A stretch of 64,000 nucleotides of DNA from Tetraselmis striata (lineage: Eukaryota; Chlorophyta; Chlorodendrophyceae; Chlorodendrales; Chlorodendraceae), in NCBI GenBank assembly GCA_006384855.1, contig VCJN01000434.1, positions 98,774-162,773 on the forward strand, written 5' to 3'. A program made the translations under genes and the position numbers. Under the pieces are notes generated by a model. The model saw only the letters and a list, made by a program, of their open reading frames with translations, searched no databases and was not told where the DNA came from. Of this stretch, positions 1 to 64,000 are shown one piece after another. Within the stretch, counting starts at the first letter, position 1, and every line of letters begins with the position of its first letter.

Positions 1-781
1 CTTGCTCCGGCATTGCGCCAAGCAAAAAGTCCACATCTGACCAAAAGCTGACCAAAACGATGAAAAGCAAATTCAACGGATTGGACCATACATCAGGCAT
101 ATGTCTTTATTGCAGATTGAAATTAGAATTAATTCGTTTTGCTTGTCGTCATGGTCCTCCATTCTGTTCATAAGTATTGTTTATTGACATAGCAGACACA
201 TCATGGGAAGACATGGTTTGTAGGGCATTCATCCAAATATACAGAATTTGAATGCAATAGGAGGAGATGGCTGCCAACACAGTCGAGAAAATGAAATTTA
301 TCAGCTGACATATTTACTCGGGCTGAAAGGCCGGGATTGCCTTGGGGCTGTGTCCCACACAGTCACCGGAAAATCCTAGAACATCGTACATCGTCCTCAG
401 CTGTCTTTGCCCTTGGGAAAGGCACGCAGTCTGTTGTAGTATTAGTAGTTTTGCCGTTTCAGCCCGGTAAACACTACTGTACACCTTATTCCCTGCCCGG
501 GTCAAAAGGCCGCAACTCCTGGACGTCGTGCACCCAGTAGTCCCGCATTAGTGCACGCGGTTTGCAGTGGTGTGTGTGTGTTGCCTGCACTCCGAAGCCT
601 GGACTGGCCTGCAACTGGCTTAGGGCCAAGCACAACATCCAAACCTCACGAAAAGTTGACCAAAGCTGACCAAAGTTGAAGCCTGGACTGGCTTGCTCCG
701 GCATTGCGCCAAGCAAAAAGTCCACATCTGACCAAAAGCTGACCAAACCGATGAAAGGCAAATTCAACGGATTGGACCATA
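1..781 (+). repeat. A-type monomers (end of one unit plus one full unit, 91-781)
   Basis: A monomer layout, read on the full unit 91-781: a common left part to about 265 (ending AATAGGAGGAG), an A-specific middle of about 260 bp (from ATGGCTGCCAAC to the CCCGGGTCAAAAGGCC block near 497), and a common right part with GTGCACCCA, CGCGGTTTGCA, a short (GT)5 and two copies of a degenerate 70-90 bp sub-repeat starting GCCTGGACTGGC (about 597 and 682). The unit before the following B carries CCAAACCGATG instead of CCAAAACGATG, so B-type sequence begins about 35 bp left of the anchor. Confidence 0.95.
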
Positions 782-1502
782 CATCAGGCATATGTCTTTA
801 TTGCAGATTGAAATTAGAATTAATTCGTTTTGCGTGCCGTCATGGTCCTCCATTCTGTTCATAAGTATTGTTTATCGACATAGCAGACACATCATGGGAA
901 GACATGCTTTTGCAGAGCATTCATCCAAATATACAGAATTTGAATGCAATAGGAGGAGTAGTATGACGAAACATTGTTCAGAGATTTGCTTGTATCCCCT
1001 TGCTGAGGCACCGCATTAATATCTAATTTGACCCTCGTACAGAAACATATGACTTCAATGGGTTTTCCTTGCAATCAATTGCGCATATGTGATATGCTAT
1101 TTCATACAGCTCATCACCATTTGCAAAAAATGGAATGTACAACTATGCAGCACGTGTGCATGTATATGTAAAGATTGTGTTCATGTTCGCTTAAGAGAAG
1201 AAAGAAATTCCTGCACTGGCTGGAATGGCTATGGCATCGGGCAAGGAAAAAATCCAAAGTTGATCCGCAGCTGATCCGAAGTAGGTATACCAAAGCTGAA
1301 GTCTGGACTGGCTTGCTCCGGCATTGCGTCAAGCAAAAAATCCACATCTGACCGAAAGCTGACCAAATATGTTATTCCCCACCCGGGTAAAAGGCCACAA
1401 CGACTGATGGACGCCGTGCACCCAATTTTCCCGCATTACTGTCCGCGGTTTGCAATGGTGTGTGTGTGGGGGGGGGGGGGGGGAGCGTGCGCGTGTGTGT
1501 GT

Positions 1503-1573
<71 letters not shown>

Positions 1574-1761
1574 GCCTGAACTCCGGAGCCTGGACTGGCT
1601 TGCTATGGCATAGGGCCAAGCAAAACATCCGAATTCGACCCAAAGCTGACCAAAGTTGAAGCCTGGACTGGCTTGCTCCGGCATTGCGCCAAGCAAAAAG
1701 TCCACATCTGACCAAAAGCTGACCAAAACGATGAAAGGCAAATTCAACGGATTGGACCATA
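782..1761 (+). repeat. B-type monomer 1 (980 bp) with poly-G/(GT)n block
   Basis: Shares the left part with A up to AATAGGAGGAG (about 957), then has a B-specific middle of about 400 bp (GTAGTATGACGAAAC to the CACCCGGGTAAAAGGCC block near 1380), then rejoins A at GTGCACCCA. The right part holds poly-G 1468-1483 and (GT)n about 1492-1572. Degenerate GCCTGGACTGGC sub-repeats start near 1211, 1302, 1588 and 1661. Diagnostic bases against A: GCGTGCCGTC for GCTTGTCGTC and TTATCGACATAGC for TTATTGACATAGC. Confidence 0.95.
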
Positions 1762-4535
1762 CATCAGGCATATGTCTTTATTGCAGATTGAAATTAGAAT
1801 TAATTCGTTTTGCTTGTCGTCATGGTCCTCCATTCTGTTCATAAGTATTGTTTATTGACATAGCAGACACATCATGGGAAGACATGGTTTGTAGGGCATT
1901 CATCCAAATATACAGAATTTGAATGCAATAGGAGGAGATGGCTGCCAACACAGTCGAGAAAATGAAATTTATCAGCTGACATATTTACTCGGGCTGAAAG
2001 GCCGGGATTGCCTTGGGGCTGTGTCCCACACAGTCACCGGAAAATCCTAGAACATCGTACATCGTCCTCAGCTGTCTTTGCCCTTGGGAAAGGCACGCAG
2101 TCTGTTGTAGTATTAGTAGTTTTGCCGTTTCAGCCCGGTAAACACTACTGTACACCTTATTCCCTGCCCGGGTCAAAAGGCCGCAACTCCTGGACGTCGT
2201 GCACCCAGTAGTCCCGCATTAGTGCACGCGGTTTGCAGTGGTGTGTGTGTGTTGCCTGCACTCCGAAGCCTGGACTGGCCTGCAACTGGCTTAGGGCCAA
2301 GCACAAAATCCAAACCTCACGAAAAGTTGACCAAAGCTGACCAAAGTTGAAGCCTGGACTGGCTTGCTCCGGCATTGCGCCAAGCAAAAAGTCCACATCT
2401 GACCAAAAGCTGACCAAAACGATGAAAGGCAAATTCAACGGATTGGACCATACATCAGGCATATGTCTTTATTGCAGATTGAAATTAGAATTAATTCGTT
2501 TTGCTTGTCGTCATGGTCCTCCATTCTGTTCATAAGTATTGTTTATTGACATAGCAGACACATCATGGGAAGACATGGTTTGTAGGGCATTCATCCAAAT
2601 ATACAGAATTTGAATGCAATAGGAGGAGATGGCTGCCAACACAGTCGAGAAAATGAAATTTATCAGCTGACATATTTACTCGGGCTGAAAGGCCGGGATT
2701 GCCTTGGGGCTGTGTCCCACACAGTCACCGGAAAATCCTAGAACATCGTACATCGTCCTCAGCTGTGTTTGCCCTTGGGAAAGGCACGCAGTCTGTTGTA
2801 GTATTAGTAGTTTTGCCGTTTCAGACCGGTAAACACTACTGTACACCTTATTCCCTGCCCGGGTCAAAAGGCCGCAACTCCTGGACGTCGTGCACCCAGT
2901 AGTCCCGCATTAGTGCACGCGGTTTGCAGTGGTGTGTGTGTGTTGCTTGCACTCCGAAGCCTGGACTGGCCTGCAACTGGCTTAGGGCCAAGCACAACAT
3001 CCAAACCTCACGAAAAGTTGACCAAAGCTGACCAAAGTTGAAGCCTGGACTGGCTTGCTCCGGCATTGCGCCAAGCAAAAAGTCCACATCTGACCAAAAG
3101 CTGACCAAAACGATGAAAGGCAAATTCAACGGATTGGACCATACATCAGGCATATGTCTTTATTGCAGATTGAAATTAGAATTAATTCGTTTTGCTTGTC
3201 GTCATGGTCCTCCATTCTGTTCATAAGTATTGTTTATTGACATAGCAGGACACATCATGGGAAGACATGGTTGTAGGGCATTCATCCAAATATACAGAAT
3301 TTGAATGCAATAGGAGGAGATGGCTGCCAACACAGTCGAGAAAATGAAATTTATCAGCTGACATATTTACTCGGGCTGAAAGGCCGGGATTGCCTTGGGG
3401 CTGTGTCCCACACAGTCACCGGAAAATCCTAGAACATCGTACATCGTCCTCAGCTGTGTTTGCCCTTGGGAAAGGCACGCAGTCTGTTGTAGTATTAGTA
3501 GTTTTGCCGTTTCAGCCCGGTAAACACTACTGTACACCTTATTCCCTGCCCGGGTCAAAAGGCCGCAACTCCTGGACGTCGTGCACCCAGTAGTCCCGCA
3601 TTAGTGCACGCGGTTTGCAGTGGTGTGTGTGTGTTGCCTGCACTCCGAAGCCTGGACTGGCCTGCAACTGGCTTAGGGCCAAGCACAAAATCCAAACCTC
3701 ACGAAAAGTTGACCAAAGCTGACCAAAGTTTGAAGCCTGGACTGGCTTGCTCCGGCATTGCGCCAAGCAAAAAGTCCACATCTGACCAAAAGCTGACCAA
3801 AACGATGAAAAGCAAATTCAACGGATTGGACCATACATCAGGCATATGTCTTTATTGCAGATTGAAATTAGAATTAATTCGTTTTGCTTGTCGTCATGGT
3901 CCTCCATTCTGTTCATAAGTATTGTTTATTGACATAGGCAGACACATCATGGGAAGACATGGTTTGTAGGGCATTCATCCAAATATACAGAATTTGAATG
4001 CAATAGGAGGAGATGGCTGCCAACACAGTCGAGAAAATGAAATTTATCAGCTGACATATTTACTCGGGCTGAAAGGCCGGGATTGCCTTGGGCTGTGTCC
4101 CACACAGTCCACCGGAAAATCCTTAGAACATCGTACATCGTCCTCAGCTGTCTTTGCCCTTGGGAAAGGCACGCAGTCTGTTGTAGTATTAGTAGTTTTT
4201 GCCGTTTCAGCCCCGGTAAACACTACTGTACACCTTATTCCCTGCCCGGGTCAAAGGCCGCAACTCCTGGACGTCGTGCACCCAGTAGTCCCCGCATTAG
4301 TGCACGCGGTTTGCAGTGGTGTGGTGTGTGTTGCCTGCACTCCGAAGCCTGGACTGGCCTGCAACTGGCTTAGGGCCAAGCACACATCCAAACCTCACCG
4401 AAAAGTTGACCAAAGCTTGACCAAAGTTGAAGCCTGGACTGGCTTGCTCCGGCATTGCGCCAAGCAAAAAGTCCCACATCTGACCAAAAGCTGACCCAAA
4501 CCAGATGAAAGGCAAATTCAACGGATTGGACCATA
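1762..4535 (+). repeat. Run of four A monomers
   Basis: Units start at 1762, 2453, 3144 and 3836, with lengths 691, 691, 692 and 700. The second unit carries the CAGACCGG variant (about 2823) where most A units have CAGCCCGG. The last unit, from about 3930, begins a stretch with many single-base insertions that continues into the next block. Confidence 0.95.
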
Positions 4536-5277
4536 CATCAGGCATATGTCTTTATTGCAGATTGAATATAGAATTAATTCGTTTTGCGTGCCGTCATGGT
4601 CCTCCATTCTGTTCATAAGTATTGTTTATCGACATTAGCAGACACATCATGGGAAGACATGCTTTGCAGAGCATTCATCCAAATATACAGAATTTGAATG
4701 CAATAGGAGGAGTAGTATGACGAAACATTGTTCAGAGATTTGCTTGTATCCCCCTTGCTGAGGCACCGCATTAATATCTAATTTGACCCTCGTACAGAAA
4801 CATATGACTTCAATGGGTTTTCCTTGCAATCAAATTGCGCATATGTGATATGCTATTTCATACAGCTCATCACCATTTGCAAAAAATGGAATGTACAACT
4901 ATGCAGCACGTGTGCATGTATATGTAAAGATTGTGTTCATGTTCGCTTAAGAGAAGAAAGAAATTCCTGCACTGGCTGGAATGGCTATGGCATCGGGCAA
5001 GGAAAAAATCCAAAGTTGATCCGCAGCTGATCCGAAGTAGGTATACCAAAGCTGAAGTCTGGACTGGCTTGCTCCGGCATTGCGTCAAGCAAAAAATCCA
5101 CATCTGACCGAAAGCTGACCAAATATGTTATTCCCCACCCGGGTAAAAGGCCACAACGACTGATGGACGCCGTGCACCCAATTTTCCCGCATTACTGTCC
5201 GCGGTTTGCAATGGTGTGGTGTGGGGGGGGGGGGGGGGGGGAGCGTGCGCGTGTGTGTGTTCGTGTGTGTGTGTGTG

Positions 5278-5317
<40 letters not shown>

Positions 5318-5524
5318 TGTGTGTGTGTTGTGTTGCCTGAACTCCGGAGCCTGGACTGGCTTGCTATGGCATAGGGCCAAGCAAAACATCCGAATTCGGA
5401 CCCAAAGCTGACCAAAGTTGAAGCCTGGACTGGCTTGCTCCGGGCATTGCGCCAAGCAAAAAGTCCACATCTGACCAAAAGCTGACCAAAACGATGAAAG
5501 GCAAATTCAACGGATTGGACCATA
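4536..5524 (+). repeat. B-type monomer 2 (989 bp)
   Basis: Same layout as B1. Poly-G at about 5223-5241, followed by a GT tract interrupted by TT and GG dinucleotides to about 5331. Extra single bases (for example CATTAGC for CATAGC near 4634, and TATCCCCC) make it the longest B unit; these look like consensus errors rather than real divergence. Confidence 0.95.
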
Positions 5525-8500
5525 CATCAGGCATATGTCTTTATTGCAGATTGAAATTAGAATTAATTCGTTTTTGCTTGTCGTCATGGTCCCTCCATTC
5601 TGTTCATAAGTATTGTTTATTGACATAGCAGACACATCATGGGAAGACATGGTTTGTAGGGCCATTCATCCAAATATACAGAATTTGAATGCAATAGGAG
5701 GAGATGGCTGCCAACACAGTCGAGAAAATGAAATTTATCAGCTGACATATTTACTCCGGGCTGAAAGGCCGGGATTGCCTTGGGGCTGTGTCCCACACAG
5801 TCACCGGAAAATCCTAGAACATCGTACATCGTCCTCAGCTGTCTTTGCCCTTGGGAAAGGCACGCAGTCTGTTGTAGTATTAGTAGTTTTGGCCGTTTCA
5901 GCCCGGTAAACACTACTGTACACCTTATTCCCTGCCCGGGTCAAAAGGCCGCAACTCCTGGACGTCGTGCACCCAGTAGTCCCGCATTAGTGCACGCGGT
6001 TTGCAGTGGTGTGTGTGTGTTGCCTGCACTCCGAAGCCTGGACTGGCCTGCAACTGGCTTAGGGCCAAGCACAAAATCCAAACCTCACGAAAAGTTGACC
6101 AAAGCTGACCAAAGTTGAAGCCTGGACTGGCTTGCTCCGGCATTGCGCCAAGCAAAAAGTCCACATCTGACCAAAAGCTGACCAAAACGATGAAAGGCAA
6201 ATTCAACGGATTGGACCATACATCAGGCATATGTCTTTATTGCAGATTGAAATTAGAATTAATTCGTTTTGCTTGTCGTCATGGTCCTCCATTCTGTTCA
6301 TAAGTATTGTTTATTGACCATAGCAGACACATCATGGGAAGACATGGTTTGTAGGGCAATTCATCCAAATATACAGAATTTGAATGCAATAGGAGGAGAT
6401 GGCTGCCAACACAGTCCGAGAAAATGAAATTTATCAGCTGACATATTTTACTCGGGCTGAAAGGCCGGGATTGGCCTTGGGGCTGTGTCCCACACAGTCA
6501 CCTGGAAAATCCTAAGAACATCGTACATCGTCCTCAGCTGTGTTTGCCCTTGGGAAAGGCACGCAGTCTGTTGTAGTATTAGTAGTTTTGCCGTTTCAGA
6601 CCGGTAAACACTACTGTACACCTTATTCCCTGCCCGGGTCAAAAGGCCGCAACTCCTGGACGTCGTGCACCCAGTAGTCCCGCATTAGTGCACGCGGTTT
6701 GCAGTGGTGTGTGTGTGTTGCTTTGCACTCCGAAGCCTGGACTGGCCTGCAACTGGCTTAGGGCCAAGCACAACATCCAAACCTCACGAAAAGTTGACCA
6801 AAGCTGACCAAAGTTGAAGCCTGGACTGGCTTGCTCCGGCATTGCGCCAAGCAAAAAGGTCCACATCTGACCAAAAGCTGACCAATAACGATGAAAGGCA
6901 AATTCAACGGATTGGACCATACATCAGGCATATGTCTTTATTGCAGATTGAAATTAGAATTAATTTCGTTTTGCTTGTCGTCATGGTCCTCCATTCTGTT
7001 CATAAGTTATTGTTTATTGACATAGCAGACACATCATGGGAAGACATGGTTTGTAGGGCATTTCATCCAAATATACAGAATTTGAATGCAATAGGAGGAG
7101 ATGGCTGCCAACACAGTCGAGAAAATGAAATTTATCAGCTGACAATATTTACTCGGGCTGAAAGGCCGGGATTGCCTTGGGGCTGTGTCCCACACAGTCA
7201 CCGGAAAAATCCTAGAACATGTACATCGTCCTCAGCTGTGTTTGCCCTTGGGAAAGGCACGCAGTCTGTTGTAGTATTAGTAGTTTTGCCGTTTCAGCCC
7301 GGTAAAACACTACTGTACACCTTATTCCCTGCCCGGTCAAAAGGCGCAACTCCTGGACGTCGTGCACCCAGTAGTCCCGCATTAGTGCACGCGGTTTGCA
7401 GTGGTGTGTGTGTGTTTGCTTGCACTCCGAAGCCTGGACTGGCCTGCAACTGGCTTAGGGCCAAGCAAAAAATCCAAACCTCACGAAAAAGTTGACCAAA
7501 GCTGACCAAAGTTGAAGCCTGGACTGGCTTGCTCCGGCATTGCGCCAAGCAAAAAGTCCACATCTGACCAAAAGCTGACCAAAACGATGAAAAGCAATTC
7601 AACGGATTGGACCATACATCAGGCATATGTCTTTATTGCAGATTGAAATTAGAATTAATTCGTTTTGCTTGTCGTCATGGTCCCTCCATTCTGTTCATAA
7701 GTATTGTTTATTGACATAGCAGACACATCATGGGAAGACATGGTTTGTAGGGCATTCATCCAAATATACAGAATTTGAATGCAATAGGAGGAGATGGCTG
7801 CCAACACAGTCGAGAAAATGAAATTTATCAGCTGACATATTTACTCGGGCTGAAAGGCCGGGATTGCCTTGGGGCTGTGTCCCCACACAGTTACCGGAAA
7901 ATCCTAGAACATCGTACATCGTCCCTCAGCTGTGTTTGCCTTGGGAAAGGCACGCAGTCTGTTGTAGTATTAGTAGTTTTGCCGTTTCAGCCCGGTAAAC
8001 ACTACTGTACACCTTATTCCTGCCCGGGTCAAAAGGCCGCAACTCCTGGACGTCGTGCACCCAGTAGTCCCGCATTAGTGCACGCGGTTTGCCAGTGGTG
8101 TGTGTGTGTTGCCTGCACTCCGAAGCCTGGACTGGCCTGCAACTGGCTTAGGGCCAAGCACAAAATCCAAACCTCACGAAAAGTTGACCAAAGCTGACCA
8201 AAGTTGAAGCCTGGACTGGCTTGCTCCGGCATTGCGCCAAGCAAAAAGTCCACATCTGACCAAAAGCTGACCAAAACGATGAAAAGCAATTCAACGGATT
8301 GGACCATACATCAGGCATATGTCTTTATTGCAGATTGAAATTAGAATTAATTCGTTTTGCTTGTCGTCATGGTCCTCCATTCTGTTCATAAGTATTGTTT
8401 ATTGACATAGCAGACACATCATGGGAAGACATGGTTTGTAGGGCATTCATCCAAATATACAGAATTTGAATGCAATAGGAGGAGATGGCTGCCAACACAG

Positions 8501-9004
8501 TCGAGAAAATGAAATTTATCAGCTGACATATTTACTCGGGCTGAAAGGCCGGGATTGCCTTGGGGCTGTGTCCCACACAGTCACCGGAAAATCCTAGAAC
8601 ATCGTACATCGTCCTCAGCTGTGTTTGCCCTTGGGAAAGGCACGCAGTCTGTTGTAGTATTAGTAGTTTTGCCGTTTCAGCCCGGTAAACACTACTGTAC
8701 ACCTTATTCCCTGCCCGGGTCAAAAGGCCGCAACTCCTGGACGTCGTGCACCCAGTAGTCCCGCATTAGTGCACGCGGTTTGCAGTGGTGTGTGTGTGTG
8801 TTGCCTGCACTCCGAAGCCTGGACTGGCCCTGCAACTGGCTTAGGGCCAAGCACAAAATCCAAACCTCACGAAAAGTTGACCAAAGCTGACCAAAGTTGA
8901 AGCCTGGACTGGCTTGCTCCGGCATTGCGCCAAGCAAAAAGTCCACATCTGACCAAAAAGCTGACCAAAACCGATGAAAGGCAAATTCAACGGATTGGAC
9001 CATA
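5525..9004 (+). repeat. Run of five A monomers, indel-rich
   Basis: Units start at 5525, 6221, 6922, 7617 and 8309 (696, 701, 695, 692, 696 bp). The second unit again carries CAGACCGG (about 6598) and the fourth carries CAGTTACCGG (about 7888), the same variants seen in the 11629-15085 run. Single-base insertions are frequent to about 8.1 kb and then become rare. Confidence 0.95.
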
Positions 9005-9715
9005 CATCAGGCATATGTCTTTATTGCAGATTGAAATTAGAATTAATTCGTTTTGCGTGCCGTCATGGTCCTCCATTCTGTTCATAAGTATTGTTTATCG
9101 ACATAGCAGACACATCATGGGAAGACATGCTTTGCAGAGCATTCATCCAAATATACAGAATTTGAATGCAATAGGAGGAGTAGTATGACGAAACATTGTT
9201 CAGAGATTTGCTTGTATCCCCTTGCTGAGGCACCGCATTAATATCTAATTTGACCCTCGTACAGAAACATATGACTTCAATGGGTTTTCCTTGCAATCAA
9301 TTGCGCATATGTGATATGCTATTTCATACAGCTCATCACCATTTGCAAAAAAATGGAATGTACAACTATGCAGCACGTGTGCATGTATATGTAAAGATTG
9401 TGTTCATGTTCGCTTAAGAGAAGAAAGAAATTCCTGCACTGGCTGGAATGGCTATGGCATCGGGCAAGGAAAAAATCCAAAGTTGATCCGCAGCTGATCC
9501 GAAGTAGGTATACCAAAGCTGAAGTCTGGACTGGCTTGCTCCGGCATTGCGTCAAGCAAAAAATCCACATCTGACCGAAAGCTGACCAAATATGTTATTC
9601 CCCACCCGGGTAAAAGGCCACAACGACTGATGGACGCCGTGCACCCAATTTTCCCGCATTACTGTCCGCGGTTTGCAATGGTGTGTGTGTGGGGGGGGAG
9701 GGGGGGGGAGCGTGC

Positions 9716-9766
<51 letters not shown>

Positions 9767-9954
9767 GCCTGAACTCCGGAGCCTGGACTGGCTTGCTATG
9801 GCATAGGGCCAAGCAAAACATCCGAATTCGACCCAAAGCTGACCAAAGTTGAAGCCTGGACTGGCTTGCTCCGGCATTGCGCCAAGCAAAAAGTCCACAT
9901 CTGACCAAAAGCTGACCAAAACGATGAAAAGCAAATTCAACGGATTGGACCATA
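9005..9954 (+). repeat. B-type monomer 3 (950 bp)
   Basis: B layout with a short block: two G runs separated by one A (about 9691-9708), then a GT tract to about 9764. The TTCG interruption that follows the first GT repeats in most B copies is absent. Confidence 0.95.
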
Positions 9955-10651
9955 CATCAGGCATATGTCTTTATTGCAGATTGAAATTAGAATTAATTCG
10001 TTTTGCTTGTCGTCATGGTCCTCCATTCTGTTCATAAGTATTGTTTATTGACATAGCAGACACATCATGGGAAGACATGGTTTGTAGGGCATTCATCCAA
10101 ATATACAGAATTTGAATGCAATAGGAGGAGATGGCTGCCAACACAGTCGAGAAAATGAAATTTATCAGCTGACATATTTACTCGGGCTGAAAGGCCGGGA
10201 TTGCCTTGGGGCTGTGTCCCACACAGTCACCGGAAAATCCTAGAACATCGTACATCGTCCTCAGCTGTGTTTGCCCTTGGGAAAGGCACGCAGTCTGTTG
10301 TAGTATTAGTAGTTTTGCCGTTTCAGCCCGGTAAACACTACTGTACACCTTATTCCCTGCCCGGGTCAAAAGGCCGCAACTCCTGGACGTCGTGCACCCA
10401 GTAGTCCCGCATTAGTGCACGCGGTTTGCAGTGGTGTGTGTGTGTGTGTTGCCTGCACTCCGAAGCCTGGACTGGCCTGCAACTGGCTTAGGGCCAAGCA
10501 CAACATCCAAACCTCACGAAAAGTTGACCAAAGCTGACCAAAGTTGAAGCCTGGACTGGCTTGCTCCGGCATTGCGCCAAGCAAAAAGTCCACATCTGAC
10601 CAAAAGCTGACCAAAACCGATGAAAGGCAAATTCAACGGATTGGACCCATA
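9955..10651 (+). repeat. Single A monomer between two B units
   Basis: A layout, 697 bp. It has a slightly longer GT run (about 10435-10449) than neighbouring A units, a feature shared with the single A unit at 24416-25112, which also lies between two B units. Confidence 0.95.
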
Positions 10652-11371
10652 CATCAGGCATATGTCTTTATTGCAGATTGAAATTAGAATTAATTCGTTT
10701 TGCGTGCCGTCATGGTCCTCCATTCTGTTCATAAGTATTGTTTATCGACATAGCAGACACATCATGGGAAGACATGGTTTGTAGGGCATTCATCCAAATA
10801 TACAGAATTTGAATGCAATAGGAGGAGTAGTATGACGAAACATTGTTCAGAGATTTGCTTGTATCCCCTTGCTGAGGCACCGCATTAATATCTAATTTGA
10901 CCCTCGTACAGAAACATATGAATTCAATGGGTTTTCCTTGCAATCAATTGCGCATATGTGATATGCTATTTCATACAGCTCATCACCATTTGCAAAAAAT
11001 GGAATGTACAACTATGCAGCACGTGTGCATGTATATGTAAAGATTGTGTTCATGTTCGCTTAAGAGAAGAAAGAAATTCCTGCACTGGCTGGAATGGCTA
11101 TGGCATCGGGCAAGGAAAAAATCCAAAGTTGATCCGCAGCTGATCCGAAGTAGGTATACCAAAGCTGAAGTCTGGACTGGCTTGCTCCGGCATTGCGTCA
11201 AGCAAAAAATCCACATCTGACCGAAAGCTGACCAAATATGTTATTCCCCACCCGGGTAAAAGGCCACAACGACTGATGGACGCCGTGCACCCAATTTTCC
11301 CGCATTACTGTCCGCGGTTTGCAATGGTGTGTGTGTGGGGGGGGGGGGGGGGAGCGTGCGCGTGTGTGTGT

Positions 11372-11440
<69 letters not shown>

Positions 11441-11628
11441 GCCTGAACTCCGGAGCCTGGACTGGCTTGCTATGGCATAGGGCCAAGCAAAACATCCGAA
11501 TTCGACCCAAAGCTGACCAAAGTTGAAGCCTGGACTGGCTTGCTCCGGCATTGCGCCAAGCAAAAAGTCCACATCTGACCAAAAGCTGACCAAAACGATG
11601 AAAGGCAAATTCAACGGATTGGACCATA
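10652..11628 (+). repeat. B-type monomer 4 (977 bp)
   Basis: B layout. Poly-G at about 11337-11352, then GT to about 11440. It has GACATGGTTTGTAGGGC (A-like) instead of GACATGCTTTGCAGAGC near 10770, as does B9 at 25113. This marks these two B copies as one lineage or as products of local gene conversion. Confidence 0.95.
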
Positions 11629-14600
11629 CATCAGGCATATGTCTTTATTGCAGATTGAAATTAGAATTAATTCGTTTTGCTTGTCGTCATGGTCCTCCAT
11701 TCTGTTCATAAGTATTGTTTATTGACATAGCAGACACATCATGGGAAGACATGGTTTGTAGGGCATTCATCCAAATATACAGAATTTGAATGCAATAGGA
11801 GGAGATGGCTGCCAACACAGTCGAGAAAATGAAATTTATCAGCTGACATATTTACTCGGGCTGAAAGGCCGGGATTGCCTTGGGGCTGTGTCCCACACAG
11901 TCACCGGAAAATCCTAGAACATCGTACATCGTCCTCAGCTGTCTTTGCCCTTGGGAAAGGCACGCAGTCTGTTGTAGTATTAGTAGTTTTGCCGTTTCAG
12001 CCCGGTAAACACTACTGTACACCTTATTCCCTGCCCGGGTCAAAAGGCCGCAACTCCTGGACGTCGTGCACCCAGTAGTCCCGCATTAGTGCACGCGGTT
12101 TGCAGTGGTGTGTGTGTGTTGCTTGCACTCCGAAGCCTGGACTGGCCTGCAACTGGCTTAGGGCCAAGCACAAAATCCAAACCTCACGAAAAGTTGACCA
12201 AAGCTGACCAAAGTTGAAGCCTGGACTGGCTTGCTCCGGCATTGCGCCAAGCAAAAAGTCCACATCTGACCAAAAGCTGACCAAAACGATGAAAGGCAAA
12301 TTCAACGGATTGGACCATACATCAGGCATATGTCTTTATTGCAGATTGAAATTAGAATTAATTCGTTTTGCTTGTCGTCATGGTCCTCCATTCTGTTCAT
12401 AAGTATTGTTTATTGACATAGCAGACACATCATGGGAAGACATGGTTTGTAGGGCATTCATCCAAATATACAGAATTTGAATGCAATAGGAGGAGATGGC
12501 TGCCAACACAGTCGAGAAAATGAAATTTATCAGCTGACATATTTACTCGGGCTGAAAGGCCGGGATTGCCTTGGGGCTGTGTCCCACACAGTCACCGGAA
12601 AATCCTAGAACATCGTACATCGTCCTCAGCTGTCTTTGCCCTTGGGAAAGGCACGCAGTCTGTTGTAGTATTAGTAGTTTTGCCGTTTCAGCCCGGTAAA
12701 CACTACTGTACACCTTATTCCCTGCCCGGGTCAAAAGGCCGCAACTCCTGGACGTCGTGCACCCAGTAGTCCCGCATTAGTGCACGCGGTTTGCAGTGGT
12801 GTGTGTGTGTTGCCTGCACTCCGAAGCCTGGACTGGCCTGCAACTGGCTTAGGGCCAAGCACAAAATCCAAACCTCACGAAAAGTTGACCAAAGCTGACC
12901 AAAGTTGAAGCCTGGACTGGCTTGCTCCGGCATTGCGCCAAGCAAAAAGTCCACATCTGACCAAAAGCTGACCAAAACGATGAAAGGCAAATTCAACGGA
13001 TTGGACCATACATCAGGCATATGTCTTTATTGCAGATTGAAATTAGAATTAATTCGTTTTGCTTGTCGTCATGGTCCTCCATTCTGTTCATAAGTATTGT
13101 TTATTGACATAGCAGACACATCATGGGAAGACATGGTTTGTAGGGCATTCATCCAAATATACAGAATTTGAATGCAATAGGAGGAGATGGCTGCCAACAC
13201 AGTCGAGAAAATGAAATTTATCAGCTGACATATTTACTCGGGCTGAAAGGCCGGGATTGCCTTGGGGCTGTGTCCCACACAGTCACCGGAAAATCCTAGA
13301 ACATCGTACATCGTCCTCAGCTGTCTTTGCCCTTGGGAAAGGCACGCAGTCTGTTGTAGTATTAGTAGTTTTGCCGTTTCAGACCGGTAAACACTACTGT
13401 ACACCTTATTCCCTGCCCGGGTCAAAAGGCCGCAACTCCTGGACGTCGTGCACCCAGTAGTCCCGCATTAGTGCACGCGGTTTGCAGTGGTGTGTGTGTG
13501 TTGCTTGCACTCCGAAGCCTGGACTGGCCTGCAACTGGCTTAGGGCCAAGCACAACATCCAAACCTCACGAAAAGTTGACCAAAGCTGACCAAAGTTGAA
13601 GCCTGGACTGGCTTGCTCCGGCATTGCGCCAAGCAAAAAGTCCACATCTGACCAAAAGCTGACCAAAACGATGAAAGGCAAATTCAACGGATTGGACCAT
13701 ACATCAGGCATATGTCTTTATTGCAGATTGAAATTAGAATTAATTCGTTTTGCTTGTCGTCATGGTCCTCCATTCTGTTCATAAGTATTGTTTATTGACA
13801 TAGCAGACACATCATGGGAAGACATGGTTTGTAGGGCATTCATCCAAATATACAGAATTTGAATGCAATAGGAGGAGATGGCTGCCAACACAGTCGAGAA
13901 AATGAAATTTATCAGCTGACATATTTACTCGGGCTGAAAGGCCGGGATTGCCTTGGGGCTGTGTCCCACACAGTTACCGGAAAATCCTAGAACATCGTAC
14001 ATCGTCCTCAGCTGTGTTTGCCCTTGGGAAAGGCACGCAGTCTGTTGTAGTATTAGTAGTTTTGCCGTTTCAGCCCGGTAAACACTACTGTACACCTTAT
14101 TCCCTGCCCGGGTCAAAAGGCCGCAACTCCTGGACGTCGTGCACCCAGTAGTCCCGCATTAGTGCACGCGGTTTGCAGTGGTGTGTGTGTGTTGCCTGCA
14201 CTCCGAAGCCTGGACTGGCCTGCAACTGGCTTAGGGCCAAGCACAAAATCCAAACCTCACGAAAAGTTGACCAAAGCTGACCAAAGTTGAAGCCTGGACT
14301 GGCTTGCTCCGGCATTGCGCCAAGCAAAAAGTCCACATCTGACCAAAAGCTGACCAAAACGATGAAAAGCAAATTCAACGGATTGGACCATACATCAGGC
14401 ATATGTCTTTATTGCAGATTGAAATTAGAATTAATTCGTTTTGCTTGTCGTCATGGTCCTCCATTCTGTTCATAAGTATTGTTTATTGACATAGCAGACA
14501 CATCATGGGAAGACATGGTTTGTAGGGCATTCATCCAAATATACAGAATTTGAATGCAATAGGAGGAGATGGCTGCCAACACAGTCGAGAAAATGAAATT

Positions 14601-15085
14601 TATCAGCTGACATATTTACTCGGGCTGAAAGGCCGGGATTGCCTTGGGGCTGTGTCCCACACAGTCACCGGAAAATCCTAGAACATCGTACATCGTCCTC
14701 AGCTGTCTTTGCCCTTGGGAAAGGCACGCAGTCTGTTGTAGTATTAGTAGTTTTGCCGTTTCAGCCCGGTAAACACTACTGTACACCTTATTCCCTGCCC
14801 GGGTCAAAAGGCCGCAACTCCTGGACGTCGTGCACCCAGTAGTCCCGCATTAGTGCACGCGGTTTGCAGTGGTGTGTGTGTGTGTTGCCTGCACTCCGAA
14901 GCCTGGACTGGCCTGCAACTGGCTTAGGGCCAAGCACAACATCCAAACCTCACGAAAAGTTGACCAAAGCTGACCAAAGTTGAAGCCTGGACTGGCTTGC
15001 TCCGGCATTGCGCCAAGCAAAAAGTCCACATCTGACCAAAAGCTGACCAAACCGATGAAAGGCAAATTCAACGGATTGGACCATA
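11629..15085 (+). repeat. Run of five A monomers, clean sequence
   Basis: Units start at 11629, 12320, 13011, 13702 and 14393; the first four are exactly 691 bp and the fifth 693. The third unit has CAGACCGG (about 13381) and the fourth CAGTTACCGG (about 13971). The order of variants parallels the run at 5525-9004 with one unit shifted, as expected from unequal exchange of multi-unit blocks. Confidence 0.95.
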
Positions 15086-15807
15086 CATCAGGCATATGTC
15101 TTTATTGCAGATTGAAATTAGAATTAATTCGTTTTGCGTGCCGTCATGGTCCTCCATTCTGTTCATAAGTATTGTTTATCGACATAGCAGACACATCATG
15201 GGAAGACATGCTTTGCAGAGCATTCATCCAAATATACAGAATTTGAATGCAATAGGAGGAGTAGTATGACGAAAACATTGTTCAGAGATTTGCTTGTATC
15301 CCCTTGCTGAGGCACCGCATTAATATCTAATTTGACCCTCGTACAGAAACATATGACTTCAATGGGTTTTCCTTGCAATCAATTGCGCATATGTGATATG
15401 CTATTTCATACAGCTCATCACCATTTGCAAAAAATGGAATGTACAACTATGCAGCACGTGTGCATGTATATGTAAAGATTGTGTTCATGTTCGCTTAAGA
15501 GAAGAAAGAAATTCCTGCACTGGCTGGAATGGCTATGGCATCGGGCAAGGAAAAAATCCAAAGTTGATCCGCAGCTGATCCGAAGTAGGTATACCAAAGC
15601 TGAAGTCTGGACTGGCTTGCTCCGGCATTGCGTCAAGCAAAAAATCCACATCTGACCGAAAGCTGACCAAATATGTTATTCCCCACCCGGGTAAAAGGCC
15701 ACAACGACTGATGGACGCCGTGCACCCAATTTTCCCGCATTACTGTCCGCGGTTTGCAATGGTGTGTGTGTGGGGGGGGGGGGGGGGGAGCGTGCGCGTG
15801 TGTGTGT

Positions 15808-15880
<73 letters not shown>

Positions 15881-16068
15881 GCCTGAACTCCGGAGCCTGG
15901 ACTGGCTTGCTATGGCATAGGGCCAAGCAAAACATCCGAATTCGACCCAAAGCTGACCAAAGTTGAAGCCTGGACTGGCTTGCTCCGGCATTGCGCCAAG
16001 CAAAAAGTCCACATCTGACCAAAAGCTGACCAAAACGATGAAAGGCAAATTCAACGGATTGGACCATA
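15086..16068 (+). repeat. B-type monomer 5 (983 bp)
   Basis: B layout. Poly-G at about 15772-15788, then GT with one TTCG interruption to about 15880. One extra A in the GAAAACATT segment near 15281. Confidence 0.95.
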
Positions 16069-16758
16069 CATCAGGCATATGTCTTTATTGCAGATTGAAA
16101 TTAGAATTAATTCGTTTTGCTTGTCGTCATGGTCCTCCATTCTGTTCATAAGTATTGTTTATTGACATAGCAGACACATCATGGAAGACATGGTTTGTAG
16201 GGCATTCATCCAAATATACAGAATTTGAATGCAATAGGAGGAGATGGCTGCCAACACAGTCGAGAAAATGAAATTTATCAGCTGACATATTTACTCGGGC
16301 TGAAAGGCCGGGATTGCCTTGGGGCTGTGTCCCACACAGTTACCGGAAAATCCTAGAACATCGTACATCGTCCTCAGCTGTGTTTGCCCTTGGGAAAGGC
16401 ACGCAGTCTGTTGTAGTATTAGTAGTTTTGCCGTTTCAGCCCGGTAAACACTACTGTACACCTTATTCCCTGCCCGGGTCAAAAGGCCGCAACTCCTGGA
16501 CGTCGTGCACCCAGTAGTCCCGCATTAGTGCACGCGGTTTGCAGTGGTGTGTGTGTGTTGCCTGCACTCCGAAGCCTGGACTGGCCTGCAACTGGCTTAG
16601 GGCCAAGCACAAAATCCAAACCTCACGAAAAGTTGACCAAAGCTGACCAAAGTTGAAGCCTGGACTGGCTTGCTCCGGCATTGCGCCAAGCAAAAAGTCC
16701 ACATCTGACCAAAAGCTGACCAAACCGATGAAAGGCAAATTCAACGGATTGGACCATA
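16069..16758 (+). repeat. Single A monomer between two B units
   Basis: A layout, 690 bp, with the CAGTTACCGG variant (about 16339). It ends with the CCAAACCGATG junction typical of units that precede a B. Confidence 0.95.
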
Positions 16759-17479
16759 CATCAGGCATATGTCTTTATTGCAGATTGAAATTAGAATTAA
16801 TTCGTTTTGCGTGCCGTCATGGTCCTCCATTCTGTTCATAAGTATTGTTTATCGACATAGCAGACACATCATGGGAAGACATGCTTTGCAGAGCATTCAT
16901 CCAAATATACAGAATTTGAATGCAATAGGAGGAGTAGTATGACGAAACATTGTTCAGAGATTTGCTTGTATCCCCTTGCTGAGGCACCGCATTAATATCT
17001 AATTTGACCCTCGTACAGAAACATATGACTTCAATGGGTTTTCCTTGCAATCAATTGCGCATATGTGATATGCTATTTCATACAGCTCATCACCATTTGC
17101 AAAAAATGGAATGTACAACTATGCAGCACGTGTGCATGTATATGTAAAGATTGTGTTCATGTTCGCTTAAGAGAAGAAAGAAATTCCTGCACTGGCTGGA
17201 ATGGCTATGGCATCGGGCAAGGAAAAAATCCAAAGTTGATCCGCAGCTGATCCGAAGTAGGTATACCAAAGCTGAAGTCTGGACTGGCTTGCTCCGGCAT
17301 TGCGTCAAGCAAAAAATCCACATCTGACCGAAAGCTGACCAAATATGTTATTCCCCACCCGGGTAAAAGGCCACAACGACTGATGGACGCCGTGCACCCA
17401 ATTTTCCCGCATTACTGTCCGCGGTTTGCAATGGTGTGTGTGTGGGGGGGGGGGGGGGGGAGCGTGCGCGTGTGTGTGT

Positions 17480-17542
<63 letters not shown>

Positions 17543-17730
17543 GCCTGAACTCCGGAGCCTGGACTGGCTTGCTATGGCATAGGGCCAAGCAAAACATCCG
17601 AATTCGACCCAAAGCTGACCAAAGTTGAAGCCTGGACTGGCTTGCTCCGGCATTGCGCCAAGCAAAAAGTCCACATCTGACCAAAAGCTGACCAAAACGA
17701 TGAAAGGCAAATTCAACGGATTGGACCATA
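16759..17730 (+). repeat. B-type monomer 6 (972 bp)
   Basis: B layout. Poly-G at about 17443-17460, then GT with a TTCG interruption to about 17541. Confidence 0.95.
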
Positions 17731-19806
17731 CATCAGGCATATGTCTTTATTGCAGATTGAAATTAGAATTAATTCGTTTTTGCTTGTCGTCATGGTCCTC
17801 CATTCTGTTCATAAGTATTGTTTATTGACATAGCAGACACATCATGGGAAGACATGGTTTGTAGGGCATTCATCCAAATATACAGAATTTGAATGCAATA
17901 GGAGGAGATGGCTTGCCAACACAGTCGAGAAAATGAAATTTATCAGCTGACATATTTACTCGGGCTGAAAGGCCGGGATTGCCTTGGGGCTGTGTCCCAC
18001 ACAGTCACCGGAAAATCTAGAACATCGTACATCGTCCTCAGCTGTCTTTGCCCTTGGGAAAGGCACGCAGTCTGTTGTAGTATTAGTAGTTTTGCCGTTT
18101 CAGCCCGGTAAACACTACTGTACACCTTATTCCCTGCCCGGGTCAAAAGGCCGCAACTCCTGGACGTCGTGCACCCAGTAGTCCCGCATTAGTGCACGCG
18201 GTTTGCAGTGGTGTGTGTGTGTTGCCTGCACTCCGAAGCCTGGACTGGCCTGCAACTGGCTTAGGGCCAAGCACAAAATCCAAACCTCACGAAAAGTTGA
18301 CCAAAGCTGACCAAAGTTGAAGCCTGGACTGGCTTGCTCCGGCATTGCGCCAAGCAAAAAGTCCACATCTGACCAAAAGCTGACCAAAACGATGAAAGGC
18401 AAATTCAACGGATTGGACCATACATCAGGCATATGTCTTTATTGCAGATTGAAATTAGAATTAATTCGTTTTGCTTGTCGTCATGGTCCTCCATTCTGTT
18501 CATAAGTATTGTTTATTGACATAGCAGACACATCATGGGAAGACATGGTTTGTAGGGCATTCATCCAAATATACAGAATTTGAATGCAATAGGAGGAGAT
18601 GGCTGCCAACACAGTCGAGAAAATGAAATTTATCAGCTGACATATTTACTCGGGCTGAAAGGCCGGGATTGCCTTGGGCTGTGTCCCACACAGTCACCGG
18701 AAAATCCTAGAACATCGTACATCGTCCTCAGCTGTCTTTGCCCTTGGGAAAGGCACGCAGTCTGTTGTAGTATTAGTAGTTTTGCCGTTTCAGCCCGGTA
18801 AACACTACTGTACACCTTATTCCCTGCCCGGGTCAAAAGGCCGCAACTCCTGGACGTCGTGCACCCAGTAGTCCCGCATTAGTGCACGCGGTTTGCAGTG
18901 GTGTGTGTGTGTTGCCTGCACTCCGAAGCCTGGACTGGCCTGCAACTGGCTTAGGGCCAAGCACAACAATCCAAACCTCACGAAAAGTTGACCAAAGCTG
19001 ACCAAAGTTGAAGCCTGGACTGGCTTGCTCCGGCATTGCGCCAAGCAAAAAGTCCACATCTGACCAAAAGCTGACCAAAACGATGAAAGGCAAATTCAAC
19101 GGATTGGACCATACATCAGGCATATGTCTTTATTGCAGATTGAAATTAGAATTAATTCGTTTTGCTTGTCGTCATGGTCCTCCATTCTGTTCATAAGTAT
19201 TGTTTATTGACATAGCAGACACATCATGGGAAGACATGGTTTGTAGGGCATTCATCCAAATATACAGAATTTGAATGCAATAGGAGGAGATGGCTGCCAA
19301 CACAGTCGAGAAAATGAAAATTTATCAGCTGACATATTTACTCGGGCTGAAAGGCCGGGATTGCCTTGGGGCTGTGTCCCACACAGTCACCGGAAAATCC
19401 TAGAACATCGTACATCGTCCTCAGCTGTGTTTGCCCTTGGGAAAGGCACGCAGTCTGTTGTAGTATTAGTAGTTTTGCCGTTTCAGCCCGGTAAACACTA
19501 CTGTACACCTTATTCCCTGCCCGGGTCAAAAGGCCGCAACTCCTGGACGTCGTGCACCCAGTAGTCCCGCATTAGTGCACGCGGTTTGCAGTGGTGTGTG
19601 TGTGTTGCCTTGCACTCCGAAGCCTGGACTGGCCTGCAACTGGCTTAGGGCCAAGCAAAAATCCAAACCTCACGAAAAGTTGACCAAAGCTGACCAAAGT
19701 TGAAGCCTGGACTGGCTTGCTCCGGCATTGCGCCAAGCAAAAAGTCCACATCTGACCAAAAAGCTGACCAAAACGATGAAAGGCAAATTCAACGGATTGG
19801 ACCATA
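17731..19806 (+). repeat. Run of three A monomers
   Basis: Units start at 17731, 18423 and 19114 (692, 691, 693 bp). Scattered single-base indels begin here. The last unit ends with A-type CCAAAACGATG although a B follows, unlike most A/B junctions. Confidence 0.95.
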
Positions 19807-20529
19807 CATCAGGCATATGTCTTTATTGCAGATTGAAATTAGAATTAATTCGTTTTGCTTGTCGTCATGGTCCTCCATTCTGTTCATAAGTATTGTTTAT
19901 CGACATAGCAGACACATCATGGAAGACATGCTTTGCAGAGCATTCATCCAAATATACAGAATTTGAATGCAATAGGAGGAGTAGTATGACGAAACATTGT
20001 TCAAGTTGTTGTATCCCTTGCTGAGGCACCGCATTAATATCTAATTTGACCCTCGTACAGAAACATATGACTTCAATGGGTTTTCCTTGCAATCAATTGC
20101 GCATATGTGATATGCTATTTTTCATTACAGCTCATCACCCATTTGCAAAAAATGGAATGTTACAACTATGCAGCACGTGTGCATGTATATGTAAAGATTG
20201 TGTTCATGTTCGCTTAAGAGAAGAAAGAAATTCCTGCACTGGCTGGAATGGCTATGGCATCGGGCAAGGAAAAAATCCAAAGTTGATCCGCAGCTGATTC
20301 CGAAGTAGGTATACCAAAGCTGAAGTCTGGAACTGGCTTGCTCCGGCATTGCGTCAAGCAAAAAATCCACATCTGACCGAAAGCTGACCAAATATTGTTA
20401 TTTCCCCACCCGGGGTAAAAGGCCACACACGACTGATGGACGCCGTGCCACCCAATTTTCCCGCATTACTGTCCGCGGTTTGCAATGGTGTGTGTGTGGG
20501 GGGGGGGGGAAGCGTGCGCGTGTGTGTGT

Positions 20530-20569
<40 letters not shown>

Positions 20570-20768
20570 TGTTGCCTGAACCTCGGAGCCTGGACTGGCT
20601 TGCTATGGCATAGGGCCAAGCAACAACATCCGAATTTCGACCCAAAGCTGACCAAAGTTGAAGCCTGGGACTGGCTTGCTCCGGCATTTGCGCCAAGCAA
20701 AAAGTCCACATCCTGACCAAAGCTTGACCACAAACGATGAAAAGGCAAATTCAACGGATTGGACCATA
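19807..20768 (+). repeat. B-type monomer 7 (962 bp), A/B mosaic at its left end
   Basis: The left part has the A allele GCTTGTCGTC followed about 40 bp later by the B allele TTATCGACATAGC, so the switch lies between them (about 19866-19900). The B middle is present but short of bases near 20003 (TTCAAGTTGTTG). Poly-G about 20498-20510 and GT to about 20572 are the shortest block in a clear B. Confidence 0.93.
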
Positions 20769-23478
20769 CATCAGGCATATGTCTTTATTGCAGATTGAAA
20801 TTAGAATTAATTCGTTTTGCTTGTTCGTCATGGTCCTCCATTCTGTTCATAAGTATTGTTTATTGACATAGCAGACACATCATGGGAAGACATGGTTTGT
20901 AGGCATTCATCCAAATATACAGAATTTGAATGCAATAGGAGGAGATGGCTGCCAACACAGTCGAGAAAATGAAATTTATCATGACATATTTACTCGGGCT
21001 GAAAGGCCGGGATTGCCTTGGGGCTGTGTCCCACACAGTCACCGGAAAATCCTAGAACATCGTACATCGTCCTCAGCTGTCTTTGCCCTTGGGAAAGGCA
21101 CGCAGTCTGTTGTAGTATTAGTAGTTTTGCCGTTTCAGCCCGGTAAACACTACTGTACACCTTATTCCCTGCCCGGTCAAAAGGCCGCAACTCCTGGACG
21201 TCGTGCACCCAGTAGTCCCGCATTAGTGCACGCGGTTTGCAGTGGTGTGTGTGTGTTGCCTGCACTCCGAAGCCTGGACTGGCTGCAACTGGCTTAGGGC
21301 CAAGCACAATCCAAACCTCACGAAAAGTTGACCAAAGCTGACCAAAGTTGAAGCCTGGACTGGCTTGCTCCGGCATTGCGCCAAGCAAAAAGTCCACATC
21401 TGACCAAAAGCGACCAAAACGATGAAAGGCAAATTCAACGGATTGGACCATACATCAGGCATATGTCTTTATTGCAGATTGAAATTAGAATTAATTCGTT
21501 TTGCTTGTCGTCATGGTCCTCATTCTGTTCATAAGTATTGTTTATTGACATAGCAGACACATCATGGGAAGACATGGTTTGTAGGGCATTCATCCAAATA
21601 TACAGAATTTGAATGCAATAGGAGGAGATGGCTGCCAACACAGTCGAGAAAATGAAATTTATCAGCTGACATATTACTCGGGCTGAAAGGCCGGGATTGC
21701 CTTGGGGCTGTGTCCCACACAGTCACCGGAAAATCTAGAACATCGTACATCGTCCTCAGCTGTGTTTGCCCTTGGGAAAGGCACGCAGTCTGTTGTAGTA
21801 TTAGTAGTTTTGCCGTTTCAGCCCGGTAAACACTACTGTACACCTTATTCCCTGCCCGGGTCAAAAGGCCGCAACTCCTGGACGTCGTGCACCCAGTAGT
21901 CCCGCATTAGTGCGGTTTGCAGTGGTGTGTGTGTGTTGCTGCACTCCGAAGCCTGGACTGGCCTGCAACTGGCTTAGGGCCAAGCAAAAATCCAAACCTC
22001 ACGAAAAGTTGACCAAAGCTGACCAAAGTTGAAGCCTGGACTGGCTTGCTCCGGCATTGCGCCAAGCAAAAATCCACATCTGACCAAAGCTGACCAAAAC
22101 GATGAAAGGCAAATTCAACGGATTGGACATACATCAGGCATATGTCTTTATTGCAGATTGAAATTAGAATTAATTCGTTTTGCTGTCGTCATGGTCCTCC
22201 ATTCTGTTCATAGTATTGTTTATTGACATAGCAGACACATCATGGGAAGACATGGTTTGTAGGCATTCATCCAAATATACAGAATTTGAATGCAATAGGA
22301 GGAGATGGCTGCCAACACAGTCGAGAAAATGAAATTTATCAGCTGACATATTTACTCGGGCTGAAAGGCCGGGATTGCCTTGGGGCTGTGTCCCACACAG
22401 TCACCGGAAAATCCTAGAACATCGTACATCGTCCTCAGCTGTGTTTGCCCTTGGGAAAGGCACGCAGTCTGTTGTAGTATTAGTAGTTTTGCCGTTTCAG
22501 CCCGGTAAACACTACTGTACACCTTATTCCCTGCCCGGGTCAAAAGGCCGCAACTCCTGGACGTCGTGCACCCAGTAGTCCGCATTAGTGCACGCGGTTT
22601 GCAGTGGTGTGTGTGTGTTGCTGCACTCCGAAGCCTGACTGGCCTGCAACTGGCTTAGGGCCAAGCACAAAATCCAAACTCACGAAAAGTTGACCAAAGC
22701 TGACCAAAGTTGAAGCCTGACTGGCTTGCTCCGGCATTGCGCCAAGCAAAAAGAGCCTGACCAAAACGATGAAAAGCAAATTCAACGGATTGGACCATAC
22801 ATCAGGCATATGTCTTTATTGCAGATTGAAATTAAATTAATTCGTTTTGCTTGTCGTCATGGTCCTCCATGTTCATAAGTATTGTTTATTGACATAGCAG
22901 ACACATCATGGGAAGACATGGTTTGTAGGCATTCATCCAAATATCAGAATTTGAATGCAATAGGAGGAGATGGCTGCCAACACAGTCGAGAAAATGAAAT
23001 TTATCAGCTGACATATTTACTCGGGCTGAAAGCCGGGATTGCCTTGGGGCTGTGTCCCACACAGTCACCGGAAAATCCTAGAACATCGTACATCGTCCTC
23101 AGCTGTGTTTTGCCCTTGGGAAAGGCACGCAGTCTGTTGTAGTATTAGTAGTTTGCCGTTTCAGCCGGTAAACACTACTGTACCCTTATTCCCTGCCCGG
23201 GTCAAAAGGCCGCAACTCCTGGACGTCGTGCACCCAGTAGTCCCGCATTAGTGCACGCGGTTTGCAGTGGTGTGTGTGTGTGTGCCTGCACTCCGAAGCC
23301 TGGACTGGCTGCAACTGGCTTAGGCCAAGCACAAAATCCAAACCTCACGAAAATTGACCAAAGCTGACCAAAGTTGAAGCCTGGACTGGCTTGCTCCGGC
23401 ATTGCGCCAAGCAAAAAGTCCACATCTGACCAAAAGCTGACCAAAACGATGAAAGGCAAATTCACGGATTGGACCATA
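20769..23478 (+). repeat. Run of four A monomers, deletion-rich
   Basis: Units start at 20769, 21453, 22132 and 22800 with lengths 684, 679, 668 and 679, all below the 691 bp norm because of many one- to few-base deletions (for example a gap in the AAAAGTCCACATCTG segment near 22752). The pattern fits poor consensus quality more than biology. Confidence 0.93.
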
Positions 23479-24177
23479 CATCAGCATATGTCTTTTGATT
23501 GATTAGAAATTAATTCGTTTTGCGTGCCCGTCATGGTCCTCCATTCTGTCATAAGTATTGTTTATTGACATAGCAGACACATCATGGAAGACATGCTTTG
23601 CAGAGCATTCATCCAAATATACAGAATTTGAATGCAATAGGAGGAGTAGTATGAAAACATTGTTCAGAGATTTGCTTGTATCCCCTTGCTGAGGCACCGC
23701 ATTAATATCTAATTTGACCCTCGTACAGAAACATATGACTTCAATGGGTTTTCCTTGCAATCAATTGCGCATATGTGATATGCTATTTCATACAGCTCAT
23801 CCCATTTGCAAAAAAGGAATGTCAAACTATGCAGCACGTGTGCATGTATATGTAAAGATTGTGTTCATGTTCGCTTAAGAGAAGAAAGAAATTCCTGCAC
23901 TGGCTGGAATGGCTATGGCATCGGGCAAGGAAAAAATCCAAAGTTGATCCGCAGCTGATCCGAAGTAGGTATACCAAAGCTGAAGTCTGGACTGGCTTGC
24001 TCCGGCATTGCGTCAAGCAAAAAATCCACATCTGACCGAAAGCTGACCAAATATGTTATTCCCCACCCGGGTAAAAGGCCACAACGACTGATGGACGCCG
24101 TGCACCCAATTTTCCCGCATTACTGTCCGCGGTTTGCAATGGTGTGTGTGTGGGGGGGGGGGGGGGGAGCGTGCGTG

Positions 24178-24228
<51 letters not shown>

Positions 24229-24415
24229 GCCTGAACTCCGGAGCCTGGACTGGCTTGCTATGGCATAGGGCCAAGCAAAACATCCGAATTCGACCCAAAG
24301 CTGACCAAAGTTGAAGCCTGGACTGGCTTGCTCCGGCATTGCGCCAAGCAAAAAGTCCACATCTGACCAAAAGCTGACCAAAACGATGAAAGCAAATTCA
24401 ACGGATTGGACCATA
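23479..24415 (+). repeat. B-type monomer 8 (937 bp), A/B mosaic
   Basis: Carries the B allele GCGTGCC at the left but the A allele TTATTGACATAGC next, the reverse combination to B7. Poly-G about 24151-24167, then GT to about 24228. Shortest B unit, with several single-base losses in the first 350 bp. Confidence 0.93.
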
Positions 24416-25112
24416 CATCAGGCATATGTCTTTATTGCAGATTGAAATTAGAATTAATTCGTTTTGCTTGTCGTCATGGTCCTCCATTCTGTTCATAAGT
24501 ATTGTTTATTGACATAGCAGACACATCATGGGAAGACATGGTTTGTCAGGGCATTCATCCAAATATACAGAATTTGAATGCAATAGGAGGAGATGGCTGC
24601 CAACACAGTCGAGAAAATGAATTTATCAGCTGACATATTTACTCGGGCTGAAAGGCCGGGATTGCCTTGGGGCTGTGTCCCACACAGTCACCGGAAAATC
24701 CTAGAACATCGTACATTTCGTCCTCAGCTGTGTTTGCCCTTGGGAAAGGCACGCAGTCTGTTGTAGTATTAGTAGTTTTGCCGTTTCAGCCCGGTAAACA
24801 CTACTGTACACCTTATTCCCTGCCCGGGTCAAAAGGCCGCAACTCCTGGACGTCGTGCACCCAGTAGTCCCGCATTAGTGCACGCGGTTTGCAGTGGTGT
24901 GTGTGTGTGTGTTGCCTGCACTCCGAAGCCTGGACTGGCCTGCAACTGGCTTAGGGCCAAGCACAACATCCAAACCTCACGAAAAGTTGACCAAAGCTGA
25001 CCAAAGTTGAAGCCTGGACTGGCTTGCTCCGGCATTGCGCCAAGCAAAAAGTCCACATCTGACCAAAAGCTGACCAAACCGATGAAAGGCAAATTCAACG
25101 GATTGGACCATA
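24416..25112 (+). repeat. Single A monomer between two B units
   Basis: A layout, 697 bp, with the longest GT run of the A class (about 24897-24912) and a small TTCG insertion near 24717. Ends with CCAAACCGATG before the B. Confidence 0.95.
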
Positions 25113-25834
25113 CATCAGGCATATGTCTTTATTGCAGATTGAAATTAGAATTAATTCGTTTTGCGTGCCGTCATGGTCCTCCATTCTGTTCATAAGTATT
25201 GTTTATCGACATAGCAGACACATCATGGGAAGACATGGTTTGTAGGGCATTCATCCAAATATACAGAATTTGAATGCAATAGGAGGAGTAGTATGACGAA
25301 ACATTGTTCAGAGATTTGCTTGTATCCCCTTGCTGAGGCACCGCATTAATATCTAATTTGACCCTCGTACAGAAACATATGACTTCAATGGGTTTTCCTT
25401 GCAATCAATTGCGCATATGTGATATGCTATTTCATACAGCTCATCACCATTTTGCAAAAAATGGAATGTACAACTATGCAGCACGTGTGCATGTATATGT
25501 AAAGATTGTGTTCATGTTCGCTTAAGAGAAGAAAGAAATTCCTGCACTGGCTGGAATGGCTATGGCATCGGGCAAGGAAAAAATCCAAAGTTGATCCGCA
25601 GCTGATCCGAAGTAGGTATACCAAAGCTGAAGTCTGGACTGGCTTGCTCCGGCATTGCGTCAAGCAAAAAATCCACATCTGACCGAAAGCTGACCAAATA
25701 TGTTATTCCCCACCCGGGTAAAAAGGCCACAACGACTGATGGACGCCGTGCACCCAATTTTCCCGCATTACTGTCCGCGGTTTGCAATGGTGTGTGTGTG
25801 GGGGGGGGGGGGGGAGGCGTGCGCGTGTGTGTGT

Positions 25835-25897
<63 letters not shown>

Positions 25898-26086
25898 GCC
25901 TGAACTCCGGAGCCTGGACTGGCTTGCTATGGCATAGGGCCAAGCAAAACATCCGAATTTCGACCCAAAGCTGACCAAAGTTGAAGCCTGGACTGGCTTG
26001 CTCCGGCATTGCGCCAAGCAAAAAGTCCACATCTGACCAAAAGCTGACCAAAACGATGAAAGGCAAATTCAACGGATTGGACCATA
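25113..26086 (+). repeat. B-type monomer 9 (974 bp)
   Basis: B layout with the A-like GACATGGTTTGTAGGGC segment near 25231, shared only with B4. Poly-G about 25800-25814, then GT to about 25896. Confidence 0.95.
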
Positions 26087-28158
26087 CATCAGGCATATGT
26101 CTTTATTGCAGATTGAAATTAGAATTAATTCGTTTTGCTTGTCGTCATGGTCCTCCATTCTGTTTCATAAGTATTGTTATTGACATAGCAGACACATCAT
26201 GGGAAGACATGGTTTGTAGGGCATTCATCCAAATATACAGAATTTGAATGCAATAGGAGGAGATGGCTGCCAACACAGTCGAGAAAATGAAATTTATCAG
26301 CTGACATATTTACTCGGGCTGAAAGGCCGGGATTGCCTTGGGGCTGTGTCCCACACAGTCACCGGAAAATCCTAGAACATCGTACATCGTCCTCAGCTGT
26401 CTTTGCCCTTGGGAAAGGCACGCAGTCTGTTGTAGTATTAGTAGTTTTGCCGTTTCAGCCCGGTAAACACTACTGTACACCTTATTCCCTGCCCGGGTCA
26501 AAAGGCCGCAACTCCTGGACGTCGTGCACCCAGTAGTCCCGCATTAGTGCACGCGGTTTGCAGTGGTGTGTGTGTGTTGCTTGCACTCCGAAGCCTGGAC
26601 TGGCCTGCAACTGGCTTAGGGCCAAGCACAAAATCCAAACCTCACGAAAAGTTGACCAAAGCTGACCAAAGTTGAAGCCTGGACTGGCTTGCTCCGGCAT
26701 TGCGCCAAGCAAAAAGTCCACATCTGACCAAAAGCTGACCAAAACGATGAAAGGCAAATTCAACGGATTGGACCATACATCAGGCATATGTCTTTATTGC
26801 AGATTGAAATTAGAATTAATTCGTTTTGCTTGTCGTCATGGTCCTCCATTCTGTTCATAAGTATTGTTTATTGACATAGCAGACACATCATGGGAAGACA
26901 TGGTTTGTAGGGCATTCATCCAAATATACAGAATTTGAATGCAATAGGAGGAGATGGCTGCCAACACAGTCGAGAAAATGAAATTTATCAGCTGACATAT
27001 TTACTCGGGCTGAAAGGCCGGGATTGCCTTGGGGCTGTGTCCCACACAGTTACCGGAAAATCCTAGAACATCGTACATCGTCCTCAGCTGTGTTTGCCCT
27101 TGGGAAAGGCACGCAGTCTGTTGTAGTATTAGTAGTTTTGCCGTTTCAGCCCGGTAAACACTACTGTACACCTTATTCCCTGCCCGGGTCAAAAGGCCGC
27201 AACTCCTGGACGTCGTGCACCCAGTAGTCCGCATTAGTGCACGCGGTTTGCAGTGGTGTGTGTGTGTTGCCTGCACTCCGAAGCCTGGACTGGCCTGCAA
27301 CTGGCTTAGGGCCAAGCACAAAATCCAAACCTCACGAAAAGTTGACCAAAGCTGACCAAAGTTGAAGCCTGGACTGGCTTGCTCCGGCATTGCGCCAAGC
27401 AAAAAGTCCACATCTGACCAAAAGCTGACCAAAACGATGAAAAGCAAATTCAACGGATTGGACCATACATCAGGCATATGTCTTTATTGCAGATTGAAAT
27501 TAGAATTAATTCGTTTTGCTTGTCGTCATGGTCCTCCATTCTGTTCATAAGTATTGTTTATTGACATAGCAGACACATCATGGGAAGACATGGTTTGTAG
27601 GGCATTCATCCAAATATACAGAATTTGAATGCAATAGGAGGAGATGGCTGCCAACACAGGCGAGAAAATGAAATTTATCAGCTGACATATTTACTCGGGC
27701 TGAAAGGCCGGGATTGCCTTGGGGCTGTGTCCCACACAGTCACCGGAAAATCCTAGAACATCGTACATCGTCCTCAGCTGTGTTTGCCCTTGGGAAAGGC
27801 ACGCAGTCTGTTGTAGTATTAGTAGTTTTGCCGTTTCAGCCCGGTAAACACTACTGTACACCTTATTCCCTACCCGGGTCAAAAGGCCGCAACTCCTGGA
27901 CGTCGTGCACCCAGTAGTCCCGCATTAGTGCACGCGGTTTGCAGTGGTGTGTGTGTGTTGCCTGCACTCCGAAGCCTGGACTGGCCTGCAACTGGCTTAG
28001 GGCCAAGCACAAAATCCAAACCTCACGAAAAGTTGACCAAAGCTGACCAAAGTTGAAGCCTGGACTGGCTTGCTCCGGCATTGCGCCAAGCAAAAAGTCC
28101 ACATCTGACCAAAAGCTGACCAAACCGATGAAAGGCAAATTCAACGGATTGGACCATA
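26087..28158 (+). repeat. Run of three A monomers
   Basis: Units start at 26087, 26778 and 27468 (691, 690, 691 bp). The second has CAGTTACCGG (about 27048). The third has a private TACCCGGG for TGCCCGGG near 27871. Confidence 0.95.
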
Positions 28159-28869
28159 CATCAGGCATATGTCTTTATTGCAGATTGAAATTAGAATTAA
28201 TTCGTTTTGCGTGCCGTCATGGTCCTCCATTCTGTTCATAAGTATTGTTTATCGACATAGCAGACACATCATGGGAAGACATGCTTTGCAGAGCATTCAT
28301 CCAAATATACAGAATTTGAATGCAATAGGAGGAGTAGTATGACGAAACATTGTTCAGTTGTATCCCCTTGCTGAGGCACCGCATTAATATCTAATTTGAC
28401 CCTCGTACAGAAACATATGACTTCAATGGGTTTTCCTTGCAATCAATTGCGCATATGTGATATGCTATTTCATACAGCTCATCACCATTTGCAAAAAATG
28501 GAATGTACAACTATGCAGCACGTGTGCATGTATATGTAAAGATTGTGTTCATGTTCGCTTAAGAGAAGAAAGAAATTCCTGCACTGGCTGGAATGGCTAT
28601 GGCATCGGGCAAGGAAAAAATCCAAAGTTGATCCGCAGCTGATCCGAAGTAGGTATACCAAAGCTGAAGTCTGGACTGGCTTGCTCCGGCATTGCGTCAA
28701 GCAAAAAAATCCACATCTGACCGAAAGCTGACCAAATATGTTATTCCCCACCCGGGTAAAAGGCCACAACGACTGATGGACGCCGTGCACCCAATTTTCC
28801 CGCATTACTGTCCGCGGTTTGCAATGGTGTGTGTGTGGGGGGGGGGGGGGAGCGTGCGCGTGTGTGTGT

Positions 28870-28916
<47 letters not shown>

Positions 28917-29115
28917 GCCTGAACTCCGGAGCCTGGACTGGCTTGCTATGGCATAGGGCCAAGCAAAACATCCGAATTCGACCCAAAGCTGACCAAAGTT
29001 GAAGCCTGGACTGGCTTGCTCTGGCATTGCGCCAAGCAAAAAAACCAAAGTTGACCGAAAGCTGACCAAATACAACAAAAGGCAAATGAGAAAAAAATCG
29101 ACGGATTGGAACATA
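28159..29115 (+). repeat. B-type monomer 10 (957 bp)
   Basis: B layout with a 9-bp loss in the TTCAGAGATTTGCTTG segment near 28357. Poly-G about 28837-28850, then GT to about 28916. Its right end (after 29030) starts to drift from the consensus, marking the approach to the array edge. Confidence 0.94.
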
Positions 29116-29846
29116 CACCAGGCATATGTATTTCTGGCAGATTGTAAGTAAACTCAATCCGTTATGCGTACCGTCACGGTCCTCCATTCTGTTCATAATT
29201 ATTTGTTATTGACATAACAGAGATTATGGGAAGACATGCTTTGCAGAGCATTCATCCAAATATTATACAGAATTTGAATGCAATAAACATCGGAGTACTA
29301 TGACAAGTCGTTTTTCACAGATTGTAGATATGCTTGTATCCCCTTGCTGTGGCACTGCTTTCATATCTAATTTGACCCTCGTACTGAAACATATGACTTC
29401 AATGGGTTTTCCTTGCAATCAATTGCGCATATGTGATATGCTATTTCATACAGCTCATCACCATTTGCAAAAAATATGGAATGTACAACTATGCAGCACG
29501 TGTGCATGTATATGTAAAGATTGTGTTCATGTTCGCTTCAGAGAAGAAAGAAATTCTTGCACTGGCTGGAATGGCTATGGCATCGGGCAAGGAAAAAATC
29601 CAAAGTTGATCCGCAGCTGATCCGAAGTAGGTTTATCAAAGCTGAAACCTGGACTGGCTTGCTCCGGCATTGCGCAAAGCAAAAAATCAACATCGGACCG
29701 AAAGCTGACCAAATATTCCCCACCCGGGTAAAAGGCCGCAGCAACTGATCGCCGTGCACCCATCTGTCCGCATTTTTGCCCGTGGTTTGCAGTCAGTGGT
29801 GTGTTTGTGTGTGTGTGCGTGCGTGCGCGTGCGCGTGTGCGTGTGC

Positions 29847-29923
<77 letters not shown>

Positions 29924-30119
29924 CGCGTGCGTGCGCGTGCGCGCGTGTGTGTGTGTATGCGTGTGCGTGTGTGTTACATGCACTCCGAAGCCTGGACTGG
30001 CTTGCTATGGCATTGCGCCAAGTAAAAATCCGAAATTGATCCAAAGCTGACCAAAGCTGACCAAATTCTAAGCTTGGACGGGCTTGCTTCAAGAAAAAAA
30101 TCCTAAGTTGACCGGAAGC
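29116..30119 (+). repeat. Diverged terminal B-like unit at the array edge
   Basis: Recognisably B in order, but with many substitutions and small indels (for example AATAAACATCGGAGTACTATG for the usual GGAGGAGTAGTATG segment). The poly-G block is missing. A mixed GT/GC tract of about 175 bp (29798-29973) replaces it. Degenerate sub-repeats with GCTGACCAAA continue to about 30119, after which no satellite sequence is seen. Divergence of the outermost copy is expected when exchange no longer homogenises it. Confidence 0.9.
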
Positions 30120-32259
30120 CAGTCCATATCACCACTCTGTCCACTCCTCAGAGACATGTGCAGCGGCCTCCACAAGAGCGGCGAAGGCACGGCACAAGGA
30201 ACGGGAGCGAAGCGTACGCCTACTCGCCGTGCGCTCCCTCCGACTTCTTTCACTTTAAATATACTTGGTTCACCAAAAATTGCTGTGGCAATAGTGCATA
30301 GACCATGGGCAAATGCTGCCTTGTGCCAAATATATCAATAATGTTTTGCGTTGATGGCCATTGAGTGTAGGACTAAAAGCCTGCAAAAATGGCATTCTTT
30401 GAACATTTCATATTCGTAGGAATTCTTGTCTTAAAATTCCGTGTGCGGAAAATTTGGATATATCTTTAACTAGAAAAACCCATTCCCAAATCCATCTTAT
30501 CGAACGTGCGATCATGTCTCTCAAGAGTGGGTAGACTAGAGAATTGGACATTATGCAGAATTTGCACGGGCATGTAATTTGGAGCGAAGAGTAACGAATG
30601 CAACGTCGAGTGCCATTGTATTTGCGAATTTCTATTGCACTTTGTAAGAGCGATTGATGCCGCACTATCAAGTTCGCATTACATCGTACGCATACTGCGC
30701 CCGCGCTGGCTGTGAAACTGCACTTCGCATATTCTGTTAATTGGAACAGGTAATTCCGGTATAATGTCGTTTGTATAACAACTACTATCCGTGGGCAGCA
30801 CAATCTGCCTGACAATTATTTCAGGAGTGAGGACACGTGATGTTCTCTAAATTTCCGTGCAACCTTCATTGACATTGGGACCTTTCAATTGACAGATGAC
30901 ACGGTCGGCCCGCACCCGCCCGAATTCCCGTCGAAATCTCGCGCCCCGGTTGCCGTCGATTTCTAACCGGCAAACAAGCGCGGCCGGTTGTTCTCTGTTG
31001 TTCAGCGTTCTCTTTTGGGGTCACATGACCCCAGGATCATTCACACCAGTAGGGCAGTGTCTACATGTACAGTAGTGCGATAACGCCCCTACCCGTATGG
31101 CCGTATATGGGTTTTTGTCAGCGATTACATAGAATGACGATTAGCGGCCAGTAGTGGCTGTAGTAGTGCAGGTTTATTTCTGCGCGGGTATTGTGCGGAC
31201 AAACCATTGTTAAAACGCCCGCCTTTTATGTTATTGCGCCATACTGACGTGGCGCATGCGGGTACTGAGTACAGCCAATAAGGTTCTTGGTAGTTACCCC
31301 TCGCGCGCGCGGCGCTTCTCGCTGATGCGCTGCCTCTCGCGGCGGCCTCCTCCACTGCTCGCCTCGGCCAACAACCCCGCAGGCGCAACCACAATCCCTT
31401 TGCAAAGCCTCTTGGACAACCAGCCCACAGCTGAGAAAGTGACGAGACTGGTGCGGGGCATACTCCCACGTTTTATTTCGCCCGTCTGCGTCTGTTTTTG
31501 CAGTCGAGTAGCCTTGTCTATACCTCCTCCCACGACACTTGTGAAGTCCCTCTTTGGGTGCCGACGATCGCCGCTTTGCTCCCGGTTTCGCGACTGCCCC
31601 AGTGCACTGCTCGTACGTAGTTCCCGCCTCCCCGCCCTGCCGCGCCAAATTTTACCACGGCACATGCCGTCGGCGCGAAGGTCCAGCACCCCATGCACAC
31701 GCCACAGCCCACTGATGTCGCGTCGTCGCTCGCCCATTGCATTCCTGAGTGCGTTGCACTTATTGTGCAACCCGTTTCGCCCCGGCCGCTCACGGGGCCT
31801 GCCTCAGCTTCGTGCGCGGCAAAACCATACTCGGGACTGATCAGGTCATTTGGTTGTTGGGCGCTGCGCTACGTCGTTTACGCTTAACCTCGGACCACAA
31901 ACACGAAACGGGCTCTCGACACCGTATGCACCACCCAAACTATCGCCGCATTACATCTCCCCTGGGACTTGCGCCCTCGACGTATTCGCTTCCCTCGATA
32001 GCTGCTGCCACACACAACCCCCTGCTTGCGTTGGTTCTCTTGTCCGCGTTATGAGAAAGCTCGCTCGCGGCGCGCAGTACCGTAAAGTGTCGCTGGAATT
32101 GCTTCCGATCCTGCTACCCCGCTCGCCCCATAAACTTCACATACGCAGACACAGCACACGAACCATGGCCGCTGCCCGGATAGGCTCGCCACCCCGGCAC
32201 CAGCCGCAACGACCACTGACGTCTGTGCCACCGCCCCGCCGCAGCCGGTGATCGCCAAC
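30120..32259. other. Low-copy spacer between the satellite and the LRR gene, including its upstream region
   Basis: Positions 30120-30900 are AT-richer with no convincing coding sequence. From about 30900 GC rises, and overlapping open frames on both strands (for example 31256-31840 + and 31294-31770 -) reflect composition; none shows a domain or plausible splice partner. The last few hundred bases should hold the promoter and 5' UTR of the LRR gene, but no core promoter element can be assigned. Confidence 0.5.
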
Positions 32260-34822
32260 ATGCTGACCCAATCGAGCTTCCGCCACTCGCTGTGCGCGCT
32301 GCTGGCGCTGACGCTGCTGGCGTCCCAGCCCGCGGCGGCCCAGGACGCCTCCGTCGCTCTCGCCGACGGCGACGTGAAGGTCGGCACCATCCTTGCCAAC
32401 GAGGTGGAGGAGTACCATATCGATATCAATGGCGCCGAGTTTCGGGCGGCGCCCTTCGACATGCACATTATCCTTGACGTCATCGCCGGCGACTGCGACC
32501 TGTGCGTTCGGCACCCCCCTCCGCTCACCCGCCACAGCCTCCAATTTGCTCTGACTACCGTGTCGCTAACCTGATCCACACTTCGTGCCGCAGCGTGGTG
32601 AAAGGCCCCAACCGCTTTATGGACTACTCCGAGCACCCTTCGGGGGCGGACGTGCTGTATGTCTCACGCCAGAGCATCATGGACTCCTGCAAGGAGACCG
32701 AGATGTGCCGGTTCCGCGTGCTGGTCGTCGGCTACAGCGAGACTGCGGACTGGGAGATGACGTTTGACACCGAGACCGAAGTGCGCTCCCTCCACACCAA
32801 GGATCAGGCAGTGATGGAGGCCATCTACAACAAGTGCTGCACCGGACCGGTACGCCACCTGCCCCCTACCCCACCCCTCCCAAGTACTTTGGTACCACAT
32901 TGGTACTACATCATTGCCACAGGTCGTTCAAAGCCGGGCTGTGCCAAGGCTGAAGGCATCGCACATAGCTTGATCTGGCATGCACGCACACAGCCGCTGC
33001 CTAAGCTGACATGCATCGCTGCCCCTTCTCTCCCCTTGCGCAGGGCTCCTGCCTCAAATGGGAGAAGGGCGTGTCTGCCAGCGGAGTTGGCGACACTAGC
33101 AACTTCTGCCACCTGCCCTCCCAGATCTGTAACTCCAACGGCCGCATCACGCACCTCGATCTCTCGGACTCGGCACTGCAGTGTGATCTCCCCCACGAGC
33201 TGGCGGAGCTGACCACCCTAGAGCGCCTCTACCTGGAGGACAACTCCATCACGGGGACCTTCACGGCGTTTGTCAACCTCGTGAAGGGCATGCGCAACCT
33301 GAAGCACATCCACATATCGGACAACAAGCTGAGCGGAGAGTTGACTTGCTGCCCGGCCGATGCTTCCAATTGCCTGCACCACCTCAAGACACTTGAGCTC
33401 AAGCGCAACAACATCGCCGGCGACCTGCCCGAGTGTCTGCTGCAGCTGCCAGAGCTGGGCGTGCTGAACCTGCGCGACAACATGCTCACCGGCAGCTTTC
33501 CATCCAGCCTGCCTTCCAACCCCCACATTGTGGTGCTGGATGTGCGCAGTCAGCGTAGTGACGGCATGCATGGCCCGCTGCCCGACTTCACGCCCTTCTC
33601 CAAGCTGGCGCTGCTGGGACTGAGCAACAACCGCTTCAGCGGCGCATTCCCGGCTATCCCGAAGCGCCTGGAGGCCATCCACTTGTCCGATAACCAGGTC
33701 GAGGGACCTTTTCACTCAACTGTGGCCGAGCTCGAGAACATGTGGATCTTTGAGGCCAGCGGCAACGCCATCACCGGCGCCATTCCCGCTGGGCTCGCCA
33801 AGTCGAAGACAATCAAGCTGCTCAATGTTGCCAACAACCAGATGGACGAGCCGCTGCCGACGCTGTGGGAGTCGGAGAACCTGCGCATCCTGGAGATCAA
33901 CGGCAACCGCATCCCGGGCCCCGTGCCCGCCAGCCTCGCCTCCCTCTCGCGCATGGTGATCCTCAACCTGAGTGACAACGCTCTCACCGGCGACCTGAAC
34001 GGCTTTGCTGGCATGCTGGGTTTCAACCAGCTGCGCCAGTTCAGCATGAACCAGAATCTGCTGACAGGCGCCATCCCAAGCGAGCTCTCCCGCCTGCAGG
34101 CCTTCTCCCTGTTCCCCTCCTTCGACTCCTCGTCCACGCAGGTGTTTGACGTCTCCTTCAACAACCTCAACGGCGAGTGGCCCGACTTCCTGATGGCCTC
34201 GCTGCTGCAGCTGTCCAGCAGTGACATGTACGACTTTGACTTCACGGTGCAGGGCAATGACATTCAGTGCCCTTCGGCGGATGTCAAGGACATCATCACA
34301 GACAAGCTCCCTGAGGTGGCAGCCTCCACATGCAAGGATATCTCCACAGGCAGCCTCCGCACTGTGTCCGGCGGCGCTGTGCCGGAGGAAGTGATCCTCA
34401 GGATGGAGGAAGTGCGCAGCCGCGCCACGCGAAATGACTGGGAGGGCAACGAAGGGTCAAGCGGCGCTGACTACATGGTCAACCCTGGTGCCGCTGGCAA
34501 CAACTTGCCCACTGTTGGTGCGCGTAGCACAGCGCTGTCCGCCCCTGAGGAGCCAATGGACGCAGAGGCAAGCAGCGCCAAGGCAAACCTGCCCGTAATC
34601 ATTGGCGTCGGTGTCGCCATTGGCGTCGTTGCGATCGTGGCGCTGGTGCTCCTTGGCATGTTTGTTATCCGTCCGATGGTCGCCAAGCGCCGCGCCGAGA
34701 AGTACCAGGAGTACAACGGCGATGAAGGCGCCAACCACACGGCACCAGTCATGCAGGGCAAGCAGATGTCCAGCGACGCGGAAGCGCCCGTGCCTACCAT
34801 GAACGACATTGAGATGTCCTAG
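32260..34822 (+). CDS. Secreted/type I membrane leucine-rich-repeat protein with PPC-like N-terminal domain, 758 aa, 3 exons
   Basis: Exons 32260-32501, 32594-32849 and 33044-34822 (introns 92 and 194 nt, GT-AG, phases 2 and 0). The ATG at 32260 is chosen because it starts a classic signal peptide (hydrophobic LCALLALTLLA, small residues, then AAAQD near residue 29). Residues about 30-165 form a beta-rich domain with VGTI, YHIDI, DCDL and FRVLVVGY elements, resembling pre-peptidase C-terminal (PPC) domains; this is inference. Residues about 198-535 contain roughly ten plant-type LRRs (LxxLxLxxNxLxGxxP) with Cys-rich caps (FCHLPSQIC before, IQCPS...STC after). A Ser/Ala/Glu-rich stretch leads to one transmembrane helix (about 684-707, GVGVAIGVVAIVALVLLGMF) and a tail of about 50 residues ending NDIEMS. 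There is no kinase domain. By analogy with other LRR ectodomains it may bind a ligand or partner at the surface; the ligand is unknown. Convergent with the SNF2 gene. Confidence 0.88.
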
Positions 34823-35137
34823 ACGTCTCCCTGCTCTCCAGGACAAAGTGGACCCCTTAGCAATATAAAGCAATGAAACCCTTCAGCTCCCGTGCCATCG
34901 CGCTTTGCTGCTGGACATTGCCGGGCGCACCCTTTCATAGCAGCTGTTGAGCGTCCGCATGCTAACGGAGGTGCCGCAGCCCTGCAGGTCACTACTGATC
35001 TGCGGACGCGAATGGTGCCATGGAAATGCTAGCTTACCTGTACGCGTTGAAATGTGCTGACTACTCCCGGACACCTGTAGTAGTAATGGCCACCGGCAAC
35101 CAGTTGGAACAGGCCCGACAGATGGACCAGCCACACC

Positions 35138-35163
35138 TGTAACACACGTAAATATAACTGTAA
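35138..35163 (+). terminator. Candidate TGTAA polyadenylation signals of the LRR gene
   Basis: TGTAA occurs at 35138-35142 and 35159-35163, about 320 and 340 nt after the stop codon, just before a poly-C run. TGTAA is the common polyadenylation signal in green algae such as Chlamydomonas. Two copies close together in a plausible 3' UTR make this a fair candidate, but short motifs occur by chance. Confidence 0.4.
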
Positions 35164-36190
35164 TCCGCTGGAAATTGCCCCCCCCCCCCCCCCCCCCCCC
35201 CGGGAATTCCCTCCCTCTCGTGCCCTGCCCACTGCATCTATACTGCATTCGGCGCATCTTCATGGATTGCTGCACTAAACGCCAGAGGCAAAGAGCTTAG
35301 TTGGCAATACTTTGAAACAATGTCTCCAACTGTGTCATCTTGGCCGGGGCGAAAAGAACTACTCCGGATCAGATTGCAGATGTACATGCAGAGCTGCCAC
35401 TGCAGGGCCACAAGTGGAAGTGACCGATGCCGGGTCGCACCAGGAGCCAGTGACTCGATGACGATGGCGGTGGGGCATAATGTTTGTGGTGCAGATGGCA
35501 AACTATCACATGTAGCGATAGATGTGCTCGTCGCGTTAGCTCCCAGGCGAGAGCTGCATCTCTTACTGAATGGTCTCGTCAAAGCAGCATGAACAATCGC
35601 ATCTACAACAATATCATCTCCGGAGCAATGATAGCGATTGAAGTAATGCTGCGCTGTTATTGAGCGACGGAGCAGACTGTGTGTAGACAGTAAAGACAGT
35701 GAGCTTGTAATATAGCGCTGGCGCTGCTGGCGCTGTGCTTATGCGGTCGGTAGTACACGTCATTATTGGTTGTTTGATGGCCCCAGCAATAAGTACCAAC
35801 TAACATTGGGCGATTTCAATTCATCAGTCTATCTGCCGCCGCCCAAAGCCGCATGGCGTCACACAGCAATGAGCCTGCCAGCATGGCAGGATAGTCATGA
35901 TCTTGCTGTCGCAAAAAAGCAGCATAAATACCATTATTAAGATATCAATATCCATGATTACAGGAAGTGTCTTATGAAACGAATCACCATATCTTTGCAT
36001 TTGCGAAATAATGCTGATTGCATTGCAGTGCATTATTGTTGCCGTATCGCGGTATGCAAGCGACATAAAAAGTGACATCGCTGATTATTCGTGACATTGC
36101 AGCACAATATCTCGCGCGTAGTTGTGTAGCAACGTTCCACTGATGTGTGCCGGCAATGCTAAGTAACTATTCAGAGGGCGATGGCACACC

Positions 36191-36500
36191 TTTTTTTCGC
36201 CCTCGGGATAGGGCTGGCAACAATTATATCCTTGCAGCGTCTGTAAAACAGCCGTTTAGGCAGCGATAAATTTACGGAAAGCCCTCGGGAGGCGATGCTC
36301 CGTTATAGTCATCAAGGAAATAGCATTCCGAGAGTAATTGGAGGTCAGTGACAAGATATGCAACACTGTTGGATCACCATCTAATCCGCTGCCATCAAAA
36401 TACCCGGCACTGGGCACGAAAGGTCTGCCTTACCCGTTTGGGCATCGGCCCATTCGAGTAATGCGAGTTGGGACAAGCCCCATCCCGTGGAGCAAAGCAT
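36191..36500 (-). mobile_element. 5'-truncated non-LTR/SINE-like element copy 1
   Basis: About 310 bp similar along its length to 49607-49920, in the same orientation. Read on the minus strand it ends with GTTGCCAGCC, then a G-rich stretch, then a 7-base A tail (plus-strand T run 36191-36197). Shared blocks include GCCGTTTAGGCAGCGAT and CATTCGAGTAATGCGAGTTG. Four window copies share this 3' end but differ in 5' extent, the hallmark of target-primed reverse transcription. No coding domain was recognised. Confidence 0.6.
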
Positions 36501-39011
36501 TGCTGCACTCTTAATTGCATAATTATATTATGTCAGCATCATGCCATTATTTCAGCGGCGTCAGCGAGCGGCCGCGACTATATACGCAATAATGGCTTCT
36601 CGTCACATTCTATGCTGAATGGCCCAGTCCTATGTATTATAGCATTGTTACTTCATAATACCACTGCTGGCATATGTTCCATGGTTACGGAGCGTTGATA
36701 TGTACGACCCTGCTAATGAAACGCCGGCTCGTCCAAGAGAACGCAATATCTTCTACATAGGATATATTCAGTGTCTAATTATTATTGGCATTGCGCAAAT
36801 CCAAAAAAGGTCATGAGAATAACGCGACCCGCCCTTACTGTCTTGCTCAGCGATGCGGAGGCATGGCGCACAGAGCAGGGCAGACTATTATAGGCATGTG
36901 ATGAGTCTGCCATGCACCATCATTGCTGCTATATGTGGGACACCAGCAGGCAGCGTACTAGTCCCACTGCAGTCGTTAATGCGGCGACAATTACCTCCTT
37001 TGCGCTGCCGCACGAGTTATTTGGCACCGGTTTGGCCAGCATCAGCATGAGTGTACAAGTACGGTTGTCTGCGTGGCAATGCATACTGGTCCCTACCCCT
37101 CGCACTGATCAATCTCACCAGCAGGTGAACAAACCTTCGTATTATTTTGTTTTTGCCAATATAACGATTACAGCAGGATCGCATTGCAGCCGCTCCAAAA
37201 CCATATGGCGCCAGTCAGGTCGTGAAAAATAATTACATTTTGCGACACCGGGGGGCAATATACTCACATAGCAGCCGCCGAGCCGGGTGGTAATATCGCT
37301 ACACTTCCCCCATAATTCGTGTACGTGCATACTTCATTTCGTGTCGTAGATCCAAGCATGGTCGGCGGCGCCTGCAAGCATGTAGACAAATGAGTTCAGC
37401 CGGCGCTCCAAGAAAGCGCTCCGAAACCAGGTGTTCAAGTGCCTTCGACCTGCCGCCGTATATTCGGCGTACGCAGCTACCCATCCCACTCACCGCAGCA
37501 CCGCAGATTGCTTACTGGAAGCTTCTTCCGGAAACGCACCTGGCACCTAACACTGGATGGCAGACACCATGTCTAAGTTTACTAGTACAGTCGTGCCTAC
37601 CGTCGTCGGGGTGCCGACGGCCTCTCCGTGTGATGCCCGAAAGACACGTTGCCTGATGCTTGTACTTGCACCGCTTTGTCGTTGGCCGCCACTAAACCTC
37701 CTACTACAATAAGTGCAGCCCGCAAACATACCACGCGCCATTCTGATGTTGCTCGCACCGCCTGCCTCCTTTTGCGGCGGCCAGGTGCTGTGACACTCGC
37801 TCGTCCTCGATTAAATATCTCGAGTCTCGATTGAGTAGTATATAAAAGAGTATCGATTGATCCGGCTAGGGCGATTCGATTCTATAGCGCTATATGCTAC
37901 CAAGTACCGCCCGTTGCACAATGACAAGTTAGCAGCCTAGTCCCGCCCACTGTGTGCTCAATGTGCGCTCAACAACGCGACGCGTCCGCGTACTTTATTC
38001 GGAAAGGGGATACATATATAGCGACCATACCGGACTGCCAATCCGGAATGCATTGTCGGCCATGCGTCGCGCGCGGGCCCCAGTCGGCGCTCAACGGGTG
38101 TCTCACGGGAGCGTGCTTGCCATCTTTATCGCTTATTGCTCCGCGCTGCCGCCACCGCGCCACCGTCGGCCGATCGCCACACCGGCGTGCTGTGCTATCT
38201 CCGTCATGTACTACGACGGCGTGTCGTGCTTCTGCGTTCGGGTCATGCCGCTGGCGAATGCTGCAAATACATGGCCGCCATACGGTGCATGTGCTGCTAG
38301 TACTACGTAAACCATGCCGGCCACGGCGGGCGGTCACTGCACTATGCACGTCTTCTATGTACCGAGTTGCAGACAGGGACGGACGGTAGCACTGGTAGTG
38401 GCCTTGCCGTCGTCGCTCAGGGCGCGACCGATCTGGTGTCCCTTGACCCGCATCACGAGTGCGACCCGCACCCGACGACGACGACGCGACGACGAGGATT
38501 ATTATACAGGGTATAGTAAAGTAGATTCGGTTATACCCAGCCACAAACATAATAACGTTATGACTATTAATTTTGTTGTCATCAATTATTGTCATTATTA
38601 CTGTATTCATTTATGTAGAGTGTCAGCTACACCGCGCCATAAAACTCTTGTGGCCTCGTCATCGAGCATTATCATTGTTTGGCTGATTGCTCCTTGTCAC
38701 CTATGTCGGACTCTATCTAGCGGGCACTGCAAGTTGAACTAATGATGGTAGACGTTGATTGTGACGCAGTTAGTAGGAGCAGCCAACTGCCACCCAGTCC
38801 ATCAGCAGTCTCTTCGCTGTCATCATTACATCCAATCGACAGCGTCACCCAGTACATACCCAACATGTCACAATAGGACGAGGTCGTGCTATACTGCTTG
38901 CCGCCCAGCCACGCAGGAAAGCACTGATTTCGTAGCGTGCTGATCTTTCGTACAGGTACATAAATGCTTTGATATATGTAGGCCCAGCCAGCGACTTGGC
39001 GAAATGTTCAC

Positions 39012-39016
39012 TTACA
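39012..39016 (-). terminator. Candidate TGTAA polyadenylation signal of the SNF2 gene
   Basis: TGTAA on the minus strand, 74 nt after the stop codon at 39090-39092, in an AT-richer stretch that contrasts with the GC-rich coding exon. It matches the green-algal signal. Confidence 0.4.
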
Positions 39017-39089
39017 TATATTCCTCGCCGTTTTTCAATTGTGTGTCGCATTAATTGCCGAGCAGCACCCGCGCATGCCCCTGCCTCCC

Positions 39090-42000
39090 CTACCCGCTGG
39101 CCTCGAGGTTGCGCTCCAGGATGCGACGCATCAGCTCGGCTTGGACGCTGCCCTCGTCGCCGCCGGCGAGCGCCGCGTCCTCGTCGCCCTCCCTGCTGGC
39201 GCCGCCCACCTCCGTGGTACAGCTGCTGAGCACGGCGGCGTCCAGTGCCAGCTTGCGGTTGGCGATTCGCAGGATGTCGTCGTCCACGGTGTTCTTGGCG
39301 ACCAGCCGGATGACCGTCACCGGGCGGGTCTGCCCCAACCGGTGGCACCGGTCCTCCGCCTGCCTGTCGATCTGTCCAAGAATAGCAATACTCGAATCAT
39401 GATGCTTCCACTTCAGCAACGAAGCGATACCGTATGTATGTATACCGTATTCATGCGTAACTATGATAACTAAATAGTGACACCCACATTATCGACATCG
39501 CGCTTTTGAAACGTATTGCAGCGACGAAGATGACTGCTAAACCGATTTGTCGTTTGCTCCAGGACGGGGCAGGACATTGAGGATAAGTGCCTGTTTTTTT
39601 TTCGCCCCCGGGACAGGACTGGCAACAGTTGCCGCGGGGGTATCGGCGCCACCTGCGGGTTGAAGTCGACATCATGCAGGATGACCGTGTCCGCGCCCGT
39701 GAGGTTCAGACCCTGGCCGCCGGCGCGTGTGGAGAGCAGGAACGCAAATACGCCGCGGTCCGGGTCGTTGAACTCGTCGCAGAGCTGCAGGCGCTCCGCC
39801 ACCTGCAGGCCGAGAGGGCTGCCGTAAATGAGCCCTGCGCGACTCGGCCTCTTCCGTCCCGCGGGGGGAGACAAATGGCAGGCCCGCGGCTGCGCTGCTC
39901 CGCAAGCTACGTCCGTTGCATACCGACTCGCGATCGCCCGCGGCGGCCGATACGGAACACTTTTATCTCAAAATACTACCATCGCTACCAGTAGCACGTG
40001 CAATAATAACAACAACAATAATAGCTCTTTCAAGAATCTTGGCATAGTATTATCCCGGGAATGGCGGACAGAGCCATGTGTGATAGTCGACCACCCATTA
40101 ATTAATGATGCAACTCTATTCAGCAAAAAGGGGGGGAGGGGGGGGGGGGGGGGGGGGGGGCGGGGGGGCAGAACAAAACAGATGATTTGGCAGCAGCATG
40201 GGAACGGGTGGCCACCTGCGTGTTGCCGTCCAGGCGGAGGAATCGCAGGCCTAGGTGGTCCATCAGGCAGCCGAGGAGGTCGAGGCAGGAGGTCCACTGG
40301 CTGAAGATAAGCGGACGCGAGCCGGCGGCGCGCAGGCGGTCGATGACGACCCGCAGAGAGCGGAACTTAGCGCTCTCGCACAGCTGCTCCGCCGGCAGGA
40401 TGTGCTGCGCGAGCGGGCCGCGGTTGTCGACGGCCAGGCAGTGCAGCTGAAAGTCGCTGTAACCTTGCAGCTCCTCCAGCACGCGGCCGCGGCTGCACTG
40501 GTCGCCGAACACGCCGCGCGCGTACGCCACGTCCGCAATCGCCTCCAGGTCCGAGTCCCGGAATCGCCGACGTGCAAGCAGCGGGTGCTGCGCCACCTTG
40601 CGCAGCTCCACAAAGATGTTCTTCGCCCTCTTGACGCCCACTGCCTCCACTAGAGCCGCTGCGCCGCCGCCTTCTGCCGCCTTTCCCGCGGAAGCCTTGG
40701 CCGAGGCGCACCACATCGCGATGGTCTCGTCGTACAGCTTCCTCTGGCAGAGAAAGGGCAACAAGGGGAGGGGGGAGGGGGTGTCAATGTTCATCAATAT
40801 CCACACACACACACACACACACACCGGGTCACACAAGCAGGTGGATATATCATGCGGCGTGAAGCCCCACCTGCTCCCCCTCCAGCTCGATAAACTCCAC
40901 CACCTGCTCTTTCTGCGTCAGCTGCTTGGCCACCTCGGACTTCATGCGCCGCATGATGAAGGGCGCCAGGATGGCCTTCATGCGGGCCACCGCCTCCTCG
41001 TGGCTGATGTCCTGCGCGCTCGGGCCCAGCCCGAAGGTGTTAGCTCGGCGCCCAGCTCTGGTGCTGCGCAGCGGGAGGCTGTACGAGGAGGGGTGGCGCT
41101 CGGTCTGTTGGGGGTTGGTGGAAAGAGGGGGGCACGCACCTCGTTCTCGAGCTCCTCGTAGCTGGTGAAGATGTCGGGCAGCAGGAACTGCAGCAGCCCC
41201 GCCAGCTCCCCCAGGTCGTTCTGCAGTGGCGTCCCCGTCAACATCACACGCCGCTGGCACTGTGTCGACAGCTTGCGCAGCCTGCCACCATGCACCGCCA
41301 CGCCGCGGCAGTCGAAGCACCGCCAATCAGCAATCCACACCCGCCTCATGAGGGCATCCGGGAATCCGGGCGCCGCCTTCCCTCTCTCTGTAGCTAGGAC
41401 CCGCCTCTGTCACCCCATCGCTTGCCTTGCGAGCGGGTCCGCACCTCCGAGTGCGGCTCGAGTTGCGGTTCTTGAGGGCGTGGGCCTGGCGAAAATGCGG
41501 ATGAATGGGAGGAGCGAGGCGTCAAGTAGCTTGGGCAATGCACAGATGTACTACCATGGAGACGAGGAGCAGCAGGAATACGAGCAACAACACAAGGACG
41601 ATTGCACCTGTTTAGGTTCAATTACAATGGTAAGGAGGAGGAGGAGGAACTCAGGAGACGGGAGATTGCATAGGAAAGTGCAACATGAGTACCAGCCCTA
41701 GCACAAGGCACGGGGCAGTCGGCCAGGTGGATATGGCGCCGGGCCCACCTCGTCCAGGATCATGTGGCTCCAGTCCCACTTGCGCAGGAACTCTCGGTCC
41801 AGCTTCTGATCCTGCGAGTCGCGCTCAAACAGGCTGTACCCCGTCAGCAGCACGTTGAACGGCAGGTGGCTGTCGTCGATGCCGTCGTCGGCTTCACGCG
41901 CCGCGCCGCTGCCCTGGCTGTCCTCCACCACCTCCACGTCACTGTCGTCTCCCTCGTCCTCCTCCTCCTCCTCCTCCTCCTCGGCGCCGGCATCGCCGTT

Positions 42001-44028
42001 GCCAAAGCGGGCAGCCAGGTCGCGCTTGTATAACAACTCCTCCCGCATCTGCAACCACAATGCAGCTCAACGAAACAGCATTGCAACGCTGCATCGGACA
42101 CCCGCTGCCGCACATCATGTGTCTGCTGGGCACCCCCCCAACCAACCCCTTCACCTAGGTCCGACGGGCCGCAGAGGCCAGCCGAACCTGCTTGCGCTCC
42201 TTGCCGTAGTACACGACCGTGCGGAGCTTGGGGCACCAGCGGTGCAGCTCCCGCCGCCAGTTCTCAAGCAGCGAGGCGGGCACCACCACAAGGTGAGGTC
42301 CTGGGTCGCCCTGCATGCGGGGGAGGCACCCAGGGTCAATGCCGTGAGCACACCGTGAGCCCGCGACCGCACACGCAAGCGCAGCCACATCCGCAGCTGC
42401 AGCCGCAGCCACTACCAAAGCCGTAAACGGGCCCGGAGTCAGGGGGGAGAGGGGGGGGGGGGGGCACCTCGAGGCTGCGCAGCAAGCCCAGGAAGGAGAT
42501 GGTCTGCGCCGTCTTGCCGAGACCCATCTCGTCTGCCAGGATGGCGCCGGGAATCTGCGCGCGCTTGAGCAGCATGAGGAAGTTGATGCCCACCAGCTGG
42601 TACTGCTTCAGGCTGTGCCCGATCTCCCCGCACGCGGTCGCCAGGTCCGCATGGGTGACCAGGGTGTTGGCGCCTGCTTCTGTCTCGCACCACCTGCCGG
42701 GATGGCGGTGGCCACCAGGGCTGTCAGGGAGCAAGGGGAAGACCCCCCCCCCCCCCCCCCCCCCCCCCCCCGCAGGGAAGTGGTGCAGTATCAAGCTCCC
42801 CCCCCCCCCCCCTCCCCACCCCCTTACCTGTCACCCTTCACGCTGCCCGCGCCCAACTTCTCACGCAGCGCCCTTGAGATGCTCTCGCACTTGGCCACCA
42901 CGCCTGCCTCCTCCTCGGCCTCCACCACCGCCGGCTCCACAACCTCCACCTCCGGCTCTGCCGCCACCCCGCCCTTGGCTGCCGGGCTGTCAGCAGAGAG
43001 GTCGATCACACCGCCGCTGCTCTGATCTCCAGCCCGCGAGAGGCGTCGCCGCGCCGGCACGGGCGCGGGCGTGTCCCCGTCCGTGTCGCTCATCACCACC
43101 TGCCACGCGCACGCCCAAATGCCAGCCACTCAGTCCATCTCGCGCCGTGGTGATAATATCGGGGCTGAGACACGTGCGCATGTGCGGGATGATCCCCATC
43201 AGACGCATGTGGAAGGATAGGGTGGGGGTGATCGGGGGGGGGGGGGGGGGGGGGGGGGGGTTCCCAAAGGCCCCCACTAGTAATGGACTCCCCACAGAGT
43301 TCCGAATATTGGCAATTGCGGACTGTAAATACAAGGTGCCTCATTTTGTGCTGCGTGATGCAAACTTTGCATCAATATTAAGATTGAGATTCAGTGCTAT
43401 ATGCAGGTGGCGCCGTGTATTGCCCACAAGACAGGTAAGGGGCGAGGGTAGAGTGGGGGGGGGGGGAGGGGGGCTACCTGCCGGCGGGCGGCTGGTTGCA
43501 CCGGTGTCCCGTCGCCGTCGTCGAGGCACACCACCTCCTCCGGCGCCGCACGCTTGCGCCCGGTCGCGCCTGCGAGTCGGCACCGCGCACGCCATCCGTC
43601 ATGCCACATGGATAACTGTCACGGCGCCGAGTGACCACGCACTTCGGCTTCATCAACCCCTCCCGTCGTTAACATTGGAATCCGTTGCGGGCGCAACCCA
43701 AGTACTATCCGACTACCGAGCGCTGCTGCCGCAGGCGGCGGCAGGTCGTCGGCAGGTTTGGCGAAGAGGGCGAGCAGCGTGCGAGCAATTACACGCCTTC
43801 AGTACCGCCACTTCCCGGCTTCTTCGTCGGGACAGGTCCGTCGCCGCAGCGGAAGCGCGAGAAAAGGTCGCCGCCGGCCGGCTGGGCGCTCTTGGCGGCG
43901 GCGGACAGCCGGCACAGCGCGCGGCCGCCTCCGCCCGGCGCCTCCTCGGCGTCCTCCGACAGCAGCAGGCCGTGGCGGCGCTGCCGACCGCGCTGTGGGG
44001 CCTTATCGTCAGAGGAGAGCAGCGCCAT
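39090..44028 (-). CDS. SNF2-family chromatin remodelling ATPase, SMARCAD1/Fun30-like, 837 aa, 12 exons
   Basis: Exons in transcript order: 44028-43812, 43569-43478, 43099-42828, 42693-42468, 42310-42188, 42048-41749, 41485-41445, 41281-41140, 41011-40871, 40743-40216, 39802-39653, 39371-39090; all phases join and total 2514 nt. Introns are 127-413 nt, GT-AG. An N-terminal ~190-residue tail is low-complexity with a basic TKKPGS/GRKRA patch (possible nuclear signal) and acidic runs. ATPase lobe 1: [13 protein letters not shown], Walker A DEMGLGKT (about 248-255), HLVVVPAS, an acidic insert of eight Glu (exon 6), DEAH (409-412, split by an intron) and [10 protein letters not shown]. Lobe 2: [34 protein letters not shown] and [13 protein letters not shown]. 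The AHALKNR, HPLLARR and EDRCHRLGQ motifs place it with SMARCAD1/Fun30/ETL1 (plant CHR19) rather than SWI2 or ISWI. No CUE domain was seen. Members of this family slide or exchange nucleosomes and aid silencing and DNA end resection. Start ATG 44028 is preferred because the upstream open frame is poly-G derived. Confidence 0.93.
39594..39629 (-). mobile_element. Very short retroelement tail copy 2, inside an intron of the SNF2 gene
   Basis: About 36 bp matching the 3' terminus of the family at 36191 and 49607: a 9-base T run on the plus strand, then CGCCCCCGGGACAGGACTGG and CAACAG. It lies in the last intron (39372-39652), in the sense direction of the host gene, ending about 24 nt inside that intron's 5' splice site. 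Heavy 5' truncation explains the size. Confidence 0.5.
40130..40160. repeat. Long poly-G tract (sense poly-C) in SNF2 intron 10
   Basis: About 30 G with single A and C interruptions on the plus strand, poly-C in the transcript, beginning about 55 nt after the donor at 40215. One of many C/G homopolymers in introns of this window. Confidence 0.9.
40802..40824. repeat. (CA)n microsatellite in SNF2 intron 9
   Basis: Twenty-three bases of alternating CA/AC inside the intron 40744-40870; no further function is seen. Confidence 0.9.
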
Positions 44029-46349
44029 CGCCGCTGTCACTGCTACACTGCCTGCGGCAGACGAGCTCTGCGGGGCCCCGGGGGTGAGTTGCAACTGCGC
44101 GATTCCGCGCGAATTGCAGGAGGTCAAAGCAAGGCGGACAGCGAGCAGAATTTGAATCCCGCTTGAACGCCCCCTCCACCCGCGCGCCCCCCCCCCCCCC
44201 CCCCCCCCATACCCACTTCCCTGCCTGCCGCCCACGGTACTGGTACCTTACCTTCTACCGACTCTATAGCGACTATATCCCGTATAGTTACCGCCAAACC
44301 CATCGCCCAGCATTTCGAATGCAAGTACCCGGGTAGCGACAAGTCGCTACGCGCGCGCTCTGTCTATAGCGACTACCCTGTATCAGGCGCGCCTGATGAT
44401 GAATGCAGGCAGCGCATCCAGAAGCAAAAGCAGCATGCTCTGCTGTTTCTTTTTCCGCCCCCCGGCCCGGCCCGGCCCGGGACTGGCAACACTGAAATAA
44501 ATTCTACTTGTAGCGTCTCTACGATAGTATTTGTACTTGTACTACTCGCTATTTATATTGTTATTTGATATTATTGGTAATGTTAAAAATAATATTATAT
44601 CATTTATATCAGCACTATCTAGACATCATCTATATACTCGTATATCCTTACCCGTATACTTAGCGGCTGCATATGTCTTACATATCTTATTTATCAACCG
44701 TGAATGGCTGCTCTATGCATACATACTTGCCCGTATATACCAATTATTTATCCCTAGGCACGCTGCTGCGGGCTTGGGGGCATGGTGCTCCGCACGGGTG
44801 ATGGTCCTTGCATGCCATGCCTACCTTTACCCGTGTGTATCACCACATGCTCCGTCACCTGCCCCCCCCCCCCCCCCCCCCCACCCCCCCTCTGGCATCC
44901 GCAGGCCATCTCCAGCAATCTTTGCCCTCGCCAGACCATCTCTGAACACAGGCGGCAGCAGAGGTGGAGTTAACGACCCGGGCTAGCGCCTGTGAACTCC
45001 AGGCGAGTCTCGTGAGGGACGGCGCTTATAGTCCTCCCTCCCCCCACTCCATCCCCTTTTCCCTTTCACATTTTAGCCTGACCTCGCCCTATCTATCCTT
45101 CTCCCGCCTTTCATAGTAGGAGCGCAAAGACTCCAAAAAAAGAATCATCCGCAACGCCATGCAGTGTAAATATGCCTCGCATGGCTGCCTGCCACTGCGA
45201 TGCCGTGTGGTGGCACAAGGCATGCCGCTGGTCGCCTCATATGTGTGTGGAATATAACACAATGGCAGCCCTGGCGGGGAAGGAGTGTAGATGGCGGGTG
45301 GCCACATGCAAGTGCATTGCGCAATGGGGTGACTACATGTGCCTCCAGCAACACACCGTCTGCAGGAAGCATGCTACCAAAGAGGATAACCATAACGCTG
45401 GATTGGTTACATGGGCCGTAAAGTACTGAATGTTTCTGCACCCTTTATTCGGAGATTCCGTGCTGTATCTGTGGTGTGTTCTGATAGACCTCCAGATGAC
45501 ATGCTTTCCCCCTTCTTTGCAAAGGGGCCAGAATCAATGGTATGTATATCAATCCTACCGCCTGATTACCCCCAAAAAGGCCAGAGAGCCAAGGACAACC
45601 AAAAGGGCGAAACCATGTAGCCGTAGAATGCAGATCGTCGAGCCCGGGGACACTGGAATTTCCATGAAACTTGCACGGCAGGGAGGCTGAGATGCCATCC
45701 GCCAGTAGGTCGCCCTCTGTGCCGTGAAAAGACAGTGCCATGCGGAGGCGCCAAGCGCACTCGAGCTGGCCGCTAACTATCGAACTGGACGGAGCTTAGC
45801 GGGAGATTCGGCCACGTAATAAGGTCAGAGTCCAGGAACCGCGAAGGCCTTCGGCCGCCGCGACGCCATGGCCGTGCCACGAGGTGGTGTCCTGGGAGCA
45901 AGGAGCGTCGCGAAAAAGGTATCCACCAAGGCCAGGGCGCCCGGGCGCTTGCCGTATTCCACCGGAAAGGGCCAGCAGCAATGGACATGGATTGCGGCAC
46001 AATCATGATGTTCATTGCCGATGTACCTCAAAGGGCACTGGATCGAAGACATGCACACTGCGATGCGCATACTCTGGGAGGTCTTCCTTGGTCCCCTCGT
46101 TTTGGATCATGTGCCCGGTCCGGCGTACAGGATGCGCTGCCGGCCACGTGCTTGAGCGAGACCGGACGACTTCGTGTCTCAGTGCGCGCACGAGACTGCG
46201 AGGACTCTGATGGCCATGCTCGCGGACTTCACCGCCCTCTATAGCGAAGGGGCCGGGTCTGCCCTCAGCCATGCGGAGGACTCGAATGGATGTCTACGTT
46301 GGGTCGGTAACGGCGGACATGCCAATATACGGCACCCCCGTACAGTCAG
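44029..46349. other. Spacer between SNF2 5' end and F-box gene 3' end
   Basis: Contains poly-C runs at 44187-44208 and 44862-44882, a retroelement tail (44445-44525) and four of the TAGCGAC-type short motifs (44267, 44334-44349, 44367). A Cys-rich open frame at 45172-45429 (+) followed by another to 45690 shows no recognisable domain, and no splice partner was found. Nothing else is supported. Presumably includes the SNF2 promoter. Confidence 0.5.
44445..44525 (-). mobile_element. Short retroelement tail copy 3
   Basis: Plus-strand T-rich run (44445-44454) then CCGCCCC, a local CCCGG triplication and GACTGGCAACACTGAAA, then TAGCGTCTCTAC, which aligns with GCAGCGTCTCTAC in the copy at 49607. 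About 80 bp are retained, shorter than copies 1 and 4 and longer than copy 2. Confidence 0.5.
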
Positions 46350-49179
46350 CTAGGCTGGGCAGCCGTGCGCCTCCGCCCACGCCAGCACCTCGGCGTGCCC
46401 CTCCGCGGCAGCGGCCTCGCGCGTCGAGCTGTCCCACTCCACTCCCGCACTTCGCAGCCATATCAACGCCTCAAGGTGCCCTCCGCGGGCCGCAAAGGCG
46501 CAGGTAAGCGGCCCCGCAGGGCAGCCCGAGCTCAGCGCCCATCCAAGCACTGGCAGGTGCCCACCAAGGGCCGCCAGCGGCGCCGCCATGTCGCCCCACG
46601 GCACGCCCATGTCCCCCACCGCCCACCGCAGCACCGGCAAGTGCCCTCCGGCCGCCGCCGCCGCCACGGCGTCCACCCTCAGCGGGCAGCCGCTTGACAC
46701 CGCCCAGCGCAGGACATCCAGGTGCCCTCCCGCCGCCGCGGCCACGCAGGTGGCGGTGTCCCAGGGGCAGCCGGCCATGCGAGCGTACTGCAGCACCTGC
46801 GGAAGCGGGGCAAGGCAGCACAGCACAGCCCCCTGCTCAGCGCGGACCCCTCGCCAGGTTGGCCTTCTACCTCGAAGTACACATAATGGGCTCTGTATGT
46901 CAGCTTCAAGTGGAGCTGCCTCCTGTCACACGATATGGTAAATGTCCTACGATCCTTGCATCGACGTCAGCACGCGCGTAGATGATCACCCACATCCGGG
47001 TTTTCGTACAGTGCTCCGAAAGGACTCGGTGGCAGTCTTTGGAGGATATCGTAAATACCAATTCTGCATCAGTGGTTGGAGTACTCCGACTACGGGTGCG
47101 GCGCGACCAAGGCGGATAGCAGGCGCGAATAACGCTGCAGACACGCATACCGGTCCTCATATACGGTCGAATTTTAGATATGCTCGGATTTCATGGCGTC
47201 AAATCGAATGCAGATCCCCCTACTGAATAAATTGGCCAACGCACCAATAAGACCCCTTTGGTTATCAGCCTTTGGTTTGACTTCCATGCAGCCCATGAGA
47301 GCACCTGCGCCGTGGTTTCCACTACAGTTACGTCGATATGGCCTCTGGCAGGTAGGGCAGCTTCTTATTTGTAGAGTGCGCCTTACTGCGTCGGCATCTG
47401 TATATTACGTTCACAGTTACATCATTTGTTTTTCATTTTACAAAAAATATGTGGCTATACATCCGTGCCCTCGACATGCTACGTGTTCGGGATCAGCACA
47501 GTCCCCCACGCAGCAGCAGCAGCAGCAGCAGCAATGATTCGCCTGTGGGATTCTGTGACAGCAGCATGCGCGCTTCCACCCCCCCCCTCTCCCCCGGCGC
47601 CATCCCGGGCTGAGCTCGCTGGCTGCAACGGCGGCTGCGAGCACCTCTTGCCGTAAATCCCAAAGACTGCCAAGCAACCGGAACGCCGCCCTTTGGGGCG
47701 GTGCCTCATCATGCGCCTGGCAGCATGCTGGTTGCTTCACTATCCATCCTCCTCATTTGTTTTACATGTTGTTTTGTCAGAACTGGAAATATAAATGTCA
47801 TAATAATGAGATGAAAAACAAATGTCATAACAATGAAAGGGATACAAATGGGAAATCGATGTCATTTGTATGTATAATTAGCAAAGACGACTGATGGAAA
47901 TAAAAAGTACATGGAAATATAAAGTCTGTTATTGAACCCTGTTAGAATTAGTTGTAAGATATGTTTTAAATGGCAAAGTCTTGATGAAAAAAAGTACATG
48001 GAAACATAAGGTCCGCTTTTAAGATAGTTCTATAATTATGAGGATGTTTCGACTACACGCAGCTGACAGCTGCTCTTGGTGCTGCTAGGACTCGCCCGAA
48101 GGCCTGCACCGTCTTTCCCCGGTGCCTCGTTGACGTATCTACCGACACCTCGGCACGGTTCAGGGGAGCGAGATTAGGAGAGAGGAGCAGGCGAGGTAGG
48201 GCGAAGGGGGAGGGCACCTTGAGGTGGCCGTTACGTGCAGCCACCTTGCATGCGCGGGTGTCCCACGGGCATCCGTGCTCGTGCGCAAACGTCAGGCACG
48301 CCAGGTGACCGCCCTGCGCCGCCATGATGCAGGTCTGGGCATCCCAGGGGCAGCCCGCATCGTGCAGCCACGCGAGGCAGTCCAAGTGGCCGCCGCTTGC
48401 GGCCGATGCGGGCGTCCAAGGGCCCCAGGGGTAGCCCGCCGCCTGGCGCGCCCAGCGCAGGCAGGCCAGGTGCCCGCTGCCCGCGGCGCGCCGGCAAACC
48501 TGGCTGTCCTGTGGTACGCCCAGCTGCTGGCCCAGCTGCAGCACTTCCAATGCGCCGGCTCCTGCGCACGCCACACCGGTGCTTGTCAATAGGTTGGTAG
48601 CGCGGCCAGGAGCCCGGCAGTATCGCTACAGGGGATAGATAAACTCCAAAAACAGTTTTTTGGCAAATTGTAAGGATACGGGGATGGCAAATGAGAACTT
48701 ACACGGATATATGCAGGCCCGAAATAAAATGAAAAGTCAATTCCGGCCAAACCTTTCGGAATATTGCATTTAACGTGGAATTTAAAGAATACCCCCCACG
48801 ATTTATTGGCAAGTTTCCCGCCGTATCCGCTCCACGTTTGCAAGGAAACCCCCCCCCCCCCCCCCCCCCGGGCCCCCGGCCAGTTTGTTTCTGAAGCAAA
48901 CAAACCTGCGGCGACGCCCATGCAGTCCTCCGCTGGCCAGGGGCATCCTTGGAATCGCGCCCACCGGTACAGTGCCACCCCCGAACATACATCCCGCGCC
49001 GCCAGCCACCGCCCGGCGCCGCACGCCGTCGCGGCGGCCCGCCAGCCCCGGCAGGCGTGCGACGACACGGCGAGCCAGGTGGGTCCCAGCGAGGCCAGCA
49101 CGGCTAGCAGCGCGTCGTCCGGCAGCAGAGCCCAGCCCCCTAAATTGCCCGCAGCAGCACCCCTTTGCTGTGCCGCCAT
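46350..49179 (-). CDS. F-box protein with ankyrin-like GCPWD repeats, 354 aa, 3 exons
   Basis: Exons 49179-48906, 48561-48218 and 46796-46350, joining in phases 1 and 0 for 1065 nt; introns 344 and 1421 nt, GT-AG. The first exon holds an F-box-like segment (about residues 16-45: LPDDALLAVLASLG, then SHACRGW) and the first GCPW repeat. The rest is a chain of about nine repeats of roughly 25-28 residues with the pattern GGHLxxLxWAxxxGCPWDxxTCxxAA, continuing to the final HGCPA before TAG. Such repeats are ankyrin-like and abundant in algae and other protists. F-box proteins dock substrates onto SCF ubiquitin ligases; the repeat domain would choose the substrate, which is unknown. The frame stays open upstream of 49179, so an earlier start is possible. 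The gene follows the SNF2 gene's strand but is 2.3 kb away. Confidence 0.83.
46797..48217 (-). other. Large intron 2 of the F-box gene, with AT-rich insert and CAG microsatellite
   Basis: At 1421 nt this is the longest intron found. It includes a (CAG)7 run on the plus strand (47511-47532) and an AT-rich stretch (about 47750-48050) of contrasting composition, with ATGGAAATA- and GTACATGGAAA-type short motifs repeated. This suggests an inserted sequence, but no element could be named. Confidence 0.6.
47511..47532. repeat. (CAG)7 trinucleotide repeat
   Basis: Seven CAG units in the F-box gene intron; on the transcript strand this reads CTG. Confidence 0.95.
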
Positions 49180-49606
49180 CACGTTTACCGAAACAGGCAC
49201 GCGGCTCAAGCGAGCGTGGTACCCAAGGCGGGTGGGCCCCCTAGCTCGTGGCCTAGCAGCGCTACGAGTAGCCCGGCTGATGTTGGCGGCGAGCAGTACT
49301 ATAGCGTGATCATATATAGTCGCTATGTGCACTACACCGCCGAATGAAAGCTGGAGTGGACTCCTGTGCTCGCGTATTTTCGTCAAGTTATACCAACAGT
49401 AAAATTCCTGTTGTAATTAAAATACTAAACAGTATGATTCCTCATCTCGTTGTCGCTAGCGGATACAGTGTATGATTAGTCGCTATTCATGCGTCCTATC
49501 CCGGCGGGGGCGGACAAATCATTCATCAAAGAAATATATATCTGTACTACTGTACTTGTAATACTTATTTCCCTCAGGGAGTCACCGTACTCGTACACAG
49601 GTACTG

Positions 49607-49920
49607 TTTTTTTTCCCGCCCCCGGGACAGGACTGGCACCATCAGTGAAACCCTTGCAGCGTCTCTACCACGCGGCCGTTTAGGCAGCGATCCAGTTACG
49701 GAAAGCCCTGGGTAGGCGATGCTCCGTCACAGTCAACAAGCAAATCGCCGAAGCATTCTGCACGACTAATTATATGCAAGTGATAGATTTCCAGCACTGT
49801 TAGATCACCGTCTAAAATCAGTGACATCGAAATGCCACAATAGGTCCGCCCTTCCCGTTTGGGCGTCGGCCCATTCGAGTAATGCGAGTTGGGGCACTCC
49901 CCAACCTGCACAGCAAAGCA
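49607..49920 (-). mobile_element. 5'-truncated non-LTR/SINE-like element copy 4
   Basis: About 314 bp, the best partner of 36191-36500. Plus-strand T8 (49607-49614), CCCGCCCCCGGGACAGGACT, GCAGCGTCTCTAC, GGCCGTTTAGGCAGCGAT, GGAAAGCCC, GATCACCGTCTAA and CCATTCGAGTAATGCGAGTT are shared in order. Transcript direction is minus. Beyond about 49920 similarity ends. Both long copies stop near the same place, so this may be close to full length for a SINE. Confidence 0.6.
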
Positions 49921-50373
49921 ATTCGGGAGTGCGATACACGTGCAACAAAAAGGCAATGTGATGGAGGGCAATGTGAGGGATACTGTGTATCGTAGCGCCT
50001 ACGAGTAGTAAGGATTACGTACCCACGGCGTTTCATAGTGTGGTGATGGGATATAATCTAAACTTATTTATGGGGTTTCCTCCTTTCCAAGCCGCTTTTT
50101 CCGGCTGCATGTGCTGCTAAGTGATGCGGGTTACTAGTTCACCCGTCGCTGCGCCCGTTCGTAAGCAACACGAGTAGATATAAAAGCAACCGAACAACCG
50201 AAAGAGCAGCCTGCCATATTCCAGTTTCGCTGTGTTACACATAGCGATTAATTGTCCCGTAGTCTGTTGTAGGCAAGGTCACATGTTGTTTCAAGACCAC
50301 ACCCGGCTCACCATCCGTGTGTGTAATTATCATCCGCGTGCGTCCGTGCGTGTTTGATCGTCGATGATATCAC

Positions 50374-51260
50374 CATGCCACATGGAGAAGACCCCGTCGC
50401 CGGGCCGATGCTCAAATCGTTGCAAGCGGACATGCATGCCACATTGATGCTCAATCTAACATCGCTGTCGGCCCAATTGACGACTCGTGAACGTGGTGTC
50501 GAAGGAGACGGACCGAGCACAAGGCTCTGGTTCCGGGCAGCGCGTCGCGGGACAACCGACAAGCAGCGGGGGAGCGGCAGTGCACCCCGACTTGATGGTA
50601 GAGTTAGCACAGAGCGGTCGTGTCGGAGTGAAATCCGCGAGTGACGAGGACGGCTACCTCGCGGTGATAGAGCTACTGCAACGAGCATAGCATAATAACG
50701 AAGACGCTCGACCGGTCAGCCGAGTGCATGCTTGGGCTTGTCTCTTTGCGTACCGATCTAAAGAACGACAACCTCAAGCATGATGACCGAAGTAGTTTGG
50801 CGGCCCAAGAGGAGTAATACATTTAAATGATTGACGTTTCGTACTGGGGCTCACACGACTCTTTTCGTGGCTCTCGACGAGCTACCGCCTTACGTCTCCG
50901 ATGTTAATCAAGACTTCACTCCCTACCTCACGCGCGCTCGGAACCACGCCCATGCCATCGACAAGTAAGACGTTTCGCTTTCGTCTAGCCCCCCCCCTTC
51001 GAAGGCTGAACGAGATCAAGCGTGCGCATAATGATCAAGGGATACTGGACGTACTGCGGGCTTAGCATTTTCATCCCGCAACGGAGCATCATGGCTCTGT
51101 GTATTCGGCAACATGATGCGCGATTACGAACGTCGGGTCTTCCAGGCGACGGTTGCCAGCATCGCGAAAGCTGCCGCCACTGCGCGAGTGGCGGTGACGC
51201 TCGCATGTCGCGGGCGTGGACGCGGTGGCGGTCCGGGGCGTGGCCGCAAAGGTGAGCATG
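50374..51260 (+). pseudogene. Decayed first ORF of a tyrosine-recombinase transposon (gag-like, RG-rich end)
   Basis: Coding-like segments jump between frames: a start at 50374 (MPHGEDPVAGPMLKSLQADM), a Ser/Gly-rich then VELAQSGRVGVKSA segment to 50690, LPPYVSDVNQDFTPYLTRAR around 50882-50941, RLNEIKRA near 51002, and FGNMMRDYERRVFQATVASI near 51104 ending in an RGRGRGGGPGRGRKG tail (to about 51252). Frameshifts and stops break it at least four times. The RG-rich tail suggests a nucleic-acid-binding role, but no family is recognised. It is assigned to the element because the recombinase remnant follows in the same direction. Confidence 0.45.
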
Positions 51261-51914
51261 CGTGACGGCGTGGGCCGCCTTTCGTCGGAGCTGCTGGCGC
51301 TTTGGGAGATCACCTTTCGGTGACGACCGCCGCACAACGAAGCCATGCAACTCAACGGCGGGACTAGCGTCCCGTGTCCGGACCGGACCCCCCCTACCAT
51401 GCAGACTTCATTTAGACGTTCCTCGGTGCTGCGCTTCTTACATCTACAGCCGAGTGCGGCTCAACCATCCGCACGCATGCACATGACGAATCAACAACCC
51501 GTCTCCCGCCGCGCCATTTCATCACTGCGTTGGTCGGTTGTTACTCTACGGGTTGCATGTGGTTCGCAACGACCATCATTCGTGCGTGTGCGTTACGTGC
51601 GAGACATGCGCTACAAGCGCGACGGGCGCGCGGGGCGGCCTGCATACCTAAACATTGCCCCGCAAACCAAGACCGAACCCAGACCAACCCGTCCGACAAT
51701 CACCGTCCAACTGCCGGTAACTCAACCGCCACAATCGATTGCTTTCCCGCAATGGGCCGACCTCGTGTTTCTCCGTCGGTCAAACATCGCACTTACTACG
51801 TGATTGGCGAGCGCGAGGCTCGCCCCATGGGCGGCTTAACTCCGGTCCCGTCTACAGGAGGCGTTTGGCTCGAACGAGTTGGGGCGGCATCGCGCCATGG
51901 ACCTCCTCAGTCTC

Positions 51915-52960
51915 CAGCTTCCTCAGCGACCAAATAACGCTCAATAGCTACGCCGCCGGCAAGTTGTCTCGGTTCGCGGAGTTCTGCCACGACTCCGATA
52001 ACATCAGCCCGTTGGAGATGACTACTTATACCATCATTCGGTACGTCGCTTGGATTGGTGAGAGGGGGCACGTTGGGGCTAAGTCATTGCAGCCTACATG
52101 TCAGCAATCAACACGTCCTTTGAGCTGCAGCACGTCGACCCCATCGCTAAAAGACATCTTGCAACTCACCCCTGCGCGTCGGGGCCTGCTACTCAGGCAA
52201 CGCCGCATGGAAGATGTTCCTTTGCGAGTCCCTTTGCCGGCCGATGTCTCTTACTCTTTTGTCGAGCGGGCCGAGTTGATTGTGTCTGCTCCTCGCCCGA
52301 GTTACCAATATGATTTCCGGGGCCTCACGGCCGCAGTTGTCAACTTCATGTTCTTTGCCAAGGGACTTCTTTGCGGTGTGTCTTGCCGAGTGCGAGACGT
52401 GCATAAACTCCTACAACACCCCCCTGCGTGTGTGCCGTGAGAAGGGCTGCGCCGGACGACGTGGCCCCGACGACCTTCGCGTGCTACTCCTCCCCGTGTC
52501 GGGACACCCCTGTGTCACCCGTCTTCTGCATCACTTTGTCGACAACGTCAAGTTCGCCCCTCTGGTCTCGGCTGCATTGGCCGAGACAAACTTCTATGCG
52601 GTCGCCCTGAGCGAGCAGTTCAAATCATGGATTGTCGCTACAATATCTAACTGGCTCTCTACGGCCATTCTTCTCGCTAGTAGTGCTGCCCCTTCTGCCG
52701 GCACTTCCTGAAGCTCTCCTAGCCTCTGCAAGGGAGCAGCCTCTGCTGCGAACGCCATCGGTGTCTCGCTGCCCCACATTCGCCATCAAGGCGGATAGGC
52801 CCACAAACTCCGACGTCGTTTTATTCCAGCACTACATCGACCCCAACGTCCTCCCTTGATTCTAAATCGGCGCGTGCTTGGTTCTTCTTCGGACACATCG
52901 TGCACCTTCGCCACTTTCAAGTCCAACGCGACTCCGCAGCAGCGGCCCTCCCGGTGCCCC
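51915..52960 (+). pseudogene. Tyrosine recombinase (YR) pseudogene
   Basis: The N-terminal core-binding-like part (SYAAGKLSRFAEFCHDS, TIIRYVAWIGERGHVG, about 51939-52080) continues in another frame as YMSAINTSFELQ (52095-52130), returns to the first frame (VPLPADVSYSFVERAELI, 52220-52280), then shifts to REKGCAGRRGPDDLRVLLLP (about 52440-52500). After a TGA (52709-52711) the catalytic end reads KGAASAANAIGVSLPHIRHQ then GG, an in-frame TAG (52796-52798) where Trp is expected, and after a further shift HYIDPNVLP (about 52833-52857) and ARAWFFFGH. The Lys/Arg-Gly-Ala, GGW and YIDP order is that of YR recombinases. The basic residue before KG appears lost (Leu-Cys-Lys). Clearly inactive. Related to the fragment at 59517-59744. 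Confidence 0.7.
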
Positions 52961-54835
52961 CTTTGTGATCATGCCATGACTCACCATGCTTCGTCAATCT
53001 ACCGCTCTCTTCGTTCGCTTCCATTGACATACGAGACTCGAAACTATATGCTTCTATGCTATAATTAGGCGGCAATATAAAGGACGCTATATATGATGTA
53101 TTATTCACCAATAAGGATTTCCCGTACCACTACGATACTAAATACCGTACCGGCACTACTACCTCCGTAACCTACTACCTCTCTCTTTTGCTGGCAACCT
53201 TTCATGGTTGCTTTTAGTTCTGTTTTTACTGCGCACATGTTAAGGCACTGATGTAAAAAAACTACCTCCGTGAAGCCGCGTCTCAGTTTCCGCCATTACT
53301 ACGACCGTCGTAAAACATTTACTGAGTATTACCGGTACCTAGACCCTAGCGCGTAGCAGTCTTGTAGTACTGATGAACCCTTATGTATTGAGTAGCGACT
53401 GTACTAACTAAGGATTTACTAAATATATCACCAAAAACAATTTACAAAAAGCTGCGCAAGGGCGGCAGGGCGGCGCTGCACGCAGCGAGAATTTGAAATT
53501 GTCATCATACGACCCCGCCAGTCTGCATGGTCTTCGGCAGTGTGGGTTAGGTGAGCAAGGGGGTGCGTCGTACTGTGCGCGCCGTCGCACGCTTGGCCGT
53601 GGATCGGGTGCCCTCTTATCGCGAGGCACTCGGTGCACCACCCGAGCTCACTAGAAGGCCTTACTCGCAAGAGATCTCCTCGGGTCCTGAACTTGGTGGT
53701 GGCTCGAGAGCGTGCTCGCTGCCTCATAAGACGGCGCGCGGATTCGTCCGCCATCCCGTTGACGAAGTTGCATAGCGCGTCCGTGGATCGCCCTCGCACG
53801 CAGCCACGTGCCCGCCTAGCCCAAACTCTCAACCGGGCGCATCGCACTCATCCATTTCCCCGCCTCGTGTCGGATGTGGGCCGCTTTTAAGCAGCTTGTT
53901 TTGACCTTTTGGTACTGATTTTAGCGGTGGACGTGTAACGTGTTACTGACCTTTTTGTAATCATTCACACCAAACTGACGGCATCACACGGAAATCCCAG
54001 GCACGTCAACCATCATCACGCTACGTGTATGTAAGCTTCTAGTTACATGAGCTAGCTGCAAAAAGCGATCAGGAAATCACCCGAAAATGCAATAGGAAAC
54101 GTCCAATACAACAATTGCGCGGTGGAAGCAACACCAGAAGAGGGTGCGGAATGAGCACGGGCAGACACATCAGACTTGACCCGCCGTCTGCATTCCGGCA
54201 GAGAGAATGCCGCCCAAGGTACCATGCCAGCAAGCAAAGACTCGTTGCAACAACCCCCGCCGCGTGCGCGACATGCATGTGAGGGGGGGGACTCAACGCA
54301 AGTTGGCTTGCGACAAAGTTCCGAAGATTTTGGACGGACTGACCACAAAGGCAGCATGAAGTCGGGGCGGAAGGAAGTTGCCATGGAAGTTGCGCACATC
54401 AAGTAACACCGCAAAGATGTAGACCACCCTCGCTCAAGTCGGATTTTCCGAGGTGGCCACTGTCCTCAACCACAAAAGGGTAGTTCCGGTAAACGATAAT
54501 GCATTGGGGCGGAGGACGCCTGGTCCGCCGCCATCTTGTTGTGCTCCGACTCGGTCGCCGCGATCCCCAAGGGGGCACCAGCGGGGGTCGTTGCCCCAAG
54601 TGGGGGTCGTGGAGGATACGCACGCGAAATCGATCATGTAATCGCCCCCCCCCCCCCCCCCCCCCCACGCCCCCGCCAGCGTCAAATTTGACGGCCGCGA
54701 GCGGTCTGCTGGGCGCAGCCCACTCACGGGTCAAGTCGCCGACTCCCGAGCGGTCCCGGTCGAGCACCGCCCACGCTTCAATCGTCACAGAAGCCCAAAT
54801 ATTTTTCAAAGCGGTATTATACATGCGGTGATTGT

Positions 54836-55159
54836 AGTTCGCGACGGGGCAGATGGGCAGATGATCCACGATGAAACCCGTAGCGTTTCGGTTCGAGCCG
54901 TCCGTAGAGCGAAGCCGTATGTAATCTTATGGTAGGTTATCATTGTTATTGACCAATAATCGTCCTGCATGTTTTTCCGCCGGTTTACGGCGCGGTGCTT
55001 GCAGCTCGCGACGGGGCAGATGGGCAGATGATCCACGACGAAACCCGTAGCGTTTCGGTTCGAGCCATCCGTAGAGCGAAGCCACATGTAGCGACTAATC
55101 TTATGGTAGGTTATCATTGGTATTGACCAATAATCGTCCTGCATGTTTTTCCGCCGGTG
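54836..55159. repeat. Tandem duplication with 167-bp period
   Basis: Copy 1 (about 54836-54984) and copy 2 (about 55003-55159) share GCGACGGGGCAGATGGGCAG, CGTAGCGTTTCGGTTCGAGC, TTATGGTAGGTTATCATTG and CGTCCTGCATGTTTTTCCGC in order; the first block starts at 54841 and 55008. Copy 2 has an extra GCGACTA-containing insertion of 8-9 bases. No coding content is seen. Confidence 0.9.
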
Positions 55160-55515
55160 TAAGGCTTACCGCTCCGAAACCAACAAAACTACCCCAATTC
55201 GGCCGCCGCCGTGGTGGGCAGAAACTCGAGCCGTCCGTAAGCTGTATGCATGAGACCATGATAGCGACTTTCTCTGGAAACCGATTCAGTCGCTTATAAC
55301 ACACCGATAGCAAATCCTGTGCGGCAGATAATAGGCTGCGCGGCTGACATCGGATCGCTCCAGCCAGAACGGCGATACCCCTGTCGACGAGACGAACCCC
55401 CCACCCCCCCTCTTGTGATCACCAACTCGACAGGCCGCCCGGGACAGAGATCTGCTGCCGGCGGGTGGCTATTCTGGCCAGCCATCACGCACGGCGCGGC
55501 GGCGACGGCGGTGTC

Positions 55516-58500
55516 ATGGCGGCGCGCTCTCAGACGGTGACGCTCGGCGTGTTCGCGCTGCTGATCGCTGCAGCCGTCGCCTTTAACCTCAGCCGGGTGC
55601 ACTTCCACCTGGACGCGACCCTGTCCGCCGGTAAGCCCCGCCGTCCCGCGTTCCGATTACCGCTCTACGCCGAGAGGTCTCACCGCAGGGCCCGCTGACA
55701 CCGCGCGGTGCCCCACCTGCGCAGAGCCGCACAAGCAGCGCTCGAAGGTTGTGCAGAGTCTGCGCGCCACCCTCAGTGCGGAGCCCCCCCCCCCCCCCCC
55801 CCCCCCCCCGCCCCCCACCCGCCCCCTCCCATGTCGAGAATCAATAACAAAATTAGAAACTATGGTCATACCATAAATATGATCTCCGCAGTGCTGTCCC
55901 CTACACAATGTTTTCTCAGTTAAGATGTTAACTGAAGGCTGGCAATCAGTTTACACCCCTATCGGGGCATGGCGGTGTCTCCAGAGAGGGTACGGGTGCC
56001 GACTCGGGTTCATTTGAAAAACGAGTACCACAGTGAATTCGACCCTGCCCTACCTGCCGGAGGTCCAGTATAGACGAAATCATAGCGAGCGTCTAGTTCC
56101 CATGTCTTGCATGCAGCCCCAGCTTGAGGCGTGTAGAACAGGATCTCGAAGGTTTGTCGGCACCCGTTCACCATGGGACACAGTCTTCCCTCAATCTGCC
56201 CTTGCGAGCACCCTTTCCACAGCCCTGGGACCGCTACATACCGCGACCCTCCCCCCCCCCCTCCCCCCTGGGACATCATGCTAAAATCAGAGTCCACCTC
56301 AACACCCACGCTTGTGCATGCAGCATGCTGCCTCCATGCCTGCGCTGTGGTGGTTGGATGCGCCGCAGCGGAGCCCTGTTAGGCAGTGTCGGCGTGCAGC
56401 GGCCGTTGAGCGGAAGATGGCAGATGGCCCATGGTAGACTGGGGCTGCGGGGCAGAAGGGGGGGGGGGGGGGGGGCATCCGCTGGATGCGGTTGCGTGCC
56501 AGTTTCTGATGCCGCCTTTTTGTGTGCCGTTGTCTCGACAGAGAGCCTCGTCTCGCGGCAGGCTAAGAACGACACCGCCGCCGTCGCCGCGCGTGTGAAG
56601 ATCTCGCTGGGTGAGTGCTCTGCGCGCCGCCCCGCAACCCCCGGGTCTGCGGTGCATGGCTTGGCGCAGCTTGGCCTCAGGCACACGGGCCCGCGTTGCT
56701 GCGCAGGGGAGGCCATGGACGCGGCACTCACGCAAGAGCGCGACGCCGCGGTGGCGCTCATCGGTGCGCGCCCGGCCGTGTGGAGCCTATGGTGCCGCCG
56801 CTGGGTTGGCTGCCGGCTCCGCCTTTATCAGCGGATCCGCGGAGGATGGGGGGAGGTGGCGGGGAGGGAGGTGGGTGGGTGGGTGGGAGGGGCTGAGCAC
56901 GGTGGCGTGGCCGCTGCTGCACAGAGCGGGACCTGAAAATCGACGACATCATGCCGGCGCTACCTCCTGTGACGGAGGGGCCCATCCCGGAGCAGTTCCA
57001 GGGGTCCGTGCCCCCCCCCCCCCCCCACTCCTCCCCTTCTTCGTCACTCCATCCCTTTCCTCCCTTCCCGCCACCACGGCGGTTGGCACCTAACCCGGAT
57101 ACGCGCTCGAACCTTCCGCCGCCGCAGCTACGGGAAGGAGGATTACGACGAGGCAGTGGAGCGGCGCGTGGCGGAGCTGGAGGCGGAGGTGCGCGGCGCC
57201 CCTTTGAGCGCGCCATCCCGGCTAGCGAGGAGGGCGGTGGCTCGGGTTGGACAGAGCAGTTGGGTTGGCAAGCGGAAGGAAGAGGGGACGGTTTGCGCTG
57301 TGCTGCTATAAGGTTTCGGTCTCCTAGTTTAAGCCATGCATCATCAAAGAGAAACATTGGGTGCCACTGAGAGGCATCCCTCCCCCCCCCCTCCCCCCCC
57401 CCCCCCCCCCCCTCCCCCGCGCGCGCGCTTGTCCCTCCGTTCTATCACCCAGATGAAGCTGAACCCAGCTGCCAAGCACGGCTTCTTCATCCAGTTCGGC
57501 GTGCACCCTCCCCCGTGGCCCTTCAACAAGATCATCGACGCGCGCGGCAAGGACACCGGCGTCGTGGGCCTCGCCGCCCCCTTCACCACCTTCTACTACA
57601 ACGTGCTCCCCCCCGCCCCCCCCCCCCCCCCTCCCCCTTTCCCTAACTCACGCTTGCCTCCCCGCTCTGTCCTCTGAGACCGCGGCCCGTCTGCCCGGGA
57701 TGTCACCGCAGAGCGAGTACGAGAAGGCGCTCTTCTGGCGGTTGAAGGCCAACGGGCACGTCATGCTCGGCATCTCCTCCTACGAGTTCTTCCCCGGCAA
57801 CGCCACCGACCCGCTGACGGACCGCAAGCCGCAGCAGAACCCCGAGGTGGGCGGGCGGCGAGCCTGGGTGGCCGCGAGGGCTACCGCCTACCTGTGCACC
57901 GGTGCATGCTGCGGAACAGAGGGGCGATGGCTCCAGACACAGAAAGATCGCATTGATATGATGTATGTTGGCAGCAATGCTTTAGGATTTGCCAAAACAC
58001 CAAAAAGTATGATGTGATTCCATAATAAAAAACTGTGTAGATATTTGAGTAATGTGCAATAGGGATCTGTATTAACAAAGTACAAACAAGATGTACGGGT
58101 ATTAAACATGGGCATATAAGTAAAAGTATATATAAGAACAAAATATGAACGCGCTATGTCCTTCTTGGTCCCATTTCAGACCAATGTGTCACAATATCTT
58201 TACAAGAATTACGAACCTTCGCCAGCACCCCATTTCTGAGAGCAGAAATTGGGTTCATGCAGCCAGGTCGGCACCCGTATGATTGTAGGAAGGTAATCAC
58301 AGAAATGAACAAGCACAACTGTAGTATAAAGGGGCGGCATAGCAGTCTGCCAAAATTGGATACGGTGATGCCCTCTAACCACATGCCAATGTAGTCCCAT
58401 GTAAGGCTGCTCTCTTTAACTGCAGTATAAGTATGAAAGCATAATAACCACGTTTCAACCGTTCATGGATCACTGGCTGTGTGTGCATGGGAAGCAGCGG

Positions 58501-58828
58501 CCAGTGGGTGTGTGATGCGGATTGAGAGGAGGCTCCACTTTATGCCACTCCCACCCGCTGCGCGTGCGGGCGGCCGCAGGACAAGGAAACCTACGCGGCG
58601 ATGGACGGCTGGCTGCACTGCTTCCAAAAGCCCTGGGAGCATCTGCCGCCAGGTGCGGCCCCGCCTCGGCCTGGGTATCATTCACGCACGCAAAGGGACA
58701 CAGGCAATGGGGAGGAGGTGACACTGACGGCGGCGATGACCATTACCATGACCATGACGATGGCAACGATGATGGTGGTGATGATGACGATGGTGATGGC
58801 GATGATGTCGATGATGACAGTGACGATG

Positions 58829-58863
<35 letters not shown>

Positions 58864-60201
58864 GGGAAAGGGGAGGGCTGTCTGTTGTCCACTTCCCCCT
58901 TCTGGTGTTGATCAGCCACATAGCGGCAGTGGAGGCCTCAAGTTGACCCTCTTCCCCCCCCCCCCCCCCCCCTGCTTTAGAACGCTGATATCCAGGCTGA
59001 CGGAGCACGTGAATAGCCCTATTGAAGCACATGAAAACAAGCTTCGTGTGTACGAATGTCGATGTGGTCGTACAAAGTTTGCCAGAGTGGAGCGCTCTTC
59101 CCAAAAGTGTTTTGTATCGTGTGCCCTCGTAAACCAAAAGGGAGGAAAAAGGTGAATAACATGAAATTTACGTATCTACGTATTATTAGCAAAGCAGGGG
59201 GCTCGCAGTTTTGCCAAAAAGGTGTCAGATCTCTTACAACGTTTGGCACAGGGGCTCAGGCCGCAAAGCACGCATGAAACGGTTGGGAAGGGTGGGTTGC
59301 GCTAGCTGGAAGCTGGCACAAAGGCAGAAGGTGGAGACACCGCCGAATCGCGGGGCGTCATACCGGGGTGAGGGATGGACGTGGGCACACGGCAGTAGCG
59401 TACTAGCCGCGTATTGTAACGGCGGGACACACCCGTCGTACTTAGCCCCGTGCAATTCAAACCTCTATAAATCTCAATATGACCATTAGCAAAGCAGGGG
59501 GCTCGCAGTTTTGCCATCATTTTGCCACTTGGCGTGGCAGCCTGGCTGGTTGACCGCCCCAGGGGGTCATCCAGCCAAAGAGGTGCCATGCTGCCGGACA
59601 CGGCGGCACTGTTGGGTCGATGTAGTCGAGCACCACGCTGGACTCCATCTCCCAGCCGCCGAAGTACTTGATCTTCTGCATTGTCACGCCGATCACGTAC
59701 GCGGCTGTTGTTATTGATGTGCCACGCTCATGTCCCATAGGCATGCCGCGCGCGCTGATCAGCCAGTCGGACTACATCGATCCGCTGCACGTGGACTCGC
59801 GCCCACGGGGGCTGCCGCGCAAGTACCTCTTCTCAATGTCCAACCTGGTGCGCGCACCCCCCTTCCCCCCCTTTTTCCCCCACCCCCCCTTGTCTTCTTC
59901 TTTGTGGCTTGTTTGCGGTCTTCCTGGTGCGAAGCATCACAGGCGCATCTGACCCCGCTGCTGCCTTACCGGCGGGCGGGTGTGTGGTTCCGGGCGCAGG
60001 GCGGCGCTTGGAACGACTTCAACCGCAACTGGACGCTGGCCAAGGAGTGCATTAAGCTCGCGGTGCAGCACGAGAACGCCCCCATCCTGGTGGTGGGCAA
60101 AGAGGTGGACAAGGTGGGAACCTCCTTGCCCCCCCCCCCCCCCCCCCCTCCCCAACAACCCAACCACCTTTCTTTGGTGCCCTGCTCATCGCTGCCGCTT
60201 C

Positions 60202-60236
<35 letters not shown>

Positions 60237-61857
60237 TTCCCCCAATACGCAGGACCAGACCGCCATGAGTGACATAATGGAGCTGGTGAGGCAAGGGCGG
60301 GTGGAGCTGACCAAAATGAGTGCGTTGCCATCACCTCCTCGGTTGCCCCCGTTGAAAGCACGCGCCGCTTGCTGTGCACCCCCTTCCCCCCTAATGCGGT
60401 GCCCGTTCATCAACCATTCCACAAGTAACACGCTCCGGGGTTTGCCCTATAGTATTGATTTGGACCAGCCGTGGAAACTGAAAACAATGCTTAGCTTGCT
60501 GACAATCTTTTTGAATACAGCGCAAACTGCTCACTATAGATATCCCGACCCGATGCTGCAGAACAGTTTATTATTTCGGACCCGCAAACCCAGTGAAAAG
60601 GCACTCGTGTGTATGCGCTTCCCCCATGTATGCCCATGCCCCCGCTTCCATCTGACCCGGGGGCTCTCGCCCTCCGGCGCCGCCGCCTCGCAGTTGGGCA
60701 CACGGAGCTGACCAACGCGATGGAGCAGTCGGAGTTTTTCTTCGTGCCCAACCTGAGCGACGCCTCGCCGCGTGTGGCGGCAGAGGCGATGCTGCGCGAC
60801 GTCCCCGTCATGATGAATCGCCACATCGTGGGTGGCTGGAAATACATCAACGAGCAGGTGCGGCCCGCGAGCCCCCCCCCGCCCCAAATCCGATGTTACC
60901 CTTGGGGACCGCGCCGCTCGTTGCTTGCTGACCCGCCCCCCCCCCCCCCCCCCTTCCCTCGCTTGGCGCCGTCCCCGCTTGCCTCGCCCGCGCATTTCCC
61001 TACAGACGGGGGTGTTTTTCGACGGCGCGGACGACTTTCTGCCGGCGCTAGAGCGCTTGCGGGCGCTGAGGGCGGCGGGCAAGCTGCGACCGCATGCCTG
61101 GTTCAGGTGCGGCCCGCCCGTTGCTGCCCCCCCCCCCCACCCACCCCCATCCATTTCGGCGTAAACACCCTTCCTATTGTTAGGACAGGGGATGCGCCCG
61201 TGAAAAGTCATCTGTCTTCACAACTGACCAAACACGTGACGCTGTTTGTAATAATCATTGTTTCCGTATGCGAAACGAATGGCGATACCGAAATTGATAA
61301 CCTAAACTGGTGGGCGCATACAAACACCGGGGCTACTACATGATTCGCAGGGCATGCACACCGCATGCAGATCGGTGTGCCGCTTTTTGTGAAATGGTAG
61401 TTGGCGTGTTGTCGCCTCAGATGTTTTGGTGTGAGAAACAGCAGCAAACCAGGCGGCCCGTGTCGGAGACATGCCGTTTCGCGGCTTTGCAGGGGTGACT
61501 CTGAGCATCTGCGCAAATATTCAATGGATGTTGGCAAGGGTTTATTTCGTACAGCTGTATGGGCTTGGGGATTCTCGCGGGTGCGCCTGCACCAGCTCCA
61601 CTTGAGGCTGATGGCGAAAACACCGACAATACATCGTGCCCCGACATGTGGCTGCCGACTTTTGACAGCCGATTCCCTCCTCATATGCGCCCGAGCGGTG
61701 CTCTGCCGCCCTCCTGACTTCTTGGCAACGCTTGTGCCCCTGCAGCGAGCATTTTGGCCCACGGAAGACCAGCCTGCGGGTGCAGGCCTTCCTGGAGCTG
61801 GCGGCGGGCAGGGAGAGGCTGGCGTATGCGCGGTCCATCGCACGGGATCGGTGGTGA
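55516..61857 (+). CDS. Type II membrane glycosyltransferase, GT4-like C-terminus, 503 aa, 15 exons
   Basis: Exons 55516-55630, 55725-55775, 56542-56610, 56707-56763, 56925-57003, 57128-57188, 57453-57602, 57712-57846, 58580-58652, 59741-59847, 59943-60113, 60253-60319, 60694-60857, 61006-61106, 61746-61857; all phases join (1512 nt). ATG 55516 opens a short basic N-terminus and one membrane anchor (about residues 8-24, LGVFALLIAAAVAFNL), followed by a coiled stem (about 35-110). The luminal part has GFFIQFGVHPPPWPFNKIID, FWRLKANGHVMLGISSYEFF, GGAWNDFNRNWTLAKECI, then SEFFFVPNLSDASPRV, AEAMLRDVPVMMN and GGWKYINEQTGVFFD. The last block matches the nucleotide-sugar-binding end of GT-B (GT4-like) transferases, where Glu of EAM contacts the sugar nucleotide. 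Acceptor and donor sugars are unknown; location is probably Golgi. Intron 9 (1088 nt) carries a transposon remnant. Small exons (51-171 nt) and poly-C introns make gene prediction hard here. Confidence 0.83.
55784..55809. repeat. Poly-C run in glycosyltransferase intron 2
   Basis: Twenty-six C beginning 9 nt after the donor at 55776. The same intron also holds a poly-G run (about 56459-56475). Confidence 0.9.
58742..58862. repeat. Compound GAT/GAC-rich and (GT)n microsatellite
   Basis: Imperfect trinucleotide-like runs of GATGATGAC, GATGGTGAT and similar types followed by a (GT)n run of about 28 bases ending at 58862. Confidence 0.9.
59048..59155 (+). pseudogene. Possible GRF-type zinc-finger remnant
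   Basis: A short frame inside intron 9 reads YECRCGRTKFARVERS, then KCFVSCA. The CxCG, a basic/Ser stretch, then K-x-F-x-x-C resembles the start of GRF zinc fingers, which occur in several mobile-element and DNA-repair proteins. Only about 35 residues are visible, the final Cys is not evident and the frame ends at a stop, so this is a weak assignment. Confidence 0.25.
59185..59216. repeat. 32-bp direct repeat, copy 1
   Basis: Starts ATTAGCAAAGCAGGGGGCTC and ends GCAGTTTTGCCA; identical to 59485-59516, exactly 300 bp away in the same orientation. Confidence 0.97.
59485..59516. repeat. 32-bp direct repeat, copy 2, abutting the recombinase stop codon
   Basis: Identical to 59185-59216. The base next to its right end (59517) belongs to the antisense recombinase stop codon TGA (59517-59519 on the minus strand). 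A terminal direct repeat placed just outside a recombinase gene is typical of YR elements. Confidence 0.97.
59517..59744 (-). pseudogene. Tyrosine recombinase C-terminal fragment, antisense in intron 9
   Basis: A 75-codon uninterrupted frame reads GHERGTSITTAAYVIGVTMQ, then KIKYFGGWEMESSVVLDYID, then PAAWHLFGWMTPWG and a stop. It contains the GGW (residue W31, the His/Trp catalytic position) and the candidate nucleophile Tyr (Y41, ten residues later), spacing normal for tyrosine recombinases. The catalytic HxxR box is cut: only GHERG remains beside the exon 10 acceptor at 59740. It is therefore a 5'-truncated remnant, yet its reading frame is undamaged, unlike the pseudogene at 51915-52960, to which it is clearly related (KGxxxxAxxIGV, GGW, YIDP). 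Confidence 0.7.
60203..60234. repeat. Poly-C run (32 bp) in glycosyltransferase intron 11
   Basis: Longest uninterrupted C run in the window; the same intron has a second run at 60129-60148, about 15 nt after the donor. Confidence 0.95.
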
Positions 61858-61897
61858 CACCGCTCACGCCACGGCGCAGGCGGCCATAGTGATAAGA

Positions 61898-61902
61898 TGT
61901 AA
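61898..61902 (+). terminator. Candidate TGTAA polyadenylation signal of the glycosyltransferase gene
   Basis: TGTAA 41 nt after the TGA stop, in the short AT-richer stretch that follows the last exon. Distance is short for an algal 3' UTR, so another downstream signal is possible. Confidence 0.35.
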
Positions 61903-61940
61903 CATAGACATATAGAGCGCTGATTTCCCCCGCTCCCCCT

Positions 61941-62242
61941 GTCGCTTGACACTTTCTGCTGGCTCTTTCTGGCTCGCTGATGGATAATTGTTGCAGGTGC
62001 AAACTGGGGACATGTTGCATACGGTGGGGCAGGGGCCCTTCTTAGGACAAGGGCTAAGGCTAAGAAATGTCCCCCCCCCCCCCCCCCCCCCCCTCCTTTT
62101 TGTATCCCCTGCCCCTGTCGCTTGATACTTCGCACTGGCTCTTTCTGGCTCGCTGGTGGATAATTGTTGCAGGTATGAACTGGTAAAATGTTGCAAACGG
62201 TCTAGCGCCCTTCTTAGGACAAGGGCTAGGCTAAGAAATGCG
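61941..62242. repeat. Tandem duplication with 176-bp period
   Basis: CTTGA at 61945 and 62121 begins two copies sharing CTGGCTCTTTCTGGCTCGCT, GGATAATTGTTGCAGGT, CCCTTCTTAGGACAAGGGCT and GCTAAGAAATG. The first copy is followed by a poly-C run (about 62070-62092) that sits between them. Lies just downstream of a minus-strand donor at 62267, so it may be intronic for the gene below. Confidence 0.9.
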
Positions 62243-62267
62243 CATGGCGCCTGTCCCCCCCACTTAC

Positions 62268-62556
62268 CTATCCAGGGAAATGCCAGGTAGACCCGCTGCA
62301 CCCACCGGCGCACGGTCTCCCACTTCGCCCCAACCCTCTTGGCAGCTCGTGTATAGCTGTCGGTTGCATTGTAGGCGATCACCATGTGCATCCGCCGCGA
62401 GTAGGCAGTCGCGGCGGCGGTCATTGTAAAACACAACGCTGTGTTATTTGCCATGGTATTAGGAGCGGCGGCGTGATTTGGCGACGTGTCAAGATTCGCG
62501 GCGGCGGCGCGCTTGTGACCTCGTTTCCCCTCCCATAGCATAGCTGCGGCACTCAT
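62268..62556 (-). CDS. Partial gene with helix-turn-helix, possibly a transposase N-terminus
   Basis: An open frame from ATG 62556 (earlier ATG at 62628, later at 62454) runs to a good donor (GTAAGT) at 62267 in phase 1. Around residues 60-95 it reads YSRRMHMVIAYNATDS, then YTRAAKRVGAKWETVRRWVQ, a helix-turn-helix with the TVRRWVQR recognition helix seen in IS630/Tc1-type transposases and related homeodomain-like proteins. No catalytic DDE segment or further exons could be joined downstream, so it is a truncated or unresolved gene. It is convergent with the glycosyltransferase gene. Confidence 0.35.
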
Positions 62557-62628
62557 TCGTCGGGTGCCCGGCCGCGCATTGCCACGAAAACACTGCGTAA
62601 ACTCCGACCAACACACCCCTCCATACAA

Positions 62629-63963
62629 GTCCCAAGCCTCTTTCTCACCGAATTCGAGCTTAAGAATAGTAGGGCAGCTGAATTTAGGGTTTATGACCTG
62701 AAATCCTGGAACGCTGCACAGTTATGATCAGCCCTTATCACCATAGGGTGTATGCAAGCCTTTTGGCCCTAACAAGTGCCCTACACGAGTGGCACTTGCG
62801 CCACACTGAGCGTTTCCAGTACCCCCACGACAACGGGGGTTGGTGCCCCGCACGTCCCGCCGCCCATGCATAGACCATGGCATGGTTGGATGGCCATTGG
62901 TGGGCGTTGGAAATGCTGAACACATTGGTGGGTCAGCGAAGAGGCTACTTAAATGATTTTTGGTGGGGTGCGGCCATATCGGCGTGCGCCTGTGCACGAT
63001 GTGGTGTGATATCAGCGCTACTGCAGTGCTGCCTTGTGATGCAGCTCTCAAAATCTCGGTATCGCCCAGTGCGTTGCGAGGAAACGTCAGAATTTTTAAT
63101 ATAAATATCACTAAAATCTACGCGAGCAGGGCTACATTTTCTCCATCTTTAGCACGGTCGTCCGAGGTCGTTTAGGCACTTTTCGATTTTTTGTGTATAA
63201 TAGGTCGAAATCTGACGTCGGTGTCAGCGTGTGGTCAACACATTGGCGGGAAAATTCACTCCAAGTGGATCTCAAAACCTGATACACGGTGGCGGGACAG
63301 TGTGTTGTGTGTACTTTTGCGCGGACCACTCATACTTGACACATGCCCCCCTTGAGCAATTCCCACGGCCGCCACGCCGGATCCCCCCTTTCACAGCAAT
63401 ATTTCCACCGGCATCGACGCATGAAGGTGCACACCATTACTGTCCCACTGGGCTCACTGCTATGGCGCGCTATGAGCATGCGGCCATGCACTACTACAGA
63501 AAAGCTTTGGCCTACGGCAAGAAGGCTGTGAGAACCCTCTCCTGCCTGCGCGTGCAACGATCACAGCCGCATTTTGTCCATGATTTTGCCCATAAACACG
63601 ACACGTCGGGCATCGTCCAGGTCGTGAATGACCTAATTTCAATGCCCTACGTGTATGGTGGATAATGATCATACCAAGGGTGATGTGGTATGAGTACGGG
63701 GGCTGTGGTGTCCCATGCCTATTTATGCACACGAGTGGCGCAAATTGTGATTTTGAAGCGCTAGCGCCAGAAGCCCTGCTTTTGCCTAAATGAACGTAGT
63801 GTTGACGGCAACGGCGACCGCGTGGCAATATGGAGTGTATCGTGCTACCGCAGCATCCCCCCCAGGCATACGAGTAACATGAATGCACGCGCTCGCGATC
63901 TCAGTGTAGCCGCGCATGGGTATGTGGATCAAATCCGCAAATCCCATACTTACATGGAGGGGT

Positions 63964-64000
<37 letters not shown>
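62629..64000. other. Right-end region without a supported gene
   Basis: Open frames exist on both strands (63231-63665 +, 63460-63888 -, 62728-63111 -), but none shows a motif, codon bias or splice signals that would favour it over the overlapping alternative. The end carries a TA dinucleotide run. Confidence 0.4.
63966..63998. repeat. (TA)n microsatellite at the window end
   Basis: About 33 bases of alternating TA up to the last bases of the window; it may continue beyond. Confidence 0.95.

Follow-up and report, generated by a model that had tools for sequence, protein, structure and literature searches.

The birth of higher-order satellite arrays is mostly inferred from old, large arrays. 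The stretch of DNA analysed here (the window: 64,000 nucleotides, C341:98774-162773, from a genome assembly of 224.1 Mb in 2903 contigs) opens with two interleaved tandem monomers, A and B, which the original prediction had taken for a two-monomer satellite with an irregular higher-order order. The locus raises the question of what this array belongs to and how its order arose. The two monomers, the irregular order and the higher-order organisation all stand, but the satellite label does not, because the array appears from its sequence context to be the repetitive interior of a Helitron2-type transposon. Given 63 matches in the genome to the light-harvesting family PF00504, the host can be taken as very probably a photosynthetic eukaryote; one of 14 control genomes, that of a cyanobacterium, also matched.

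Anchor spacing and A- and B-specific probes were used to establish the order of the units. Within the window this order is A B A4 B A5 B A B A5 B A B A3 B A4 B A B A3 B plus an edge unit, exactly as originally predicted, which amounts to 28 A units, 10 B units and a divergent terminal unit, B'. The monomer lengths of 691 and 980 bp were likewise borne out: the commonest A-to-A step is 691 bp and the B unit measures ~980 bp, its length varying with a GT tract. The array and representative units are located in the window as follows.

1..30119, plus strand: internal A/B tandem array of the element, its first 9.3 kb lying upstream of the window (anchor spacing, unit probes and SNPs)
951..1929, plus strand: one B unit in natural phase, 979 bp (sequence read, probes and Rep relic alignment)
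1930..2620, plus strand: one A unit in natural phase, from AGGAGGAG to AATGCAAT, 691 bp (sequence read)
29330..30119, bounds approximate, plus strand: B', the divergent terminal unit, listed earlier as the edge unit

Read from its start 9.3 kb before window position 1, the whole array is A5B A2B A5B A4B A5B AB A5B AB A3B A4B AB A3B B' (39 A, 12 B and B'). The order is nonrandom, because no run of A exceeds five units, whereas shuffling 39 A and 12 B units 20,000 times gave a mean maximum of 10.6 (P = 0.0033 for a maximum of five or fewer). B' is probably older than the other B units, since it differs from all 12 of them by ~12% (74-85 differences over 608-635 sites).

The higher-order unit had been proposed to be B-A-B-An; SNP haplotypes give A5B with shortened derivatives instead. 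Eleven informative SNPs were typed in 38 A units, the first A being omitted as its upstream part is non-A-like. Of the 20 A units in the four five-A blocks, 19 could be used; pairs with matching positions differed on average by 1.74 SNPs, compared with 3.64 for pairs at different positions (permutation test, p = 0.0002, the lowest value that 5000 permutations can return). When all blocks were included and positions were numbered from the right-hand B, the values were 2.01 and 2.97, respectively (p = 0.0002). Because position-specific SNPs recur across the five-A blocks, the higher-order unit is A5B, about 4.4 kb, accompanied by shortened blocks. The shorter blocks are mostly subsets of the A5B position types; A17, A38, A41 and A42 carry no minor SNP state and thus have no assignable type. 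Two of the three single-A blocks are a5-like (A26, and A45, whose call rests on one SNP, another being unreadable), and the third, A34, is of the a4 type. A28 and A47 are identical by haplotype, and such an extra shared haplotype is found only in blocks 6/7 and 11/12. The recurrent B-A-B pairs, earlier regarded as a repeat, therefore reflect block duplication only in part (blocks 6/7 and 11/12); the pattern arose at least twice by shortening. Neighbouring units were no more alike in their SNPs than distant ones across the array (Mantel r 0.009, p 0.41), so unit-by-unit local exchange is not favoured, and local homogenisation of neighbouring units was dropped as an explanation. Unequal exchange is a plausible array process.

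The order of the array rests on an assembly that contains indel-rich stretches. Small indels cluster in A18-A26 and A40-A45 and are sparser in A4, A9, A32, A38 and some other units, and they appear to resemble unpolished long-read sequence. The presence of such units would fit a short array that was inflated or misordered during long-read assembly, as would the at least three contigs (C451, C1204 and C1608) that break inside A units, indicating that arrays of this kind are hard to assemble; false duplication of entire blocks is possible. However, neither the position-specific haplotypes nor five SNPs absent from all other A units read (see below) are expected from falsely duplicated identical units, and we consider an assembly artefact quite unlikely. 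The assembly holds one long A/B array; other long arrays may be missing from it, because at least three contigs, those just named, begin or end inside A units.

The sequence on both sides of the array identifies the structure that contains it. Position 1 of the window falls within an element of 42.6 kb (C341:87174-129814), whose left end lies 11.6 kb upstream of the window and whose right end is at window position 31041. The corresponding features are listed below.

1..31041, plus strand: 3' part (31.0 of 42.6 kb) of the putative non-autonomous Helitron2-type element C341:87174-129814; homology to other copies ends at 31041
30130..31041, plus strand: 3'-terminal region common to other copies, at least six of them at 97-99% identity over ~912 bp among the matches listed
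31002..31011, plus strand: 3' asymmetric inverted repeat TCAGCGTTCT, the reverse complement of AGAACGCTGA at element bases 3-12
31016..31033, plus strand: 3' hairpin TGGGGTC-ACAT-GACCCCA, followed by the end GGATCATT (DNA fold)

Further copies of the 3'-terminal region are more diverged or partial. With one A unit as the query, the genome returned at least 227 matches, mostly in short arrays, which fall on at least 38 contigs among the matches listed, C341 not being one of them. C341 and 15 other loci have an identical junction at the start of the A array, and up to ~2.3 kb before this junction is common, in pieces. Similarity stops at a left end, TTAGAACGCTGATATCC, and at the right end GGATCATT, each of which is present in 12 of the 16 loci. 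A pattern search of the genome yielded 76 left-end matches (at most two mismatches) and 43 right-end matches (at most three mismatches), and the backward controls yielded none. Pairing by pattern, with part of the copy interiors read, gave 20 end pairs on one strand within 60 kb; 19 of these span 1.6-13.3 kb and the C341 copy spans 42.6 kb.

These boundaries bear on the view that the array is a free-standing satellite, possibly centromeric or subtelomeric, that merely shares monomers with dispersed copies. Thirty-nine tandem A units in a true higher-order register would suit a satellite, but both sides of the array are bounded by element ends and by terminal sequence matching the short copies, and a leucine-rich-repeat ORF begins ~2 kb past the element's right end. 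Also against it, an A 30-mer (at most three mismatches) has 36 of its 89 genome matches on C341 and no more than five on any other contig; a B 33-mer has 42 matches, 12 on C341 (B' included) and at most two elsewhere, both patterns missing a few indel-bearing units. A free-standing satellite, centromeric or otherwise, is highly improbable, because both array edges carry the ends of the short copies; none of the results supports a centromeric function.

The flanks of 24 copies were compared, comprising 22 full left and 21 right flanks, with two contig pairs each sharing one flank. There is no consistent target duplication: among 19 copies with both flanks, 10 have no shared word of 4 bp or longer and nine have a word of 4-6 bp at variable places (raw counts, without a chance control). 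T is found at position -3 in 21 of the 22 left flanks, and none of the 22 ends in TTTT. Flank searches of the genome found no empty insertion site; the sequence to the right of the element occurs once in the genome, and that to its left comes from a very abundant repeat. This repeat (C341:85171-87170) gave at least 43 matches, mostly 95-98% identical, with 40 of 2726 first-look candidates scored; it carries a 464-aa ORF without a Pfam match, and on C479 it occurs as tandem copies ~2.1 kb apart. As for the contig pairs, C760 and C1961 have an identical left flank of a Helitron copy and different right flanks, and C931 and C1467 have a nearly identical right flank; these pairs are possibly haplotigs or assembly branch points.

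A profile search of the genome for Helitron_like_N gave 10 places, seven of them over the cut-off. One, at C427:177172-188586, is an 11,415-bp element whose left 20-mer and right 40-mer are identical to those of the C341 element. It contains a 1425-aa open frame (a 1416-aa protein) encoding an intact Rep-PIF1 protein, with Pfam matches to Helitron_like_N (1.1e-18) and PIF1 (6.3e-16) and a match to UvrD_C_2 (0.0034) below its cut-off. Present in this protein are FEVQGRGSLHAH, YLLKYQMK and GKPGTGKT, which we take to be the HUH, two-tyrosine and Walker A motifs, respectively. The protein resembles the Helraiser structure 7lcc (E 8e-20). No endonuclease domain was found in the 1416-aa protein, and three downstream frames gave no Pfam match. 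The left part of the C341 element, the A unit and the A-to-B region all find piecewise matches in bases 1-2497 of the C427 element. The two elements thus have the left 2.5 kb in common but on the right only the last 66 bp, for which reason we infer, and do not take as given, that C427 is the partner of C341. A copy on C2619, of which a small part of bases 1-10647 was read, was not treated as a complete partner; more than 10 kb separates its A part (1317-1721) from its Rep sequence (12148 onward). Additional Helitron_like_N matches at C187:2769-3395, C2378:36334-36960 and C1791:69635-70261, with open frames of 2434, 2324 and 501 aa, perhaps represent another Helitron family in the same genome.

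The C427 element also accounts for the content of both monomers. Alignment of another A unit, the last ahead of the first B, to C427 element positions 1440-2500 indicates that the A unit consists of the Rep gene leader and a relic of Rep codons 1 to ~24. The B unit contains a further Rep relic that extends to about codon 109, a degenerate copy of the leader, the GT tract and again a relic of Rep codons 1 to ~24. One such relic was identified by tblastn with the first 200 aa of the C427 Rep (E 2e-15 and 1e-13):

880..1207, plus strand: decayed 5' Rep/helicase coding sequence, codons 1 to ~109, with stops and a frame change, over one A/B junction

The motif AGGAGGA occurs 51 times in the C341 element and is found at every unit junction read, a subset of the 51 having been checked; it is absent from both corresponding places in C427. 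This suggests that the first duplication of A may have joined two short similar sequences.

The element is predicted to be a non-autonomous Helitron2-type rolling-circle transposon. Helitron2 elements are described as having asymmetric inverted repeats, the 5' copy 0-2 bp from the end and the 3' copy ~20-30 bp from the end, before a hairpin (Bao and Jurka, PMC3627910). In the C341 element, the 10-mer AGAACGCTGA occupies bases 3-12, 2 bp from the left end, and 30 bases separate TCAGCGTTCT from the 3' end, with the hairpin lying within them. The hairpin has a 7-bp stem and a fold of -6.7 kcal/mol (z -3.26, equalled by none of 200 shuffles). The element lacks plain terminal inverted repeats and a consistent target duplication, in line with Helitron2, in which a target duplication is usually missing. 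A Rep and PIF1-type helicase without endonuclease is provided by C427, to which C341 is tied by the ends and the left 2.5 kb. A 5' hairpin that includes the 5' inverted repeat, which also belongs to the Helitron2 description, is not significant in the first 43 nt (z -0.16, 88 of 200 shuffles equal) or the first 72 nt (z 0.31, 116 of 200), and we therefore label the element Helitron2-type and not a confirmed Helitron2. Hairpins at both ends are described for only some Helitron2-like elements (PMC5148889).

The domain order of Rep and helicase is common to canonical Helitrons (Helitron1), Helentrons and Helitron2, and together with the missing 5' hairpin it leaves room for either of the first two classes. 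In addition, the S of RGS.H.H, the one residue by which the C427 protein was set beside the other groups, is present and is given as a diagnostic of the Helentron side (PMC4067079). However, the element ends in TTAGAACG and GGATCATT and not in the 5'-TC and CTRR-3' of canonical Helitrons, and the endonuclease fused to the Rep-helicase of Helentrons is found neither in the intact 1416-aa protein nor in the three downstream frames tested. A canonical Helitron or Helentron is thus very unlikely. A DIRS element, a Crypton and a TIR transposon were set aside on account of the lack of a TIR, the asymmetric subterminal repeats, the 3' hairpin and the same-ended Rep-helicase element.

The short copies of this Helitron2-type family bear on where the array expanded. 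At the 15 other loci, the probe order is one to five A followed by none to two B, and never A after B; in C427 the B probe hits Rep directly, and some of the loci are truncated or run off the end of a contig. C341 was compared with these loci at the seven SNPs that lie in the A core, the other four lying in the unit's upstream part. Five minor states, found in 6, 2, 18, 6 and 11 of the 39 C341 units, occur in none of the 30 A units from the 15 other loci. The minor state C of the sixth SNP occurs in 12 C341 units and once elsewhere, and at the seventh SNP 34 of the 37 C341 units that could be read have C, compared with A in all 29 readable units from other loci. As five of the tested SNPs are private to the C341 locus, the array was probably built at this insertion site. 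The closest copy among those read is on C2620 (AABB, 6.5 kb), with 27 substitutions over 2289 sites on the left and 6 over 898 on the right. Array growth is recent: the mean difference among A cores inside C341 is 0.88% (median 0.51%), and C341 cores lie 0.83% from C2620 cores. The C341 cores are thus as far from those of C2620 as from one another, so growth may have begun before or after the two copies split.

The array could alternatively have been made in transposition, by rolling-circle replication of a circle without a 3' terminator and subsequent block insertion. Such a model for arrays is described in a review (PMC12628747, citing Xiong et al. 2016), a Fusarium Helitron2-like subgroup is reported to occur with joined ends (PMC5148889), and the lack of a distance effect among units fits a burst better than stepwise exchange between neighbours. 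The signature given for it, however, often consists of numerous 5' ends with a single 3' end (PMC12628747), whereas the C341 element has one of each and repeats internally only; moreover, the blocks vary in length (1-5 A), and SNPs distinguish the A positions inside them. Array formation during transposition is unlikely on this evidence, although less so than an error of assembly.

We therefore favour, with good confidence, a Helitron2-type insertion whose Rep-derived interior, already a few A units followed by B and B', grew in place. A non-autonomous transposon of this type would have inserted at the C341 site, presumably mobilised by a C427-type protein, carrying a few tandem A units and then B and B', whose common source was the Rep/helicase gene, namely its leader and the 5' end of its coding sequence. 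After the split from the 6.5-kb C2620 sister, the interior would have grown at the site to 39 A and 12 B. In this course A5B would have arisen, and unequal exchange, or slippage during replication, acting between nearly identical units would have duplicated whole A5B blocks; some blocks may then have lost A units. The ends, the copies, the Rep gene in a same-ended element, the A5B register and the absence of most of its tested SNPs from the other loci read are observed, whereas mobilisation by a C427-type protein, expansion at the site and the recombination mechanism are inferred.

A bolder version is that the insertion has been caught in the act of making a higher-order satellite. The transposase leader and first codons would have become a monomer through a AGGAGGAG microhomology junction, the monomer would have given A5B, and A5B an evolving array, all of it between intact ends of the Helitron2 type. 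Nicking and rolling-circle replication by the element itself may have driven these steps, and the element would still be mobile as a 42-kb unit. This proposal is tentative and in our judgement doubtful. If true, the mobile 42-kb unit would spread ready-made higher-order arrays.

The remainder of the window contains several other features. The leucine-rich-repeat ORF at 33011-34822 encodes 603 aa (LRR_1 3.6e-20), with a hydrophobic stretch near the C-terminus recognised by eye. A 266-aa ORF on the minus strand at 48586-49386 has an F-box-like match (6.4e-5) below the curated cut-off, and a 167-bp unit is present at 54825-55165 as two tandem copies with 90% matches. A solo left end of the Helitron2-type family, 210 bp and 84-86% identical, lies at 58977-59186; beyond it, window 31047-64000 has no match to the C341 or C427 element at E 1e-8. 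A scan of the window gave no Rfam match at the gathering score and no tRNA.

Among known systems, the Helitron2 group of Chlamydomonas reinhardtii (Helitron-1_CRe and its non-autonomous relatives; PMC3627910) is similar, in a comparison made by description only, in the asymmetric placement of the inverted repeats, the 3' hairpin, the 5' T and a Rep-helicase without endonuclease, as well as in having a photosynthetic host and non-autonomous copies with common ends. The family described here differs from it in having no significant 5' hairpin and in bearing large internal tandem arrays; the Chlamydomonas target is given as TTTT (PMC3627910), with which none of the 22 left flanks ends here. Central tandem arrays are already known from non-autonomous Helentrons of animals (PMC7492417, PMC4067079). 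The Cg_HINE elements of the Pacific oyster (PMC7492417) have conserved ends, subterminal inverted repeats, a 3' palindrome, a microsatellite and a central satellite-like array, like the C341 element. Their monomers are mostly 140-180 bp and their longest described array has 29.3 monomers, compared with monomers of 691 and 980 bp in C341, which, unlike Cg_HINE as described there, interleaves two monomers in a higher-order unit, both from the Rep gene end of its own family.

DINE-TR1 of Drosophila is said to be a Helentron derivative with internal tandem repeats. The DINE-1/HINE Helentron derivatives (PMC4067079) are, like C341, non-autonomous rolling-circle elements whose interior contains tandem repeats, but, compared by description only, they lie on the endonuclease-encoding Helentron side. 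Plants have Helitron-derived tandem arrays too, formed of shortened Helitrons (Xiong et al. 2016, as summarised in PMC12628747); many of these have several 5' ends and one 3' end, whereas C341 has single ends and a repeated interior. The excerpts consulted from the literature on Helitrons, satellite DNA and green algae contained no description of a higher-order repeat within a Helitron2 element, and such a repeat within one Helitron2-type insertion appears to be what is new here. One genome holds a likely ancestor state (AABB in the 6.5-kb sister, ~1% diverged), the source gene (C427) and the expanded array, so that the steps of array formation become directly readable. The locus extends satellite formation by Helitrons, described in animals and, as tandem truncated elements, in plants, to Helitron2-type elements of a photosynthetic eukaryote.
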